This document shows positions 1-64,000 of a stretch of 64,000 nt of DNA, piece by piece. The notes below the pieces were generated by a model that was not told the DNA's origin, ran no database searches, and worked only from the letters and a program-made list of their open reading frames with translations. A program made the translations under genes and the position numbers. Within the stretch, counting starts at the first letter, position 1. Every line of letters begins with the position of its first letter. This DNA comes from Aminobacter sp. AP02 (GTDB taxonomy: Bacteria; Pseudomonadota; Alphaproteobacteria; Rhizobiales; Rhizobiaceae): positions 124,001-188,000 of the forward strand of contig NZ_QGGX01000006.1 in NCBI RefSeq assembly GCF_003148805.1. Direction: 5' to 3'.

Positions 1-1
1 T

Positions 2-367
2 CGTTTGGAGTCTTGGCGCAGCGCCCAGGAGCATGGGGTGCTCGCAGCGCGCAACATGCTGGGCGCGGAAGAGGCACATGCGGCGGTGCCCTGGTTCTGG
101 TCCGACCAGTATGGGCTCACGCTGCAGATTGCCGGCTTGCCCGACGAAGGTGAATTGACCGTGCGCCGCGATCTCGACGACGGCGCCTTCATCCTGTTCC
201 ACCTCAAGAACGATGGCCGCCTCGTCGCCGCCAGCGGCATCGGCCCGGGCAACGCGGTCGCCCGCGACATTCGTCTCGCCGAAATGCTGATTGGCAAATC
301 TGCACGACCCGATGCGGTGGCATTGGCCTCCCCTTCGACCAAGCTCAAGAGCCTGCTCGCCGCCTGA
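2..367 (+). CDS. NAD(P)/FAD ferredoxin reductase-like protein, C-terminal part (5' truncated by window edge)
   Basis: The frame is open from the first bases and has no proper start; the TTG at 5 is internal, so this is the last ~120 residues of a longer protein. The stretch RLESW, an Ala/Gln-rich helix, the segment WSDQYG, then hydrophobic and charged strands resemble the C-terminal reductase domain of ferredoxin/rubredoxin reductase-like flavoproteins of the pyridine nucleotide-disulfide oxidoreductase superfamily. Those proteins pass electrons from NAD(P)H to a small iron-sulfur partner. The FAD- and NAD-binding motifs would lie upstream, outside the window, so the assignment rests on this domain only. 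It runs in the same direction as the epimerase gene that follows 80 bp later. Confidence 0.6.
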   Translation, partial: RLESWRSAQEHGVLAARNMLGAEEAHAAVPWFWSDQYGLTLQIAGLPDEGELTVRRDLDDGAFILFHLKNDGRLVAASGIGPGNAVARDIRLAEMLIGKSARPDAVALASPSTKLKSLLAA

Positions 368-447
368 CGGCAGGCAAAAGTCGCTTGAGAATCGGATCAC
401 TTTCCGTGACTCTGCGTTTGGGGTGGCTCCGCGCGGAGGTGTCAAAA

Positions 448-1467
448 ATGCCGATCACCGAATTCGGACGGATGGACGACGGATCGCTGGTCGAAGCGGT
501 CACCATTGCCGCCCCGGACATCGAGGCCAAGGTCCTCACGTTCGGTGCCACGCTCGCCGATCTGATCGTCTCGACTCCGAGCGGCCCGCGTTCGGTCATT
601 CTCGGTTTCGACGATCTCGACGGCTATTTGACCCATGGAGGTTACTTCGGCGCTATAGCTGGACGCTGCGCCAACCGCATCGCCGGCGGCCGCTTTTCGC
701 TCGACGGCCAGGAATACCAGCTCGATCCCAACGAAGCCGGACGCACCCACCTGCATGGCGGCGGCGACGGCTTCTTCCGCCGCAACTGGACCATCGTCGA
801 CAGCAACGAAAACTCCGTTCTGCTTGCCTTGAGCTCTCCCGATGGCGACCAGGGATATCCCGGCAAGGTTATCGCCACCTGCCGCTATTCGCTCACAGCC
901 GGTCGCTTGACCATCGCTCTAGGCGCGCGCGCGGACGCACCTACCTTGGTCAATCTGGCGACGCACGCCTATTTCAACCTCGACGGCTCGGGCTCGATCC
1001 TCGACCACCGCCTCAAGATCGCCGCCGAAGCCTACACGCCGGTCGACGCACAAAGCATTCCGTCCGGCGACGTACTGGCAACCGACGAAACCGTCTTCGA
1101 TTTCCGCGATCTAAGACCGATCCGCAACGCGCCGGATGGCGCTCACTCCCCCTATGACCACAATTTTGTCCTGGCCATGCAGCCGGCGCCCGAACCGTGG
1201 CACGCTGCCCGGCTCGAAGGACCACAATCAGGCATCCGCCTCGATCTCTGGACCACCGAACCGGGGCTGCAATTCTACGACGGCGCTTTCCTGCCTGTTG
1301 CACCGCCCTTGCGCGGCGGCATCGAACAGGTGCGCCACGGCGCCCTGTGCCTGGAACCGCAGCGTTTCCCGGACGCCATTCATCACCCGCATTTTGCGAG
1401 CGCCGTTCTGAGGCCGGGCGAAGTCTATTCGCAGGTCACCGAATATCGCTTCTCGATGGTGGAGTAG
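448..1467 (+). CDS. galM: aldose 1-epimerase
   Basis: Interconverts the alpha and beta anomers of aldoses such as galactose, glucose or arabinose, which feeds a dehydrogenase that uses one anomer. The ~339-residue protein has the family's usual length and hallmarks: NRIAGGRF, the region around THLHGG, the catalytic histidine in ATHAYFNLDG, and the C-terminal glutamate in CLEPQ. I chose ATG 448 because GGAGGT (435-440) sits 7 nt upstream; an in-frame GTG at 439 and an upstream TTG at 385 are less likely. The gene converges with the SDR gene of the ChvE-type sugar operon, with only a few bases between the stop codons. Its activity fits that locus, since sugar dehydrogenases of the oxidative galactose/arabinose route act on the ring form. 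Confidence 0.85.
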   Translation: MPITEFGRMDDGSLVEAVTIAAPDIEAKVLTFGATLADLIVSTPSGPRSVILGFDDLDGYLTHGGYFGAIAGRCANRIAGGRFSLDGQEYQLDPNEAGRTHLHGGGDGFFRRNWTIVDSNENSVLLALSSPDGDQGYPGKVIATCRYSLTAGRLTIALGARADAPTLVNLATHAYFNLDGSGSILDHRLKIAAEAYTPVDAQSIPSGDVLATDETVFDFRDLRPIRNAPDGAHSPYDHNFVLAMQPAPEPWHAARLEGPQSGIRLDLWTTEPGLQFYDGAFLPVAPPLRGGIEQVRHGALCLEPQRFPDAIHHPHFASAVLRPGEVYSQVTEYRFSMVE

Positions 1468-1471
1468 GCAC

Positions 1472-2242
1472 CTACACCCAGCCGCCGTCGACGACGAAAT
1501 TCTGCGCCGTGCACATTCGGGAATCGTCGGCGGCGAGGAACAACGCCATGCGCGCGATGTCATCAGGCAGCACCCGACCGGCCAGGCATTGGGCATTATC
1601 GATCTCGGCGTTCGCCGCATCGTCGATCCAGAGATCGAGTTGGCGCTTCGTCATCACCCAGCCTGGCACCAGCGTATTCACACGGATTCCATGCTTGCCG
1701 AGGTCGCGGGCAAAAGAGCGCGTCATGCCGTGCACGGCTGCCTTGGACGATGCGTAGATCGGATAGCCGCCTGACGCCTTCATCCAGCCGATTGACCCGA
1801 AATTGACGACCGATCCACCGCCTGCCGCGATCATGCCCGGCGCAACCGCCTGGATGGCAAAGAACGAATGCCGCAAGTTCACGGCCACACGCGCGTCATA
1901 GTAATCAGGTGTCACATCGCGCCAGTCGTGCCGCGTGTCGTTGGCCGCGTTGTTGACCAGCGCCAGAGTCGGTCCATGCAGGATCTCAATCTCGGCAATT
2001 GCCTTGCGATATGCTTCGATGTCGGTGACATCGCATTGTCGGAAAGCCACGGTGCCGCCCGCAGCCGCCAGTTCATCTGCCAGCATCTTGCCTTCGGTCT
2101 CGGCCAAGTCGACGAAGCCGACCTTGGCGCCCTGCTCGGCAAAACCCCGCACCAGCGCCTCGCCGATGCCGGTCGCACCGCCCGATATCAGCACCGGGCG
2201 CCCCTTCAGGCTTGGATAGTTGGCCATGTTTTCCGTGCCCAT
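1472..2242 (-). CDS. SDR-family NAD(P)-dependent sugar dehydrogenase (galactose/arabinose dehydrogenase-like)
   Basis: Classical short-chain dehydrogenase of ~256 residues. The N-terminal cofactor loop reads GGATGIGEA, the NNAA motif follows strand beta4, the catalytic pair is YASSK, and VNTLVPGW follows. The start was set at ATG 2242 because GAGGAGGT lies just upstream on the minus strand; an in-frame ATG at 2272 has no such site. It is the last gene of a leftward operon that also encodes a ChvE-type sugar ABC importer and an AraD1-family dehydratase-like protein. The context suggests oxidation of an imported aldose to the lactone, the first step of non-phosphorylative catabolism. The sugar (D-galactose, L-arabinose, D-fucose) cannot be read from the sequence. 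Confidence 0.8.
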   Translation of the reverse strand: MGTENMANYPSLKGRPVLISGGATGIGEALVRGFAEQGAKVGFVDLAETEGKMLADELAAAGGTVAFRQCDVTDIEAYRKAIAEIEILHGPTLALVNNAANDTRHDWRDVTPDYYDARVAVNLRHSFFAIQAVAPGMIAAGGGSVVNFGSIGWMKASGGYPIYASSKAAVHGMTRSFARDLGKHGIRVNTLVPGWVMTKRQLDLWIDDAANAEIDNAQCLAGRVLPDDIARMALFLAADDSRMCTAQNFVVDGGWV

Positions 2243-2252
2243 CACCACCTCC

Positions 2253-3248
2253 TCAAAGCGCCCGAACGGCAACCGGCGCGGCAGCCCGTGCCAGCTTGAG
2301 CGGGTTTCTCAGTGGCAGGCCAAAATCCTTTGCCTCGATTTCGAACACATCGCCGGGCTCGGCCTTCACCCCATCGGCGAACGAAAGTGTGGCCGTGCCG
2401 AACATATGCACATGCACATCGCCCGGCTGGCGGAAGACGCCATACTTGAAATGATGGTGCTCGAGATTGGCGATGGTGTGGGACATGTTGGCCTCGCCCG
2501 ACAGGAACGGCTTTTCCCAGATCGTCCTGCCGGCACGGATGATCCGCGACGTGCCTCGCACGTCAGCTGGGAGATCCCCCACCAAAATCTCCGGACCGAA
2601 TGCGGCATTCCTCAGCTTCGAATGGGCGAGGTAGAGATAGTTGATACGCTCGGTCACGTGGTCGGAGAACTCGTTGGCGAGCGCAAAGCCGATGCGGTAG
2701 GGCGTGCCGTCGTCACCGACGAGATAGATGCCGGCGATCTCCGGCTCCTCGCCAGCATCGAGCGCGAAATAGGGCGACACCAGTGCCTTGCCTGGATCGA
2801 CCACCATGTTGCCGTTGCCCTTGTAGAACCACTCCGGCTGGACACCCGCCTGGCCGCGCGCCGGCTTGCCGTTTTCGAGCCCCATGCGAAACATCTTCAT
2901 GGAGTCGGTCAGTGCCTCCTCGCCTTCCGCGTCCAGTTTCTTGTGCATGCTATCGCGCGTCGCTGCGGAGCCAAGATGGGTAAGCCCCGTACCGGTGAGA
3001 TGCAGATGCGCGGGGTCGGGATGCCGTACCGGCGACAGCAAGGACCCTGCGCGCGCCGCGGCATCGAGGTCGACGACATCGCCCAGGCCACGGTCTGCGA
3101 CGACAGTGGCGAGCGTCGTTCCGGCGCGCACCGCCTCCAGAGCCAGCGCGTAGATCGACTTTGCATCGTTGACCAGCCGCGCGGTCTCGCCCTCGCGCGC
3201 GACAACGCGGCTCTTTCCGTCGGCTGAGATTATCTGGGACATCAGCAT
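2253..3248 (-). CDS. gguC: GguC/AraD1-family FAH-fold protein (2-keto-3-deoxy sugar acid dehydratase-like)
   Basis: A 331-residue protein of the fumarylacetoacetate hydrolase superfamily, AraD1/GguC branch. Characterised relatives dehydrate L-2-keto-3-deoxyarabonate in the oxidative pentose pathway. Visible features include the N-terminal region with HPDPAHLHLTGTG, a DSMHKK segment, the FYKGNG stretch and acidic residues expected for the metal site (AGEEPEIAGIY). ATG 3248 is preceded by AGGAG about 9 nt upstream on the minus strand. It lies between gguB and the dehydrogenase gene in the same direction; the gene order chvE-gguA-gguB-gguC matches what is known from Agrobacterium. The dehydratase role in this organism is inferred from family and neighbours. 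Confidence 0.8.
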   Translation of the reverse strand: MLMSQIISADGKSRVVAREGETARLVNDAKSIYALALEAVRAGTTLATVVADRGLGDVVDLDAAARAGSLLSPVRHPDPAHLHLTGTGLTHLGSAATRDSMHKKLDAEGEEALTDSMKMFRMGLENGKPARGQAGVQPEWFYKGNGNMVVDPGKALVSPYFALDAGEEPEIAGIYLVGDDGTPYRIGFALANEFSDHVTERINYLYLAHSKLRNAAFGPEILVGDLPADVRGTSRIIRAGRTIWEKPFLSGEANMSHTIANLEHHHFKYGVFRQPGDVHVHMFGTATLSFADGVKAEPGDVFEIEAKDFGLPLRNPLKLARAAAPVAVRAL

Positions 3249-3403
3249 TTTCCGGCACTCCTTTCGTTCCGCCGCAACCGGCCTCGCTACCGGCGACAGG
3301 CGAAAAACTTCCCCAGCGCGACGGCGGACCGTCCGCTTCCAAAACCTCGTTCTCGTGATTGCGGCCCCGCCCTCGCAGTGCCGCTGTCAGCCGCTTGCGC
3401 GCC

Positions 3404-4618
3404 TCAAGCCTTGTTCTTGTTGTAGACGTCGAACACCACCGCCCCGAGCAGCACCAGGCCCTTGATCACCTGTTGCCAGTCGATGTTGACGCCCATGATC
3501 GACATGCCGTTGTTCATGACGCCCATGATGAAGGCGCCGATGACCGCGCCCGCAACCTGGCCGACGCCGCCCATTGCCGACGCCCCGCCGATGAAGACGG
3601 CCGCAATGACGTCGAGCTCGAAGCCCAGTCCTGCCTTCGGCGTCGCGGTATTGAGCCGCGCGGCGAAAATGAGGCCTGCCAGCGCCGCAAGAACCCCCAT
3701 GATGATGAAGACGGTGAAGGTCAGCCGCTCGGTCTTGACGCCGGAGAGCTTGGCCGCCTTTTCGTTGCCGCCCATCGCATAGATACGCCGGCCAAGCGTC
3801 GTGCGCTTGGTGACGAACACGAACAATGCGATCAGCACGCCCATCACGATCAGGACGTTGGGCAGGCCCTTGTAGGACGCCATCATGTAGGTGAGGAACA
3901 AGACGATGCCTGCGATCACCACGTTCTTGGCGATGAACAGGGCGAAGGGCTCGGCCTCATAGCCGTGTTTTTCGCGGCTGGCGCGGCTCCTGATGGCGAA
4001 ATAGAGCATAGCCGCGACGATCGCGACGCCTATCACTAGTGTCGTCGAATGCAGTTTCACCCCACCGATCGTCATCGGCCCGATCAGATCGGGGATGAAG
4101 CCGGCGCTGAGCAGCTGGAATTCGGGCGGAAACGGCCCCACCGATTTTCCGCCCAAAAGCCACAGGGCAAGGCCCTTGAATACCAGCATGCCGGCAAGCG
4201 TGACGATGAAGGACGGGATCTTCATGTAGGCGATCCAGTAGCCCTGGCTGGCGCCGATGAGGCCACCGACCGTCAGGCAGACCAGCGTCGCCAGGATCGG
4301 ATCCAGCTTGTATTGAACCATGAGCACCGCCGCGATCGCGCCGACGAAGCCCGACACCGAACCGACCGACAGGTCGATGTGGCCGGCGACGATAACCAGC
4401 AGCATGCCCAGAGCCATGATGATGATATAGCTGTTCTGCAGCACCAGGTTGGTGAGGTTCACCGGTTTGAACAAGACGCCGCCGGTGAAGTACTGGAAGA
4501 ACACCATGATGGCGATCAGCGCCAGCACAAGGCCGTAGTCGCGCAAATTGCTCTGCCAGGCCGAGCGCGCCGCGGAGTTTGCCGGCCGGCTGGCCTGCCC
4601 TGCCGTTTCTGTGCTCAT
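3404..4618 (-). CDS. gguB: sugar ABC transporter permease (GguB, XylH/MmsB type)
   Basis: Inner-membrane subunit of a CUT2-family sugar importer. The 404-residue protein begins with a short cytoplasmic tail and then carries about ten hydrophobic segments, the first around residues 30-50. It contains the family-typical [10 protein letters not shown] motif and a C-terminal [15 protein letters not shown] stretch. Its ATG overlaps the stop of gguA by 4 bp (ATGA), which points to translational coupling. Together with gguA and chvE it forms a complete importer. Like other CUT2 permeases it would act as a homodimer. Confidence 0.9.
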
Positions 4619-6150
4619 GATGCTTTTGCCTCCCCGCGCACGATGGCGCGCATGATCTTTTCCTGGCTCGCTTCGTGGCCGGCCATTTCGCCGACGATGC
4701 GGCCCTCGTTCATCACATAGATGCGGTCGCAGATGCCGAGCAGTTCGGGCATCTCCGAAGAGATCACCAGTATGCCCTTGCCCTCGCCGGCCAGCCTGTT
4801 GATGATCGTGTAGATTTCATATTTGGCGCCGACGTCGATGCCGCGTGTCGGCTCGTCGAGGATCAGAACGTCGGGATTCGCGAACAGCCATTTCGACAGC
4901 ACCACCTTCTGCTGGTTGCCGCCTGAAAGATTGCCGGTCTTCTGGTAGACGCTCGACGAGCGGATGTTGGTTTTCTTGCGATAGTCGTTGGCCGCGTTCA
5001 ACTCCGCGATGTCGTCGAGAACCCCGCCATGCGACACCGCCTTGAGATTGGCGACCGTCACATTGTGCTTGATGTGGTCGATCAGGTTGAGCCCGTAGGT
5101 CTTGCGGTCCTCGGTGGCATAGGCGAGCCCATGCGCCACCGCGCGGCCAACGGTCGAGGCATCGACCTTCTTGCCGTGCAAGTAGACGTCGCCGCTGATC
5201 CTGGTGCCGTAGCTCTTGCCGAATACGCTCATCGCGAACTCGGTACGACCGGCCCCCATCAGTCCGGCAATCCCCACGACCTCGCCCTTGCGGACGTTGA
5301 TGTTGACACCCTTGATGATCTGCCGGTCGGGATGCACCGGGTGGTGAACGACCCAGTCCTTCACTTCGAAGATCGTCTCGCCGATATTGGGTGCGCGGCT
5401 TGGGAAACGATCCTCCAGCGTGCGCCCCACCATCGAGGTGATGATCCTGTCTTCGCTGATCTCATGCGGGTCGAGCGTCTCGATCGTCTGGCCGTCGCGC
5501 AATATGGTGATGCGATCGGCGACCTTGCTGACCTCATTGAGCTTGTGCGAAATCAGGATCGAGGAGATGCCCTTGCCCTTGAATTCGATGAGCAGTTGTA
5601 GCAGTGCCTCGCTATCTTTTTCGCTCAACGACGCCGTCGGCTCGTCGAGGATGAGCAGTTTCACCTCCTTCGACAACGCCTTGGCGATCTCGACAAGCTG
5701 CTGCTTGCCGACACCGATATTGGTGATCAGCGTGTCGGGGTCCTCGCGGAGGCCCACGCGCTTGAGCAGTTCGGCAGCGCGGTGCCGGACCAGGTTCCAG
5801 TCGATGATGCCGTAGTGCGCCTGCTCGTTGCCGAGGAAGATGTTTTCCGCGATCGACAGGAGCGGCACCAGCGCCAGTTCCTGGTGGATGATCACGATGC
5901 CGGAGCGTTCGCTGTCGTGGATACCGCCGAAACGGCACTCCTGGCCCATGTAACGGATTTCACCCGCATATTCGCCATAGGGATAGACCCCCGAAAGCAC
6001 CTTCATCAGCGTCGACTTGCCAGCGCCGTTCTCGCCGACGATGGCATGGATTTCGCCGGCACGAACGTCGAGATTGACATTCTGCAGCGCCTTGACGCCC
6101 GGAAACGTCTTGGTGATGTCGCGCATTTCAAGGATTGTGCTGTCCGTCAT
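4615..6150 (-). CDS. gguA: sugar ABC transporter ATP-binding protein (GguA, XylG/MmsA type)
   Basis: A 511-residue double-domain ATPase of the CUT2 class. The N-terminal domain has a canonical Walker A (GENGAGKST, near residue 38) and Walker B ([11 protein letters not shown]). The second domain has the degenerate loop GLMGAGRTE usual for this family, plus a strong signature LSGGNQQK and Walker [12 protein letters not shown]. It would power import of aldoses captured by ChvE. It sits between chvE and gguB. The 146-bp gap to chvE holds a strong hairpin, while the join to gguB is a 4-bp overlap, so the membrane and ATPase subunits are probably translated together at a lower level than the binding protein. 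Confidence 0.92.
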
Positions 6151-6242
6151 CCGAACTCTCGATCCAGCAACGAAAAGGGCAACCGCTCGACGCAGTCTGC
6201 CGCACTTTTGGAACGATGGAAACGCCTTTGCCGCGAGCCTGC

Positions 6243-6272
6243 CCTTCCCCCGCGACAGGCGCGGGAGAAGGG
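6243..6272 (-). terminator. GC-rich hairpin between chvE and gguA (mRNA 3'-end protector or partial terminator)
   Basis: Bases 6242-6254 pair with 6260-6272 around a 5-nt loop, giving a 13-bp stem with one mismatch. No run of T follows in the direction of transcription, so full termination is unlikely. A hairpin just after a periplasmic binding-protein gene commonly stabilises the upstream message. Confidence 0.5.
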
Positions 6273-6296
6273 TTGGGATCGAGAAGGCGGCTTCGC

Positions 6297-7364
6297 TTAC
6301 TTCAGTTCGTCGGCCTTGATGTAGCCCGAGCCGACAACGATCTGTTCGTAGTTCGTCTTGTCGACGGCGACCGGCGTCAGCAGATAGGACGGAACGACCT
6401 TCACGCCGTTGTTGTAGGTTTTCTCGTCGTTGATTTCGGGCTTACCGCCCGAAAGCACGGCGTCGACCAGATTGGCGGTCACCTTGGCCAGTTCGCGCGT
6501 GTCCTTGAACACGGTGGAATACTGCTCACCGGCGATGATCGCCTTGACAGAAGGCACTTCGGCGTCCTGGCCGGAAACGATCGGCCATGGCTGGTCGGCC
6601 GTGCCGTAGCCGACACCGCGCAGCGACGAGATGATGCCGCGCGACAGGCCGTCATATGGCGAAAGCACCGCATCGACGCGGCTGCCGTCGGAGTAATTGG
6701 CCGACAGGATGTTGTCCATGCGCGCCTGGGCGACAGCACCGTCCCAGCGCAGCGTACCGACCTTTTCCATGCCCATCTGGCCGGACTTGACCACCAGCGT
6801 GCCCTTATCGATCAGCGGCTGCAGTACCGACATGGCGCCGTCGTAGAAGAAGAAGGCGTTGTTGTCGTCGGGCGAACCGCCGAACAGCTCGACGTTGAAC
6901 GGACCCGGCTTCTCCGGATAGCCGAGGCCCTTGAGCAGCGATTCCGCCTGCAGCACGCCAACCTTGAAATTGTCGAAGGTCGTGTAGAAGTCGACATTGC
7001 CGCTGTCGCGGATCAGACGGTCATAGGCGATGACCTTGACGCCCTTGTCGGCAGCCTGCTCAAGCACGGCCGACAACGTCGTGCCGTCAATCGAGGCAAC
7101 GACGAGCGCCTTGACGTCCTTGGTGACCATGTTCTCGATCTGGGCGAGCTGGTTGGGGATGTCGTCTTCGGCATATTGCAGATCGGCGTTGTAACCCTTG
7201 GCCTTGAGGGCTGCGACCAGCTCGTTGCCGTCACTGATCCAGCGCAACGAAGATTTGGTCGGCATCGCGATGCCGACGGTGCCCTTGTCCTGAGCGTGTG
7301 CCTGGTAGGACATCGCTGCAAGGCTGACCGCGAGCGCGGCCACGAACGTCTTGATGATCTTCAC
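6297..7364 (-). CDS. chvE: ChvE-type multiple-sugar periplasmic binding protein
   Basis: Captures aldoses in the periplasm for the GguAB importer. In Agrobacterium the orthologue also relays sugar signals to the VirA kinase. The 355-residue product starts with a lysine-containing signal peptide ending AHAQ near residue 24, followed by a type I periplasmic binding protein fold ([26 protein letters not shown]). The start is GTG 7364, supported by GGAGAAG just upstream on the minus strand and by the signal peptide; the frame stays open upstream to 7580 but that part is not protein-like. It is the first gene of the leftward operon and diverges from the LysR-type gene gbpR, its likely regulator. 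Confidence 0.9.
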
Positions 7365-7593
7365 CTTCTTCTCCCTTGTGAAGTGCCGGCGCGCGGACGC
7401 AAACGCTCGCGCGTGGCCCCGCCATGAACGGCGCGGCAAAGCCAGATTTGGTGCAACTTTCCTCCCAAAGAGCCGCGAGCCCTGCGTTTCCTCCGCTCGA
7501 TGCCCCAGCACCCGGCTGGACTGTATCGAACTCGCGACGGCCACCAGAGTTATGGAGGAAGGCATAACAGTCAAATGCAATTTTAGATGTTTC

Positions 7594-7613
7594 GCATATC
7601 ATTTCTGATATGC
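7594..7613. promoter_or_regulatory. perfect 8-bp inverted repeat in the chvE/gbpR divergent region (candidate GbpR operator)
   Basis: GCATATCA and TGATATGC flank a 4-base spacer (TTTC), a 20-bp dyad in an AT-rich patch about 230 bp upstream of chvE and about 55 bp upstream of the preferred gbpR start. It overlaps an alternative gbpR ATG at 7610, which argues against that start. Binding by GbpR is inference from position and symmetry. Confidence 0.5.
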
Positions 7614-7666
7614 TTTCTTGCGAGGGCACCACGCCCCATGCAACGGCCTTGGGAGGGGCGGAAGTC

Positions 7667-8653
7667 ATGGTCGACATCCCGGTCGACGTGCGCGTGCAGG
7701 ACTCAAGCATTCGCCTCAGCGAAAGCGAGACTCTTCTGCGCAGCGGCCTGAAGCTCAGGCACATGCGCTTGGTTGTCGCCCTTGAGGATCACGGCCAGAT
7801 CAGCGCCGCAGCCCAGGTCATGAACATGTCCCAGCCGGCTGCCTCACGCATGATTTCCGAGGTTGAGGATATCCTCGGCGTACAGATCTGCGAGCGGCTG
7901 CCGCGCGGCATCAGGCTGACGCCTTACGGTGCTGCCCTTGCACGCCGTGGCCGCGCCATAGTGCTTGAGATGCAGCAGGTCGACCGCGAGATTTCCGATC
8001 TGAAGTCCGGCAAGGGCGGTTCCGTCGTCATGGGCGCGGTGACCGCTCCCGCGATCGAGCTCGCGGTGCCCGCCATCCGGAAGATCCGCCAGCGCTACCC
8101 GCGCATAGAGATTTCCGTCCAGATCGAGACCAGTGCCGTTCTGGCACGCGAGCTGCTGGCATCGCGCCACGACTTCATCATCGCCCGCATCCCCGACGAC
8201 CTCGATCCGCGCCTGTTTGAAAGCCGCATCATCGGCATCGAAAAGGCCTGCCTGATCGTCCGGCGGGGCCATCCGCTGGCTGGTTCCGACACGGTCCCGC
8301 TGGAGCGCCTCGCCGAATTCGACTGGGTGTTCCAGCCCGGCGGCTCGCTGCTGCGCCAGACGGTGCAAGGTATCTTCATGAGCCGCAATGTCCGCATGCC
8401 CGACCGCATCCTCAACACAAGCTCGCTGCTGCTGACGCTGGTGATGGTGGCTCAATCCGACGCCATCGCCCCCATCGCAGTGGATGTCGCCAAGTTCGTC
8501 AACAGCGCGAGCGGGCTGGCAGGAGCGATCGAGATCCTGCCGATCGCCTTCGACATCACCGTCCAGCCCTACAGCCTGATCATGGTGCGCGGGCGTACTT
8601 TGTCACCGACCGCGCAACTGCTCTACGATCATATCCTCAGGGAGATTTCCTGA
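7667..8653 (+). CDS. gbpR: LysR-type transcriptional regulator GbpR
   Basis: A regulator of ~328 residues, divergent from chvE. The N-terminal winged helix-turn-helix (LVVALEDHGQISAAAQVMN, then SQPAASRMI) is canonical for LysR proteins. The rest is the periplasmic-binding-like effector domain, with RRGHPLAG and a C-terminal QPYSLIMVRGR stretch. In Agrobacterium GbpR controls chvE in response to sugars, and the same divergent arrangement is seen here. The start is uncertain: ATG 7667 has a GGAGG about 11 nt upstream, whereas ATG 7610 lacks a ribosome site and lies inside a palindrome. The gene converges with the hydrolase gene that ends 2 bp after its stop. Confidence 0.85.
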   Translation: MVDIPVDVRVQDSSIRLSESETLLRSGLKLRHMRLVVALEDHGQISAAAQVMNMSQPAASRMISEVEDILGVQICERLPRGIRLTPYGAALARRGRAIVLEMQQVDREISDLKSGKGGSVVMGAVTAPAIELAVPAIRKIRQRYPRIEISVQIETSAVLARELLASRHDFIIARIPDDLDPRLFESRIIGIEKACLIVRRGHPLAGSDTVPLERLAEFDWVFQPGGSLLRQTVQGIFMSRNVRMPDRILNTSSLLLTLVMVAQSDAIAPIAVDVAKFVNSASGLAGAIEILPIAFDITVQPYSLIMVRGRTLSPTAQLLYDHILREIS

Positions 8654-8655
8654 TC

Positions 8656-9834
8656 TCAAACGCGCGCGCACAGCGCTTCGAAGAACGCCACGTTGTCGAG
8701 GTCGAGCGGATCGTCGACCGGCAGCGCCTGCGACGACATCTTGGCAATGACCACCTCGGCCTTCTCGTCGACATAAAGCCACTGACCGTGAATGCCGATG
8801 CCGCAATAAGCCTGGCTCGCATTGCCGCTCTGGTACCACTTGTTGCGGTAGCGGCCGTTGGCGAACAAGTTGACCATGTCGCCCCGCTGCCATGCCACGG
8901 CGTCGCCGCCATGGACAGTGTCGTCTACCCAGGCCTGCGGCACGATCCGCCCGCCCGCAGCCACACCACCTTGTCGCATCATTTCGCCAACGCGGGCGAG
9001 ATCGCGCACTGCCACAGAAATGCCGCCGGCGGCGCGCGCGGAGCCTTCGGCGTCCACCGTGACGAATCCGTCGCGCTTTGCACCAAGCGGCCGCCACAGT
9101 TTCTCCGACATGAGGTCGGCGTAGCGCTGGCCCGAAGCACGCTCGACGATGATGCCGAGCAGGTCGGAATTGGGCGAGCGGTAGCGGAACGTCCTGCCGT
9201 GCGGCTCGTCCAGTTGCTGCAGCGTGACCAGGAACTCGCGTAGTGTCTCGGTCCCGCCGCCTGGGTTCCACATGGTGGCGCGGCGATAACGGGCGAACAG
9301 GCTCTCCTGATCGAGGTAGGCTTCCTCGAAATCCAGGCTGACGGTCATGTCGAGCACATGCCGCACAGTCGCATTGGCATAGACCGAGCCCTTGGCCTCG
9401 GGCACATAGGTGCTGACAGGTGCGTTAGGATCGAGCTTACCGTCGGCCTCCAGCGCACCGGCAAGGATCGCTGTCAGCGACTTTGAGATCGAAAAGATGA
9501 CGTGGCGCGCGTCCGACCGCATGGTCGGCGCGAACCAGTCGCCGACAAAACGTCCCTTCTTCATCACAACCAGCGCGTCTGCCGACGAGCGTTGGAGGAA
9601 GCCGCCGACGGTCTCGCTCCGCCCATTGATCTCAACATTTTCGGCAAGCAGCCCGCCGAGATCGACCGACGCGCCTTCCGCATTGCCTTCATCTGTCGCT
9701 ATGCGAGCGCTGCGCACCATCTCGCCGACATTTTGGAAAGCCCAACGGCTGAACGGCTCCTCGCGCCAGTTGGCGAGCGCCACATCGCTGCGGACAAAGC
9801 CGAAAGTCCGCTCGAATACGGTGGATGACGTCAT
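8656..9834 (-). CDS. serine hydrolase of the beta-lactamase/NylB (class C-like) fold, copy 1
   Basis: About 392 residues. The nucleophile motif SxxK appears as SISK (near residue 125), followed by a YRSPNSD segment in the position of the YxN motif and a GIHGQ turn near the C-terminus in place of KTG. This pattern fits esterases and amidases related to 6-aminohexanoate-dimer hydrolase rather than true beta-lactamases. No signal peptide is visible, so it is probably cytoplasmic. ATG 9834 has AGGA 7 nt upstream; ATG 9852 is an alternative. It lies directly after a same-sized paralogue at the end of the leftward polyamine-type transport operon. The substrate is unknown; an acylated amine or amino-acid amide is a guess from context. 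Confidence 0.75.
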   Translation of the reverse strand: MTSSTVFERTFGFVRSDVALANWREEPFSRWAFQNVGEMVRSARIATDEGNAEGASVDLGGLLAENVEINGRSETVGGFLQRSSADALVVMKKGRFVGDWFAPTMRSDARHVIFSISKSLTAILAGALEADGKLDPNAPVSTYVPEAKGSVYANATVRHVLDMTVSLDFEEAYLDQESLFARYRRATMWNPGGGTETLREFLVTLQQLDEPHGRTFRYRSPNSDLLGIIVERASGQRYADLMSEKLWRPLGAKRDGFVTVDAEGSARAAGGISVAVRDLARVGEMMRQGGVAAGGRIVPQAWVDDTVHGGDAVAWQRGDMVNLFANGRYRNKWYQSGNASQAYCGIGIHGQWLYVDEKAEVVIAKMSSQALPVDDPLDLDNVAFFEALCARV

Positions 9835-9864
9835 GATCTTATCCTGCTGCATGTTTCCGACAGG

Positions 9865-11061
9865 TCAGGCGAGTGCATCGGCAATCGCGTGAACCGCCTT
9901 GAGCGTCGCCACCGAATAGGCGACGGAAGTGAAATCGGGCCAGGTCGACAGCTTCACCGTCACCATATTCGTGTCCCAGTCGATATGGATGAGCTGCCCG
10001 AACACGCCCCGGCACATCAGTGCCCGCGACCGTGGGTCCTCGATCCAGAACTGGTTGCGGTAGCTGCCTTCCGGCATCGAGGCGCTGTAATTGGGACCGT
10101 GAATGCCATTGCGCGTCTCGGCGATCCAGTCGGCGGGCACGATGCCGGCGCCATCCTCAAGGATCACCTGGCCGAAACGGGCATAATCTCGCAGCGTCGC
10201 GTTGAAGCCGCCGTCGGCCAGCGCGTAGCCGGCGCTGTCGACAGTGAAGAAGGCACTCTCTTCGGCGCCGATCTTCTGCCAAAGCTCCTCCGAAACGAGT
10301 TGCGCCAGCCGTTTGCCGGTCGCGCGCTCCATGATGAAGGCGAGAACGTCGGTCTCTATCGAGCGGTATTCGAAGGTAGCGCCATGCGGCCGCGTCGTCT
10401 CCGTCAGCCGCTGGATCAGTTCGAACACATGGCGCGGCCATCGGAAATCGGGATCGGTACCCGAGGGAATCGGCTTCCAGCCGCAGGCGACATCGACCTG
10501 GCCGATAGCGGAATAAGGATCGGTATAGGCTTCGCTGAAGCGCACACCGGTGGTCATGTCCAGCACGTGCTGGACCGTTGCGCCGCTCCAGCCGGTCGTT
10601 GCCAGCTCGGGCAGATAGTCGGTCACCAGCTTTTTCGGATCGACGATGCCGCGCCCCGCGAGGATGCCGAACACCGTGCCCGTCACAGACTTCGCCACTG
10701 ATTGCGACAGGTGCGGCGTGCGTTCGGTCATGCCGTTGAAATAGCGTTCAAAGGCGATCTTGCCGTCTTTGAGCACGATGAAGCCGTCGGTATAGGTCTC
10801 GTCGAGCAGGCCGGAAAGCGTCGTCGCCCTGCCTTCGCTGTCGGTCACGCCGAGCCCGTCGAGATCCGTCTCCGCGCGCGGCAAGGCACGCACCGGCCCC
10901 GCGCCGCGCCACACCTCCACGGTCGGCACGATCTCGCGCACATGCTGGAAGGCCCATCGGTTCCATGGCGGCATGTCCCACGCGGCCTCAGGCACCGGCA
11001 TTGCAGGCGGCGAGCCCTGCATGATCGGCGGGATGTTTTGGCTGTTGCGGTAGGAGCTCAT
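9865..11061 (-). CDS. serine hydrolase of the beta-lactamase/NylB fold, copy 2
   Basis: A 398-residue paralogue of the downstream gene. Motifs in order are SxxK as SVAK, YRSIETD in the YxN position, and a C-terminal FGQLIHID segment matching GIHGQ in the other copy. No export signal is apparent. ATG 11061 is supported by GAGGG about 7 nt upstream, and it makes the two copies almost the same length. It follows the potD-like gene across a 62-bp gap that contains a hairpin. Two divergent copies side by side suggest two related substrates or a heteromeric enzyme; neither can be shown from sequence. Confidence 0.75.
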   Translation of the reverse strand: MSSYRNSQNIPPIMQGSPPAMPVPEAAWDMPPWNRWAFQHVREIVPTVEVWRGAGPVRALPRAETDLDGLGVTDSEGRATTLSGLLDETYTDGFIVLKDGKIAFERYFNGMTERTPHLSQSVAKSVTGTVFGILAGRGIVDPKKLVTDYLPELATTGWSGATVQHVLDMTTGVRFSEAYTDPYSAIGQVDVACGWKPIPSGTDPDFRWPRHVFELIQRLTETTRPHGATFEYRSIETDVLAFIMERATGKRLAQLVSEELWQKIGAEESAFFTVDSAGYALADGGFNATLRDYARFGQVILEDGAGIVPADWIAETRNGIHGPNYSASMPEGSYRNQFWIEDPRSRALMCRGVFGQLIHIDWDTNMVTVKLSTWPDFTSVAYSVATLKAVHAIADALA

Positions 11062-11085
11062 GGCGTCACCCTCAAGCTTGGCACA

Positions 11086-11115
11086 TACAGGATCCGGCTG
11101 ACGCCGGACCCTGTA
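11086..11115 (-). terminator. hairpin between first-copy potD-like gene and hydrolase gene
   Basis: Bases 11086-11098 pair with 11103-11115 over a 4-nt loop, a 13-bp stem with one A-C mismatch. There is no T-tract on the minus strand, so message stabilisation or attenuation is more likely than termination. Confidence 0.5.
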
Positions 11116-11123
11116 ATCGAAGC

Positions 11124-12158
11124 TTATTTCTGCAGCTCGGTCCAGATCCTGGTGTAGATCGCATCGGCCTCCGGCGAGCACATCAGCGACATCGTGCCAT
11201 GCGCCTTGCTTTCCTCTGGAATGACGATCTCCGGTGCGTCCTTCATGTCTTCAGGCATGAACTTCTCCGAACCGGCGATGCCGTTGGCATAGCGGTGGAA
11301 GGCGGACAGCCCGGCGGCTACTTCCGGATCCATGATGAAGTTCTGGAACAGCTTGGCGTTGTCGGCGTTCTTGGCGTCCTTCAGCACCACGACGTTGTCG
11401 CTCCAGTAGGTGAAGCCTTCCTTCGGATAGCCGAATTTCACCTCGGGGCGTTCAAGGCGGATGCGCAGGCCGGCACCGTTCCAGGTGCTCGAGGCCTTGA
11501 AGTCGCCGGCCTTCATCTTGTCGACCGCGCCATATTCCATGGCCACCCAGTTCGGCTTGGCGGCGACCAGCAGGTCGCGGGCCTTCTTCAGCACTTCCTT
11601 GTCGGTCGTGCACTGTTCGCCACCGACATAACGGACGGCAGCGGTGACCACGTCCTTCATCTCGGGAACGACGTTGACCTTGCCCTTCAGCTCATCAGGC
11701 GTCTCGAAGATGATCTTCCAGCTGTTGATGTCGCCCTTGTAGACATTGGTGTCGACCACGACACCGATGGTGCCCCAGGCCCACGGCACGGAATATTTGC
11801 GGCCGAGGTCGAACTCGGGGTTAGCCCATTCGGGAGCGATGTTCTTGAAGTTCTCCATGCCGGACGGATTGGTCTCGAGCAGCAGGCCTTCGTTGATCCA
11901 GATCGGCAGGTGCGTCTGCGAGGGCACCACGATGTCGAAGCCGCTGCCGCCCTGGCGCACCTTGGCGAGCGCGGTCTCGTTCGAGTCGTAGTCGGTGACA
12001 GTCACCTTGACCTGGTACTTGTCCTCGAACTTCTTGATGACCTCGGGGTTGGTGTAGTTGCCCCAGTTGTAGATGTTGAGCTCGCCCTCGGCGCGGGCAA
12101 GCCCCGTCGCCGCAAGCAGCGCGATCGCCGCGACAGCAGTGGACATTCTTGGTTTCAC
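11124..12158 (-). CDS. potD: PotD-like polyamine-type periplasmic binding protein, copy 1
   Basis: A 344-residue solute-binding protein of the spermidine/putrescine class. A signal peptide ends near LARAEG; the mature protein opens with LNIYNWGNY, the family hallmark, and continues with FDIVVPSQ and WAWGTIGVV. The start is GTG 12158 with AAGGAG 7 nt upstream on the minus strand. A second, clearly related binding protein lies immediately upstream in the operon; both end in IWTELQK. The pair probably serves one permease with different ligands. The ligand is not proven; related proteins bind putrescine, spermidine or other cationic amines. Confidence 0.85.
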   Translation of the reverse strand: MKPRMSTAVAAIALLAATGLARAEGELNIYNWGNYTNPEVIKKFEDKYQVKVTVTDYDSNETALAKVRQGGSGFDIVVPSQTHLPIWINEGLLLETNPSGMENFKNIAPEWANPEFDLGRKYSVPWAWGTIGVVVDTNVYKGDINSWKIIFETPDELKGKVNVVPEMKDVVTAAVRYVGGEQCTTDKEVLKKARDLLVAAKPNWVAMEYGAVDKMKAGDFKASSTWNGAGLRIRLERPEVKFGYPKEGFTYWSDNVVVLKDAKNADNAKLFQNFIMDPEVAAGLSAFHRYANGIAGSEKFMPEDMKDAPEIVIPEESKAHGTMSLMCSPEADAIYTRIWTELQK

Positions 12159-12217
12159 AGCGGGACTCCTTTTGTTTGTTGGCTGTGACGACCCTGCCGG
12201 CGGCAGGCTAGATGCAC

Positions 12218-12246
12218 ATCGCAGCCGGATTGGGTCCGGCTGCGAT
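12218..12246 (-). terminator. perfect 12-bp hairpin between the two potD-like genes
   Basis: Bases 12218-12229 pair perfectly with 12235-12246 around a 5-nt loop. No T-run follows on the minus strand. It probably protects or attenuates the message downstream of the second-copy gene. Confidence 0.55.
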
Positions 12247-12272
12247 GATTTCGGTCCGAGACCGGGCAGAGC

Positions 12273-13310
12273 TTACTTCTGCAGCTCGGTCCAGATCTTC
12301 GTGTAGAGTGCCTGGGTCTCCGGCGAGCACAGGCGCTGCAATTCGCCCTTCGCCTTCACGGCCTCGGGGATGATCACTTCCGGAGCTTCCTTCATGTCGG
12401 CAGGCATGAACTTGTCCGACCCGGCGATGCCGTTGGCATAACGGTGGAAGGCCGAGTTCATCGCCGCGTTTTCCGGGTCCATCATGAAGTTCTGGAACAG
12501 CTTGGCGTTCTCGAGGTTCTTGGCTTCCTTCAGCACGACGACGTTGTCGCTCCAAAGGCCATAGCCTTCCTTGGGATAGTTGTAGTGGATGGCCGCATTG
12601 GCGAGGCGCTGGCGCAATGCCGAGCCGTTCCAGTCGCTGGTCGCCTTGAAGTCGCCGGCGCCCATCTTCTCGATGGTGTTGTACTCCATGGCGATCCAGT
12701 TCGGCTTGGCCGCGACCAGCATGTCACGCACCTTCTTCAGGATCGCCTTGTCTTCGGTGCACTGCTCGCCGCCAGCATATTTGATCGCCGCGAAGATCAC
12801 GTCGTTCATTTCGGGAACGACGTTGACCTTGCCCTTAAGCTCGTCGGGCGTATCGAAGATGATGCCCCAGCTGTCGGCCGGTCCCTTGTAGGTGTCGGTG
12901 TTGACAACGACGCCGATCGTACCCCAGGCCCACGGCACCGAGTATTTGCGTCCGGGGTCGAAGTCGGGGTTGGCCCATTCCGGCGAGACGTTCTTGAAGT
13001 TCTCCATCTGGCCCGGATTGGTCTCCTGGATGAGGCCTTCCTGGATCCAGATCGGGATGAAGGTCTGCGACGGCATGGCGATATCGAAGCCGGTGCCACC
13101 CTGGCGTACCTTGGCGAGCGCGGTGTCGTTCGAATCGTAGTCGGTCACCGTGACCTTGACGTCGAACTGCTTCTCGAACTTCTTGATCATATCGGGGCTG
13201 ATGTAGTTGCCCCAATTGTAGATGTTCAGCTCCCCCGCGGCCGAGGCGATGCTGGTCGAGGCCAGCAGCGCCAGGCCGACTGCCGTCGACATGGATTTCA
13301 GGTTCATCAT
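12273..13310 (-). CDS. potD: PotD-like polyamine-type periplasmic binding protein, copy 2
   Basis: A 345-residue paralogue of the gene downstream. A signal peptide ends near IASAAG, and the mature start LNIYNWGNY, the PSQTF loop and WAWGTIGVV are all present. Conservation between the copies is strong over the whole length but drops in residues around the WNG segment and the C-terminal third, which could alter ligand preference. ATG 13310 is followed by a second ATG; GGGAG lies 5-8 nt upstream. It lies just after potC, in the usual potABCD order. Confidence 0.85.
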   Translation of the reverse strand: MMNLKSMSTAVGLALLASTSIASAAGELNIYNWGNYISPDMIKKFEKQFDVKVTVTDYDSNDTALAKVRQGGTGFDIAMPSQTFIPIWIQEGLIQETNPGQMENFKNVSPEWANPDFDPGRKYSVPWAWGTIGVVVNTDTYKGPADSWGIIFDTPDELKGKVNVVPEMNDVIFAAIKYAGGEQCTEDKAILKKVRDMLVAAKPNWIAMEYNTIEKMGAGDFKATSDWNGSALRQRLANAAIHYNYPKEGYGLWSDNVVVLKEAKNLENAKLFQNFMMDPENAAMNSAFHRYANGIAGSDKFMPADMKEAPEVIIPEAVKAKGELQRLCSPETQALYTKIWTELQK

Positions 13311-13324
13311 TTCACTCCCGTTGA

Positions 13325-14125
13325 CTAATCCCGTTTTCTGCTCATGAAGAAGAACAGCGTGACGATGACGACCGACAAGAGCAGGAAGACGGTCGAGATC
13401 GCATTGACCTCAGGTGTGATGCCGCGGCGGATCTGCCCCAGCATGTAGGTTGGCAAGGTATCCTGGCCGCCCGACTTGACGAACTCGGTGATGACCACGT
13501 CATCGAGAGAGATGACGAAGGCGAGCATCAGGCCGGCGATGATGCCCGGCCACAGCAGCGGCAGCGTCACCCGGCGGAAAGCCTTCCACGGCGTGGCGTA
13601 GAGGTCGGCCGCAGCCCGCTCGAGCGTGAGGTCCATGTTCTCCAGCCGTGCCCGGATCGGCAGATAGGCGAACGGGATGCAGAACGCGGTGTGAGCGGCG
13701 ATCAGGTAGCCAAGTCCCGAATAGCCGGTAGCGACCTTGATCTGCGAGAAGAAGATCAGCAGCGCCACGCCGGTGACGATCTCGGGCACCATCAGCGGCT
13801 GGTTGATGAAGGCGTATTTGAACGTCAACCCGCGATAGGCTCGCGTCCTTGTCGTCGCCAGCGCCGCCATGGTCGCAACGATCGTGGCGATGATCGCCGC
13901 TGAGGACGCGATCTTGAGCGAGCGGATGGAGGCGTCGATGACCTGCACGTTGTTCCAGGCCGAGACGAACCAGCGCAGCGAGAACCCGCCCCATTCCGAC
14001 ACCGAGGTCGACTCGTTGAAGGCATAGGCCACCAACACCGCGATCGGGAGGTAGAGCAGCACGAAGCAGGCCGCGGCGATGGCCGTGAAGCCCGTCTGGT
14101 GGCGGATGGTGAACCGCTTAGCCAT
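13325..14125 (-). CDS. potC: polyamine-type ABC transporter permease PotC
   Basis: About 266 residues with six predicted membrane segments, the first at residues 15-37, and the EAA-like loop typical of this class (LERAAADLYATPWKAF). It is one of two permease subunits of the importer. ATG 14125 was preferred over ATG 14158 because GGAGG precedes it, and it still overlaps the potB stop by 8 bp, a normal coupling arrangement. Together with PotB it forms the membrane channel for the ligand delivered by the two PotD-like proteins. Confidence 0.88.
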   Translation of the reverse strand: MAKRFTIRHQTGFTAIAAACFVLLYLPIAVLVAYAFNESTSVSEWGGFSLRWFVSAWNNVQVIDASIRSLKIASSAAIIATIVATMAALATTRTRAYRGLTFKYAFINQPLMVPEIVTGVALLIFFSQIKVATGYSGLGYLIAAHTAFCIPFAYLPIRARLENMDLTLERAAADLYATPWKAFRRVTLPLLWPGIIAGLMLAFVISLDDVVITEFVKSGGQDTLPTYMLGQIRRGITPEVNAISTVFLLLSVVIVTLFFFMSRKRD

Positions 14126-15038
14126 GACGCACCTCCGAGCTGGAGGTGTTGCGGACATAGACCAGCAGCGCCACCATGACGATCGCCATGACCGTGATCG
14201 ACAGTGCCGCGCCCAGCGGCCAGTTGCGGCCCTGGCCGAACTGCAGCTCGATCAGGTTGGCGAACATCATGTTCTTGCCGCCGCCGAGCACGCTTGGCGT
14301 CACATAGGCGCCGATGGCGGGGATGAAGACCAGGATCGAGCCGGCGACGACACCGGGCCTGACCATCGGGAAGATGATCCGCCGCAGCACCTGCCAGCGG
14401 GTGGCATAGAGGTCGTAGCCGGCCTCGACCAGGCGGAAATCCAGCTTCTCCATGCTGGCATAGAGCGGCAGCACCATCAGCGGCAGGTAGACGTAGACCA
14501 TGCCCACCATGATGGCGAAGTCGGTGTAGAGCATCTGGATCGGCTGGTCGACGATGCCGAGATTGAGCAGCGCGGTGTTGATGATGCCTTCGTTGCGGAT
14601 CACCTGCAGCACGGCGAAGGTGCGGATGAGCAGGTTCGTCCAGAACGGGATGGTGATCAGGAACAGCCAGATGTCGCGTGTCCGCTCCGAGCGCGTGGCG
14701 ATGAAGTAGGCGGTCGGAAAACCGAAGATCAGCGTCGCCACCGTTGCCATGATGGCAAGCTTCAGCGAACGCCAGAAGATGGTGAGATGCGCGCTGGCAA
14801 AGGCCAGCGTGTCATCGAAGATGTCGCGTTCAAGGATGACCGAGATCCAGCCTTCGGTCGAGAATTTCCACTGGACGTCGCCATAGGGGCCGGGCGTCAG
14901 GAACGAGTAGAGCAAGACGATGAGCAGCGGGCCCGATGCCGCCAGCAGGATGATGATCAGGGCGGGCGCAGAGAGCAGCCAGCGGTTCCTGACCTCCCGC
15001 GCCTCCGCCTGTTTTTCGATTTCGGCTGCGGTCGCCAT
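14118..15038 (-). CDS. potB: polyamine-type ABC transporter permease PotB
   Basis: A 306-residue inner-membrane permease. A charged N-terminal tail is followed by a first membrane span around residues 20-43 and five more. The cytoplasmic EAA loop reads LVEAGYDLYATRWQVL. It starts 3 bp after the potA stop and overlaps potC at its end, so the potABC genes are translationally linked. Family members import putrescine, spermidine or opine-like amines. Confidence 0.88.
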   Translation of the reverse strand: MATAAEIEKQAEAREVRNRWLLSAPALIIILLAASGPLLIVLLYSFLTPGPYGDVQWKFSTEGWISVILERDIFDDTLAFASAHLTIFWRSLKLAIMATVATLIFGFPTAYFIATRSERTRDIWLFLITIPFWTNLLIRTFAVLQVIRNEGIINTALLNLGIVDQPIQMLYTDFAIMVGMVYVYLPLMVLPLYASMEKLDFRLVEAGYDLYATRWQVLRRIIFPMVRPGVVAGSILVFIPAIGAYVTPSVLGGGKNMMFANLIELQFGQGRNWPLGAALSITVMAIVMVALLVYVRNTSSSEVRHG

Positions 15039-15041
15039 GGC

Positions 15042-16136
15042 TCAGTCCTTCAGGATCTGGGCCGCATCGTCGCCGATGACGACGCCGACGCGTTCGCCGC
15101 GTTCGAAGCTTGCCACCGCGCCACGCGCGTTCTGCTGGCGCACGGTGAACAGCTCGCCGCCGTCCAGCTTGACGTGCACATGCGTGTCGGTGCCGAAATA
15201 GACGACGTTGTCGATTTCGCCCGAGAGATCGCCAGCGCCCTTGACCGCCTTGGCATGCTCGGGACGGACGACCACCGTGGCCTCGCCATCGGGCCTGAAG
15301 CCGTCGGGCAGCGTCGCCGAGATCGTTGCGCCTGACTTCAGCGTCACCCTGGCCTTGCCGCCGTCGATGCTGTCGACCTTGGCCGAGAGGAAGTTGGTCT
15401 CGCCGATGAAGTCGGCGACGAAGCGCTCGGCCGGGCGGTCATAGATGTCGCGCGGGCTGCCGACCTGTAGGATCTTGCCCGACGACATCACCGCGATGCG
15501 GTCGGACATGGTCAGGGCTTCTTCCTGGTCGTGGGTGACGAAGATGAAGGTGATGCCGGTTTCGAGCTGCAGGCGCTTGAGCTCGATCTGCATCTCCTTG
15601 CGCAGCTTGTAGTCGAGCGCCGAAAGCGGCTCGTCGAGCAGCAGTACCTTGGGCTGCGGCGCAAGCGCCCGGGCGAGAGCCACGCGCTGCTGCTGTCCGC
15701 CCGATATCTGGCTGGTGCGGCGCTTGGCGAGCTTTTCCATGCGCACCAGCTTCAGCATCTCGGTGACGCGCGCGTCGATCTCGGCGCGCGGCTTGCCCAG
15801 CATCTCGAGCCCGAAGCCGATATTCTGTGCCACCGTCATGTGCGGAAACAGCGCATAGGACTGGAACACCGTGTTGACCGGCCGCTTGAATGGCGGCAGC
15901 GGTGCGATATCGCTGCCGTAAAGCAGGATTTCACCTTCGGAGGGGAAGTCGAAGCCAGCGATCAGCCGCAAGAGCGTGGTCTTGCCGCAGCCTGATGGTC
16001 CAAGCAGCGTGAAAAACTCGTTTTCCCTGATCGACACCGAGACCGTGTCGAGCGCCGCTACCTGTGCCTCACCTGTTCCAAAGACTTTACGAACGCCGCG
16101 AACTTCAATCGCATTCCTACCCGGTGTTTCCGGCAC
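15042..16136 (-). CDS. potA: polyamine-type ABC transporter ATPase PotA
   Basis: An ATPase of ~364 residues. Walker A is GPSGCGKTT, the signature is [15 protein letters not shown], Walker B is [10 protein letters not shown] and the switch histidine is in FVTHDQEE. The C-terminal ~120 residues form the TOBE/OB domain of the polyamine/maltose class (VVVRPEHAK). The start is uncertain: GTG 16136 begins just before the conserved domain and has a G-rich stretch upstream; the frame stays open to an ATG at 16229, but that extension does not look like protein. It is flanked upstream by the amidohydrolase gene in the same direction, 112 bp away. Confidence 0.9.
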
Positions 16137-16248
16137 GCAAACCGCCCCATTGTTTCGTCCACCTTCACAGTGGAATTTTTTTCCCAGTCGATTGTCACCA
16201 CAGGCCGAGCGGCTTGGCAACAACAGCACTCAATCAATTCGCCAGGCA

Positions 16249-17925
16249 TCAAGCCTGGTAGGTCACCTTGCCGCCGCAGATAGTCGTCACCGGCCGCACT
16301 TCATGCAAATCTTCGGGCGCCGTCGCCTCGATATCGGCTGAAAGCACGACAAGATCACCGAAGAAACCCGGCTTTATCCGGCCCTTCTTGTCTTCCATGA
16401 ATTCGGCATAAGCGCCCTCGACCGTGTACCCGGCCAGCGCGTGCTGCAGCGAAACGCGCTGGTCGGGCATGTCGTCTGCCCAAGGCTTGCGCAGCATCGC
16501 CGCCTGCATGCCCAGGATCGGGTCGATCGGCGCCACCGGCCAATCCGAAGCGAACACGACGTGGGCGCCGGCATCGATCAGCGTGCGGGTCGGGTAGGCA
16601 TAGGGCCAGCGTTCGCGGCCGATACGCGACACCGTCGGCTCGAGCGGAAAGCTCATTCCGCCGGGCGGATGGGGCGGCTGCATCGATGCGATGACGCCGA
16701 GATCGACGAAGCGCGGAATATCGGCTGCGGTGGTTAGTTCGATATGCTCGACGCGGTGACGGCTGTCGCGCTTGCCATTGGCTTTTTGTGCCGCCTCGTA
16801 GCCGTCGAGCACTGCACGTACCGCACCGTCGCCGATCGAATGCACCGCGATCTGCAAGCCGCGTCGGTCGATTTCGGCGGCGATGCGCTTGAACTCCTCA
16901 GGCGAAAACAAAGGTTCGCCGACCCAGTCGGGGCGGTCGGCATAGGGCTCGATCATCACCGCGGTCCAGGAATCGAGCACGCCGTCGTAGAACAGCTTGA
17001 CCAAGCCCGAGGACAGCCACTCGCTGTGATAGCGCCTGTCCATGTCCGACGCCTTGTCGAGCTGGTCGAGCGTCATGAAGTTCTTGTAGTGGAACGGCAC
17101 CTTGACGCGACAGATCAGGTCGCCTTCGGACTCTACCTCCGACAAGAGCTCGAGCTGGTAGTAATTGCCATCCATGTTCTGGACTGAAGTGATGCCGTGG
17201 CGCGCGCACCAGTCGAGGCCACGGCGCATGATGGCGCGGTCGCCGTCGCGCTCCTCGGCTGACGGCATCGGGTCGCGCTCACCGCCGGTCGAAAGGCCGA
17301 GCCGCACACGACCCTCGCCCGCAAGCTTGAGCACCGGATTGAACGCCTCGTTCTCACGCAGTTCGCCTTCGGCCAGGCCGTCAGCGCCCATGACGATCTC
17401 GTTGCCGGGCGTGAGCTCGCGCCCATGCAGCACGTCGGCCATTTCCAGAGCCTTGGTGTTGGCCCAATAGGTGTGATGGTCGGGTGCGGCCATCAGAAAG
17501 GCGCGGTCGGGCAGGATGGCATCGAGATGATGCCTGGTCACGCGCTCGGCGCCCAAAATGGTGTAGTCGGCGCCCTGCCCCACCAAAATGCGCGCATCGG
17601 GCCGCGACCTGGCATAGGCCAGGACCGCATCGCGCAGGGTTTCGAAGCCGTGGACGCCAGCGAGCTGGAGATGAGCGAGTTCGGCCGCCCCCGAAAACAG
17701 GTGCATATGCGCTTCGATGAAGCCTGGAACGACGGATCCGCCGCGGGCATCGATGACCTTGGTGTGAGGCCCGCGTAGCGCTTCCACGGTCGCCCGGTCG
17801 CCGACAGCGGCAATCAGGCCATCCTTGATGGCCACCGCTTCGGCCGAGGGCCGTGCTGCGTCCATGGTCAGCACGCGGCCATTGATGACGATCAGGTCGG
17901 CTTTGTGAACCGTTTGGACAGACAT
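16249..17925 (-). CDS. YtcJ-like metal-dependent amidohydrolase (amidohydrolase family 3)
   Basis: About 558 residues of the amidohydrolase superfamily. The N-terminal beta-sandwich has IVINGRVLTMD; the metal ligands begin with EAHMHLF; a central AVHSIGDGAV segment and the late FASDWPVAP aspartate complete the TIM-barrel site; the C-terminus returns to the sandwich. Family members hydrolyse N-substituted formamides and other amides. No secretion signal is seen. ATG 17925 has GGAG 6 nt upstream. It is the first gene of the leftward operon leading into potABC and diverges from the tetR-aphA pair, which suggests an amide of an amine as substrate. That is inference. Confidence 0.8.
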   Translation of the reverse strand: MSVQTVHKADLIVINGRVLTMDAARPSAEAVAIKDGLIAAVGDRATVEALRGPHTKVIDARGGSVVPGFIEAHMHLFSGAAELAHLQLAGVHGFETLRDAVLAYARSRPDARILVGQGADYTILGAERVTRHHLDAILPDRAFLMAAPDHHTYWANTKALEMADVLHGRELTPGNEIVMGADGLAEGELRENEAFNPVLKLAGEGRVRLGLSTGGERDPMPSAEERDGDRAIMRRGLDWCARHGITSVQNMDGNYYQLELLSEVESEGDLICRVKVPFHYKNFMTLDQLDKASDMDRRYHSEWLSSGLVKLFYDGVLDSWTAVMIEPYADRPDWVGEPLFSPEEFKRIAAEIDRRGLQIAVHSIGDGAVRAVLDGYEAAQKANGKRDSRHRVEHIELTTAADIPRFVDLGVIASMQPPHPPGGMSFPLEPTVSRIGRERWPYAYPTRTLIDAGAHVVFASDWPVAPIDPILGMQAAMLRKPWADDMPDQRVSLQHALAGYTVEGAYAEFMEDKKGRIKPGFFGDLVVLSADIEATAPEDLHEVRPVTTICGGKVTYQA

Positions 17926-18081
17926 CGCGACTCCGCGCTCTTGACTGCTGTGACCGTTCAAACCTGCATCAGTCGGCCCGCCGATCGGACGGAGTGGCGC
18001 AACCAGACAAGAAGGCTGAAGCCGATCCGCTGCCCTAAGGAATTCCGCAAAGTTTCCCTGCAGACAACGTCGGGAAAAAAT

Positions 18082-18097
18082 GCGACTATTTATTCGC
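18082..18097. promoter_or_regulatory. imperfect dyad GCGA-N8-TCGC in the amidohydrolase/tetR divergent region (candidate TetR operator)
   Basis: Between the divergent genes an AT-rich patch carries a 16-bp imperfect inverted repeat with outer arms GCGA and TCGC and partly matching inner bases. It lies about 90 bp upstream of the regulator start and about 160 bp from the amidohydrolase start. Its position fits joint control of both directions by the adjacent TetR-family protein. Confidence 0.35.
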
Positions 18098-18185
18098 GTT
18101 TGTCAATATGCGGGATTTGTTGGATGCGTTGTGGAGGACGCACCCCGCTAACGGTAAACGCAAGCAGGGAGCGAGAAGTCTTTCC

Positions 18186-18860
18186 ATGAATCGCAGTCTC
18201 AACTGGAAAACCAAGACAGCGCTCAGCCCGCGCAAGCAGCCGCGACAGGAGCGGTCGAGCAAGGTTGTCGACAGGATTCTTGATGCCGCCCTGATCCTGA
18301 CCAGGGAACAGGGAACCAAGACACCAACGACGCTTGCCATCGCCCAGCGTGCGGGCTTGTCCGTCGGTTCGGTCTACCAGTACTTCCCCAACAAGGAAGC
18401 CATTCTGCTGGATCTTGCCCGGCGCTGGCTCGGAGCCTTCCCAGAAGTCATTGCAAAGCGCATCGACGCTCCTCGTCCCACCAACCACGACGAATTCCAG
18501 CAAGAGGTCGACAAGCTGTTCGTCGACACCTCCAGGCTTTACCTCGACAACGCCAACCTGATGCCGGTCATCGAGGCCATCACCGGCAACCCCGACCTGA
18601 GGCCCATCCAGAACGAATACGACGAACAGATCATCGCCCTCTACGCCGCCTGGCTGCAGCATGTGAATCCAGCACTTCAGGTCGAGATCGCGAGCCGCTT
18701 GGGCGTGGTGATGATGGAGGTCGGCCACGTCTGCCGGCTTGTCGGGCTCAAGCGGGACCGAAGGGCATTCGATCTCATCCAGGACGACGTCAAGACAATG
18801 TGGCTCGCCCTGGTCACCCCCTATCTCGACCTTGACCAGAACCAGGAAGGATTTTCATGA
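18186..18860 (+). CDS. TetR-family transcriptional regulator
   Basis: About 224 residues. The N-terminal helix-turn-helix is clear: RILDAALILTREQG, then TTLAIAQRAGLSVGSVYQYF and KEAI. The rest is a helical ligand-binding domain with no recognisable specificity. Start choice is soft: ATG 18186 fits the domain length, while ATG 18108 would add a non-conserved tail. Its last 4 bases overlap the acetylpolyamine amidohydrolase start, so the two are cotranscribed. The divergent amidohydrolase/pot operon is the likely target, with a polyamine or acylated amine as plausible effector. Confidence 0.85.
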   Translation: MNRSLNWKTKTALSPRKQPRQERSSKVVDRILDAALILTREQGTKTPTTLAIAQRAGLSVGSVYQYFPNKEAILLDLARRWLGAFPEVIAKRIDAPRPTNHDEFQQEVDKLFVDTSRLYLDNANLMPVIEAITGNPDLRPIQNEYDEQIIALYAAWLQHVNPALQVEIASRLGVVMMEVGHVCRLVGLKRDRRAFDLIQDDVKTMWLALVTPYLDLDQNQEGFS

Positions 18861-19888
18861 AGACAGTCTTTTCACCGCTCCACGCCGGCCACAGCGGCCA
18901 GATGGAGCTTGTCGCGGGTGCCATCGTGCCCGGTTTCGAGAAGCCCTCGCGGGCCGAGATCATCAAGGCGCGGGTCGAAGATCAAAAGCTGGGTGATATT
19001 CTGGCGCCTGAGATACATGACCTCGCGGCTGCCAAGCGCGTGCATGCTGCCGACTATATCGACTTCCTGCCGACCGTCTGGCCGCAATGGGAAGCCGCCG
19101 GCAAGTCCGGCTCGGCCATCCCTTTCGCATGGCCGACACGCGGCCTGCGTGGCGATGTGCGCCCGCGCAACATCGAGGCCTTGCTCGGTTTTTACTCCTT
19201 CGACGGCGGCGCCAGCTTCGTCAAAGGCACGTGGGACGCCATCAAGTCGTCCTATGATGTCGCCCTGACCGCAGCCCAGCTGATCAAGGCCGGCGAGCGC
19301 GCTGCCTTCGCGCTCTGCCGCCCGCCAGGCCATCATGCCGGTGCTGCCTTCATGGGCGGCTACTGCTACATCAACAACGCCGCAGTCGCCGCACAATGGT
19401 TCCGCGACCAAGGCGCCAAGCGCGTTGCGGTCCTCGATGTCGACTATCACCATGGCAACGGCACGCAGGAAATCTTCTACGACCGCTCCGACATCCAGGT
19501 CATCAACCTGCATGGCGACCCGATGACCGAGTATCCGTTCTTCCTCGGCCACGCAGACGAACGCGGAGCCGGCTCGGGCGAAGGGTTCAACCTCAACTAC
19601 CCGATGCCTTTCGGTACCTCGTGGCAGAAGTGGAACGAAGCGCTTGAAGATGCCTGCCAAAAGCTCGCCGCCTACGCGCCCGACGTCGTTGTCGTCTCCC
19701 TCGGAGTCGACACCTTCGAAAGGGATCCGATCAGCCAGTTCAAGCTGACCAGCGCCGACTATCCCAAGATCGGCGCGCGCATCGCCAAGCTTGGCCTGCC
19801 CAGCCTGTTTGTCATGGAAGGCGGCTATGCCGTCGACGAGATCGGCATCAACGCCGTGGGCGTCCTCACCGGCTTCGAGGGACGGTGA
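18857..19888 (+). CDS. aphA: acetylpolyamine amidohydrolase (histone deacetylase superfamily)
   Basis: A 343-residue zinc hydrolase that removes acetyl groups from acetylated putrescine, spermidine or cadaverine. The active-site histidine pair lies in RPPGHHAG, zinc ligands in VLDVDYHHGNG, the third zinc aspartate in GVDTFERDP, and the transition-state tyrosine in MEGGYAVDE. The length matches bacterial polyamine deacetylases. Its ATG overlaps the tetR stop (ATGA). With the divergent polyamine-type importer it suggests uptake of acetylated polyamines followed by deacetylation. It converges with the TMEM43 gene, whose stop lies 7 bp beyond. Confidence 0.88.
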   Translation: MKTVFSPLHAGHSGQMELVAGAIVPGFEKPSRAEIIKARVEDQKLGDILAPEIHDLAAAKRVHAADYIDFLPTVWPQWEAAGKSGSAIPFAWPTRGLRGDVRPRNIEALLGFYSFDGGASFVKGTWDAIKSSYDVALTAAQLIKAGERAAFALCRPPGHHAGAAFMGGYCYINNAAVAAQWFRDQGAKRVAVLDVDYHHGNGTQEIFYDRSDIQVINLHGDPMTEYPFFLGHADERGAGSGEGFNLNYPMPFGTSWQKWNEALEDACQKLAAYAPDVVVVSLGVDTFERDPISQFKLTSADYPKIGARIAKLGLPSLFVMEGGYAVDEIGINAVGVLTGFEGR

Positions 19889-19895
19889 TCGACAT

Positions 19896-21077
19896 CTACG
19901 CCGTCGCGCCCGATTGCGGCGCGGCGGCAACCTTGCGCCGCCCAAACCGCGTCAGGAGATAGGCCAGTGCAAGCCCGGCCACCGCGATGCCTACCGCAAT
20001 AAGTGGCCGGTACCAGAACCACGCCACAGCAATCGTCGCTGAACCCAGCAGCAGGGCCAACACGAAGGCGACGAGCCCGGTGCCCATGCGCACGATGCCG
20101 CCGACAAACGGGATCACATCGGCCAACACGCCGAGCGGTGCGAGCAGCAATCCGAAACCGATGGCCAACAGAAGCAGGCAGCCCGCACGCACGAGCCAGG
20201 TGATGATGGTGTTGGCACTCACCGCATTCGCAAACATCTTTTCGGCCGGCACCATGCCAGCGTCGACCATCAACAATTCATCGCCGGCAAGCGTTTGGTA
20301 GGGCGCAAACCCGTCCCCGCTCTGCTGGCCGATGACGCTGATGTCACCAAGCGGCACCAGCCGGTAGCCGATGCGATAATCGCCGATCGCCGGCGAGGTC
20401 GGGTTGACGCCCAGGAATATCCGCCCATCGACGACGCTGACGCGCTCAGTGCCGGAATGGGCGTCTTGGATTGCCGAAAGCTGGTTCGGCGAAATGGTCA
20501 GCGACTTGGCATCGCCGATAAGGTCGAGAACCGGTTCGTCCAGCACGAATGCGCCAAGCCTGCCCTCGGGAATCTGGAATGACCGCGAAGCGATCTCCAT
20601 CGACGGATTCTGGTGGTTGGACGGTTGCTTGAACTCGGACGACGAGATCGGCCGGTCCTGCCATTCCTTGGCATAGCTGTAGGTGGTCACGGTCTCTTCG
20701 CCGCCACCCAGCTTGGTGGTCGTCTCCGACTTGGAGTTTTCCACCCATTGATACATCTCGACGTTGCGCAACAGCCGTACGCCTTCGGCCGATATCGCAA
20801 AATCCGGGTCGCTGAGCCCTTCCAATGCGCTCACGGCCCCGCCGACATGGATGAGCTTGCCTTCGTTGGCGCCATTGATCGCTTCAGCCGAAACCGACAC
20901 CACGGCACCGGCGCCCTCAGCCAGGGAGCGCGCCGTGGTCACCGCCCTGCCCTCGTTCCAGAACAGCACCGCCACCATGGCGACGACAAGGATCAGCCCG
21001 ACGAGCACTCCGCCAACCGTGCGCTTGATCCGCCCGAACCAGGACACGCTGGTTACTTCACGAATTTGCTCGCTCAT
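19896..21077 (-). CDS. TMEM43-family membrane protein
   Basis: A 393-residue protein with one N-terminal membrane span (about residues 22-42, ending in FWNEGRA), a long extracytoplasmic region of beta-rich sequence, and three closely spaced spans near the C-terminus (from about residue 290). FWNEGRA and the EWQDRPISSSEF segment are typical of the TMEM43/LUMA family found in many bacteria, whose function is unknown. It stands alone between aphA and the flagellar regulators, transcribed away from them. No role in either neighbour system can be claimed. Confidence 0.8.
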   Translation of the reverse strand: MSEQIREVTSVSWFGRIKRTVGGVLVGLILVVAMVAVLFWNEGRAVTTARSLAEGAGAVVSVSAEAINGANEGKLIHVGGAVSALEGLSDPDFAISAEGVRLLRNVEMYQWVENSKSETTTKLGGGEETVTTYSYAKEWQDRPISSSEFKQPSNHQNPSMEIASRSFQIPEGRLGAFVLDEPVLDLIGDAKSLTISPNQLSAIQDAHSGTERVSVVDGRIFLGVNPTSPAIGDYRIGYRLVPLGDISVIGQQSGDGFAPYQTLAGDELLMVDAGMVPAEKMFANAVSANTIITWLVRAGCLLLLAIGFGLLLAPLGVLADVIPFVGGIVRMGTGLVAFVLALLLGSATIAVAWFWYRPLIAVGIAVAGLALAYLLTRFGRRKVAAAPQSGATA

Positions 21078-21583
21078 TGCATTCCCCTGCCCGTAGCGGA
21101 CGCAGCGTTAAGCCGATTGCACCAGCCGATCAATGGCGATCTTCGCCAGGGCCTTGACCACCGCGCCACGCTTCCCGCTGGACGCGCAACGGACGCTTCA
21201 GCACTTTGAATTTTCCAAACACCGCCAAGATTTTCTAGGGTCATGCCGCAGCGTTTCCAGGGCCTTTTCGACCTGCCCTGAGTCTGTCGAAGGACTCTGA
21301 ATTAACTTTTTGTCAATTATGTTTGCGGAGCGATTCGCGAGCGGTTAGATTAACCACGAATCAGCCGGTCCTCGGGGGGCGCGGCGAACCACCAACTCTC
21401 TGAAATGCCGGGAATTTTCCCGGTGGAGAGCGCGTCAGGTTTCGCGCGACCAGTACGGATTCGGCCGATGGATGTCTCAGGCGTCCGCGTCGCGTTTTTT
21501 AACGTCAAAGTCATGGATATTTCGACCGGATCGGGCCGCCGTCCAACTCCGGTTCCCAAACGGATTCCGGCAGAAATTTTGAG
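21078..21583. other. 506-bp intergenic region upstream of visN and TMEM43 gene
   Basis: No credible gene is visible. It contains an AT-rich patch around 21298-21320, a short dyad GAGTC-N8-GACTC near 21281-21298 within a sequence resembling common dispersed CTGAG...GTCGAAG intergenic repeats, and a TTAACCAC near-match to the CtrA half-site at 21350-21357. It probably carries the visN promoter. Confidence 0.5.
21350..21357 (+). promoter_or_regulatory. possible CtrA half-site upstream of visN
   Basis: TTAACCAC matches the alphaproteobacterial CtrA half-site TTAACCAT at 7 of 8 bases and sits inside a short dyad (GGTTA-GAT-TAACC). It is about 225 bp upstream of visN. One half-site alone is weak evidence. 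Confidence 0.3.
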
Positions 21584-22285
21584 ATGATCGCCCTCGCAGC
21601 CCGCAACGAACAGACGACCGTCGCAGCAAGGCTCGCATCACGTAGCGATCTGACCGCCTTCTTCATGAACCTGACCGACGAGATCGGTGCCGACGGCTAC
21701 ATGCTCGTCGCCATCGCCCAGGACCAGGAACGCGACAACCTCCAGATCATTGCCTCGAACTGGATCTATGACGCCATTCAGCTCGCCGGCCACGCACTCA
21801 TCGCCGGCCTCGCTCAGGGTCCGTTCGCCAGTGCACCAGGCGGCCGGCCGCAGAGCCTTATCGCATCGCAGGCGCCAGGCGTCCTTGGCGGCGAAGAAGC
21901 CCGCTTGCTCGACATCCTCGGCCATGCCGAAATCTTCGCCTTGCGCTTGCATGTCGGCCGCCAGCGGCTGTTCGTGCTGTTTTCGGCAGCGGAAGCCGGC
22001 CGCATTGATCCGACCGTCATGCCCCGCACCCAGCTCGAATGCTGTTACGCCCTGTCGCAGGCACCAAGCGTGCTTGCAGCGGCAACGCTTCAAGACCCGC
22101 TGTCGGACCGCGAGCGCGAATGCCTGTTTTGGGTTTCCGAAGGCAAGACCACCGATGAGGTCGCACTAATCCTCGGCGTGTCGGCCAACACGGTCAACTC
22201 CTACATCACCCACGCGATCCAGAAACTGTCGGCCTCCAATCGCGCCATGGCGATTGCGACCGCAATCAGGAGCGGCATCATTTGA
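21584..22285 (+). CDS. visN: LuxR-type flagellar master regulator VisN
   Basis: A 233-residue regulator with an N-terminal ligand-binding-like domain and a C-terminal LuxR helix-turn-helix (LSDRERECLFWVSEGKT, then VSANTVNSYI). In Sinorhizobium and Agrobacterium VisN and VisR act together at the top of the motility cascade and activate rem. The identification rests on the tandem of two LuxR proteins beside the flagellar cluster. Its TGA overlaps the TTG start of the next gene. Confidence 0.85.
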   Translation: MIALAARNEQTTVAARLASRSDLTAFFMNLTDEIGADGYMLVAIAQDQERDNLQIIASNWIYDAIQLAGHALIAGLAQGPFASAPGGRPQSLIASQAPGVLGGEEARLLDILGHAEIFALRLHVGRQRLFVLFSAAEAGRIDPTVMPRTQLECCYALSQAPSVLAAATLQDPLSDRERECLFWVSEGKTTDEVALILGVSANTVNSYITHAIQKLSASNRAMAIATAIRSGII

Positions 22286-23037
22286 GCTACCCCCAGGCAA
22301 AGCAGCTAGGCCGCGCGTCCAACTGCGAGCAGGATGCTTCATGCACCAGCCACGCGGCCGCAATCGGCCTGCCGGCCGTCACCCTGGCCGACGCCGCAAA
22401 GCGCTGCCGCTGGATCGCCGTCGACCTTGGCGCGCGCGATTTCGCGCTCTGCCTGGCCTCTGCCGACAGCAGCCGCCTTACGCCCTGCTTTGATTCCGAC
22501 TATCCCAGCACCATGTCCGCCGCACGTCTGCTTGGCGGCGGCATTGGCGAGCACCTGATGCGCCATGCGCGCCAGTCGACGGCACCGTGCTGGTGGGCGG
22601 ACGACGCCGACACCGCACAGGCGTTCTCGGCCCTGGCCTGGACCAGCCGTATCGAACCGCTCGCGCGAAGCGGCCGCGGCATCGCCTTCCCGGTCTACAC
22701 CGACCGCGGTCAGGTGGGGCTTTTCATCTTCGCAGGCCCCGAGCTATCCCCCGACCCGCAGTCGCTGCACGACCTTCACGGCCGCTGCTTTGCCTTGTTC
22801 GACGCAGTGGCCCGCATAAACGCAACGCAGTCCCGGGAAATGCCGTCGATGTCGCGTCGCGAAATCGAGTGCCTGAAGCTGACCTCGCGGGGATACACCA
22901 GCGAAGAGATAGCCAAGCTGCTGAAGCTTTCGGTTCACACCGCCAATCAGTACCTCACCCAGACGACGCAGAAACTCAATGCCGTCAACCGCATGCACGC
23001 AGTCGCCAAGGCCTTGCGTCTTGGGCTGATCGACTAA
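22282..23037 (+). CDS. visR: LuxR-type flagellar master regulator VisR
   Basis: A 251-residue partner of VisN with the same layout. The C-terminal helix-turn-helix reads SRREIECLKLTSRGYT and LSVHTANQYL. The start is read as TTG 22282, which overlaps the visN stop (TTGA); no in-frame ATG exists until well inside the domain, so a non-ATG start is required. Coupled translation fits formation of a VisN-VisR heterodimer. The gene converges with the leftward flagellar operon, whose last stop lies 29 bp away. Confidence 0.83.
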   Translation: MSYPQAKQLGRASNCEQDASCTSHAAAIGLPAVTLADAAKRCRWIAVDLGARDFALCLASADSSRLTPCFDSDYPSTMSAARLLGGGIGEHLMRHARQSTAPCWWADDADTAQAFSALAWTSRIEPLARSGRGIAFPVYTDRGQVGLFIFAGPELSPDPQSLHDLHGRCFALFDAVARINATQSREMPSMSRREIECLKLTSRGYTSEEIAKLLKLSVHTANQYLTQTTQKLNAVNRMHAVAKALRLGLID

Positions 23038-23066
23038 GAGATCAAATCAGGCCACCTTACCCTACC

Positions 23067-23501
23067 CTAGGCCGCTTGGGCCTGTGACGGCCTGATCATC
23101 GCATGCTGGATCGCCGCGGCGAGATATTCGGTATTCTTCTCCGGCTCGGCATCGGGCTTCTCGAACGAGACATAGTGCACCTCGACCGAAGCATTGTTGG
23201 CCGTCATCGACAGCTGGAAATAGACCACTGCCCCTTCAGGCCTGAGCTCGAGGTCAAGCACGATCCGGGGGCTGCCCGTCCAGCTGACATGCGCCTCGCC
23301 ACCCAGCCCCATGCGCAGCGCGCCCGGCATGAAATAGAGTTCCGCAGCTGAATCGACGAGATCGGCGACGTTGGCAAAATGCTCCATCCGGATGAAGGCG
23401 ACGTAGTCGGCAAGGTCGACGAGGCGCAACTCGCGCACCACCGGCTGGATAGCCGTCGCGACAAGGACTTCACGGGACGAAGCATGCGGCTGATTCTTCA
23501 T
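23067..23501 (-). CDS. conserved rhizobial protein of the flagellar operon, function unknown
   Basis: A 144-residue soluble protein with no signal peptide or membrane span. A central beta-rich half (for example VYFQLSMTANNASVEVHYVSF) suggests a small sandwich or binding fold. It is the last gene of the motA-fliM-fliN-fliG-flhB operon, and its ATG overlaps the flhB stop by 4 bp. I do not recognise a family with a known role. Coupling to flhB suggests a flagellar or motility accessory function. Confidence 0.6.
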   Translation of the reverse strand: MKNQPHASSREVLVATAIQPVVRELRLVDLADYVAFIRMEHFANVADLVDSAAELYFMPGALRMGLGGEAHVSWTGSPRIVLDLELRPEGAVVYFQLSMTANNASVEVHYVSFEKPDAEPEKNTEYLAAAIQHAMIRPSQAQAA

Positions 23502-24574
23502 GACTGATTACGCTGAGCCCTGTTTCCGTAAACGATCCGCACCAGTTCGGCGACGGCCTGATAGAACTGCGATGGAATGATACTATCCACCGAAACTTGC
23601 TTGTACATGGAGCGGGCAAGAGCCACGTCTTCGAATACTGGAATGCCGTTCTGCTCGGCGATCTCACGGATCTTCAGCGCCACCAGATCTTGCCCCTTGG
23701 CGAGCACGACGGGAGCCGCGTCCTCGTTGCGGACATAGCGTAGCGCGATGGCGAAATGGGTTGGGTTGGCGATCACCAGCGTCGCCTTCGGCACCGCTGT
23801 CATCATGCGCTGGCGCGCACGGTCGCGGGCGATCGAGCGCAGGCGCGACTTGACGATCGGATCGCCTTCCGACTGCTTCATCTCGTCCTTGACCTCTTGC
23901 TTTGTCATGCGCTGCTCCTGGAACCAGTGGAAGCGCGACCACACGATGTCGGCGACGCCGATCACCCCCATGACAAAGACGATCGCCACCAGGATATCGA
24001 CGGCGATGTCGCGGATAACGCTACCGAAGGCCACCGGATTGGTGATCATGCCGGCAAGCAGTCGCCGATGATCGTCCGACAGGACGAAGTAAAGCACGAT
24101 CATGACGAAGCAAAGCTTGGCCAGGGACTTCAGGAATTCGGCGAGCCCCTGCGCGCCAAACATGCGCGACCAGCCCTTGGTCAGCGAAATGCGCGAGGCT
24201 TGCGGACGGATGCGTTCGCCAACGAATTGCGGAACGTTCTGGACCAGCGATGCGCCGAGCCCAGCGACCACGAGCAACAAGAACAGGCTAGCGACGGCAC
24301 GCCCGACTTCGACTGCAACCGCCTGGTAGAGCTCGATCACGTCGCGCTCGGTGCCAAGCGGCCAGGCTTCCGGCTTTTCGAGGAAGTTCGACAGGAAGAC
24401 GCCGAGTTCAGCCACCGAATTGGAGGCGAAAAACACGGTGTAGACCATGATCGCCAAAAATGAGGTGAAGATCGCGACTTCCTTGGAGACCGGCAATTTG
24501 CCTTTCTCCATTGTGTCGCGGATCTTCTTCTCTGTCGGGTCTTCTGTTTTGGAGTCTTTATCTTCGTCCGACAT
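23498..24574 (-). CDS. flhB: flagellar type III export protein FlhB
   Basis: A 358-residue export-gate component that switches substrate specificity from rod/hook to filament. Four membrane spans lie in the first ~215 residues; the cytoplasmic domain carries the autocleavage motif NPTH in VIANPTHFAI. The N-terminal tail (DEDKDSKTEDPTEKK) is typical. It follows fliG and is coupled to the small downstream gene. Confidence 0.95.
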   Translation of the reverse strand: MSDEDKDSKTEDPTEKKIRDTMEKGKLPVSKEVAIFTSFLAIMVYTVFFASNSVAELGVFLSNFLEKPEAWPLGTERDVIELYQAVAVEVGRAVASLFLLLVVAGLGASLVQNVPQFVGERIRPQASRISLTKGWSRMFGAQGLAEFLKSLAKLCFVMIVLYFVLSDDHRRLLAGMITNPVAFGSVIRDIAVDILVAIVFVMGVIGVADIVWSRFHWFQEQRMTKQEVKDEMKQSEGDPIVKSRLRSIARDRARQRMMTAVPKATLVIANPTHFAIALRYVRNEDAAPVVLAKGQDLVALKIREIAEQNGIPVFEDVALARSMYKQVSVDSIIPSQFYQAVAELVRIVYGNRAQRNQS

Positions 24575-24600
24575 CGCTCAGCCGACCCGTTCGGACGGGA

Positions 24601-25611
24601 TCAGGCGGCGTCTTGCGTCGATGGCAATTCGAGGAGACCCTCGTTGGCCATGCGCAATGCCATGGAAGCAATGGATTTGCGGGCGCGTATGATGTCGGCC
24701 GCCTGAATGCCTTCCGATCCCTGGCTGAGTTCGGATTCGATCATGCGGCGCGAGCGAGCGCCAATCGACGACAGCACAGCCTCGGCAAGCGGCAAGGCCG
24801 TGCCGCGCAGCGCGAGCGTCAGCAGCTCGGTCGACAGGCCATCGAACAGCGCGACACGCGCCTTCTGCGTCATCATCGGAACATCATCGAACGAGAACAG
24901 GCGCGCGCGGATGGCATCGAGATCGGCCATGCCCACTTCGCGAAGGTCGTTCATGACTTCTTCCAGCTGCGACTTGTCCAGTTCGTTGAGCACGCTGGCA
25001 ACGCGCGTCTGTCCGGCAGTGGTATCCTTTTGGGCGCTTTCAGTCAGAACACGCGTACGGATCTGGTTTTCGACCAATCTCGTCGCGGCTTCCGGTACGT
25101 TCGCCAGTTCCATCATCCGCTTGATGATTTCACTCCGCTCGGGCTTTTCCATCGTCAGCACCACCTTCGCGGCATAGTTCGGCGCGAGGTTCGACAGGAT
25201 CATCGCCGACGTCTGCGGATGTTCATTGGCAAGGAAGGCGCCGATCTGCGCGGCTTCGAGCTTTTCGAGCTGCGGCCACACCGGTGGCAAGGTGTCCTTC
25301 TTGCCCATGGGCTCACCATTGCCCATGAGCGCATTCATCTCTTCGGGCGACAGGGACTCGTTGAGGATCGTGTCCATCTTGTCGGCAGAATCGAGCAGGC
25401 CCGCGCCTTCGGTGAACTCGGCCTCGAATTCGGCAACGATCCGTTCGAGATCGGCCTGCGGAATGGTGCGCAGAAGCCGCGCGCCTTCGATCAGCGCCTT
25501 GAGTTCGTCTTGCTTGAAGAACTTGAGCAGCCGGCTCGCCGACGGCTTGCCCATTGCCACCAATATGGCCGCCGCCTTCTGCGGCCGCGTCAGCGTCGCC
25601 AGCGTCGTCAT
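24601..25611 (-). CDS. fliG: flagellar motor switch protein FliG
   Basis: A 336-residue rotor protein that contacts FliF, FliM and the MotA stator. Visible features are the middle-domain EHPQTSA motif, the hinge around LREVGMADLD and the C-terminal charged helix with IGARSRRMIESEL that engages MotA. Length and order match family norms. It lies between fliN and flhB. Confidence 0.95.
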   Translation of the reverse strand: MTTLATLTRPQKAAAILVAMGKPSASRLLKFFKQDELKALIEGARLLRTIPQADLERIVAEFEAEFTEGAGLLDSADKMDTILNESLSPEEMNALMGNGEPMGKKDTLPPVWPQLEKLEAAQIGAFLANEHPQTSAMILSNLAPNYAAKVVLTMEKPERSEIIKRMMELANVPEAATRLVENQIRTRVLTESAQKDTTAGQTRVASVLNELDKSQLEEVMNDLREVGMADLDAIRARLFSFDDVPMMTQKARVALFDGLSTELLTLALRGTALPLAEAVLSSIGARSRRMIESELSQGSEGIQAADIIRARKSIASMALRMANEGLLELPSTQDAA

Positions 25612-25654
25612 TCGGAAGCCTTTCTAGAAGCAAGGGAAAGCACGTTCAAAGTCC

Positions 25655-26056
25655 TCAGGCGCTCTTTGTCGCCGCAACGATTTCGGTAAGGCGGATGCCG
25701 AAACGCGACGGATCGCTTTCGAGCACGGTGATTTCACCGCGCGCGATGCGTCGACCATTGACCACCACGTCGACCGGCTCGCCGATGCGACGGTCCAGCG
25801 CCACGGTCGATCCCTTCTGCAGCGACATCAGATCGGACACCGGCATTTCGGTGCTTCCGAGCACGATCTGCACCTCGACCGGGATGTCGAGGATGACACT
25901 GTTGCCGACGCCGGACGGGCGAGCTGCGGCTGCACCAGGACGCTTTTCTTCTTCGCTCAGAACCCCACGCAGTTCTTCGATGGCGCGGTTGAGCTGGTCG
26001 TCCTCGACTTCGACTTCTGGCTTTTCGACCTCGGGCTTGGGCTGCGCCTTGCTCAT
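25655..26056 (-). CDS. fliN: flagellar motor switch protein FliN
   Basis: A 133-residue C-ring subunit. The first ~50 residues are acidic and Pro/Glu-rich; the SpoA domain follows with [19 protein letters not shown] and a central [14 protein letters not shown] strand pair. It assembles with FliM and FliG into the rotor switch. It lies between fliM and fliG in the leftward operon. Confidence 0.95.
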
Positions 26057-26112
26057 CGGTGTTCTCCTTTATGTCGTTCGCGGTGCCGGGCGCTGCTTGG
26101 CAGCGCATCGGC

Positions 26113-27048
26113 TCAACCCGCAACGATTCCTTCAATTATTTCTTCGGTCGCGTCGAAAGGACGCCTGATGCGTACCGTGTAGTTCTGGCCGAGCTTGCCG
26201 AACTCGCAGGCAAACAGCGTCTTGCCGCGCGCGGCGATGACGGCATTGGATTGGGTGTCCTCGGCCATTTCGATGACTTGCCCAACCTCTAGGCAGGTCA
26301 GGTCGCCGAGCGTCATGCGCCCGAGCGGCATCGATGCTTCGAGCCGCACGGTCGAACGCATCAGTTCGTCGGAAAAGCGCGACCGCCATTCGGTGGTCGG
26401 GATCGCCTCGGCTTCCTTTTCGGCCTTGCTGCGGCGATCTTCGATCAGCACGCGTTGCGGCAGGGTCAGGACCAGCAGGCCGCGCGACACGGCCGTCGAG
26501 ATCGACAGCGTGATGCGGGCGGAAGGCCCGTCGCGAAACACATGCTTCTTCATGACGGTGCCCGTCATCGCCTCTGGCACCGGCAGCTTCACGCCGACGC
26601 CGCCATCGGGGCCTTGCGCGTTCATGGCGCGCGCCACGTCCTGGAAAACCAGGGTCGCGACACTTGTCTCGATAGACGACAGGTCGCGGTCGATCGGCGC
26701 GACGTCGCGGCTCGGATCGCCGCCGAACATGATATGCACCAGGATCGCCAGCGCCTGCGGATCAAGCGTCATCACCAGCCCGTCCGGAGACGTCTGGGTC
26801 ATCGCGACCGACATGGCCTGGTTGCTCTTGCCGGCCTTGGCGTCAGCCATGCGGGCAAGCTTGACTTCCACCACTTCGACGAAGATCTGTTCGGGCAGCA
26901 CTTCGCTCAGCAGCTTGGCAATCAGCGGCGATGAACGTTCGGCAAGGCGCCTGGCAGCCGAATGCACTTTGGCCGGCTCGCCGGTGTCGCCCAAAATGCG
27001 CTCGATCACGAGGTCCCGCGGTTCCGCCGGGCTTGCGGTGGTGTTCAT
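26113..27048 (-). CDS. fliM: flagellar motor switch protein FliM
   Basis: A 311-residue switch protein with a CheC-like middle domain and a C-terminal SpoA domain (MPLGRMTLGDLTCLEVGQ). The N-terminus lacks an obvious copy of the enterobacterial LSQxEIDALL CheY-binding peptide, which is common for divergent rhizobial FliM. Identification is supported by its position between motA and fliN. Confidence 0.88.
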   Translation of the reverse strand: MNTTASPAEPRDLVIERILGDTGEPAKVHSAARRLAERSSPLIAKLLSEVLPEQIFVEVVEVKLARMADAKAGKSNQAMSVAMTQTSPDGLVMTLDPQALAILVHIMFGGDPSRDVAPIDRDLSSIETSVATLVFQDVARAMNAQGPDGGVGVKLPVPEAMTGTVMKKHVFRDGPSARITLSISTAVSRGLLVLTLPQRVLIEDRRSKAEKEAEAIPTTEWRSRFSDELMRSTVRLEASMPLGRMTLGDLTCLEVGQVIEMAEDTQSNAVIAARGKTLFACEFGKLGQNYTVRIRRPFDATEEIIEGIVAG

Positions 27049-27083
27049 GGCTTGCGATGCCCTTTGTCAGCGTCCCGCATCGA

Positions 27084-27977
27084 TCAGGCCGCCTTCTTTT
27101 CGATGCTGCCAGCGTTCAGCGTGCTCTGCTCCACCGCGTCGATCGACGGGCGATCGTAGGACGAGATCGTCTTGCGACCGAACTCGATCGCGACCTGTGG
27201 CAGCGAGCCGTTCATGTAGGCAAGCAGCGTCTGTTTCACGACGATGTAGAGCCGGTTCTTCTTTTCGCGCACCGTCTTGACCTTGGTGGCGATTGGATTG
27301 ACCACCGAATAGGACAAGAAGATGCCGAGGAAGGTGCCGACAAGTGCAGCACCGATAAGGCCGCCAAGGATCTCGGGCGACTGGTCGAGTGCGCCCATCG
27401 CCTTGACCACGCCGAGCACGGCGGCGACGATACCCAGCGCCGGCAGGCCGTCGCCGACCGCGACCAGCGCGTGATAGGACTTGAGCTTGTCGGCGCGGAT
27501 GGTTTGGATTTCCTCGTCCATCAGCGCTTCGATCTCATGCGAACGGGCATTGCCGATGATGATGATGCGGCAATAGTCGCAGATGAAATGCGTCAGGTCG
27601 TAGTTTTTCAGCACGGTCGGGAAGGCCTGGAAGATCGGCGAGTCATCCGGGTTGTCGATATGGGCCTCGACTTCCGAACGCGTCTTGGTGCGCAGCTCGC
27701 GCATCAGCGAATGCAGCACACCCAGCGTCTCGAGATAGTCCTGCTCTTTCGGCACTGACTGCTTGAAGGCCTCCATGATGCCCCTGCCGGTGTCCTTGAC
27801 CGTAGTCATGGGGTTGGCGACGAGGAAGGTTCCAAGGGCCGCACCGCCGATGATGACGAGTTCCCAAGGCTGCATCAGGACGTTGAGGTGTCCGCCCATC
27901 GCCATGAATCCACCGAGCACACAGCCCAGCGTCACGACGAGTCCGATCAGAATGCCCACAAGCCGGTCCTTCCGCAT
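27084..27977 (-). CDS. motA: flagellar stator protein MotA
   Basis: A 297-residue inner-membrane protein that, with MotB, conducts protons and generates torque. Four membrane spans occur at about residues 8-28, 34-50, 170-195 and 200-222. The cytoplasmic loop carries the charged residues that meet FliG, and [17 protein letters not shown] covers the third span. It is the first gene of the leftward operon. A copy of the shared flagellar element lies 23-50 bp upstream on the minus strand. Its partner motB lies ~17 kb away in this cluster. Confidence 0.93.
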
Positions 27978-27999
27978 TCAAAGCACTTAGGCGGACACA

Positions 28000-28027
28000 G
28001 ATAGCTTGCGTGCCTTGTGTGAGGCTT
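28000..28027 (-). promoter_or_regulatory. shared flagellar 28-bp element, copy upstream of motA
   Basis: Read on the minus strand: AAGCCTCACACAAG, 8 bases, GCTATC. It matches five other copies before flagellar operons in this window. Only 22 bp separate it from the start of the oppositely oriented copy at 28050. Confidence 0.6.
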
Positions 28028-28049
28028 GAAAGTACGCAGCCAAATGATT

Positions 28050-28077
28050 CAGCCTCGCGCAAGCATTTGAGCGTAGC
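28050..28077 (+). promoter_or_regulatory. shared flagellar 28-bp element, copy upstream of the DUF1217-flgF-fliI operon
   Basis: CAGCCTCGCGCAAG, 8 bases, CGTAGC. It starts 64 bp before the ATG at 28114. It is identical in both blocks, and in distance to the start codon, to the copy before flgE. Confidence 0.65.
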
Positions 28078-28113
28078 CTTCCCCGACTATCCTGCGGCGG
28101 AAGGGCTATTGTC

Positions 28114-29235
28114 ATGCTCAATACCTATACAAGCTACCACCTGATCGCGAGGGACATCGGCAAGGCAATCGGCCGTGTCGAGTCTCAGCCCACCGTCGAG
28201 CGCGAGACCGAGTATTATCTAAAGAACATCAAGAACGTGAAGTCGATCGACGAGTTCGTCAAGAACGACCGTCTGTTCAAGTACGCCATGAAGGCACACG
28301 GCCTGCAGGATATGGCCTACGCCAAGGCATTCATGGTCAAGGCGCTGAAGGAAGGCATCACCGACAAGGACAGCTTCGCCAACAAGCTGACCGACAAGCG
28401 CTATGCCGAGTTCGTCAAGAGTTTCAACTTCGCCGAACTCGGCGCGCAGGCAACCACCTACAACAAGGCCCAGCAAGGTGCCGTCGATCAATACCTGATC
28501 AAGGTGGAACTTGCCGGACTCGATCCCAAGTCGGAAGCCGTCCAGAAAGAGGTGAAGTACTACCTCGACAACATCGTCAAGGTGAAGTCCGCCAAGGATC
28601 TCCTGGGCGACGACAGGCTGTACGCCTTCGCCATGAACGCCTTGGGCATCGAAGCTTCGATCCCCAACAAGGACATGATGGAGAAGGTCCTGGCAGGTGG
28701 CGTTCGCGACCCCAAAAGCTACGCCAACCAGATGACGGACAAGCGCTACGCCGCATTCGCCGCTGTCTACAATTTCGAGGCCTATGGCGAAACGGCCACG
28801 ACCACCAACCCCTCCCAACGGCCGTCCGTCGACAAGTTCATGCGCCAGACGCTGGAGGAAAATGCCGGCAAGGACAATGAAGGCGTGCGCCTCGCGCTCT
28901 ATTTCGAACGCAAGGCATCGACTATCACCAGCTTCTACCAGGTGCTCGCCGATCCGGCACTCGCCAAGGTCGTGCGCACGGCGCTTGCCCTGCCCGAATC
29001 CTTCGCTGGCGCCGATATCGACCGCCAGGTCGCTCTGTTTGAAAGCAAGCTCAAGGTCGAGGACTTCTCCGATCCCAAGAAGCTCGGCGAATTCATGAAG
29101 CGCTTCACCAGCCTTTGGGAAATCAACAACCCCAGCTCACCGGTACAGGCCTCCGTCGGCGTGCTTTTCGGCGGGTCGCCCGCCGCTGGAGTGTCGACCG
29201 ACCTGCTGTTTGCCATGCAGAAGCTGAGGTTCTAA
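28114..29235 (+). CDS. DUF1217-family flagellar locus protein (three internal repeats)
   Basis: A 373-residue protein made of three ~110-residue DUF1217-type units. Units one and two each contain a YYL(K/D)NI segment, then DDRL(F/Y) or NDRLF, and end with a (T/M)DKRYA motif followed by FNF or YNF. The third is more divergent. No signal peptide or membrane span is seen. The gene sits between motA and flgF, as a DUF1217-type gene does in related rhizobial clusters, and it leads the rightward flgF-fliI operon. The role is unknown; its place among export and rod genes suggests a secreted or chaperone-like flagellar component. Confidence 0.75.
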   Translation: MLNTYTSYHLIARDIGKAIGRVESQPTVERETEYYLKNIKNVKSIDEFVKNDRLFKYAMKAHGLQDMAYAKAFMVKALKEGITDKDSFANKLTDKRYAEFVKSFNFAELGAQATTYNKAQQGAVDQYLIKVELAGLDPKSEAVQKEVKYYLDNIVKVKSAKDLLGDDRLYAFAMNALGIEASIPNKDMMEKVLAGGVRDPKSYANQMTDKRYAAFAAVYNFEAYGETATTTNPSQRPSVDKFMRQTLEENAGKDNEGVRLALYFERKASTITSFYQVLADPALAKVVRTALALPESFAGADIDRQVALFESKLKVEDFSDPKKLGEFMKRFTSLWEINNPSSPVQASVGVLFGGSPAAGVSTDLLFAMQKLRF

Positions 29236-29242
29236 GGACATC

Positions 29243-29965
29243 ATGCAAAACGGTCTCTACGTCGCCCTCTCGGCCCAGGTTGCGCTTGAAAAGCGCCTCA
29301 ACACCATCGCTGACAACGTCGCCAACGCGTCCACCGTCGGCTTCCGCGCCACAGGCGTGAAGTTCGAGGACGTCGTCTCCGGCCTCGGCCAGAAGTCGGT
29401 GTCCTTCACCTCGCCAGGCGACACCTATCTTTCGACCCAGCATGGCGGCATGCGTGAAACCGGCAATCCGTTCGACTTCGCTATCCGTGGCGGCGCCTGG
29501 TTCGGCATCGACACGCCAGCGGGCGTGGTGATGACCCGCGACGGCCGCTTCTCCATGACCCAGGACGGCCAGCTCGTCTCCGTCGAGGGCCACCCGGTGC
29601 TCGACGCTGGCGGCGCGCCGATACAGCTCGACCCACGTGCCGGCCCCCCGACTGCGGGCGCCGACGGCGCGCTGCGCCAGGGTGATCGTCAGGTTGGCGC
29701 CATCGGCCTCTACGATTTCGACCCCGGCGTGAATTTCGTCCGCTACGGCAATTCGGGCGTCGTGCCGCCGACACCGCCCCAGCCGATCGTCGACCGCATG
29801 GACGCAGGCATCGTCCAGGGCTTTGTCGAGGAGTCCAACGTCAATCCGATCAAGGAAATGACCAAGCTGATCATGGTTCAGCGCGCCTTTGAAAACACAG
29901 CCGCCCTGATACGCCAGAACGAGGCTTCCTTCTCCGACGCCATCAAGACGCTCGGCTCGAAATAA
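29243..29965 (+). CDS. flgF: flagellar proximal rod protein FlgF
   Basis: A 240-residue rod protein exported by the flagellar type III system. The N-terminal signature LNTIADNVANASTVGFR and the C-terminal QGFVEESNVNPIKEMTKL are diagnostic of rod/hook family proteins, and the length fits FlgF rather than FlgG. It ends immediately before the GTG of fliI. Confidence 0.93.
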   Translation: MQNGLYVALSAQVALEKRLNTIADNVANASTVGFRATGVKFEDVVSGLGQKSVSFTSPGDTYLSTQHGGMRETGNPFDFAIRGGAWFGIDTPAGVVMTRDGRFSMTQDGQLVSVEGHPVLDAGGAPIQLDPRAGPPTAGADGALRQGDRQVGAIGLYDFDPGVNFVRYGNSGVVPPTPPQPIVDRMDAGIVQGFVEESNVNPIKEMTKLIMVQRAFENTAALIRQNEASFSDAIKTLGSK

Positions 29966-31366
29966 GTGAGCACGTCCCTGACCGCCATCCGCAACGGGCC
30001 ACAGCCGGTGCACGACAACCGGCTTGAAGCGCTCGAACGCATCCAACACCGTTTTGCCGATGATCGCCTGCTGGTCAGACGTGGCGGACAGGTGAGGGAA
30101 ATCGCTCCGACGCACTACAAGGTCGGCGGACTGTCCGCGAGCGCGCGGCTTGGCGACATCGTCGAGCATCGCGGCCATGGCCGCAACCGTCGGGGCGAGA
30201 TCGTTCAGATCGCCCGAGACGAAGTACTGGTCGCACCTTACGAAAGCAGCGGCGAGGTCGGTGTCGGCGACGCCGTCTTCACCCGTGGCCCCATTTCGAT
30301 CACCCCGCATCCGAGCTGGCGCGGCCGAGCCATTGACGCTCTTGGCCGCCCCATCGACAACGGCGGGCCGCTGATCCGCGATGGCAAGCAGGACGCCGCC
30401 GAAGCCGTGCCGCCCGCGGCACTGGCGCGCCAGCGCGTTGAAACCGGTTTCAATACAGGTGTCCGCGTCATCGACATCTTCACCCCGCTCTGCTTCGGCC
30501 AGCGCATGGGCATCTTCGCCGGCTCCGGGGTCGGCAAATCGACGCTGCTTGCCATGCTTGCCGGGGCCGATGCTTTCGACACGGTCGTCGTCGCCCTGAT
30601 CGGCGAGCGCGGCCGCGAAGTCCGCGAATTCCTCGAAGACACGATCGGCGCCGCTTCCATGGCCAAGACGGTCGCCGTCGTTGCCACTTCCGACGAGAGC
30701 GCGATGATGCGCCGCCGCGCGCCCGACACCGCAATGCGCGTCGCCGAGCATTTCCGCGACCGTGGCGACCGGGTGCTTCTGGTGCTGGATTCGATCACCC
30801 GCTTTGCTCATGCGTTGCGCGAGGTTGCCATCGGCGCCGGCGAACCGCCGGTCGCGCGCGGCTATCCCGCGTCAGTCTTCACCGACCTGCCCAAGCTGCT
30901 CGAACGCGCCGGCCCCGGCATGGAAGGCACCGGCTCGATCACGGCGATCATCTCCGTGCTCATCGACGGCGACGACCACAACGATCCGGTCGCCGATTCC
31001 GTCCGCGGCATCCTGGACGGCCACGTTGTGCTCGACCGCTCGATCGCCGAACAGGGGCGTTATCCGCCGGTCAATCCCCTGGCATCGATCTCGCGTCTGG
31101 CCGGCAAGGCCTGGACCCCCGAGCAGCGCCAGCTTGTCAGCAAGCTCAAGGCACTGATTTCACGCTTCGAGGACACGCGCGACATCCGTCTGCTCGGTGC
31201 CTACCAGCCCGGCGCCGACGCCGATCTCGATCTGGCGGTACGCCAGGTTCCCGTGATCTACGAGGCATTGGGCCAATCACCAGCCGATGGACCGTCGCTC
31301 GACCCGTTCTCCGATCTCGCACGCCATCTGAAAGCCAAGGATAGAGCCAATGTTCAGGCGGAATGA
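29966..31366 (+). CDS. fliI: flagellar export ATPase FliI
   Basis: A 466-residue cytoplasmic ATPase related to the F1 beta subunit that supports export of flagellar substrates. Walker A is GSGVGKST, Walker B lies in RVLLVLDSITR, and the family PPVNPLASISRL stretch is present. Translation starts at GTG 29966, directly after the flgF stop. Its 3' end overlaps the next gene by 17 bp. The regulator FliH is not adjacent; a FliH-like gene lies after fliF. Confidence 0.95.
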   Translation: MSTSLTAIRNGPQPVHDNRLEALERIQHRFADDRLLVRRGGQVREIAPTHYKVGGLSASARLGDIVEHRGHGRNRRGEIVQIARDEVLVAPYESSGEVGVGDAVFTRGPISITPHPSWRGRAIDALGRPIDNGGPLIRDGKQDAAEAVPPAALARQRVETGFNTGVRVIDIFTPLCFGQRMGIFAGSGVGKSTLLAMLAGADAFDTVVVALIGERGREVREFLEDTIGAASMAKTVAVVATSDESAMMRRRAPDTAMRVAEHFRDRGDRVLLVLDSITRFAHALREVAIGAGEPPVARGYPASVFTDLPKLLERAGPGMEGTGSITAIISVLIDGDDHNDPVADSVRGILDGHVVLDRSIAEQGRYPPVNPLASISRLAGKAWTPEQRQLVSKLKALISRFEDTRDIRLLGAYQPGADADLDLAVRQVPVIYEALGQSPADGPSLDPFSDLARHLKAKDRANVQAE

Positions 31367-31979
31367 CCCGGCAAGCGAGTTCCTCGAAATGATCGGGTGC
31401 AAGGACAAGCCGCGCACGCTGCTGCAGCGCCTCGGCTTGAGGCGCGGGCCGCTTACCATCACCCCAACGCGCGAAAAGCGCGATCATCGAAGCGACTTTG
31501 TCATCGCAGGGCTGGGCATTGCGCTCGGGCTCACCTGCGCGCTGTTTCCCTGGTACATCTTCTTCAACCAGGACAAGTTCGGCATCCGGGCGATGAAATT
31601 TTCCGGCGGCGGCCAAAACGAACAGCCGATTCCGCTGGCACTGGGCCAGCAGGTCGAACGGGTCGGCGCCCCAATGTCGGTCGAAGACATTCCGCCGATG
31701 AAGCTCGACCTGTTCGCCACCGGCTCGCTTCGCTCCGACAAGGACGATGCTGTTGGGGTTCCCGGCATAGCCGAACAGCCCTTCCCCGGACCTAAGATCG
31801 AATTCAAGCTCGTTCACATCGCCAATGGTCGGGCGATGGTCGAAGATGACGCCGGTGTCTGGGTTGTCCAGCGCGGCTCCGTTCTGCCCGACTCTAGCCG
31901 TGTCGCCTCGATCGAACAGCGCGACGGCAAATGGGTGCTCGTCACCTCCCGCGAAGAGGTCTTCCAGGTCTCGCGTTGA
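31350..31979 (+). CDS. single-span membrane protein of the flagellar cluster, function unknown
   Basis: A 209-residue protein with an N-terminal basic cytoplasmic part (~48 residues), one membrane span at about residues 49-70 (AGLGIALGLTCALFPWYIFF) and a periplasmic part ending in a compact beta-rich domain of ~55 residues (from IEFKLVH). That last domain is reminiscent of small periplasmic domains of pilus or secretion accessory proteins, but I do not recognise a named family. The 17-bp overlap with fliI implies cotranslation. A role in export or basal-body assembly is likely but unproven. Confidence 0.65.
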   Translation: MFRRNDPASEFLEMIGCKDKPRTLLQRLGLRRGPLTITPTREKRDHRSDFVIAGLGIALGLTCALFPWYIFFNQDKFGIRAMKFSGGGQNEQPIPLALGQQVERVGAPMSVEDIPPMKLDLFATGSLRSDKDDAVGVPGIAEQPFPGPKIEFKLVHIANGRAMVEDDAGVWVVQRGSVLPDSSRVASIEQRDGKWVLVTSREEVFQVSR

Positions 31980-31983
31980 GCGG

Positions 31984-32024
31984 TTCCGGCTTCCGGCTTC
32001 CGGCTTCCGGCTTCCGGCTTCCGG
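31984..32024 (+). repeat. tandem heptamer repeat TTCCGGC, five perfect copies plus a partial sixth
   Basis: Five consecutive TTCCGGC units are followed by TTCCGG, directly after the stop of the preceding gene and ~85 bp before flgB. Such simple repeats can vary in copy number by slippage. It overlaps no gene. Confidence 0.9.
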
Positions 32025-32054
32025 GAATGGAACAGGCGCCCAGGGCCGCCGCGC

Positions 32055-32082
32055 AAGGCCCGCGCAAGACTGAGGCAATAGT
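32055..32082 (+). promoter_or_regulatory. shared flagellar 28-bp element, copy upstream of flgB
   Basis: AAGGCCCGCGCAAG, 8 bases, AATAGT, starting 54 bp before the flgB ATG. It keeps the CGCGCAAG core and the TAG at the same spacing as the other copies. Confidence 0.55.
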
Positions 32083-32108
32083 GTTTGGAAATCTGCTCGG
32101 AGATTTCC

Positions 32109-32489
32109 ATGGACCCCGTCAACCTGTTCGATCTGGCCGCCCAGCAGGCACGCTGGCTCTCGGTGCGTCAGAACACCATCGCCGGTAACGTCGCCAACGC
32201 CAACACGCCTGGCTATCGCACCAACGAGATAGAGCCGTTCGAGCGCGTGCTTGATCGTTCACGTGTTGCCATGGCATCGACCCAGACGGGCCACCTCACC
32301 GGCGGTGCCACCGAGGCCGGCTACGCTGTCAAGCCTGAACAGCCCAGGCACGCGGTCCTGCCCTCCGACAACACTGTCGCCGTCGAAGACGAGTTGATGA
32401 AGGCCGGCGAAGTTCGCCGCTCCTTCGAGCTCAATACCGCCATCGTCAAAGCCTTCCACCGCATGATCATGCTCAGCACGAAGGCCTGA
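32109..32489 (+). CDS. flgB: flagellar proximal rod protein FlgB
   Basis: A ~126-residue rod protein. The N-terminal motif [16 protein letters not shown] and the C-terminal helix typical of rod proteins are present. ATG 32109 is chosen over 32085 because GGAG lies 7 nt upstream and the protein then begins with the usual [10 protein letters not shown]. It opens the run flgB-flgC-fliE-flgG. Confidence 0.93.
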
Positions 32490-32494
32490 CAGGA

Positions 32495-32914
32495 ATGGAT
32501 CCGCTCGTCTCAGCCCTCAAGGTCGCGGGCTCCGGTCTCGGAGCCCAGTCCGAACGCCTTCGCATCGTTTCGGAAAACCTTGCCAACGCCCAGTCGACCG
32601 GCAACACGCCCGGCGCCGACCCCTATCGCCGCAAGACAGTCAGCTTCGCCGCCGAACTCGACCGCGCGACCGGCGGATCGACGGTTGAGATCGCCTCGAT
32701 CGGTCACGACCAGTCCGCGTTTCCGCTGGAATTCCAGCCCGGCAACGAGGCAGCCGACGCCAACGGCTACGTCAAGATGCCCAACGTCAATGTCATCATC
32801 GAAATGGCCGACATGACCGAAGCCAACCGTTCCTACGAAGCCAACCTGCAAGTCATCAAGCAGGCGCGCGACCTAATTTCCATGACCATTGACCTTATGA
32901 GGAGCCAGTCATGA
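32495..32914 (+). CDS. flgC: flagellar proximal rod protein FlgC
   Basis: A 139-residue rod protein. [23 protein letters not shown] is the FlgC signature region, and the C-terminus ([14 protein letters not shown]) fits the family. Its stop overlaps the fliE start by 4 bp. Confidence 0.94.
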
Positions 32915-33222
32915 TCGGCAGCATCAGCCCAATCGGCACGCAGCTACTGAGCAAGCCGACAAGCGTCGCGCCCGAGGCCGGCGCAGCTGCGTCCGGTACA
33001 GTCGCCCAGTCCTTCGCCGCGGCCCTTTCGGACGCCGCCGCGCAGGCCCATGCCACGTTGCGTCAGGCAGAGCAGCTTTCGCTCGATGGCCTCCAAGGCA
33101 AAGCCGACACCCGCCAGGTTGTCGACGCGGTGATGAGCGCCGAGCAGGCGCTGCAGGCGGCTGTCGCGATCCGCGACAAGATCGTCACAGCCTATCTCGA
33201 AGTCAGCCGCATGGGCATCTGA
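32911..33222 (+). CDS. fliE: flagellar hook-basal body protein FliE
   Basis: A 103-residue adaptor joining the MS ring to the rod. An Ala-rich helical body is followed by the conserved [21 protein letters not shown] helix and a final YLEVSRMGI. It is coupled to flgC by ATGA and followed by flgG. Confidence 0.93.
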
Positions 33223-33233
33223 GGAACATCCCG

Positions 33234-34022
33234 ATGAAAGCGCTTGCCATCGCCGCGACGGGTATGAACGCCCAGCAAACCAATCTCGAGGTGATCGCGA
33301 ACAACATCGCGAACATCAACACCACCGGCTACAAGCGCGCCCGCGCCGAATTTTCCGACCTGCTCTACCAGGTCGACCGTTTGCAGGGCGTGCCCAACCG
33401 CGCCAATTCGGCGATCGTGCCGGAAGGCGTCGCCATCGGCCTCGGCGTCAAGACGGCGGCAGTCCGCAACGTCCACATCCAGGGCGGCCTCACCAGTACA
33501 AGCAACGAATTCGACCTCGCGCTATCGGGTAAAGGCTGGTTCCAGGTCGAGGGTGCCGACGGCCAGACGCTTTATACCCGCGCCGGCTCGTTCAACAAGA
33601 ACGCCACCGGCCAGCTGGTCACGGTTGACGGCTTCAACGTCATCCCGGCAATCACCGTGCCGCAGGATGCGGTCGAGGTCATCGTCAACAATTCCGGCCA
33701 GGTCTTTGCCCGGATCGACGGCCAGGCGGCTCTCCAGCCGCTTGGCGACCTGACGCTCGCCAATTTCGCCAATGAGGCAGGTCTGATGCCGCTCGGCGAC
33801 AACCTCTTCCAGGAAACCGAAGCCTCCGGTGCCGCCAATGTCGGCGTACCAGGCGATCCGGGCTACGCCACGATCAAGCAGGGCTATCTGGAAAATTCCA
33901 ACGTCGATCCGGTCAAGGAAATCACCGAGCTGATTTCGGCCCAGCGCGCTTACGAGATGAATTCCAAGGTCATCCAGGCTGCCGACGAGATGGCCGCCGT
34001 CGTTTCCAAGAATATCCGGTGA
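33234..34022 (+). CDS. flgG: flagellar distal rod protein FlgG
   Basis: A 262-residue distal rod protein. It shows [15 protein letters not shown] at the N-terminus and [19 protein letters not shown] near the C-terminus, the standard FlgG ends. Length is normal. Its stop overlaps the GTG start of flgA. Confidence 0.96.
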
Positions 34023-34501
34023 AGATCATGCGGCGACGGAACGCCCTCCTCCATATCCGCGCGGCGGCACTCGCGTTCGCCATGCTTGGCAGCGCAGCGA
34101 TGGCTGCCGAGCAGGAGGTCGTGCTCGTTCCCAACCGCGTCATCTATCCGGGCGAGACAATTGCCTTGTCCTCGCTCAAGGAAGTCACCCTCAAGCCGGG
34201 CAGGGTTCGTCCCGACGCGGTTGCGACGCTTGCCGATGAACTCGACGGCCGGATTGCAAAGCGTACGCTACTGCCTGGCCGCTACATCCCCGTCAACGCG
34301 CTGCGCGAGGCCTGGCTGGTCGACCGCGGCGCTTCCGTGCAGGTCGTCTTTGCGACTGGCGCGCTATTGATCTCCGCTGCCGCGGTCACGCTTGAACCGG
34401 GCTCGGCAGGCGACGTCGTAAAGGTGCGCAACATAGACAGCGGCAAAGTTCTCTCAGGCACGATCATGGCCGACGGCTCGATCCGTGTGGGTGCAATATG
34501 A
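34019..34501 (+). CDS. flgA: flagellar P-ring assembly chaperone FlgA
   Basis: A 160-residue periplasmic chaperone for P-ring formation. A signal peptide ends near AAMAAEQ; the SAF-like domain follows with [10 protein letters not shown] and the late [12 protein letters not shown]. Translation probably starts at GTG 34019, overlapping the flgG stop (GTGA), or at ATG 34028. It is coupled to flgI by ATGA. Confidence 0.9.
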
Positions 34502-35724
34502 TCCGCAGACTGTTGCTTGCGGCAGTCGCCGTACTTGGCCTCCAGAGCGCTCATGCCGACGGTCCAGACGGCGTTCCCGCCTCCGAACTGGCCAAGCGCA
34601 GCGGCAAGGGCGACGATGCCTTCGCGAACCTCGGCGATGGGGGGAAGCAGACCACGCTCAACAGCGGCGGCGCCAATCTCATCAATGTGCGCGTCAAGGA
34701 TGTCGCCTCTCTACAGGAATCCCGCGACAACCAGCTTGTCGGCTACGGTCTCGTGATCGGCCTGCCGGGCACCGGCGACAGCCTGCGCAACTCGCCCTTC
34801 ACCGAGCAGTCGATCCGCGCGATGCTCGAAAATCTGGGCATCGCCTCGGAAGATGGTCGCCTGCGCGTCAAGAACGTCGCTGCGGTCGTCGTCACTGCCA
34901 ACATGCCGGCGTTCGTCCAGTCCGGCGCCCGCATCGACGTCAACGTCTCGTCGCTCGGCGACGCCACCGCGATCTCGGGCGGCACGCTGGTGATGACTCC
35001 GCTCAAGGCGCCCGACGGCGAAATCTACGCCGTCGCCCAAGGTTCGGTGATGGTCGGAGGGTTCGCGGCCCAGGGCAATGCGGAAAAGGTCATCCAGGGC
35101 GTGCCCACTGCAGGACGTGTTCCCAATGGCGCTATCGTCGAGCGCGAGGTCAAGGCCCGCTTCGGTGACGAGAACGTTCTGACGCTGCAGCTCTTCAACC
35201 CGGATTTCTCGACTGCCGTCCGCATCGCCGACGCCGTCAACGACTACGCCCGCCACCGTTTCGGCAAGCGCGTCGCCGGCGAGCAGGATTCGCGTACCGT
35301 CGTCATCCGCAAGCCCGAGGGCATTTCGACCGCACGCTTCTATGCCGAACTCGAAAACCTGATGGTCATGTCCGACACTCCCGCGCGCGTCGTAGTCGAC
35401 GAACGCACCGGTACCATCGTCATCGGCAACGAGGTCAAGATCTCGCGCGTCGCCATCAGCCACGGCACGCTCACCGTGCGCATCACCGAACAGCCACGCG
35501 TCGTCCAGCCCGAACCCTTCGCACGCGGCCAGACCGCCATCGAGGACTACACCGTCATCGAGACGGAGCGCCCGGACTCGAAACTGGCCATGCTCGACGG
35601 TCCCGACCTGCAGACGCTGGTCGCCGGCCTCAACCGCCTCGGCGTCAAGCCGGACGGCATCATCGCAATACTCCAGGGCATCAAGTCGGCCGGCGCGCTG
35701 CAGGCCGATCTGGTGGTGCAGTAA
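34498..35724 (+). CDS. flgI: flagellar P-ring protein FlgI
   Basis: A 408-residue periplasmic P-ring subunit. A signal peptide ends near SAHAD. The conserved domain begins about residue 63 with VKDVASLQESRDNQLVGYG; between the two lies a ~40-residue Gly/Asp/Lys-rich linker that typical FlgI proteins lack or keep much shorter. The C-terminal region with IEDYTVIETERPDS and LNRLGVKPDGIIAIL is normal. Confidence 0.94.
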   Translation: MIRRLLLAAVAVLGLQSAHADGPDGVPASELAKRSGKGDDAFANLGDGGKQTTLNSGGANLINVRVKDVASLQESRDNQLVGYGLVIGLPGTGDSLRNSPFTEQSIRAMLENLGIASEDGRLRVKNVAAVVVTANMPAFVQSGARIDVNVSSLGDATAISGGTLVMTPLKAPDGEIYAVAQGSVMVGGFAAQGNAEKVIQGVPTAGRVPNGAIVEREVKARFGDENVLTLQLFNPDFSTAVRIADAVNDYARHRFGKRVAGEQDSRTVVIRKPEGISTARFYAELENLMVMSDTPARVVVDERTGTIVIGNEVKISRVAISHGTLTVRITEQPRVVQPEPFARGQTAIEDYTVIETERPDSKLAMLDGPDLQTLVAGLNRLGVKPDGIIAILQGIKSAGALQADLVVQ

Positions 35725-35727
35725 GCC

Positions 35728-36327
35728 ATGGCCATGACCGCAAGCCTTCTCCAGACGTTCCGCAGCCAGGCCCTCGCGGCCGCGGCACTTGCGATTATCG
35801 CTACTCACGGCGGCTCGGCCCATGCCGAACAGCTGCTCGTTCAGGGCACCCCGACGCAGGTCATGCCGCGTGAGGTAAAGCCTCAAATTTCGTCCGAGCA
35901 CACCGCGACAATCCCGCCAAACACGATCGAGCCGAGTGAAGTCGAACGCTTCTGCTCCAACATAGCCGACGCAGCCCGCGACCGCCGCTACGCGCTTCAG
36001 GCCGAGGAACTGAGGAAGCTCCAGGCAGAGGTCGACAAGCGCATCGCGCTGCTCGAGGAACGACGCACCGAGTACGAAACCTGGCTCAAGCGTCGCGAGG
36101 TCTTCCTTGCCCGCGCCGAGGAAGGCGTCGTCCAGATCTATTCGCGCATGAAGCCCGATGCTGCGGCCGAGCGCCTGGCGGTGATGAATGTCGATCTCGC
36201 CGCAGCCATCCTGATGAAGCTCGACGCGCGCAAGTCGAGCGTCATCCTCAACGAGATGGAAAGCAACTCGGCTGCCGAACTCACCCGCATCATGGCAAGC
36301 GCATCCCGCCGGGAAGACCCAACATGA
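35728..36327 (+). CDS. motE: motility protein MotE (periplasmic chaperone of MotC)
   Basis: A 199-residue protein with a signal peptide ending near SAHAEQ, a central coiled-coil segment (about residues 85-125, rich in Glu/Lys/Arg) and a C-terminal MgtE-N-like helical domain (MKPDAAAERLAVM). In Sinorhizobium MotE is described as a chaperone that stabilises the periplasmic motor protein MotC. The position between flgI and flgH matches that genome. It overlaps flgH by 4 bp. Confidence 0.85.
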   Translation: MAMTASLLQTFRSQALAAAALAIIATHGGSAHAEQLLVQGTPTQVMPREVKPQISSEHTATIPPNTIEPSEVERFCSNIADAARDRRYALQAEELRKLQAEVDKRIALLEERRTEYETWLKRREVFLARAEEGVVQIYSRMKPDAAAERLAVMNVDLAAAILMKLDARKSSVILNEMESNSAAELTRIMASASRREDPT

Positions 36328-37028
36328 TTAGAAAAGCCCTCCTCGCAGCCTCGCTCGCCAGCCTCGCCGGCTGCGCCACCGACCTGAAGGAAATCAACAA
36401 GGAGCCGACGATGTCGGCGGTCGGTTCCGGCATCGAGGACGGCAGTTCGTCGATGTACCGCTATCCTGAATCGCCCTCGGCACCGCCCAAGCGTTTTTCG
36501 CTGTGGCAGGACAAGCAGAGCCGCCTGTTCACCGACCCGCGCGCGCTGCAGGCGGGCGACATTCTCACCGTCAGGATCGAGATCGACGACAAGGCGCGTT
36601 TCAAGAATGAGTCCGAGCGCCAGCGCACGTCCAGCCGCGGCCTCGGCATGGGCCTCGATCTCGAATGGGACGGGGCCGGCACCAGCGGCTCGGCCGACGC
36701 AAACATCGACTCGAAATCCAAGTTCACGGGTGACGGTGCCACTGCCCGCTCGGAAAAGCTGAACCTGCTCGTCGCCGCGGTCGTCATGGAAGTGCTGCCC
36801 AATGGCAACATGATGATCCGCGGATCTCAGGAGGTCCGCGTCAACGCCGAACTGCGCGTGCTGACCATCGCCGGCATCGTGCGCCCGACCGACATCGGGC
36901 CGCACAACACCATTCCATATGAGCGCATCGCCGAAGCCCGCATCTCCTATGGCGGACGTGGCCGCATCACCGAGGTACAGCAGCCGCCATACGGCCAGCA
37001 ATTCCTCGATCAGGTCCTCCCGTTCTAG
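36324..37028 (+). CDS. flgH: flagellar L-ring lipoprotein FlgH
   Basis: A 234-residue outer-membrane lipoprotein that forms the L ring. The lipobox is LAGC (cysteine at residue 18). LWQDKQSRLFTDPRALQAGDI and the final GRGRITEVQQPPYGQQ are family signatures. It is coupled to motE and followed by fliL after 8 bp. Confidence 0.95.
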   Translation: MIRKALLAASLASLAGCATDLKEINKEPTMSAVGSGIEDGSSSMYRYPESPSAPPKRFSLWQDKQSRLFTDPRALQAGDILTVRIEIDDKARFKNESERQRTSSRGLGMGLDLEWDGAGTSGSADANIDSKSKFTGDGATARSEKLNLLVAAVVMEVLPNGNMMIRGSQEVRVNAELRVLTIAGIVRPTDIGPHNTIPYERIAEARISYGGRGRITEVQQPPYGQQFLDQVLPF

Positions 37029-37036
37029 GTCCGGTC

Positions 37037-37543
37037 ATGACAGCAATGGAACAGTTCTCCCCCCAAAAGCCCGGACCATCGTTGGTCGTCCAGATCGGCA
37101 TCCTGCTTATGATGACCTCAGCGGCCATCGGCATGGGTTGGGTGTCCGGCGGCTACCTCAGGGGCGAAGCCAAGCCAGCCGAGCAGGCTGCCAGCGAGGC
37201 AGCAAAACCAGGCGCTCCGGCTAAAGCCAGCACCGATCATGGCAACGCCTCCCTGGCCGCTGCCACGGTAGTTCAGCTCCCCACCATCACCGCGAACCTC
37301 GCCGCACCCGACACGATGTGGGTCCGCCTCGAGGTCTCGCTGGTACTCGACGCGCCGCAGCCGCCCGAACTCGCCGTTCGCGTCCATCAGGACCTGGTTG
37401 CCTTCGTGCGCACGCTCAGGATCCATCAGCTCCAGGGTGCCAGTGCTTTCCGCCACCTCAAGACCGACCTCGACGAACGCGCCGCTGTCCGCAGCGACGG
37501 CCACGTCAAGGAAGTGCTGATCAGAACGTTGTTGTTCGAATGA
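37037..37543 (+). CDS. fliL: flagellar basal-body-associated protein FliL
   Basis: A 168-residue inner-membrane protein with a single N-terminal span (about residues 17-38) and a periplasmic domain (VQLPTITANLA, then a C-terminal VKEVLIRTLLFE). FliL proteins surround and stabilise stator units. Its stop overlaps the fliP start by 4 bp. Confidence 0.88.
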   Translation: MTAMEQFSPQKPGPSLVVQIGILLMMTSAAIGMGWVSGGYLRGEAKPAEQAASEAAKPGAPAKASTDHGNASLAAATVVQLPTITANLAAPDTMWVRLEVSLVLDAPQPPELAVRVHQDLVAFVRTLRIHQLQGASAFRHLKTDLDERAAVRSDGHVKEVLIRTLLFE

Positions 37544-38271
37544 AAAAATTCCTGGCCACCGCAGCCATCCTCGCGAGCACGGCCATGCCCGCGAGCGCAC
37601 AGCAGCTTGACCTGAGTGCACTCGGCAACACTGACGGCGCCACCATCGGCTACATCATCCAGATGTTCGGGCTGCTCACCGTCTTGTCGGTGGCGCCCGG
37701 CCTTTTGATCATGGTGACGAGCTTCACCCGCTTCGTCATCGCGTTTTCGATCCTGCGCACCGGCATCGGCCTGCAATCGACGCCCGCCAACCTGATCCTC
37801 ATCTCGCTGTCGCTGTTCATGACCTTCTACGTCATGGCGCCGACTTTCGATCAGGCCTGGCAAAACGGCGTCAAGCCGCTGATGGACAACCAGATCAACC
37901 AGACCGAGGCGGTCGAGCGCATTTCAGATCCGTTCCGTACGTTCATGATGCGCAACGTCCGCGACAAGGATTTCAACCTGTTCGCCGACCTCGCCCGCGA
38001 GCGCGGCCAGACCGTTTCGGAAGACAAGGTCGACCTGCGCATCCTGGTTCCGGCCTTCATGATCTCGGAAATCCGCCGTGGTTTCGAAATCGGATTCCTG
38101 ATCGTCCTCCCGTTCCTGGTCATCGACCTGATCGTCGCCACCATCACCATGGCCATGGGCATGATGATGTTGCCGCCCACCGTCGTGTCGCTGCCTTTCA
38201 AGATATTGTTCTTCGTGCTCATCGACGGCTGGAACCTGCTCGTAGGCTCCCTGGTACGATCATTTACTTAG
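37540..38271 (+). CDS. fliP: flagellar type III export protein FliP
   Basis: A 243-residue export-gate protein. A cleavable signal peptide ends near PASAQ, followed by four membrane spans. The family stretches TSFTRFVIAFSILR and ILVPAFMISE are clear. ATG 37540 overlaps the fliL stop (ATGA); the open frame extends upstream but that part lies inside fliL. It is the last gene of the flgB-fliP run and is followed by a hairpin. Confidence 0.95.
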   Translation: MKKFLATAAILASTAMPASAQQLDLSALGNTDGATIGYIIQMFGLLTVLSVAPGLLIMVTSFTRFVIAFSILRTGIGLQSTPANLILISLSLFMTFYVMAPTFDQAWQNGVKPLMDNQINQTEAVERISDPFRTFMMRNVRDKDFNLFADLARERGQTVSEDKVDLRILVPAFMISEIRRGFEIGFLIVLPFLVIDLIVATITMAMGMMMLPPTVVSLPFKILFFVLIDGWNLLVGSLVRSFT

Positions 38272-38277
38272 AGCACC

Positions 38278-38299
38278 GCGAGTCCTCGTGAGGGCTCGC
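38278..38299 (+). terminator. hairpin after fliP, probable operon-end structure
   Basis: Bases 38278-38286 pair with 38291-38299 (9-bp stem with one G-T pair, 4-nt loop) seven bases after the fliP stop. There is no strong T-run, so termination may be partial. Confidence 0.5.
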
Positions 38300-38404
38300 A
38301 AGAAACTGCCATTTTCGAACCAAATGCATCTAACCGCAGCCCAAAGGCGCGCTGCGGTTGCATTGCATGGGCTCGTGCACGCAAAATCACAACATATCAA
38401 CAGC

Positions 38405-38419
38405 TTAATGCGGCATTAA
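38405..38419. promoter_or_regulatory. TTAA-N7-TTAA, candidate CtrA site upstream of first flagellin
   Basis: TTAA, seven bases, TTAA; the whole 15 bp is a perfect palindrome (TTAATGC-G-GCATTAA). This is the classical alphaproteobacterial CtrA consensus. The second TTAA lies 39 bp before the conserved flagellin leader, the same offset as the TTAAC upstream of the second flagellin. Confidence 0.55.
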
Positions 38420-38454
38420 CTGTACCGCTTACGCCTTTGGTAGGAACTCTCCGC

Positions 38455-38574
38455 CAGATTGCCCGGCATGGCGGGTGACCTTCCCTGAAGCGCTCATTGG
38501 CATGATGCCTCTCCGCCATACCGGCCGATCCGGTATGTCCCTGTACCATCCGCATTTTTAGGGGCGTTTTTCCC
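38455..38574 (+). promoter_or_regulatory. conserved 120-nt leader of the first flagellin gene with strong hairpin
   Basis: This 120-base stretch before the ATG is almost the same as 39686-39805 before the second flagellin. It contains a perfect 8-bp hairpin (CATACCGG 38517-38524, loop CCGAT, CCGGTATG 38530-38537) and smaller ones at 38462-38475 and in GGCATGATGCC. AGGGG precedes the start codon. A translational control role, for example through FlbT, is inference. Confidence 0.6.
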
Positions 38575-39525
38575 ATGTCTTCAGTCAATACCAATGCGTC
38601 GGCAATGACCGCGCTGCAGACGCTCGCTGCAACCAACAAGAACCTCTCCACCACCCAGGGCCGCATCGCTACCGGCATGCGTGTCGCCGAAGCTTCCGAC
38701 AACGCCGCCTACTGGTCGATCGCCACCACCATGCGTTCCGACAACAAGGCCAACTCGGTCGTCCAGGACGCGCTTGGCCTCGGCGCCGCCAAGGTCGACA
38801 CCGCCTATGCCGGCATGAAGAGTGCCATCGAGGTCGTCGACAAGATCAAGGAAAAGGTGCTGCTGGCCAAGGCCACCGACAGCGCGACCGAGCGTGCGAA
38901 GATCCAGAGCGAAATCACCACCTACCAGGCGCAGCTCAAGGACAACATCGCCGGCGCCAGCTACGCCGGTTCGAACCTGCTCCAGAATGGCACGGCCGCG
39001 ACCGACCCGACCAAGCTCAGCGTGATCACTTCCTACAATCGCGGTACCGGCAATGCCGTCACCACTGGCACGATTGACGTGGCATTCGCCAACACTCGTC
39101 TGATCAACTCGGATCCGGCCGCGGCGGCTGCCAACAAGGGAATGTTGGACAAGAACGGTGCACAATCTGGGACGTCCATCCTTGACATTGATGTTTCGGA
39201 CGTCACTGGCGTCACCGGCTACGTTGCGACCGACGTGGGTGCGTCTTTTGACAAGTTGCTGACCGACATCGAGTCGGCCCTCAGCTCGATGTCGACCGGC
39301 GCTGCCGAACTCGGCGCTTCCAAAGCCCGCATCGACATGCAGAAAGACTTCGTGTCCAAGCTCAGCGACTCCATCGACCGCGGTGTCGGCCAGCTCGTCG
39401 ATGCCGACATGAACAAGGAATCGACCCGTCTGCAGGCCCTTCAGGTCCAGCAGCAGCTCGGCATCCAGGCTCTGTCGATCGCCAACTCCAACACCCAGTC
39501 GATCATGTCGCTCTTCCGCGGCTAA
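38575..39525 (+). CDS. flaA: flagellin, first copy
   Basis: A 316-residue filament subunit exported through the flagellar channel. The N-terminal domain (NTNASAMTALQTLAATNKNL) and C-terminal domain (the IDRGVGQLVDADMNKESTRL region) are those of short rhizobial flagellins. The first ~180 residues and last ~90 are nearly the same as in the second copy, while the centre (residues ~181-225) differs. No export signal is cleaved. It is followed by a strong terminator. Confidence 0.93.
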   Translation: MSSVNTNASAMTALQTLAATNKNLSTTQGRIATGMRVAEASDNAAYWSIATTMRSDNKANSVVQDALGLGAAKVDTAYAGMKSAIEVVDKIKEKVLLAKATDSATERAKIQSEITTYQAQLKDNIAGASYAGSNLLQNGTAATDPTKLSVITSYNRGTGNAVTTGTIDVAFANTRLINSDPAAAAANKGMLDKNGAQSGTSILDIDVSDVTGVTGYVATDVGASFDKLLTDIESALSSMSTGAAELGASKARIDMQKDFVSKLSDSIDRGVGQLVDADMNKESTRLQALQVQQQLGIQALSIANSNTQSIMSLFRG

Positions 39526-39549
39526 CATCGGCAAATCTTAACATGAAGC

Positions 39550-39583
39550 TCGGGCCACACCTCGGTGTGGCCCGATTTCGTTT
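39550..39583 (+). terminator. rho-independent terminator after first flagellin
   Basis: An 11-bp perfect stem (TCGGGCCACAC 39550-39560, loop CTCG, GTGTGGCCCGA 39565-39575) is followed by a T-rich run. It lies 24 bp after the stop codon. Confidence 0.85.
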
Positions 39584-39646
39584 GGGCATCCGTGCAACTC
39601 AAGTCATGGCGCTCAATATTCAAATAAAACAGCAAGTTACTTTGAA

Positions 39647-39654
39647 TTAACCAT
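39647..39654 (+). promoter_or_regulatory. CtrA-like half-site TTAACCAT upstream of second flagellin
   Basis: An exact match to the TTAACCAT half-site, 39 bp before the shared 120-nt leader. A TTAC lies 6 bases upstream, one short of the usual N7 spacing. Confidence 0.45.
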
Positions 39655-39685
39655 GATACTTAGATTTTTAATAGCAATTTTCCGG

Positions 39686-39805
39686 CAGATTGCCCGGCAT
39701 GGCGGGTGACCTTCCCTGAAGTGCTCATTGGCATGATGCCTCTCCGCCATACCGGCCGATCCGGTATGTCCCTGTACCATTGCATTTCTTAGGGGCGTTT
39801 TTCCC
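39686..39805 (+). promoter_or_regulatory. conserved 120-nt leader of the second flagellin gene
   Basis: It aligns without gaps to 38455-38574, with a few substitutions near the start codon and one in GAAG[C/T]GCTC. The hairpin is at 39748-39768. Conservation of non-coding bases equals that of the coding region, consistent with recent duplication, gene conversion or selection on RNA structure. Confidence 0.6.
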
Positions 39806-40786
39806 ATGTCTTCCATCAATACCAATGCGTCGGCAATGACCGCGCTGCAGACGCTCGCTGCAACCAACAAGAACCTCTCGACCACCCAGGGCCGCATCGC
39901 TACCGGCATGCGCGTCGCCGAAGCGTCCGACAACGCCGCCTACTGGTCGATCGCCACCACCATGCGCTCCGACAACAAGGCCAACTCGGTCGTCCAGGAC
40001 GCACTTGGCCTCGGCGCCGCCAAGGTCGACACCGCCTATGCCGGCATGAAGAGTGCCATCGAGGTCGTCGACAAGATCAAGGAAAAGGTGCTGCTGGCCA
40101 AGGCCACCGACAGCGCGACCGAGCGTGCGAAGATCCAGAGCGAAATCACCACCTACCAGGCGCAGCTCAAGGACAACATCGCCGGCGCCAGCTATGCCGG
40201 GTCCAACCTGCTCAAGACCGGCGCGGCTGCGGCTGACCCGACCAAGCTGAGCGTGATCACTTCCTACAATCGCGGTACCGGCAATGCCGTCACCACTGGC
40301 ACGATCGACATTGCATTCGCCAACACCCGGTTGATCGATCCCGCCGCCACTGGAACGCCTGTGGTTGGCGCCGGCATACTTGATAAAGCGGGTAGCAGGT
40401 CCGACGTTTCGATCTTGAACATCAACATCACCGGAACAAACCTGTCGAGCATCGCCCCCAAAGATGCTGGTGGCACCGCTATCGCCACTCCCACCGAAGC
40501 AGACAAATTCGATGCTCTTCTGACCGATATCGAGTCGGCCCTCAGCTCGATGGCGACCGGTGCCGCCGAACTCGGCGCCGCCAAGGCTCGCATTGATCTG
40601 CAGAAGGACTTCGTGTCCAAGCTCAGCGACTCGATCGACCGCGGTGTCGGCCAGCTCGTCGACGCCGACATGAACAAGGAATCGACCCGCCTGCAGGCCC
40701 TTCAGGTCCAGCAGCAGCTCGGCATCCAGGCTCTGTCGATCGCCAACTCCAACACCCAGTCGATCATGTCGCTCTTCCGCGGCTAA
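39806..40786 (+). CDS. flaB: flagellin, second copy
   Basis: A 326-residue paralogue of the first flagellin. It has the same N-terminal polymerisation domain with DNAAYWSIATTMRSDNKANS and an identical C-terminal end (SIANSNTQSIMSLFRG). The central surface segment is about ten residues longer and different in sequence. It has its own leader and terminator, so each flagellin is a separate unit. Confidence 0.93.
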   Translation: MSSINTNASAMTALQTLAATNKNLSTTQGRIATGMRVAEASDNAAYWSIATTMRSDNKANSVVQDALGLGAAKVDTAYAGMKSAIEVVDKIKEKVLLAKATDSATERAKIQSEITTYQAQLKDNIAGASYAGSNLLKTGAAAADPTKLSVITSYNRGTGNAVTTGTIDIAFANTRLIDPAATGTPVVGAGILDKAGSRSDVSILNINITGTNLSSIAPKDAGGTAIATPTEADKFDALLTDIESALSSMATGAAELGAAKARIDLQKDFVSKLSDSIDRGVGQLVDADMNKESTRLQALQVQQQLGIQALSIANSNTQSIMSLFRG

Positions 40787-40836
40787 TGACTGACCAGAAT
40801 AGCTGCTAAGAGCCGTCTCAGGCACTTGCCGCTAGG

Positions 40837-40875
40837 ATCGGGTCGCACCGCAAGGTGCGGCCCGATTTCGTTTTT
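40837..40875 (+). terminator. rho-independent terminator after second flagellin
   Basis: A 13-bp stem (40837-40849 with 40854-40866, one G-T pair) with a GCAA tetraloop, then TTCGTTTTT. It lies about 50 bp after the stop. Confidence 0.85.
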
Positions 40876-40967
40876 CAGCCCCTGCCAAGCTAGCTTGGCG
40901 CAAGCCTCCTCCCAGATAAATGCCCCAGCGTCACCGATCGGGGCGAACGCTCGCGTCGCCAACGCTC

Positions 40968-41007
40968 TTAATCCACCGTTAACCATGAACCGCTAGTTAT
41001 GGTTAAC
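40968..41007. promoter_or_regulatory. double CtrA-like site upstream of third flagellin, with 9-bp inverted repeat
   Basis: TTAA (40968-40971), seven bases, TTAACCAT (40979-40986), then 12 bases, then ATGGTTAA (40999-41006), which is TTAACCAT on the other strand. GTTAACCAT and ATGGTTAAC form a perfect inverted repeat. It lies about 110-150 bp upstream of the ATG. Confidence 0.6.
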
Positions 41008-41115
41008 CAATTGCCATGCGGTTCATCGGCTGCCACGGGGCGGAAACGAACAGCATCCGCGACCGGTCCAATAGCCGCTGCCAGCGGCGCGGTTTTGACA
41101 GAGGGGGCTTTATCG

Positions 41116-42129
41116 ATGTCCAGTATTATGACCAATGCTTCGGCAATGACGGCACTCCAGAGCCTCAGCGCCACCAACAAGGCGCTCCAGACCACGCAGG
41201 GGCGCATTTCGACCGGCTTCCGTGTCGCCGAAGCTTCCGACAACGCGGCTTACTGGTCGATCGCGACAACCATGCGCTCGGACAACAACGTCAACTCGGT
41301 CGTGCAGGATGCGCTCGGCCTCGGCAGCGGCAAGGTAGACACTGCCTACACCGCAATTAACAACGCCCTCACCGCCGTTGATAAGATCAAGAAGAATGTG
41401 CTTCTGGCGAAGAATGTTGGCCCCGAACAGCGCGCCAAGCTCCAGACCGAGATCGACACATATGTCGCCCAGCTGAAGGATGCGATTGGCGGCGCCAACT
41501 ACGCCGGCTCCAATCTGCTCCAAACAGATTCCTCGAAGGATACTGCCAATCCGACAGCCACGCCTCCCGTTGCCGAGAGCAATCATTTCAGCATCATCTC
41601 GTCCTACAACCGCGACTCGACCGGCGTCGTTTCGACCGGCAGCATCGACATCGCGCTGAAGAATGTTCGGCTGATCGATGACGTGACACCAGCAGCCGGC
41701 CCTCCAGTCGTCGCGAAGAGCGGCATCCTCGACAAAAAGGGCCACGCCTCCGATGTTTCCCTGCTCAATATCAAAGTTGACGATCTGACCGGCGTGAAGG
41801 CACGTGACGCTGCTGACGCCGTCATCGCCACTCCAACCGAATCGCAGGCGTTCGACGCCTTGCTGACGGATGTCGAAACGGTGCTTGCCAGCATGGCCGA
41901 CGCGGCGTCGGAACTCGGTGCCGCCAAGGCGCGCATCGACATGCAGAAGGACTTCGTGTCCAAGCTCATGGACTCGATCGACCGTGGCGTTGGCCAGCTT
42001 GTCGACGCCGACATGAACAAGGAATCGACCCGTCTGCAGGCCCTCCAGGTCCAGCAGCAGCTCGGCATCCAGGCTCTGTCGATCGCCAACTCGAACTCGC
42101 AGAATATCCTGTCGCTGTTCAAGGGCTGA
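41116..42129 (+). CDS. flagellin, third copy
   Basis: A 337-residue flagellin more divergent than the first two but with the same ends (NASAMTALQSLSATNKALQ and IDRGVGQLVDADMNKESTRL). The centre has a Pro/Thr-rich insert (residues ~145-160). ATG 41116 has GAGGGGG 8 nt upstream; an open frame reaches back to 40999, but that part matches no flagellin. It lacks the 120-nt leader of the other copies and has a different upstream region, so it is probably controlled differently. Confidence 0.93.
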   Translation: MSSIMTNASAMTALQSLSATNKALQTTQGRISTGFRVAEASDNAAYWSIATTMRSDNNVNSVVQDALGLGSGKVDTAYTAINNALTAVDKIKKNVLLAKNVGPEQRAKLQTEIDTYVAQLKDAIGGANYAGSNLLQTDSSKDTANPTATPPVAESNHFSIISSYNRDSTGVVSTGSIDIALKNVRLIDDVTPAAGPPVVAKSGILDKKGHASDVSLLNIKVDDLTGVKARDAADAVIATPTESQAFDALLTDVETVLASMADAASELGAAKARIDMQKDFVSKLMDSIDRGVGQLVDADMNKESTRLQALQVQQQLGIQALSIANSNSQNILSLFKG

Positions 42130-42159
42130 TCGCCCCTCACGACACTCGACCATTTTGCC

Positions 42160-42195
42160 ATGGGCCGCGCATCGCGCGGCCCATAACATTTTCGC
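42160..42195 (+). terminator. terminator-like hairpin after third flagellin
   Basis: A perfect 11-bp stem (42160-42170 with 42174-42184, loop ATC) is followed by AACATTTTC. The shared flagellar element of fliF begins just beyond it. Confidence 0.75.
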
Positions 42196-42214
42196 ACAAG
42201 CTTCGAGGTTTAGG
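42187..42214 (+). promoter_or_regulatory. shared flagellar 28-bp element, copy upstream of fliF
   Basis: CATTTTCGCACAAG, 8 bases, TTTAGG, starting 62 bp before the fliF GTG. It is the least conserved copy but keeps CGCACAAG and the TAG at fixed spacing. Confidence 0.5.
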
Positions 42215-42248
42215 GTCTGCCGGATAGTTTTGCGGGGAACCTACGCAC

Positions 42249-43895
42249 GTGCCCGAACAGTTACAGAGCATCGTCGCCAATCTCAGGAGTTTCGGCCCAC
42301 GCCGGCTCGCCATGCTGGGCGGCATCGCAGCGCTGGTCCTCGCCATCGTCGGCGTGGCGTCCATCTATCTCAACCGTCCGGCATACGAGACACTTTATGT
42401 CGGGCTCGAACGCTCCGACGTGAACCAGATTGGCATGGTGCTGGGCGAGGCCGGCATCGGCTTCGACGTCGCATCCGACGGCACGACTGTCCTGGTACCA
42501 GCCGGCAATACTGCACAGGCGCGTATGTTGCTCGCTGAAAAGGGTCTGCCGACCAGCGCAAACGCCGGCTACGAGCTGTTCGACAACGTCGGTTCGCTCG
42601 GTCTCACCTCCTTCATGCAGCAGGTCACCCGCGTCCGCGCATTGGAAGGCGAGATCGCCCGCACCATCCAGTCGATCACCGGCATCAAGGCCGCCCGTGT
42701 CCACATCGTCATGTCCGAGCGCGCCAATTTCCGCCGCGACGAGCAAAAGCCGTCGGCTTCGGTCGTCATCCGCGCCTCCAGCGTCGACGCTGACAAGAGC
42801 GCCATGTCGATCCGTCATCTCGTCGCCGCTGCCGTACCCGGCCTCGACGCCGAACGCGTGACGGTGCTTGATTCGAGCGGCAACCTGCTTGCGGCTGGCG
42901 ATGATCCCAACAATTCAAGTGCAGCGCGCTCCATCGGCGTCGAACGCACCGTCGAGACCCAGATCGAAGACAACATCCGTCGCGCGCTCACCGCCTATCT
43001 CGGACCCGACAATTTCCGCGCCAGCGTCAAGGCCGACGTCAACACCGATTCGCGCCAGACCGAAGAGACCATCTTCGATCCGGAATCGCGCGTGGAGCGT
43101 TCCGTCCAGGTCGTCCGCGCCAACGAAGACTCCAACCAGAGACAGTCATCGACGCCAGCGACCGTCGAACAGAACCTGCCGGACGCCGAGGCGGGCGCCG
43201 CCACGGACGGCCCGCAATCGAGTTCGAAAAGCGACCGTAAGGAAGAAATCACCAACTACGAGATGAACTCCAAGCGCATCGCCACCGTCTCCAACGGCTA
43301 TTCGGTGACCAAGATGTCGATCGCCGTCGTCGTCAACCAGCAGCGCCTGGCAGCGATCCTCGGCAAGGACGCAACGCCCGAAGCCATCGCCGCACGTGTC
43401 GCCGACATCCAGAAGATGGTGACCTCGGCCACCGGCTTCGACGAAAAGCGCGGAGATCTCATCAACGTCTCGGCGGTCGAGTTCATCGACGGCCTCGACG
43501 GCGAAGTGGTCGCCAGCCCCGGCGTCCTCGACTCCGTCGGCCAGCATGCCGGCACCCTGATCAACGCCGCCGCCTTCATCGTTGTTGTCTTCCTCGTCGC
43601 CTTCTTCGGCCTGAGGCCGATGGCTGCAGCCCTTTCGCGCCCCGCGGAAGCCCCCGCTTTTGCCGGCCCGAGCTTTGAGGAAATGCAGCGTTCGTTGCCG
43701 ACGCCGGAAGGCATGGCGTCCTTCGAAGAGGAGGAACCCGCGGCCCTTGCCGACCAGCGGCCGCATGCGATGGACGACCTGCGCAACAAGCTGCGCCCCG
43801 CCCCGCAGGACCGCCTCGCCCGCATGGTCGACATCAATGAAGAGCGCACCGCGCTGATCCTCCGCAAATGGGCCGGCCAAGAGGTCGCCGCCTGA
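42249..43895 (+). CDS. fliF: flagellar MS-ring protein FliF
   Basis: A 548-residue MS-ring protein. Membrane spans lie at residues ~20-40 and ~440-460. Between them are the ring-building domains (YETLYVGLE, GYELFDNVGSLGLTSF, RVHIVMSER, KRIATVSNGYSVTKMSIAVVV); the C-terminal tail (~90 residues, ending near LILRKWAGQE) binds FliG. Translation begins at GTG 42249. Its stop overlaps the next ATG by one base. Confidence 0.95.
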   Translation: MPEQLQSIVANLRSFGPRRLAMLGGIAALVLAIVGVASIYLNRPAYETLYVGLERSDVNQIGMVLGEAGIGFDVASDGTTVLVPAGNTAQARMLLAEKGLPTSANAGYELFDNVGSLGLTSFMQQVTRVRALEGEIARTIQSITGIKAARVHIVMSERANFRRDEQKPSASVVIRASSVDADKSAMSIRHLVAAAVPGLDAERVTVLDSSGNLLAAGDDPNNSSAARSIGVERTVETQIEDNIRRALTAYLGPDNFRASVKADVNTDSRQTEETIFDPESRVERSVQVVRANEDSNQRQSSTPATVEQNLPDAEAGAATDGPQSSSKSDRKEEITNYEMNSKRIATVSNGYSVTKMSIAVVVNQQRLAAILGKDATPEAIAARVADIQKMVTSATGFDEKRGDLINVSAVEFIDGLDGEVVASPGVLDSVGQHAGTLINAAAFIVVVFLVAFFGLRPMAAALSRPAEAPAFAGPSFEEMQRSLPTPEGMASFEEEEPAALADQRPHAMDDLRNKLRPAPQDRLARMVDINEERTALILRKWAGQEVAA

Positions 43896-44515
43896 TGTCG
43901 ATCGCAGCGCTTTACGAACGGCTGACCGACTTCGCGCCACTTGCCCCTCAAGGCGTCGAGTCCGAAGCGTCGGACGCCGTTTCTTATCCCAAGGCCGTCC
44001 CAGATCCTGACATCACCGCAATCGTGGCTGAAGCGGTAGCCCAGGCAGAGGCGGAACTCACCGCGCGTCTGGCCGAAGAGCATGAGGCCGCTCTCGAAGC
44101 CGAGCGTCAGCGCCATGCTGGTGAAATGGCAGAGTTCGGCGCTCGCTTCGGGGCTCACGCCGGTGCTGCCATCGCCACGAGCATGGCCGAGATGGAAACG
44201 CGCCTTGTCCACCTCGCCACCGATGCTGCCGCCCGCGTCGTCGCTACCTTGGTCAGCGACGACATCCGCAGCCGCTCCATCGATGCCCTGGCCAAAGCCA
44301 TCATCGCGGCCTGCGCTGATCGCGAAGCGGTGCGCATCAAGGTCAGCGGCCCGCAGTTCCTGTTCGATGCGCTAACCGTCGCCATCGGCGGACGCGCCGA
44401 CAATGTCGACTTCATCGAAGCCGTCGGCTTCGATCTCTCCGTTTCGATCGACGACAACCTGTTTGAGACCCGCCTTGGCGAATGGTCTTCGGCGCTTTCC
44501 GAGACCTTGCCATGA
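43895..44515 (+). CDS. fliH: FliH-like export-ATPase regulator (divergent)
   Basis: A 206-residue cytoplasmic protein. An acidic Ala/Glu-rich helical segment (residues ~40-90) of coiled-coil character is followed by a C-terminal domain with SGPQFLFDALTVAIGG. That layout and a position after fliF fit FliH, which dimerises and restrains the ATPase FliI. Sequence similarity to textbook FliH is not obvious by eye. ATG 43895 overlaps the fliF stop (TGATG), and the gene ends in an ATGA overlap with motB, so it is cotranslated with both. Confidence 0.55.
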   Translation: MSIAALYERLTDFAPLAPQGVESEASDAVSYPKAVPDPDITAIVAEAVAQAEAELTARLAEEHEAALEAERQRHAGEMAEFGARFGAHAGAAIATSMAEMETRLVHLATDAAARVVATLVSDDIRSRSIDALAKAIIAACADREAVRIKVSGPQFLFDALTVAIGGRADNVDFIEAVGFDLSVSIDDNLFETRLGEWSSALSETLP

Positions 44516-45807
44516 GCGCGACAGACGGCACCGAGCCACGGCACGAAATCGTCATTGTCCGGCGTGCCCATTCCGATCACGACGAAGGCCATCACGGCGG
44601 CGCCTGGAAAATCGCCTTCGCCGACTTCATGACGGCGATGATGTGCTTTTTCCTCGTCATGTGGCTGATCAGCGCCGCCAACGAACAGACCAAGGCAGCT
44701 GTTGCAAGCTACTTCAATCCGGTGAAGCTGGTCGACCGTAACGCCAGCCGCAAGGGTCTCGAAGACCTTGGCGATGGTCCCAACTCGGTCGGCCTCACGG
44801 CCGAGGATCCGCAGGAAGCGAGCGGCAAGGCCGGCAGCGACGGCCGTGGCAATGCCGGCCCGTCCACCGAGAAGAACTCGGCCGACTCCGCCGACATAGT
44901 CAAGCGTTCCGACGAGCACCTGTTCAACGATCCCTACGCCGTTCTCGCCGAAATCGCCCAGGAAACCGGCGCCAAGGCCAATGTCTCCGAACGCGGTGAC
45001 GGTGGTGCCCAGGACGCTGGCCCCTCGAGCGGCGCTACCGGCGGCGAAGCCTACCGCGATCCCTTCGCGCCAGATTTCTGGACCGAACAGGTCGCCACAC
45101 CCGCCGCCGAGGCAAGCGCCGAGCGTGCCAAGATCGAAGGCGAGCCGGCAAAGCCCGGCGACAAGACCGAGCGTTCCGTGAGTTCAGAAGCGGTAAAGGC
45201 TCCCGAACCACAGGCAAAGACCGCTGCTCCGGTCACGTCGGCACCTGAAACCGCAAAGCCCGGGGACGCACCAAAATCGCAGGCTGCCGAAGCCGAAGCA
45301 ATGGCCGACAAGCCGAAGCCCAAGGACGATGCGCCGAGCAAGGACACCATCAAGGATGCCGACGCCATCCGGCGCGAACTCGCCGAGGCCATCAAGTCAG
45401 GTCCAAACCTGCCTGACGGCGTCTCCGTCGTCGCCACAGACAGGGGCGTCGTCATTTCGGTTACCGAGCAGTTCGACTTCGGCATGTTCGAGATCGGTTC
45501 CGCCGTGCCGCGCAAGCAACTCGTGCTCGCCATGGAAAAGATCGCCAAGACCATCTCGGCGCATGAGGGCAACGTGTCGATCAACGGCCACACCGATGCC
45601 CGTCCGTTCCGTGGCGGCGGCTATGACAACTGGCGGCTGTCCACCGCGCGCGCCCATTCTGCCTACTACATGCTGGTCCGCGCCGGGCTCGACGATAAGC
45701 GCATCACCGAGGTCGCGGGCTTCGCCGACCGCAAGCTGAAAGACGCCACCGAGCCGTTTTCGGCCACCAACAGGCGCATCGAAATCCTGCTGGAGAAGCC
45801 TGAATGA
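44512..45807 (+). CDS. motB: flagellar stator protein MotB
   Basis: A 431-residue stator subunit. The single membrane span begins with the proton-binding aspartate in FADFMTAMMCFFLVMWL (about residues 37-56). The C-terminal OmpA-like peptidoglycan-binding domain has INGHTDARPF and NRRIEILLEK. Between them is an unusually long Ala/Glu/Lys/Pro-rich periplasmic linker (~190 residues), which in rhizobia is the place where MotC is thought to act. ATG 44512 overlaps the upstream stop. Confidence 0.93.
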   Translation: MSATDGTEPRHEIVIVRRAHSDHDEGHHGGAWKIAFADFMTAMMCFFLVMWLISAANEQTKAAVASYFNPVKLVDRNASRKGLEDLGDGPNSVGLTAEDPQEASGKAGSDGRGNAGPSTEKNSADSADIVKRSDEHLFNDPYAVLAEIAQETGAKANVSERGDGGAQDAGPSSGATGGEAYRDPFAPDFWTEQVATPAAEASAERAKIEGEPAKPGDKTERSVSSEAVKAPEPQAKTAAPVTSAPETAKPGDAPKSQAAEAEAMADKPKPKDDAPSKDTIKDADAIRRELAEAIKSGPNLPDGVSVVATDRGVVISVTEQFDFGMFEIGSAVPRKQLVLAMEKIAKTISAHEGNVSINGHTDARPFRGGGYDNWRLSTARAHSAYYMLVRAGLDDKRITEVAGFADRKLKDATEPFSATNRRIEILLEKPE

Positions 45808-47132
45808 GGCTCGCGGCGACCCTGTCAGGTGCGGCCCTCATCGCCCTGGTCGCCACGGGCGTAGCAGGCGAAGCGCGCGCCAGCGAAGCGCCGGCGCTCG
45901 AGCCCTACCAGCTCGTGCGCTGCCTGCAGCTGTTGCAGGACCGCATCGCTTCAGGCGACCAGGCCTCGCTGCCGCTGCAGCGCCGCCTGCTTGAAATGAC
46001 CGACGAGCGCATGCGCACGGCCGATCCGGCCGCATTCAAGGAGATCAAGAACTTCCGCGCGCTGTTGATCTACGCCATGAGCGGCGGCAACCCGCTGACC
46101 ATCGAACAAGTAGTGTCGCGGCTGACACTGGACGAGGCCGACCAGAAGCTGGCGCAAGGCGTCATCGACTACCTCAGGGGCAAGCCCAAGGGCACTGTCG
46201 AGGCACTCGCCTCGATCGATCCGTTGAGCCTGACCTCCGAACTGGGTGCCTTCCTTGCCCTGGTCAAGGGTTCGGTCAGCATCGCCGACGAGCCCGAAAA
46301 GGCAATGAAACTGTTCGACCAGGCCCGGCTACTCAGCCCCGGCACGCTGGTCGAGGAAGCCGCATTGCGCCGTTCGGTGGCGCTTGCCAGCAAGCTAGAG
46401 GACGGCGGCCGCTTCCTACGCACGTCGACCCAATATGTCCGCAGCTATCTGCGCTCGCCCTATGCCAGCCAGTTCGCCGATGCCTTCGTCGCCGGCGTCG
46501 TCACGCTTCATGCCTCGGTCAATCTCGACTCGGTTGCAGAAATCACTGCGATGATGGATGCTGAGCAGGAGAAGGTTGTCTATCTGCGTATCGCCCGTCG
46601 TGCCGCGATCGACGGCTTGAGCGATCTCTCCGCGTTTGCCGCCGCCAAGGCTGCGCAAGGCCGCGATGGCCAGCGCAACAATGCCGACCCACGCACTCAG
46701 CTCTATTCGGGTCTTTCGTCCATCACCTCGGGCAACGCCGCCGAGATGCTGGGCAAGCTTGGCGGCATCGATCGCGACAAGCTGTCCAAGGGCGACCGCG
46801 CCCTGCTCGACGCTGTCGAGGCGGTTGCATCCGAGCTGACCTCGGCTGTACCGGCCGCACCGGCGGCCAAGAAACCTGTCGACATAGCGGATCTGCCGCC
46901 GCCGCCGCTCGACATCCCGTCGCCCGTAGCCGACCCGATGGTTCCAGATGCCATCGACGCATCAGATACCACTCCACTGACCACGACCCAGGAACCGGCT
47001 TTCGCAACCGCGCCAAGGGTCGTGCCGTTGACGAAGCAAGAGCCGCCAGCTGAGCCAGAAGACCCCAAGGTCATCGAAGCGCGGCGCACGCTCGAATCCA
47101 TTGACGAACTTCTCGGAGCCTCCCCCAAATGA
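45804..47132 (+). CDS. motC: motility protein MotC
   Basis: A 442-residue periplasmic protein with a signal peptide ending near EARASE. A helical body (residues ~30-340) is followed by a Pro-rich C-terminal tail. In Sinorhizobium MotC is essential for motor rotation and is proposed to bind MotB. The gene overlaps motB and fliK by 4 bp each. Identification rests mainly on position and general character. Confidence 0.85.
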   Translation: MRLAATLSGAALIALVATGVAGEARASEAPALEPYQLVRCLQLLQDRIASGDQASLPLQRRLLEMTDERMRTADPAAFKEIKNFRALLIYAMSGGNPLTIEQVVSRLTLDEADQKLAQGVIDYLRGKPKGTVEALASIDPLSLTSELGAFLALVKGSVSIADEPEKAMKLFDQARLLSPGTLVEEAALRRSVALASKLEDGGRFLRTSTQYVRSYLRSPYASQFADAFVAGVVTLHASVNLDSVAEITAMMDAEQEKVVYLRIARRAAIDGLSDLSAFAAAKAAQGRDGQRNNADPRTQLYSGLSSITSGNAAEMLGKLGGIDRDKLSKGDRALLDAVEAVASELTSAVPAAPAAKKPVDIADLPPPPLDIPSPVADPMVPDAIDASDTTPLTTTQEPAFATAPRVVPLTKQEPPAEPEDPKVIEARRTLESIDELLGASPK

Positions 47133-48397
47133 CCGACGGCATCAGCTCGGCACTGGTGAGCCCGCTCGCCAGACATGCATCGGTGGCAGACCGCAACGCC
47201 CTCCCGGGCAATGACGAGCAGTCCGATTTTGACAGCGCGTTGATGTCGCCGAAAAAGGACGATCAGCCGAAGGGCGCGGATGCGACCCGTGAAAAAGGGC
47301 TGCACAAGTTTGCCGAACGGCTTGCCGCGCCTAACCCACATGGTGCCGAAGACGCGACAACCGCTGAAGGCGATGTTCCGGCCGATGCGGAGCCGGCGCA
47401 GGATGCGGAACTGCCGCTTCCCGATGCGCCAGCCAAGGATGTCTCCAAAGCAGACGCTGCGGACGTCGCAATGCCCCTGGTGCTTGCCTTGAGCGAGCTG
47501 CGCAAGGCGGGCAGCCAGCCGGCCAACGCTGCACCGGCAAATGCCACCGACGCCGACACTGGCGATGCAACTTTGCAGCCTGATATTTCCGGGGATGTGC
47601 CCAAAGGCGAGCGTTCAGCCCTGGTCACCTCAGCGCGTACGTCCTCCGCTGCTACGTCGTTGCCGCCGGGATTGGCGCCCGCTTCCGAAGCTACAACGAC
47701 AGCGCAACCCGGAACGACAGCGACGGCGAACCCGGGAGACGTGGACACAGCGCTCGACAAGCCTGCCCGTCCTACCGCAAAGCAGGCCGATCAGCCTGCC
47801 GTCACAAGCCGCGTCAGCGTCATCTCCGAGCAGGCGATCCCCGCTCCCGCAAGCTCGGGTGCCAACAGCACCACAGGCGCGTTGGCATTGGAAATCGCTT
47901 CGGCTGCCCCACGCCACACGGCCGCGGCAAGTGCCGTCCAGCAGCTTCAGTCCAGCGCCACAAATGCACCGGCAGCACAGGTCTTGAAGATCCAGTTGCG
48001 TCCGGTCGAACTGGGCATGGTCACAGCCAATCTTCACCTCGCCGGACAACAACTTTCAGTTGAAATACAAGTTGAGAATGCCGAGGCGTATCACAGGCTT
48101 TCCGCCGACCGCGAGGCGATCAATACAGCGCTGCGAGGTCTCGGATTCGACGTCGACCGCGTCACCATCCTGCAGCCTCAGTCGAACGCGTCGGCCCAGG
48201 CACGCGGCGATGGCGACGCGGCATCCCAGGGCTCCGGCGGCCGAGACCAGCCGTCGTTCCAGCCAGGTGGAACAGGCAGCGAGGGTGGCAATACAGGCAA
48301 TGGACGTAACGGCGGGAGAGCGGCAAATGAAGACGGCAACGCACGCAACATTTCGTCGCCTCGCACTGATCGCGCTGACAGCAGCCGCTATATCTAG
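47129..48397 (+). CDS. fliK: flagellar hook-length control protein FliK (formerly MotD)
   Basis: A 422-residue protein with a long low-complexity Ala/Pro/Thr/Asp-rich N-terminal ruler region and a C-terminal FliK domain (IQLRPVELGMVTANLHL, then LRGLGFDVDRVTIL), followed by a Gly/Asn/Arg-rich tail. It measures hook length and triggers the FlhB specificity switch. The rhizobial protein was first called MotD because of its place after motC. It overlaps the transglycosylase gene by 71 bp in another frame. Confidence 0.85.
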   Translation: MTDGISSALVSPLARHASVADRNALPGNDEQSDFDSALMSPKKDDQPKGADATREKGLHKFAERLAAPNPHGAEDATTAEGDVPADAEPAQDAELPLPDAPAKDVSKADAADVAMPLVLALSELRKAGSQPANAAPANATDADTGDATLQPDISGDVPKGERSALVTSARTSSAATSLPPGLAPASEATTTAQPGTTATANPGDVDTALDKPARPTAKQADQPAVTSRVSVISEQAIPAPASSGANSTTGALALEIASAAPRHTAAASAVQQLQSSATNAPAAQVLKIQLRPVELGMVTANLHLAGQQLSVEIQVENAEAYHRLSADREAINTALRGLGFDVDRVTILQPQSNASAQARGDGDAASQGSGGRDQPSFQPGGTGSEGGNTGNGRNGGRAANEDGNARNISSPRTDRADSSRYI

Positions 48398-48917
48398 CGC
48401 TTCGACGGGCCTGGCTGCCGCCTCCGCCAATCCGTGCGAACCGGAGATCCTGCGCGCCGCGGACCGGTATGGCGTGCCGGTGGGGATACTCTATGCCGTC
48501 GGTTTGACAGAGACCGGCAAGAAGGGGAGTCTTCAACCCAACGCATTGAATATAGAAGGAAAAGCCGTCTTCCCAAAGAATGCGGCAGAGGCTCTTGCAG
48601 CTTTTGAGGCTGCCCGCAGCGAGGGCAAGACCCTGATCGATCTCGGCTGCATGCAGATCAACCATCGCTACCATGCCGCCGAGTTCCGGTCGGTGCGCGA
48701 CATGCTCGATCCCCGTCGCAATGTCGATTACGCCGCGCGATTCCTGGTCAGTCTTCACAGCCGCCACGAGTCCTGGTCGATGGCCGTCGCCCGCTATCAT
48801 GCCGGCCCCAACAACGACCCGGCCCAGAAGCGCTACGTCTGCCGCGTCATCGCCAACATGGTCGCCACAGGCTTCGGCCGCTGGACCGACAACGCCCGGA
48901 GTTTCTGCAACCCCTAG
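48327..48917 (+). CDS. lytic transglycosylase of the flagellar locus
   Basis: A ~196-residue exported enzyme. A signal peptide (Ala/Leu-rich, ending near AAASA) is followed by a lysozyme-like domain with the catalytic glutamate in VGLTETG, the conserved GCMQINHRYH segment, and VARYHAGPNN. It cleaves peptidoglycan, presumably to let the rod cross the wall, since no FlgJ muramidase is seen. ATG 48327 has GGAG 8 nt upstream; the longer frame reaching to 48060 lies inside fliK and is not protein-like. Confidence 0.88.
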   Translation: MKTATHATFRRLALIALTAAAISSASTGLAAASANPCEPEILRAADRYGVPVGILYAVGLTETGKKGSLQPNALNIEGKAVFPKNAAEALAAFEAARSEGKTLIDLGCMQINHRYHAAEFRSVRDMLDPRRNVDYAARFLVSLHSRHESWSMAVARYHAGPNNDPAQKRYVCRVIANMVATGFGRWTDNARSFCNP

Positions 48918-49081
48918 GGGTGCGAGGCACGTTGAACCGGCCGCGAGCCGAGACCCCAGCCAGCTTCGAAATGATGAAACAGGATGCACGCATGTCGTGC
49001 AGCCGTTTCAACCCATGCGATTCCTGACTCCCAAAAAAATAGTGGCAAGAATTCACGATTGGTCGCCTTGCTCCCGACCCA

Positions 49082-49096
49082 TTACCGATTGGTTAA
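49082..49096 (+). promoter_or_regulatory. near-consensus CtrA site upstream of rem
   Basis: TTAC, seven bases, TTAA, one base off the TTAA-N7-TTAA consensus, ending 34 bp before the rem ATG in an otherwise gene-free 213-bp gap. Confidence 0.4.
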
Positions 49097-49130
49097 CGGG
49101 GCATTTTTTCTGATTCGGAAGGCGGGGCCG

Positions 49131-49799
49131 ATGATTGTTGTTGTCGACGAGCGCGAGCTCGTCACCAAAGGATATAATTCACTTTTTGACCGGGAAGGTG
49201 TGGCTTGCGCGGGCTTCCGCTCGGGCGAGTTCGGCGAATGGGTCACCAGCGCTCCCGAAGAGGATCTGCGCTCGGTTCGCGCCTTTCTCATCGGCGATTG
49301 CAACGAGGATTTGATTTCTCCTCGTCAGCTGCGCGATCGCACCAAGGCTCCTGTCATCGCGCTCAGCGAACAGAACAATCTCGAGAACACCCTCAAGCTT
49401 TTCGAGTCGGGCGTCGATGACGTCATCCGCAAGCCTGTCCATATCCGGGAGATCCTGGCACGCATCTCGGCAATCCGCCGCCGGGCCCAGGAAGACACCG
49501 GCTTCACCGAGATCGGCGCGATGCGCATCTTCATGGATGGCCGCGACCCCGAAATCCATGGCGAGCCGATGCCGTTGCCGCGCCGCGAACGCCGAATCCT
49601 GGAATATTTGGCAAGCAACAGCGGCCGCCGAGTCACGAAGACACAGGTCTTCAACGCGATCTACGGTGTGTTCGACGAAGAAGTCGAAGAAAATGTCGTA
49701 GAAAGCCACATCTCCAAGCTGCGCAAGAAGCTGCGCGAGCGTCTGGGACACGACCCGATCGATTCCAAACGTTTCCTCGGCTACCGGCTGGTCGTCTGA
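49131..49799 (+). CDS. rem: OmpR-type flagellar response regulator Rem
   Basis: A 222-residue orphan regulator. The receiver has the acidic pair in VVVDERE, a candidate phosphoacceptor aspartate at residue 56 (FLIGD), a serine in ALSE and a lysine in RKPVH. The C-terminal winged helix has [16 protein letters not shown] and [15 protein letters not shown]. In Sinorhizobium Rem is activated by VisNR and turns on downstream flagellar genes. ATG 49131 was chosen from the family's typical opening MIVVVDERE; the frame extends upstream without similarity. No kinase gene is nearby. Confidence 0.92.
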
Positions 49800-49800
49800 C

Positions 49801-49828
49801 CAGCCTCGCGCAAGTCATGCCGCGTAGC
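49801..49828 (+). promoter_or_regulatory. shared flagellar 28-bp element, copy upstream of flgE
   Basis: CAGCCTCGCGCAAG, 8 bases, CGTAGC, starting 64 bp before the flgE ATG and directly after the rem stop. Both blocks and the distance equal those of the copy at 28050. Confidence 0.65.
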
Positions 49829-49864
49829 TTCATTATCGTGGCATGAGATTTGAGGAGACCATCG

Positions 49865-51121
49865 ATGAGCCTTTACGGAATGATGCGAACCGGTGTTTCG
49901 GGCATGGCTGCCCAGGCAAACCGGCTGTCGACGGTCGCCGACAACATCGCGAATTCGAGCACGACCGGATACAAGCGCGCATTCACCGAATTCTCGTCAC
50001 TGGTCCTGCCCAGCACGCCAGGCAGCTACAATTCAGGCGGCGTCACGACCAACGTGCTGAACTCGATCAGCAAGCAGGGCGCGCTGCAGTACACAACGTC
50101 GACCACCGATCTTGCGGTCGACGGCAACGGCTTCTTTGTCGTGCGCGACGCATCCGGCTCGCCTTTCCTCACCCGCGCCGGTTCTTTCGTGCCGGACGGC
50201 CAGGGCCGTCTGATCAACGCCGCCGGCTACCAGCTGATGGGTTACAGCTACGCCAACGGCGTTCCAGCAGCCACGGCCAACGGCTTCGAAGGACTTGTGC
50301 CGGTCCAGATTTCCGCGACTGAATTGACCGCGCTTCCGACCAAGAACGGCATCTTCACCGCAAACCTGCCCAGCGACGCCGCTGTCGTCGCCCCGCCGCT
50401 GCCGAGCGGCAACGCTGCTGGCGCGACCTACACCTCGAAATCGTCGATGGTGGTCTATGACAATCTCGGCGCCAAGAAGATTCTCGACGTTTACTATACC
50501 AAGACAGGCGCCAACACTTGGGATGTAGCTGTGTTCGACCAGTCGAAGGCTGCGTCAGGTACGTCATCGTTCCCATACGCCGCAGGTGGTCTGCTCGACA
50601 GTGACTCCCTCACATTCGACGGCACCACCGGCAAGCTGACCGGCGGAGGTACTTTGTCGTTCACCGTGCCCGGCGGTGCGCCAATGACCCTCGACATGTC
50701 CAAGATGACCCAGCTCGCCTCGCCCTACACGGTCACCAAGGCGGTGACGGACGGCAACGGTCCGAGCACGATCGAGCGCGTCCAGTTCGACACCGACGGC
50801 ACCATGTACGCCCAGTACGCGGACGGCTCGATGAAGCCACTGTTCAAGATTCCGCTGGCAGACGTGGCAAGCCCTGACCGGCTCATCCAGCAATCGGGCA
50901 ACGTCTTCTCGCAAAGCTCTGACTCGGGCGAGGTCCAGATCGGCTTCGCCGACTCAGGCGGCCGCGGCAAGATGGTTTCCGGAGCTGTCGAGAACTCCAA
51001 CGTCGATATCGCTGAGGAACTCACGGCCATGATCGAGTCCCAGCGCAACTACACCGCCAACTCCAAGGTCTTCCAAACCGGGGCAGACCTCATGGATATC
51101 CTCGTCAACCTGAAGAGATAG
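49865..51121 (+). CDS. flgE: flagellar hook protein FlgE
   Basis: A ~418-residue hook subunit. It opens with SLYGMMRTGVSGM and VADNIANSSTTGYKR and closes with NVDIAEELTAMIESQRNY, the rod/hook signatures; the D1/D2 insert between is beta-rich. ATG 49865 has GAGGAG 7 nt upstream. It leads the hook-filament junction operon flgE-flgK-flgL-flaF-flbT-flgD-fliQ. Confidence 0.95.
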   Translation: MSLYGMMRTGVSGMAAQANRLSTVADNIANSSTTGYKRAFTEFSSLVLPSTPGSYNSGGVTTNVLNSISKQGALQYTTSTTDLAVDGNGFFVVRDASGSPFLTRAGSFVPDGQGRLINAAGYQLMGYSYANGVPAATANGFEGLVPVQISATELTALPTKNGIFTANLPSDAAVVAPPLPSGNAAGATYTSKSSMVVYDNLGAKKILDVYYTKTGANTWDVAVFDQSKAASGTSSFPYAAGGLLDSDSLTFDGTTGKLTGGGTLSFTVPGGAPMTLDMSKMTQLASPYTVTKAVTDGNGPSTIERVQFDTDGTMYAQYADGSMKPLFKIPLADVASPDRLIQQSGNVFSQSSDSGEVQIGFADSGGRGKMVSGAVENSNVDIAEELTAMIESQRNYTANSKVFQTGADLMDILVNLKR

Positions 51122-51154
51122 GACTGACGGGCCTCAGTCCGCGAAAGATTCAGC

Positions 51155-52609
51155 ATGTCGTTGTCATCTGCCCTTAGCATCGCTCAATCTGCGCTTCGCA
51201 ACACGTCGCGTCAGACCAGCACGGTTTCCCGCAACGTCGCGGATGCATCGAACCCAGACTACGCGCGCCGCACGGCGGTGCTCACCAGCACCGGTCCCGG
51301 CGCGCGCGTCGTCGAGATCCAGCGGGCGACCAACGAACTGCTGTTTCGCCAAAACCTGTCAGCTCTGGCCGATTTCTCCGGCCAGAACACGCTCTTCGAA
51401 GGCCTGCAGAAGCTGGCCCTCGACGTCAACGGCTCCGACAACAAGAGTTCGCCGGCGACCGTGCTTGGGAAGTTCCAGCAGGCGCTGCAGCTCTATGCGG
51501 CATCGCCTTCCAACCAGAACCTCGGAACGGCAGCGATCGATGCCGCCCGCCAGGTCGTACGTTCATTGAACGATGGCACCGATGCCATCCAGAAGATCCG
51601 CACCGAGGCGGACGGCGAAATCGCCACAGCGGTCGATGACCTCAATACCTTGCTGGCCGACTTCGAACAGGCCAACAAGCTCATCATGACCGGGACCCGC
51701 ACCGCGCGCGACGTCAACGATTCCCTCGACCAGCGCGACGCCATTTTGAAGAAGATTTCCGAGATCGTTCCGATCTCGACCTTCAAGCGTGGCGACAACG
51801 ACATGGTCATCACCACGGCATCAGGCGCGACGCTGTTCGAGACCGTGCCGCGCGCCGTCACTTTCGAGCAGTCGCCTGGCTTTGCCCCAGGCATGGCCGG
51901 CAGCAAGGTCTACATCGACGGGGTGCCCATCCAGCCGGGAACCGGCGCCAACACCGATGCTGCAGGCAAGCTCGCAGGACTGGTTCAACTGCGCGACAGC
52001 GTCGCCAACACCATGCAGGCCCAGCTCGACGAAACCGCTCGCGGCCTCATCACTGCCTTCTCCGAGTCAGCGCCAGGGCTTGCCAACCAGGCTGGCCTGT
52101 TCACCTGGTCGGGCGGCCCCGCCGTTCCGCCGGCCGGTACGCTCATCAACGGCCTCGCGCGTCAGATCAAGATCAATCCTGCGGTCGACCCGACTGTCGG
52201 CGGCAACCCGAAGCTCCTGCGCGACGGCGGCATCAACGGCGCGTCCTACATCGCCAATACGGCAAACAACGCGTCCTACGCTGATCTTTTGATTTCCTAC
52301 GGCAACCGCATCGACGAGCCTATGGTCTTTGACCCGGCGGCCGGCATCACCGCAAACTCCAGCCTCAGCAGCTTCACCACCAATTCGATTGGCTGGTTCG
52401 AAGCCATGCGCAAGCAGGCCGATAGCGCCACCCAGAGCAAGGAAGCACTGGCGGTCCGTACGGCCGAGGCGCTGTCCAGCGAAACAGCTGTCAACGTCGA
52501 CATCGAGATGTCGCTGATGCTCGATCTCGAGCACGCCTACCAAGCCTCGGCGAGGCTCTTGAAGGCTGTCGACGAGATGCTCAGTGCATTGTTGGCAGCG
52601 GTGAGGTAG
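51155..52609 (+). CDS. flgK: flagellar hook-filament junction protein FlgK (HAP1)
   Basis: A 484-residue junction protein. The N-terminal TVSRNVADASNPDYARR motif is typical of HAP1, as is the C-terminal end VNVDIEMSLMLDLEHAYQAS. Length fits alphaproteobacterial FlgK. It follows flgE by 33 bp and flgL by 4 bp. Confidence 0.93.
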   Translation: MSLSSALSIAQSALRNTSRQTSTVSRNVADASNPDYARRTAVLTSTGPGARVVEIQRATNELLFRQNLSALADFSGQNTLFEGLQKLALDVNGSDNKSSPATVLGKFQQALQLYAASPSNQNLGTAAIDAARQVVRSLNDGTDAIQKIRTEADGEIATAVDDLNTLLADFEQANKLIMTGTRTARDVNDSLDQRDAILKKISEIVPISTFKRGDNDMVITTASGATLFETVPRAVTFEQSPGFAPGMAGSKVYIDGVPIQPGTGANTDAAGKLAGLVQLRDSVANTMQAQLDETARGLITAFSESAPGLANQAGLFTWSGGPAVPPAGTLINGLARQIKINPAVDPTVGGNPKLLRDGGINGASYIANTANNASYADLLISYGNRIDEPMVFDPAAGITANSSLSSFTTNSIGWFEAMRKQADSATQSKEALAVRTAEALSSETAVNVDIEMSLMLDLEHAYQASARLLKAVDEMLSALLAAVR

Positions 52610-52613
52610 CACG

Positions 52614-53657
52614 ATGAAAACCACCTTCGTTTCCACTTCAGCCGTCACCAACGCGCTGCGCTATTCGATGATGCGCCAGCAGTCGGCGCTCATCAAAGCG
52701 CAGAAGGAGGCCACCAGTGGCTTCGTCGCCGACACCGGGCTGGCGCTAGGCGCGCGCACGGCCCAGTCGGTCGCCTTGAACCGCGACCACGAACGCCTGG
52801 GTGGCATTGTCGATTCCAACGCTCTGGTGGCGTCGCGCCTGTCGATGACGCAGAAGTCTCTCAAGCAGATCGGCGCGTCCGCCCAGTCCCTGCTGGCCAG
52901 CCTGACAACCAGCGCGTCCAGCGACGCTACCTACGGACAGACGCGTGACACAGCTCGGGCGACGCTCGAAACCATGACGGCCGTGCTCAACACGAGCCTT
53001 AACGGCGAATATCTGTTTGCCGGTACCAATACCGACGTCAAGCCGTTCAACGACTTCAAGCCTGGTTCGCCGAGCAAGGTGGCATTCGACACCGCTTTCC
53101 AGACCCATTTCGGTTTCACGCAGAACGACCCGGCCGCCAAGAACATCACCGCTGCCCAGATGGACAGCTTCATGACCACCAAGGTCGAACCGATGTTTCT
53201 CGGCTCCGGTTGGCAGGGCACATGGTCGAATGCCACCGATCAGGGCATTACCAGCCGCATCACTTTGAACGAGACGACGGAAAGCTCGGTCAGCGCCAAT
53301 GAAATGGGCATACGCAAGATCGCGATGATCTCGGTGGTCATGAGCGACCTGCTCGGTTCCAATGTCGGCGACGCGGCTCGAGCGGCACTCGTTACCCGCG
53401 GCGTCGCGACCATCGGCGCGGCTGTCAGCGACATCGGCCAGCTCGAAGCGAGAACCGGCATCATCGAGCAGCGCGTCAGCGGTGCCACCGAGCGGCTGAA
53501 AATGCAGCAGGACCTCTACGAAGGCTACATCCTGGAAACCGAGGGCGTGAACCCCGAAAAAGCGGCGACGCGCGTAACCGATCTCATCTCGATGATCGAG
53601 AAATCCTACGCCCTGACTGCCCGCATTCAACAGCTCAGCCTGATGAAATTCCTCTGA
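52614..53657 (+). CDS. flgL: flagellar hook-filament junction protein FlgL (HAP3)
   Basis: A 347-residue flagellin-like junction protein. It has the N-terminal VTNALRYSMMRQQSALI segment and a C-terminal coiled region ending YALTARIQQLSLMKFL. It connects FlgK to the filament. Confidence 0.9.
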   Translation: MKTTFVSTSAVTNALRYSMMRQQSALIKAQKEATSGFVADTGLALGARTAQSVALNRDHERLGGIVDSNALVASRLSMTQKSLKQIGASAQSLLASLTTSASSDATYGQTRDTARATLETMTAVLNTSLNGEYLFAGTNTDVKPFNDFKPGSPSKVAFDTAFQTHFGFTQNDPAAKNITAAQMDSFMTTKVEPMFLGSGWQGTWSNATDQGITSRITLNETTESSVSANEMGIRKIAMISVVMSDLLGSNVGDAARAALVTRGVATIGAAVSDIGQLEARTGIIEQRVSGATERLKMQQDLYEGYILETEGVNPEKAATRVTDLISMIEKSYALTARIQQLSLMKFL

Positions 53658-53682
53658 TCTGACGGCAACCAACGGGACGCAT

Positions 53683-54030
53683 ATGTATCAATTTTCCTAT
53701 GCCGATATCCAGGACGACTCGATTGCCGACGCCAAGGATCGCGAACGCCAGCTTCTCAGCCGTTCGATCGATCTTTTGACCAGGGCAAGCGAAGTCGGCC
53801 CCAATTCCCGGGAAGCCATCGACGCGCTGATGTTCACCAACCGTGTGTGGACATCGCTGCTGGACGACCTCGGCAGCCCCGAGAACGCGCTTCCCAAGGA
53901 GCTGCGCGCAAATCTCATCTCCATCGGCCTGTGGCTGCTGCGCGAGTGCGAAGACATCCGCCAGGGCCGCACCGACAACTTCGAAGGCCTGATCGAGGTC
54001 TCGCAGATCATCCGTGACGGCATACAATGA
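53683..54030 (+). CDS. flaF: flagellin biosynthesis regulator FlaF
   Basis: A 115-residue soluble helical protein; SRSIDLLTRA, TNRVWTSLLDDL and LISIGLWLLRE are typical of FlaF. In Caulobacter and rhizobia FlaF is needed for flagellin production and works with FlbT. It overlaps flbT by 4 bp. Confidence 0.9.
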   Translation: MYQFSYADIQDDSIADAKDRERQLLSRSIDLLTRASEVGPNSREAIDALMFTNRVWTSLLDDLGSPENALPKELRANLISIGLWLLRECEDIRQGRTDNFEGLIEVSQIIRDGIQ

Positions 54031-54467
54031 AAAACACGCTGAAGATCTCGCTGAAGGCCAACGAGAAGATCTACATCAACGGCGCCGTCGTCCGCATCGA
54101 CCGCAAGGCCTCGCTTGAACTGCTCAACGACGCGCAGTTCCTGCTCGAAAGCCATGTCCTGCAGCCGGACCAGGCGTCGACTCCTCTGCGCCAGCTCTAC
54201 TTCATCCTGCAGGTCATGCTGGTCGACCCCCAGGGGGCCGTCGAGGCACGCGACATGTTCCGCCGCTCGCTGCCGCTGCTGCTCGCCACCTTCGACAACG
54301 CCGAGATTCTTTCGAGCCTGAAGCACATCGACCGCCTCGTCGCCGAGGACCATGTCTACGAGGCGTTGAAGACGCTCCGCTCGCTCTATCCACTCGAACA
54401 GCGCATCATGACTGGCAACGATCAGCAGCCAATCGTACGCGCCATCGCCGCTGGAGGTTCTTTCTGA
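54027..54467 (+). CDS. flbT: flagellin mRNA regulator FlbT
   Basis: A 146-residue protein (ISLKANEKIYINGAVVRIDR at the start). In Caulobacter FlbT binds the 5' leader of flagellin mRNA and destabilises it; in other alphaproteobacteria it can act positively. The two structured 120-nt flagellin leaders in this window are natural targets. It is coupled to flaF and abuts flgD (TGATG). Confidence 0.92.
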   Translation: MKNTLKISLKANEKIYINGAVVRIDRKASLELLNDAQFLLESHVLQPDQASTPLRQLYFILQVMLVDPQGAVEARDMFRRSLPLLLATFDNAEILSSLKHIDRLVAEDHVYEALKTLRSLYPLEQRIMTGNDQQPIVRAIAAGGSF

Positions 54468-54880
54468 TGCCCGTCGATTTCACCACTACTCCCCCTGTCG
54501 GCGCCAACACCGGTACCAAGTCGGCCGGCGCCAAGGCCTCGGTCGATTACCAGTCCTTCCTCAAGCTGCTCATGGCGCAGATGAAGAACCAGGACCCGAC
54601 CAAACCGATGGACTCGACCGAATACGTCGCGCAGCTCGCCACCTTCTCGCAGGTCGAGCAGTCGGTGCAGATGAACTCGCGGCTCGACCAGATCCTGCAG
54701 TCGTCCGCGCTCGCCCAGGCCGACGCGCTGATCGGGCGCACGGTCACCTCAGCCGACGGCAAGACATCAGGCCAGGTCGCCGAAGTGCGTCTCGCCAAGG
54801 ATGGCGTCATTGCCGTGCTCACCGACGGCAAGCAGATCACCATGGCTCCCGGCGTCACCGTCAAGGCGACGGCCGCGTGA
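54467..54880 (+). CDS. flgD: flagellar hook cap protein FlgD (short form)
   Basis: A 137-residue hook-cap scaffold with FLKLLMAQMKNQDPTKPMDS, the family hallmark, and a small C-terminal beta part. Enteric FlgD is ~230 residues, so the Ig-like and tudor-like domains are missing, as is usual in rhizobia. It overlaps fliQ by 4 bp. Confidence 0.92.
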   Translation: MPVDFTTTPPVGANTGTKSAGAKASVDYQSFLKLLMAQMKNQDPTKPMDSTEYVAQLATFSQVEQSVQMNSRLDQILQSSALAQADALIGRTVTSADGKTSGQVAEVRLAKDGVIAVLTDGKQITMAPGVTVKATAA

Positions 54881-55143
54881 ACGAAGCCGATGCCCTCGAC
54901 CTGGTCCAGTACGCCATCTGGACCGTGCTCACCGCCTCCGCGCCAGCGGTCGCGGCAGCCATGCTGGTCGGCGTCGGCATCGCGCTCATCCAGGCGCTGA
55001 CCCAGATCCAGGAAATCACGCTCACCTTCGTGCCCAAGATCGTCGCCATCTTCCTGGTGGTAGCGCTCACTGGCCCGTTCATAGGTGCCCAAATTTCAAG
55101 CTTCACCAACGTCATCTTCGAGCGCATCGAAAACGGCTTCTGA
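54877..55143 (+). CDS. fliQ: flagellar type III export protein FliQ
   Basis: An 88-residue export-gate protein with two membrane spans (about residues 15-38 and 50-72) and the conserved QALTQIQEITLTFVPKI stretch. Translation starts at GTG 54877, overlapping the flgD stop. In S. meliloti the next genes are flhA and fliR; here they lie 5.5 kb further on. Confidence 0.94.
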   Translation: MNEADALDLVQYAIWTVLTASAPAVAAAMLVGVGIALIQALTQIQEITLTFVPKIVAIFLVVALTGPFIGAQISSFTNVIFERIENGF

Positions 55144-55321
55144 CAAAAGGCGGTCGTTGCGGGCCGGCCTCCCCTGGATTCCCGCTGTGGACCTCAGCAG
55201 CGACGCTGCTGGCCCATGCCTGCTCCATACAAATGGGTTCACCGCGCCCGCCGATCATGGTCTAGTCGTCTAACAACGATTCATTCACACGAGGGGCACC
55301 CGGCCCGGCCGGCATCAGCGC

Positions 55322-56965
55322 ATGGACGATGACCACCAGTACGAGCAGGGTTCGGCACTTGCCCCGTTCAAGCACGGCATTTTCCGCTCGGTCTGGTTCG
55401 CCAGCCTGGCGTCGAATTTCGGCAGCCTGATCCAGTCGGTCGGTGCCGCCTGGCTGATGACCTCGATCGCCACGTCATCGGACATGGTGGCACTCGTCCA
55501 GGCCTCGATTTCGTTGCCGATCATGCTGTTTTCGCTGGCATCGGGCGCCCTTGCCGACAGCTACGACCGCCGCCGTGTCATGTTGACTGCGCAATGCTTC
55601 ATGCTTGCCGTCTCCGCATTGCTGACGTTGGCCGCCTATCTCGGCGTGATCACGCCGTGGCTCTTGCTCGCCTTCACTTTCCTCATCGGCTGCGGCACCG
55701 CCCTCAACAACCCGTCCTGGCAGGCGTCGGTGGGCGACATGGTGCCCCGCCCCGTCATGCCGGCGGCGGTCGCGCTCAATTCGATGGGCTTCAACATGAC
55801 GCGCAGCGTCGGTCCGGCCATCGGCGGCATCATCGTCGCCACCGCCGGTGCAGCCGCCGCCTTCGCCGTCAACACGCTCAGCTACTTCGCGATCATCTTC
55901 GTGCTGTTCCGCTGGCGCCCGCAGTATCCGGCCAACCCGCTGCCGCGCGAAACGCTCGGTCAGGCCATGGGTGCGGGCCTGCGCTACGTCGCCATGTCGC
56001 CCAATATCGGCAAGGTGCTTCTCCGCAGCTTTGCCTTCGGCTTTACCGCCGTCGTCATCCAGGCGCTCTTGCCGCTCGTCGCCCGCGACCTCGTTGCAGG
56101 CGGGCCCCTGACCTACGGTATCATGCTCGGCGCCTTCGGTATCGGCGCCGTCGGCGGCGCGCTGATTTCCGGCCGCATCCGCCGCGGCATGTCGAGCGAA
56201 ACCATCGTGCGTTCGGCCTTCCTCGGCTTTGCGCTATGCAGCTGGATTGCCGCGTGGAGCTCCAATGCCTGGCTGACCAGCGGAGGCCTGCTCATCGGCG
56301 GCGCCTGCTGGGTGCTGGCACTTTCACATTTCAACATCACCGTACAGATGTCGACGCCGCGTTGGGTCGTCGGCCGCGCGCTGTCGATCTACCAGATGTC
56401 GACCTTCGGCGGCATGGCACTGGGCAGCTGGGTCTGGGGTCTCGTCGCCGAAAGCAACGGCGCGGCCACCGCGCTGATCGTCGCCGGCATCGTCATGCTG
56501 GCAGGAGCGGCGATCGGCTTCCTGCTGCCGCTGCCCGAGCATACGGCCCTCAATCTCGATCCGCTCAACCGTTTCCGCGAGCCGCATCTGGCCCTCGACG
56601 TCCGGCCGCGCTCGGGCCCCATCGTCATCACGATCGAATTCATCATCCGCGAGGAAGACGTCAGCGCCTTCCTCGATGCCATGACTGAAAGGCGCCGCGT
56701 GCGACGCCGCGACGGCGCCCGCAACTGGACGCTGTCGCGCGATCTGGAGAACCCCGAGATCTGGGTGGAGAGCTACCACACGCCGACCTGGCTCGAATAC
56801 ATCCGCCACAACCAGCGCGCCACCCACGCCGACGCCGTCATCGGCGACAAGCTGCGCGCGCTGCACAGCGGTGCTCAGCCGCCACGCGTCCACCGCCTGA
56901 TCGAGCGCCCGACCAGCCTCGCCGCGGCACTCGGCACGCACAAGGGCCACATCGAGCTGCATTAA
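55322..56965 (+). CDS. MFS transporter with C-terminal barrel-like extension (MFS_3 type)
   Basis: A 547-residue protein. About twelve membrane spans lie in the first ~415 residues, with the MFS loop motif in GALADSYDRRRVM. The last ~130 residues are soluble and resemble the ferredoxin-like dimeric alpha/beta barrel fold (ITIEFIIREEDVSAFLDAM), an arrangement known in the MFS_3/enterobactin-exporter group. The substrate is unknown. It is the first of the genes that separate fliQ from flhA. Confidence 0.8.
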   Translation: MDDDHQYEQGSALAPFKHGIFRSVWFASLASNFGSLIQSVGAAWLMTSIATSSDMVALVQASISLPIMLFSLASGALADSYDRRRVMLTAQCFMLAVSALLTLAAYLGVITPWLLLAFTFLIGCGTALNNPSWQASVGDMVPRPVMPAAVALNSMGFNMTRSVGPAIGGIIVATAGAAAAFAVNTLSYFAIIFVLFRWRPQYPANPLPRETLGQAMGAGLRYVAMSPNIGKVLLRSFAFGFTAVVIQALLPLVARDLVAGGPLTYGIMLGAFGIGAVGGALISGRIRRGMSSETIVRSAFLGFALCSWIAAWSSNAWLTSGGLLIGGACWVLALSHFNITVQMSTPRWVVGRALSIYQMSTFGGMALGSWVWGLVAESNGAATALIVAGIVMLAGAAIGFLLPLPEHTALNLDPLNRFREPHLALDVRPRSGPIVITIEFIIREEDVSAFLDAMTERRRVRRRDGARNWTLSRDLENPEIWVESYHTPTWLEYIRHNQRATHADAVIGDKLRALHSGAQPPRVHRLIERPTSLAAALGTHKGHIELH

Positions 56966-57213
56966 AGCATGGGTCGTCAGATCCAGTTCGGACAGGACCA
57001 GCTTTAACGGCGCTCACGAGCTCGGAACTACGGCCGCTGGCGAGGTCGGTATTTGCTCGACCTTCGATAGATCATATTAGCAAATTGTAATATTAAATCG
57101 ACGCGCGCACCATCCGGCGCATTGGTCAGCAGGACCGGAGCCGTTGGTTTGGATCGATGCTTTCCACGATGCGCGTTCGGGCGACGAACGCATTCTCAGG
57201 ATTGGAGCCCATC

Positions 57214-57513
57214 ATGGATGTCGTTGTCAGAACTTACACAGGCAAGGGCTCGAAAGAGCTCTTTTCGCTGCTGGAAAAACACAAGGCAGAAGTCGAAAAG
57301 CTCATGCGCGCCGTCAAGGGGTTTGAAAGCTATACGCTTGCCCGTAGCAGTGATGGCGAAGGTGGGCTGTCGATGACGGTCTGCCACGACAAGGCTGGCA
57401 CCGAAGAGAGTGTCAAGCTCGCCAGGGAGTGGATCTCGAAAAATGCGGCAGGCATCAATGTGGATGCCCCCAAAGTCTCCATGGGATCCATCATCATTCA
57501 CGCCACAAAGTAG
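57214..57513 (+). CDS. small dimeric alpha/beta barrel-like protein, function unknown
   Basis: A 99-residue soluble protein. The pattern strand, long amphipathic helix (LFSLLEKHKAEVEKLM), FESYTLARS strand, VCHDKAGTEES turn and a second helix (AREWISKN) fits the small antibiotic-monooxygenase/dimeric barrel fold. ATG 57214 has GGAG 6 nt upstream; an earlier ATG at 57157 lacks one. No catalytic residues can be assigned. Confidence 0.6.
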   Translation: MDVVVRTYTGKGSKELFSLLEKHKAEVEKLMRAVKGFESYTLARSSDGEGGLSMTVCHDKAGTEESVKLAREWISKNAAGINVDAPKVSMGSIIIHATK

Positions 57514-57530
57514 CAGTTTTCAATGAATTG

Positions 57531-57557
57531 GCCCGGTCGGGCGTCCGCCGGCCGGGC
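57531..57557. terminator. hairpin between convergent genes, probable bidirectional terminator
   Basis: Bases 57531-57540 pair with 57548-57557 (10 bp with one G-T pair, 7-nt loop), flanked by AATT-rich sequence, in the 53-bp gap between two convergent genes. Confidence 0.6.
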
Positions 57558-57566
57558 TGAATTGGA

Positions 57567-58193
57567 TTAAACGATCAGCACTATGCCAGTGATTGTAAGG
57601 GCCGCGATCCAGATGAGATCGAAATTGATCCATCCACGGCGAAGGAATGAAAGGCCTGCCCATTCATAGACGCAAACAGTGACAACCAGGATCACTGCAA
57701 GCATGGCCCCCATATGCACGCCGATCGCCGACAGCGCGATGGGCAGCGATCCAGCAGCTGTCAAATCGCTAGCCGGGCTGCCCGAAAGGCACAGCGGGAT
57801 GAGCACCGGCACGAGCATCAGGCCGGCCCCGTGGGCGGTCGCCATCAGGAACGACCAGACGCCAAGCCCCATCATCCCGGTTTTCATGCCGATCCTGACC
57901 CTATGGTTGTGACCGGATGTGGCATGGAAGATGGCCCAGCCGATGAGCACCATGCCGGCAGCTGTTTCCAACGAACGCTGGTCAGCGACCAGGCCAAGCG
58001 TCAACACAGCCATCGCAACGACACCGATCGAAACCATATGCCCGAGCGCGATGGGGATTAGAGCTAGCAGCGCTGTGCGTCGGCTTTCGCGGTGCAACCC
58101 GAGCGCAACAGCAAACAGCCACCCCATGGCGGGGTTGAGGCCGTGAAACGCTCCAAGGCCAGCAAGCACCAGCCAAGGCGAGATGGAAATCAT
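57567..58193 (-). CDS. multi-span membrane protein, NicO/UreH-like
   Basis: A 208-residue protein with about six membrane spans. The first loop holds FHGLNPAMGW and the next span HMVSIG; later HATSGHNHRVR and TAHGAG supply further histidines. Intramembrane histidines in this layout are seen in nickel/cobalt and related transporters. It lies downstream of the methanethiol oxidase gene, same strand, 121 bp away. A metal supply role for that copper enzyme is only a suggestion. Confidence 0.5.
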   Translation of the reverse strand: MISISPWLVLAGLGAFHGLNPAMGWLFAVALGLHRESRRTALLALIPIALGHMVSIGVVAMAVLTLGLVADQRSLETAAGMVLIGWAIFHATSGHNHRVRIGMKTGMMGLGVWSFLMATAHGAGLMLVPVLIPLCLSGSPASDLTAAGSLPIALSAIGVHMGAMLAVILVVTVCVYEWAGLSFLRRGWINFDLIWIAALTITGIVLIV

Positions 58194-58314
58194 GCTACGC
58201 CAATACAGCGGCTGGCCGAAAATCCGATCCGATCCTCGGAATGCACGATGCCTGGATTCAGAGACTCATAGCGTCCTTCACGGCGCTCTCGTCGCTGCGA
58301 GGCGGGCGAGCTCA

Positions 58315-59709
58315 TCACGGATAGCAGTAGGAATCGGACGAGCAATCACCTCCCTCCAAGCGCACCTGATGCGGCCGATGCCCTTTTGGCCAGTCGACGA
58401 AAAAATCCTCGTCGAACTTTATCCCGCCATTCTCTCCAACGTCGAGCTTCACCATCCACCCGTCGATGCCATCGGAATAGAACTGCGGGTCGATGGCGCC
58501 GTAGAGCGAGTTGGTGAAGTAGACCCGCTTTCCATCCCGGCTGATTTCGACCATTTGCGGGCCGCCGTTGAGCGCGCCATTGTTCGCCTTTGGATGGCTT
58601 GCCCGCGACACGATCCCGCCTATGCGGACCCTGCCGGCCTCTTTCGGGTTGAACGGATCCGACACGTCGTACTGGATCATGTCTCCGGTGCCCCAGCAGG
58701 ACACATAGAGGAAGCGGTCATCCATCGACAGGTCGATGTCGGTGACGAGTGGGGCAACCGCATTGAAGCCCTTGAGAACGGGTGGCAGCAGGTCCGGATC
58801 CGCTGGTTCCGCGGGGATCTCGATCACCTTTTTCACCGCCCATTTGTCGCCGTCGCGGTACCAGGTCCAGATCGAAGCCGAAAGATCCTTGAGACTGATG
58901 ACACAGCCGACAAAGCCATAAGCCTTGGTCGGGTCATGCGCCGGGCGCAATTCGAACACGAGCTGGTGTTCTTCGCCGAAGTCGATCTCCTGCAGATGCT
59001 TGCGCTTGTGCAGGTCCCAGAAGTGCAGCCTGCGCCCATATTTGCTGCCCAGCAGTATCTCTGGAACGAGCCCGTTTTCGAATGTATCGGGGGTTCCCCA
59101 TTCGCTCGTCACCATGGTGTCGTGACCGAGATGCCACCAGAAGTCATAGGCAAGCTGCTGCGGTCCCCGGTCCATCTCCCACTGGCCGAGAACGTCGAAA
59201 CTCCCGGAATCCAGCAGGAATATGCCGCCTGGCGCCTTGCCCTCGGCGTTTCCAAGCGCGTTCACATAAATTCCTTCCGGACCGCAATGGATGGTGTGCA
59301 GGCGCGAATAGCCAGCCTTCTCAGCGATCTCTTCCGGCTCTATGACCCTCACGATCTCAGGGTTTCTGGGATCCGGCTTGGTGTCGATGATGTGCAGCCG
59401 CGACGACCGCAAGCCGGGCACCACAAGATAGCGCCGTTCCATGTGGGGATGTGGCGCATTGGGACAAAGGCAAGACGAGCAGGCATTCCAGCCGAAATGG
59501 TGCAGCTCGTCGCCGGCATTCGGCATGTCGACCTTGCCGACGATCTGGGAATAGGACGGGGATTTGGGGTCTACGTCGACGACAGCTATCGCGTCAGGTT
59601 TCCTCCGGTCCGGGTCGAAGGCGGCGACATAGGCCAGCGTCTCTTTCGGCGCCTTCGCGGCCATTCTTGGCGAGGGATAGAATGAAGGATCAGGTTGCCA
59701 GGTTGCCAT
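58315..59709 (-). CDS. mtoX: methanethiol oxidase / selenium-binding protein (SBP56 family)
   Basis: A 464-residue SBP56-family protein. Bacterial members with this domain are copper-dependent methanethiol oxidases that convert methanethiol to formaldehyde, H2S and H2O2. Histidines expected for metal binding are visible in DELHHFGWNACSS, LHTIHCG, WWHLGHD and GHRPHQVRLEGGDC; the C-terminus ends with a cysteine pair. No signal peptide is seen, unlike some periplasmic MTOs. ATG 59709 has GAGAGGG upstream. The SCO1-like and MauG-like genes often next to mtoX are absent here. Whether this copy oxidises methanethiol is not shown. Confidence 0.8.
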   Translation of the reverse strand: MATWQPDPSFYPSPRMAAKAPKETLAYVAAFDPDRRKPDAIAVVDVDPKSPSYSQIVGKVDMPNAGDELHHFGWNACSSCLCPNAPHPHMERRYLVVPGLRSSRLHIIDTKPDPRNPEIVRVIEPEEIAEKAGYSRLHTIHCGPEGIYVNALGNAEGKAPGGIFLLDSGSFDVLGQWEMDRGPQQLAYDFWWHLGHDTMVTSEWGTPDTFENGLVPEILLGSKYGRRLHFWDLHKRKHLQEIDFGEEHQLVFELRPAHDPTKAYGFVGCVISLKDLSASIWTWYRDGDKWAVKKVIEIPAEPADPDLLPPVLKGFNAVAPLVTDIDLSMDDRFLYVSCWGTGDMIQYDVSDPFNPKEAGRVRIGGIVSRASHPKANNGALNGGPQMVEISRDGKRVYFTNSLYGAIDPQFYSDGIDGWMVKLDVGENGGIKFDEDFFVDWPKGHRPHQVRLEGGDCSSDSYCYP

Positions 59710-60389
59710 GATGAAACCCTCTCTTGATCATTTCTGATTTTTGCGCGTTGCCCCCGGAATTGGTCCTGCGAGCGACTTTCGCACCACAGGGACGAAGTGT
59801 CCAATCAAGTCGGCTGATGCTAGGAACCTGAGCGGAAGGTCAGCACCGGTTGCCGCTTGCTGGTCCGAGAAAAACCGGCCGTCGTGATTGCTGGATGTTG
59901 GAGCTGTCATAGGATCGCAATGGCAGTCGACAAGACGCATGTTGCTCCGCGCATCTTGCTAATGGCTCCGCATTTCCACTGCCTTGTCAGGAAGTCTGTC
60001 AGCAATCACCGTGGATAGACGGCCCCCGTTTTTCCACGCCCTCCAGACGTGCCGTATCATTGACCTCGCGATCTTCCACGGGACTCCGGTGCGCACCGGG
60101 CAGCGGGGGGAAGCGCCGGTGCCGGGCTGGCAGGAGGTCGGATCTCCTGCTGGGTGATGAGCCCCCAAGCCCGGGCCTTGCGGCGGCTGGCGGCGCGAAA
60201 GCGTTGAGGCGACTGAGCGGGGCAAGAACACCGAGTGGGACGCGAGGTTCGCGCCACAAATCTACTATCGGAAGGCACGGCCTCGCGCCCCGCTTCCCGA
60301 ACCACCTCCTGAAAGGGAGTGCTCTTTGACAATAGCCAGGCGCGAAGGCGAGCGTGGCGGGGATGAAGCTTGGCGCCAGCGCTGACGCC
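59710..60389. other. gene-poor intergenic DNA between methanethiol oxidase gene and repeat element
   Basis: No supported gene. A 61-residue open frame on the minus strand (59728-59910) directly upstream of the oxidase lacks a ribosome site. From ~60057 to 60330 the sequence is very GC-rich and all frames look like low-quality translations; it resembles dispersed repeat DNA but has no recognisable ends. Confidence 0.5.
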
Positions 60390-60552
60390 GTCATCCCGGG
60401 CGAGCGCAGCGAGAGCCGCGACCCATTGGCTCGAACATCGTCAAGCACAGCCGGGTCGTCGCCTGGGGAGCACTTCATGACCGGATCTGAAATTAGAACC
60501 CGGCCGTGCGGGTCAATAGGTCCCGGGTCTCGCTGCGCTCGCCCGGGATGAC
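60390..60552. repeat. 163-bp element bounded by perfect 25-bp inverted repeats (dispersed intergenic repeat/MITE-like)
   Basis: Bases 60390-60414 (GTCATCCCGGGCGAGCGCAG...) are the exact reverse complement of 60528-60552. The 113 bp inside have no gene. The ends match the kind of palindromic intergenic repeat that is common in GC-rich Rhizobiales genomes. It sits about 50 bp upstream of the flhA promoter element. Confidence 0.75.
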
Positions 60553-60601
60553 AACGCCAGCCGCCCTGGTGCTCTCTCACAAGGGAGCCGCTCCTCCCTC
60601 C

Positions 60602-60629
60602 CACCCTCGCGCAAGCTTGGCGCAATAGG
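60602..60629 (+). promoter_or_regulatory. shared flagellar 28-bp element, copy upstream of flhA
   Basis: CACCCTCGCGCAAG, 8 bases, AATAGG, starting 78 bp before the chosen flhA ATG. Its presence shows that flhA-fliR has its own promoter after separation from fliQ. Confidence 0.6.
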
Positions 60630-60679
60630 GTCGACGCGTCGTGGCACTGGCTCGCGGCAGGATTCGATCGGAAGCAGCA

Positions 60680-62770
60680 ATGGCGATCAGCGAAACCATT
60701 TCGGGCGAAGGCACGGCGAACAAGAGCGGACGCGACGTCTTCTTCGCCATCGGCATCGTCATCATCCTGGCGGTGCTGTTCCTGCCGATCCCGGCTTTCC
60801 TGATCGATGTCGGCCTCGCCTTTTCCATCGCCATTTCGGTGCTGATCCTGATGGTCGCGCTATGGATCCAGCGCCCGCTCGATTTCTCGTCATTCCCGAC
60901 GATTCTGCTGATCGCCACCATGCTGCGGCTGTCGCTCAACATCGCCACCACGCGGATGATCCTGTCGCATGGCAATGAAGGCACGCACGCCGCCGGCTAC
61001 GTCATTTCGGGCTTCTCGAACTTGGTCATGTCCGGCGATTTCGTCATCGGCCTGATCGTGTTCTTGATCCTCATCGTGGTCAACTTCATCGTCATCACCA
61101 AGGGTGCGACACGTATCGCCGAAGTCGGCGCGCGTTTCACCCTCGACGCCATCCCCGGCAAGCAGATGTCGATCGACGCCGACCTCTCCGCCGGCATGAT
61201 CGATGACAAGACCGCGCAGCTGCGCCGCCGCGAACTGGAAGAAGAAAGCTCCTTCTTCGGCTCGATGGACGGTGCCTCGAAATTCGTCCGTGGCGACGCC
61301 ATCGCCGGCCTGATGATCACCGCGATCAACATCGTCGGCGGCATCGCTATCGGCTACTTCCGCCACGACATGGGGATGGGCGAAGCCGCCGACGTGTTCA
61401 TCAAGCTGTCGGTCGGCGACGGCCTGGTCACCCAGATCCCCGCGCTCATCGTCTCGCTCGCCGCCGGCCTGCTGGTGTCCAAGGGCGGCACCCGCGGCTC
61501 CGCCGACCAGGCCGTCTTCGGCCAGCTCGGCGCTTATCCGCGCGCGCTCTACGTCGCGGCTGGCTTGCTGCTGCTGCTCGCCTTGATGCCTGGCCTGCCG
61601 ATGTTCCCGTTCATCTCGCTCGCCGCCTGCATGGCAGCGCTAGGCTATGTCATCCCGATGCGCCACAACCGCCGCATCGCCGAGGCCAATGCCGAAAAGG
61701 AGCAGGTAGCGGCCGACAAGGTCGAAGAGGAAAAGAACTCGGTCAAGGCGTCGCTCGCCACCGCCGAGATCGAACTGCTGATCGGCAAGCAACTGTCGAC
61801 GCGCCTGCTTGCCACGCATCAGGAACTCGCCTTCCGCATGTCGAAGATGCGCAAGAAGTTCGCCACCCAATACGGCTTCGTCGTTCCCGAAGTGCGCATG
61901 ACCGACGATTTCTCGATCCCGCCCAAGAGCTACCAGATCAAGGTCCACGGCACTGTCGTCGCCGAATACCAGATGCGTGTCGGCGAAATCATGGTGCTGC
62001 TCGGCTCGCGCGACCTGCCCGACATTCCGGGCGAGGAAGTTCGCGAGCCGGCCTTCGGCATGCGCGCGTTTTCGGTGCTCGATTCCTTCGCCGAGGACCT
62101 GAAGCGCGAGCAGTTCACCTTCGCAGACAACATGTCTGTGCTGCTCACCCACCTGTCCGAAGTGATCCGCAACAACTTGCCGCAGCTCTTGTCCTACAAG
62201 GACATGAAGGCCCTGCTCGAACGCCAGGATCCGGAATACCGCAAGCTTGCTGACGAGATCTGCTCCTCGCACATCACCTATCCCGGCCTGCAGGCGGTGC
62301 TCAAGCTGCTGCTTGCCGAGCGCATCTCGATCCGGAATCTCCACCTCATCATCGAGGCCATCGCCGAGATCTCGCCACATGTCCGCCGCACCGAGCAGAT
62401 CGTCGAGCATGTCCGCATCCGCATGGCGCAGCAGATCTGCGGCGATCTGAGCGAGAGCGGCGTGCTCAAGGTACTGCGTCTCGGCAACCGGTGGGACCTT
62501 GCATTCCACCAGAGCCTCAAGCGCGACGCCAAGGGCGACATACGCGAGTTCGACATCGACCCGCGCCAGCTCGAGGAATTCGGCCAGGAGGCCTCCAAGG
62601 CGATCCGCACCCATCTCGAGACGGGCGAGCGTTTTGTCATGGTCACCGCGCCCGACGCCCGGCCCTACGTCCGCATGATCATCGAACGGCTGTTCCCCAC
62701 ACTGCCGGTGCTCAGCCATGTCGAGATCGCCAAGGGCGTCGAACTGCGCGTGCTCGGTACCGTCTCATGA
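60680..62770 (+). CDS. flhA: flagellar type III export gate protein FlhA
   Basis: A ~696-residue export gate. Eight membrane spans lie in the first ~330 residues; the FHIPEP-like cytoplasmic loop reads [20 protein letters not shown], and the large C-terminal domain binds chaperone-substrate pairs. ATG 60680 with GGAAG upstream gives the normal length; ATG 60641 is an in-frame alternative. The stop overlaps fliR by 4 bp. Confidence 0.96.
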
Positions 62771-63519
62771 ATGCCGCCGCGCAGGGCATGGTCCTTGCGG
62801 CGTTCCTCGCCTTCTGTCGTATCGGCGGCTGCTTCATGCTGATGCCCGGCATTTCAAGCGTGCGCGTGCCCATGCATGTCCGCTTGTTCGTCGCGGTCGC
62901 AGCCACCGGCGGGCTTCTGGTTCACCTCTGGGACCAGATTTTTCCCTTCGTCGACGCCCGCCCCGGCGTGCTGATGCCGATGATCGCGTCCGAACTCCTG
63001 ATCGGCGGGCTCATCGGGTTGATGGCCAGGCTCTACATATTGGCGCTGATGTTCATGGGCTCGGCGATCGCCATGCTCGTCGGCTTCGGAGGCGTCGGCG
63101 GCCATGCCATCGAAGAAAACGAACCGCAGGCGCCACTCGCCTCGATCATTTCGATTGCCGCGCTGATCCTGCTCTTCGCCTTCAACTTCCACCACGAGAT
63201 CGTCCGAGCGCTGGTCGCCTCCTATCAGGTTGCGCCGGTCAACATGTTCTTCAACCCGCAGGCAGCTCTGGTCGATGTCACCGACACCTTGTCGGAAAGC
63301 TTCATGGTCGTGCTCAGGCTCGGCAGCCCGTTCGTCGCCTATGCGATCCTGGTCAACCTGACGATCGGCTTCGTCAACAAGCTGACGCCGCAGATCCCGG
63401 TCTACTTCATCTCGCTGCCCTTCGTCGTCGCCGGCGGACTGATCCTGATGTATTTCGGCATCGCCACCATGCTCAGCCTTTTCGCCGACGGCTTCGTCGA
63501 CATCACCGTTGGGAGATAA
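62767..63519 (+). CDS. fliR: flagellar type III export protein FliR
   Basis: A 250-residue export-gate protein with about six membrane spans. [13 protein letters not shown] at the start and [19 protein letters not shown] are family signatures. ATG 62767 overlaps the flhA stop (ATGA); the longer open frame lies inside flhA. Confidence 0.95.
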
Positions 63520-63522
63520 GGC

Positions 63523-63903
63523 TTGGCCTCGCGCAGGGATCGTCTGAAAAAACTTGTCGTCGTGCAGGAACAGCTCAAGGCGCTGCACGAGACACGCCAT
63601 GCCGGCTTCGTCGCCCAGGCGATCGCAGCCGAAACGGAAGTGCAGGACCTGACACAGAGTTTCAACAGCGTTGGCGGCATGTCGCAGCTGTTTCCGGAAC
63701 TATATCACCGGCGCATCTCGGCAGCGATCAACAAGCAGCAGCTCAATCTTGGCCTTGCCAATGTCGAGGTTGGCAAGATCGCCGCCGCGACAGCCCGCAC
63801 CAACATGGTCGAGCGCGCCTATCGCGACGTCCGCCGTCAGGATGAGCGCGACAGCGCCGACCGCGAACGCCTCGAAATTATTGAAAGAAAGCCCAGTGAA
63901 TGA
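63523..63903 (+). CDS. FliJ-like small coiled-coil protein of the flagellar export set
   Basis: A 126-residue, highly charged and probably all-helical protein (RRDRLKKLVVVQEQLKALHE; ARTNMVERAYRDVRRQDERD), as expected for FliJ-type export chaperones that stimulate the ATPase FliI. Translation starts at TTG 63523, 3 bp after the fliR stop, with GGGAGA upstream. Sequence alone is too weak to name it; size, charge pattern and position support the idea. The last ~97 bp of the window hold no clear gene. Confidence 0.55.
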   Translation: MASRRDRLKKLVVVQEQLKALHETRHAGFVAQAIAAETEVQDLTQSFNSVGGMSQLFPELYHRRISAAINKQQLNLGLANVEVGKIAAATARTNMVERAYRDVRRQDERDSADRERLEIIERKPSE

Positions 63904-64000
63904 CCACGAACGTCCGGGCGAGCGGCACTTTAGCGACAAGTAAGGTTGCCACAAGCTTGATCCGCCACAATCAGCGGTAACACAAACTCCGGAAAGGCGA

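Follow-up and report, generated by a model that had tools for sequence, protein, structure and literature searches.

In plant symbionts and the bacteria related to them, Rem, FtcR and LafR are regarded as the master switches for building flagella. Excerpts of two papers describe Rem as the activator of class II genes in S. meliloti, Rem/LafR as the activator of such flagellar operons and rem mutants as nonmotile (PMC8429497; PMC9812332); in one of these excerpts Rem is portrayed as an aspartate-less regulator that is active without phosphorylation (PMC9812332). For the Brucella orthologue FtcR, a ChIP-seq motif, TGTGGGCA, has been published (PMC9456535). According to excerpts of a further study, depletion of CtrA in S. 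meliloti lowers class II genes while rem is unchanged, so that another input exists; the dependence of flgBCDH and fliEFIL on CtrA is described there as only indirect, and since CtrA does not bind rem and its depletion leaves rem unchanged, a different secondary regulator is proposed (PMC4433202). An excerpt also points to published tables of S. meliloti transcription start sites (PMC3616915). The sites of OmpR/PhoB-family regulators take the form of 11-bp tandem repeats in excerpts on ArcA (PMC3798270) and PmrA (PMC3973317). In the literature searched, which lies outside the primary Rem paper, we found no published binding site for Rem, FtcR or LafR of the form described below.

The window analysed here is a 64,000-nt stretch of Aminobacter sp. 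AP02 (contig NZ_QGGX01000006.1, positions 124,001 to 188,000). It shares with the class II regulon of S. meliloti, Brucella and Bradyrhizobium both the regulator gene and the operons next to it. A sequence-only reading had proposed that a 28-bp promoter-like element precedes six flagellar transcription units, and exact pattern matching located all six copies at the positions and on the strands claimed (Table 1); the operons that they precede are of the kinds assigned to Rem in papers. As that reading had also noticed, the copies at 28050 and 49801 are identical in both conserved blocks, differ in the 8-bp spacer and begin 64 bp before their ATG codons (28114 and 49865), which sequence comparison bore out. 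The length had to be corrected to 30 bp: base 30 is T in five of the six copies and would close a -10 element of the form TANNNT. Two weaker members, at 63942-63971 (+) and 23580-23609 (-), had been overlooked. The latter has an S. meliloti match at the same place (score 18.1), and coding constraint may account for its sequence.

Table 1. Predicted promoter elements and regulator genes in the window.
Feature	Position	Strand	-10 to start codon	Evidence and remarks
Predicted Rem-type box and -10 (TATCTG), motA-fliM-fliN-fliG-flhB operon	27998..28027	-	T of -10 26 nt before motA ATG (27977)	Exact pattern match; main matrix 20.7, other-family matrix 23.2
Predicted Rem-type box and -10 (TAGCCT), DUF1217-flgF-fliI operon	28050..28079	+	40 nt before ATG 28114	Main matrix 27.1, other-family matrix 20.3
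Predicted Rem-type box and -10 (TAGTGT), flgB...fliP operon	32055..32084	+	30 nt before ATG 32109	Main matrix 25.1, other-family matrix 20.3
Predicted Rem-type box and -10 (TAGGGT), fliF-(215 aa)-motB-motC-fliK operon	42187..42216	+	38 nt before GTG 42249	Main matrix 29.2, other-family matrix 26.8
Predicted Rem-type box and -10 (TAGCTT), flgE...fliQ operon	49801..49830	+	40 nt before ATG 49865	Main matrix 27.9, other-family matrix 20.9
Predicted Rem-type box and -10 (TAGGGT), flhA-fliR	60602..60631	+	54 nt before ATG 60680	Main matrix 30.6, other-family matrix 28.2; top scorer of the window
Tandem repeat within the flhA copy	60599..60619	+		Half-sites 60599-60608 (weak) and 60610-60619 (CGCAAGCTTG)
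Predicted -10 element of the flhA copy, TAGGGT (TANNNT)	60626..60631	+
Weaker candidate box, CA for TA in the -10, before flgJ-like rod-binding gene	63942..63971	+		Matrix 19.7; gene begins just beyond the window end (L220:1509-2057, Pfam Rod-binding)
Weak candidate box within flhB (3' end), ahead of 144-aa gene (23067-23501, -)	23580..23609	-		Matrix 19.5
rem, OmpR-family response regulator	49131..49799	+		Pfam Trans_reg_C and Response_reg
visN-visR-like LuxR-type pair	21584..23037	+		GerE domains

The strict pattern CRCRCAAG-N10-TAK matched six times in the window, whereas 100 dinucleotide shuffles averaged 0.05 matches and never gave more than one; with one mismatch allowed the excess was small (10 matches for 5.39 expected). 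Since the strict pattern was drawn up from the six sites themselves, we relied on other tests. A matrix was built on ten sites that the core pattern of the sequence-only reading had picked out in other families; this matrix ranked the six sites first, at 20.3-28.2, and gave the next best position in the window 10.8. Loci already selected for their likeness to the pattern were kept out of the controls. Together with the shuffles, this ranking led us to reject a chance origin. Counting pattern matches rather than matrix scores, the 5.6-Mb genome held 16 strict matches, 10 of them outside the flagellar cluster, and 27 matches to the reversed pattern, so the strict pattern is not specific genome-wide, although its clustering is. 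The long pattern gave 54 matches with up to three mismatches (40 for its reversal) and 11 with up to two, of which seven fell in the flagellar cluster. Judged by their sequence, the six elements are real and are copies of the same kind of predicted composite promoter.

The first block is a tandem repeat, a property missing from the earlier description. Column self-similarity was highest when the columns were shifted by 11 bp: the cosine was 0.56, against 0.14 for the next best shift, and a permutation test across all shifts gave p 0.004. The half-sites thus lie in tandem at 11-bp spacing, as in OmpR-family sites. The element consists of this repeat, about CRCAAGCYTS twice, and a -10-like TANNNT at one rigid offset: among 259 non-redundant sites selected by their repeat, TANNNT stood at offset 25 in 52.5% and at any other of 25 offsets in at most 1.2%, the core scan behind these sites omitting the -10 but using a matrix whose seeds had been picked with TAK there. 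The spacer from repeat to -10 measures 5-7 bp depending on how the half-sites are cut, and is fixed in length and free in sequence. There is no -35 in the element; the repeat covers its position and part of the spacer. In the window copies the -10 lies 26-54 nt from the start codon. The same footprint appeared in 78 flgE promoters, with 1.67 bits in the box, 0.37 in the spacer, 1.97 at the -10 bases and 0.20 in the upstream flank. The second block is best described as a predicted sigma-70-type -10 at a fixed offset.

In a survey of 30 genomes, the box preceded the operon heads motA (15/15), flgE (20/21), flgB (16/17), fliF (13/21) and flhA (11/17), and it was rare ahead of inner genes; in five of the genomes, no recognised gene in the DNA examined had an upstream match scoring over 16. 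The main matrix used here was seeded with 22 of 30 strict matches, eight having been dropped by eye (four near-duplicates and four unrelated-looking sites from other families). It was trained on sites no more than 260 nt from homologues of the window genes, which biases the survey toward the answer "flagellar gene"; the distinction between heads and inner genes played no part in the training. Among named relatives, the box was found in 70/70 with fliF in the locus, 78/78 with flgE and 38/39 with flhA. The S. meliloti boxes lay before fliF, motA, DUF1217, flgB, the motB unit, flgE and flhA, the last placed by its position between fliQ and fliR as it is absent from the gene table of the record, and the rod-binding gene had an upstream match of 18.7. 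None was found before rem, visN or the flagellin genes in the stretch covered, which excludes the head of the che operon. By their position, the predicted S. meliloti boxes mark class II-type operons, not class I or flagellin genes. FtcR reportedly binds its own promoter; in contrast, the box was absent from all 30 rem promoters examined, and the best matrix score in the 400 bp upstream of rem in the window was -7.6.

We then compared the distribution of the box with that of Rem. Of the 150 genomes surveyed within the order, 32 had an orthologue. With the one-mismatch pattern, the rem-bearing genomes held 96 sites in 25 of 32 (3.0 per genome), the remaining seven having no match, while the rem-less genomes held 16 sites in 14 of 118 (0.14 per genome); the reversed pattern gave two and four, respectively. 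Of 78 rem-less genomes whose fliF passed the cut-off, nine held a total of 10 sites; this count leaves out three genomes whose fliF matches fell short of it. Outside the order, where Rem was detected in none of 285 genomes, there were 29 sites in 28 genomes (about 0.1 per genome; reversed control, 9). We regard the excess over the reversed control in rem-less genomes (16 vs 4 and 29 vs 9) as a background of unrelated matches. Four genomes carry two fliF genes. Around the copies not linked to rem, no match over 14 was found in 80 kb (20 kb round each), and the six-site matrix gave four matches over 10 (reversed, two) and none over 12; 16 of the 18 pattern matches in these genomes lay within the Rem-linked cluster.

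These data support the suggestion of the sequence-only reading that the element could be a Rem site: the box tracks Rem orthologues, is absent around unlinked fliF genes and has the 11-bp repeat typical of OmpR-family sites. We consider it very probable that the box is an activator site for Rem (FtcR/LafR) in sigma-70 flagellar promoters. A different regulator of the same flagellar lineage could read the box, with Rem merely travelling alongside. FliF belonged to a distinct class (E about 1e-53 to 1e-69) in 27 of 28 rem-bearing genomes with fliF over the cut-off, the 28th, G116, showing only the other class (E 2e-78 and lower). The box thus marks a whole flagellar type, so that every gene of that cluster co-occurs with it, and a shared distribution does not tell Rem apart from the other genes inherited along with the cluster. 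The published FtcR motif also differs from the box (PMC9456535); TGTGGGCA matched the window once, inside motA near its start (1.85 expected), and being unenriched before operons it was rejected as the operon signal. The tandem-repeat form nevertheless suits an OmpR-type protein, and among the window proteins scanned, several small ones of which have no family, the only DNA-binding regulators are Rem and the VisNR-like pair, whose VisR is not strong outside the family of the window. With Rem/LafR also named as activator of such operons in the excerpts cited above, we judge a co-inherited regulator other than Rem unlikely. CtrA was rejected as the reader: allowing up to one mismatch, TTAA-N7-TTAA has four matches in the window, which stand before visN, two flagellin genes and rem, and not at the boxes.

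VisNR, which the sequence-only reading had named as another possible reader, has a visNR-like pair in the window to match it, and could bind the box as an inverted repeat, since the box is in part dyad-symmetric, with a cosine of 0.47 at centre 9.5. The inverted-repeat reading is the weaker one, kept alive by AAGCTT being its own reverse complement. In a search made with VisR only, matches at E about 1e-27 or better occurred in 5 of 32 rem-bearing genomes, all in the family of the window, and weak ones, mainly to the C-terminal part, in five more (E 2e-21 to 5e-11). As 20 of the 25 rem-bearing genomes that have the box belong to other families, VisNR seems not to be needed, and on this VisR search we rejected it as the general reader; an excerpt likewise describes Bradyrhizobium and Azorhizobium as keeping rem and lacking visNR (PMC8429497). 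Binding by VisNR appears extremely improbable. A sigma promoter signature had been the remaining suggestion, and the part of it that stands is the predicted sigma-70-type -10 at its fixed offset. Two blocks, rigid spacing and the lack of a -35 would also suit a dedicated alternative sigma factor recognising both blocks directly. The first block, however, spans about 17-20 bp with an 11-bp repeat, which is long for one sigma domain, and the second keeps exactly the T, A and last T of the sigma-70 -10. FliA over the TIGR02479 cut-off was found in none of the 32 rem-bearing genomes, all of which had weaker sigma-factor matches; a dedicated sigma factor is thus very unlikely. An E. coli-type sigma-28 pattern with up to three mismatches matched the window 42 times (18.9 expected) and none of the six sites. 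A sigma-54 pattern showed no excess (251 matches, 273 expected); among the matches listed, which do not extend to the flhA site, one overlapped the flgB site on the opposite strand and one shared a single base with the motA site.

With Rem as the reader, each element would be the core promoter of a flagellar operon, read jointly by Rem and the housekeeping (sigma-70) RNA polymerase. Two Rem DNA-binding domains would sit side by side on the repeat, over the -35 position and the adjoining half of the spacer, and by holding the polymerase (sigma region 4, perhaps other subunits) Rem could make a poor -10 usable. VisNR, where present, would act on rem, and Rem on the boxes of the operons for hook, basal body, export and motor. 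In the family of the window, the flagellin genes would mostly fall outside the Rem step. In many rhizobia and related bacteria, the box is most likely what allows Rem to switch on the operons that build the flagellum. More tentatively, and less likely than not in this combination, a receiver-degenerate Rem may use a SARP-like mode of sigma adaptation, known from Streptomyces, and the rigid grammar of box plus -10 may be an ancient trait that marks one of the two flagellar lineages found in the order. Rem would then cover the -35 position together with half of the spacer, closer to the -10 than the first-architecture PhoP box by about half a helical turn, and the grammar would have been kept through operon rearrangement, separating two flagellar systems within single genomes. 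A box of such quality could make the class II regulon readable from sequence, and it offers a handle for asking whether the CtrA route acts on Rem activity at these promoters or elsewhere.

The 11-bp centre-to-centre repeat resembles the boxes of other OmpR/PhoB-family regulators (pho, PmrA, ArcA, PhoP), and the E. coli pho box replaces the -35 much as the repeat covers its place here. From the end of the second half-site (AAGCTT) to the -10 there are 7 nt, whereas the first-architecture PhoP box lies 12 nt before the -10; a directly oriented PhoP box at 7 nt gave little expression (PMC3335776), which sets this geometry apart from that of PhoP. Like Rem, the Streptomyces SARP activators (AfsR at the afs box) have an OmpR-like DNA-binding domain; these actinomycete proteins have an added BTA domain, and the likeness that we draw is one of domain type, with no wider homology. 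An excerpt describes the afs box as two 11-bp direct repeats centred at -29.5, the 3' repeat lying 8 bp from the -10, in a promoter with poor -35 and -10 elements (PMC10936776). With TANNNT set at -12 to -7, the starts being assumed, the box would span about -39 to -18 with its centre at about -28.5, and its gap of 5 to 7 bp, by half-site cut, stands beside the 8 bp of the SARP promoter. This apparent likeness in geometry suggests a mechanism that could be tested with one purified protein.

The sequence-only reading had described a 28-bp element before six flagellar operons, with the strict pattern CRCRCAAG-N10-TAK, and had named Rem, VisNR or a sigma factor as its candidate reader. Pattern matching located all six sites exactly where that reading had placed them, and the strict pattern matched 6 times in the window, where shuffled sequence predicts 0.05. 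With one mismatch allowed the excess was slight (10 against 5.39 expected). Across the 5.6-Mb genome, 16 strict matches were found, 10 of them outside the flagellar cluster; the reversed pattern had 27. Thus exact matches do cluster before flagellar operons, whereas the short pattern is not specific genome-wide. We propose that the element is a putative flagellar promoter box, very probably read by Rem, an OmpR-family response regulator (orthologues FtcR and LafR).

Window genes were named by Pfam and NCBIfam, and flgG, flgA, flgI, fliQ and fliR by position, as adjoining genes in the annotated S. meliloti cluster. Aminobacter and Mesorhizobium are the nearest relatives by Rem sequence.

Flagellar units of the window, their boxes and neighbouring features
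Feature	Position	Strand	Basis or content
Box of motA unit (with fliM, fliN, fliG, flhB)	27998-28027	-	Pfam/NCBIfam
Box of DUF1217-flgF-fliI unit	28050-28079	+	Pfam/NCBIfam
Box of flgB to fliP unit	32055-32084	+	Pfam/NCBIfam, some members by position
Three flagellins			Pfam/NCBIfam
Box of fliF-(215 aa)-motB-motC-fliK unit	42187-42216	+	Pfam/NCBIfam
rem	49131-49799	+	Pfam/NCBIfam
Box of flgE to fliQ unit	49801-49830	+	Pfam/NCBIfam, fliQ by position
Box of flhA-fliR unit	60602-60631	+	Pfam/NCBIfam, fliR by position
Back-to-back boxes, motA and DUF1217	27998-28079		divergent units, boxes 22 bp apart
Tandem repeat TTCCGGC	31984-32024		perfect 7-bp repeat, 5.9 copies, 30 bp upstream of flgB box
Segment foreign to flagellar set	55144-60601		~5.4 kb between fliQ and flhA; MFS transporter, SBP56 (minus strand), more
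CtrA-like site before visN	21302-21316		TTAA-N7-TTAA
CtrA-like sites before two flagellins	38405-38419, 40968-40982		TTAA-N7-TTAA
CtrA-like site before rem	49082-49096		TTAA-N7-TTAA

The gap between the motA and DUF1217 boxes is not the same in S. meliloti and Phyllobacterium. A length change in the TTCCGGC repeat could shift the spacing ahead of the flgB box. Between the fliI operon and flgB, the record of S. meliloti has an IS4-type element, ISRm16. The fliQ-flhA distance is only a few hundred bases in S. meliloti and Phyllobacterium, and flhA of the window has kept its box despite the separation.

A matrix was iterated over 32 stretches from 30 genomes, and its 389 hits, selected on positions 1-18 only, gave 259 non-redundant sites with a consensus of roughly cgC[CA]AGCYTCGCRCAAGCYTS-N6-TANNNT. 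Self-comparison of the columns shows an 11-bp period: the cosine is 0.56 at shift 11 and at most 0.14 at any other, with a permutation p of 0.004 taking all shifts together. An inverted reading reached 0.47 at centre 9.5 and retains some support because AAGCTT is palindromic, the top inverted value (0.67) being that palindrome itself. Position 25 carried TANNNT in 52.5% of the 259 sites, and none of the other 25 offsets examined exceeded 1.2% (for YANNNT, 65.6% and a ceiling of 4.2%). The sigma-70 -10 retains T-12, A-11 and T-7. In the 78 flgE promoters, from every locus of the named relatives with flgE, conservation averaged 1.67 bits over the box, 0.37 over the spacer, 1.97 over the three bases of the -10 and 0.20 over the upstream flank. 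In the window, 26-54 nt separate the -10 from the start codon.

Counting matrix scores over 16 within 260 nt before a gene, in 30 genomes covered in part, we found the box before motA (15/15), flgE (20/21), flgB (16/17), fliF (13/21), flhA (11/17) and DUF1217 (1/3). Inner genes are almost never preceded by it: there was none before fliG (0/14), flhB (0/15), fliI (0/20), flgC (0/18), flgG (0/18), motB (0/16) or flgK (0/19), and lone matches preceded fliN (1/15), flgF (1/19), flaF (1/17) and motE (1/6). Flagellins were partly boxed (flaA 4/9, flaB 7/16, flaC 4/4). The 80 loci of named relatives held 237 matches in total, 26 of them lacking an assigned gene, against 3 in reversed DNA. Boxes preceded flgE in 78/78, fliF in 70/70 and flhA in 38/39. 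Each of the three flagellin genes was recognised in 69 of these loci, yet only 13 sites belonged to flaA, 1 to flaB and 7 to flaC.

S. meliloti (CP090106) had ten matches over 16, preceding fliF, motA, DUF1217, flgB, flgE, flhA (by position), a gene for a rod-binding protein and the counterpart of the window's 144-aa gene, lying ~290 nt before the annotated start of a hypothetical-motB unit, and falling once inside motC (16.9); none preceded rem, visN or the four flagellins in the fetched stretch, the che operon head being outside it. The fliF and motB operons, a single unit in the window, are two units there, each with a separate box. CP090106.1, a 3.7-Mb record, is named pSymB yet holds the flagellar cluster, and its label or assembly looks wrong.

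In 41 stretches from other families, a matrix of the six window sites alone scored over 16 at 57 distinct places, the reversed sequence at 4; in S. meliloti the counts were 8 and 0. With a matrix of ten other-family sites, the six window sites scored 20.3-28.2 and the next window match 10.8; the ten had come from the reading's core pattern, which limits the independent test to the columns outside that core.

Of the order's 150 genomes, 32 encode a Rem orthologue; all of these match at E 2.3e-45 or better, and the next hits, paralogues, begin only at 2e-24. With one mismatch allowed, the long pattern occurred 96 times in the rem-bearing genomes (in 25 of the 32; reversed control 2) and 16 times in the rem-less ones (in 14 of 118; reversed control 4), the latter including 10 sites in 9 of the 78 with fliF over cut-off. 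Among 289 genomes of the class, Rem was present in the window's genome only, and the 285 outside the order held 29 scattered sites in 28 genomes (reversed control 9). FliF fell into two score classes, the low-scoring one in 27 rem-bearing and zero rem-less genomes. Four rem-bearing genomes show both classes; their Rem-linked clusters carry several matches, and no match over 14 was found in 20 kb round the other fliF, which agrees with the statement in a passage of PMC8429497 that Bradyrhizobium LafR governs the lateral, not the polar flagellum. The rem-bearing genome G116 shows only the other class and may be a fifth with both, in a split assembly. Two genomes carry a second, more distant Rem copy apart from the first (G085, 46%; G045, 42% identity), and a Microvirga sp. 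VF16 plasmid (L189) encodes a Rem-like regulator at 19959-20627, where the surrounding 20 kb contain no gene annotated as flagellar.

Co-occurrence alone does not separate Rem from other genes of the same cluster. Of the other candidate readers, VisR was matched strongly in 5 of the 32 rem-bearing genomes, each a member of the window's family, and weakly in a further 5, and FliA was over cut-off in 0/32. When up to 3 mismatches were tolerated, a sigma-28 pattern of the E. coli type matched 42 times in the window against 18.9 expected, none at the six boxes. Counting against Rem, the FtcR ChIP-seq motif given in a passage of PMC9456535 is unlike the box and was not enriched in the window; FtcR autoregulation lacks a counterpart, rem promoters having no box (0/30, over 16 within 260 nt); 7 rem-bearing genomes have no one-mismatch site; and matches in rem-less genomes still exceed the reversed control. 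Because of this rem-less background and the G116 exception, our confidence in the Rem reading, still the best explanation, is slightly lowered. CtrA-like sites number 4 in the window (two exact, two one-mismatch) against 1.26 expected, and lie within 250 bp before rem in 14 of 80 named loci, 5 of these sites being exact, where shuffled sequence gives 3.06 and 0.1; the distances vary and the loci are related, hence not independent; a passage of PMC4433202 describes S. meliloti CtrA as neither seen binding rem nor altering it.

Among the matches listed and passages opened in the open-access literature, no box of this form was found; its novelty is relative to that literature. Like the box, the sites of OmpR/PhoB-family regulators are tandem repeats ~11 bp apart, as passages describe for ArcA (PMC3798270), the pho box (PMC4971064) and PmrA, whose half-sites are separated by 5 bp in one box and by 4 bp in a second (PMC3973317). 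Rem is active without phosphorylation and without key aspartates, according to a passage of PMC9812332. In the first architecture of PhoP boxes, 12 nt separate the box from the -10, whereas the gap here, counted from AAGCTT, is 7 nt; a PhoP box shifted to 7 nt gave little expression, and 23 and 33 nt were functional (passages of PMC3335776). In the boldest part of our model, Rem would act at the box in a SARP-like arrangement. The SARP class is the nearest match found to its geometry: two 11-bp repeats are centred at -29.5, the 3' repeat lies 8 bp from the -10, and sigma region 4 rests on the activator (passages of PMC10936776).
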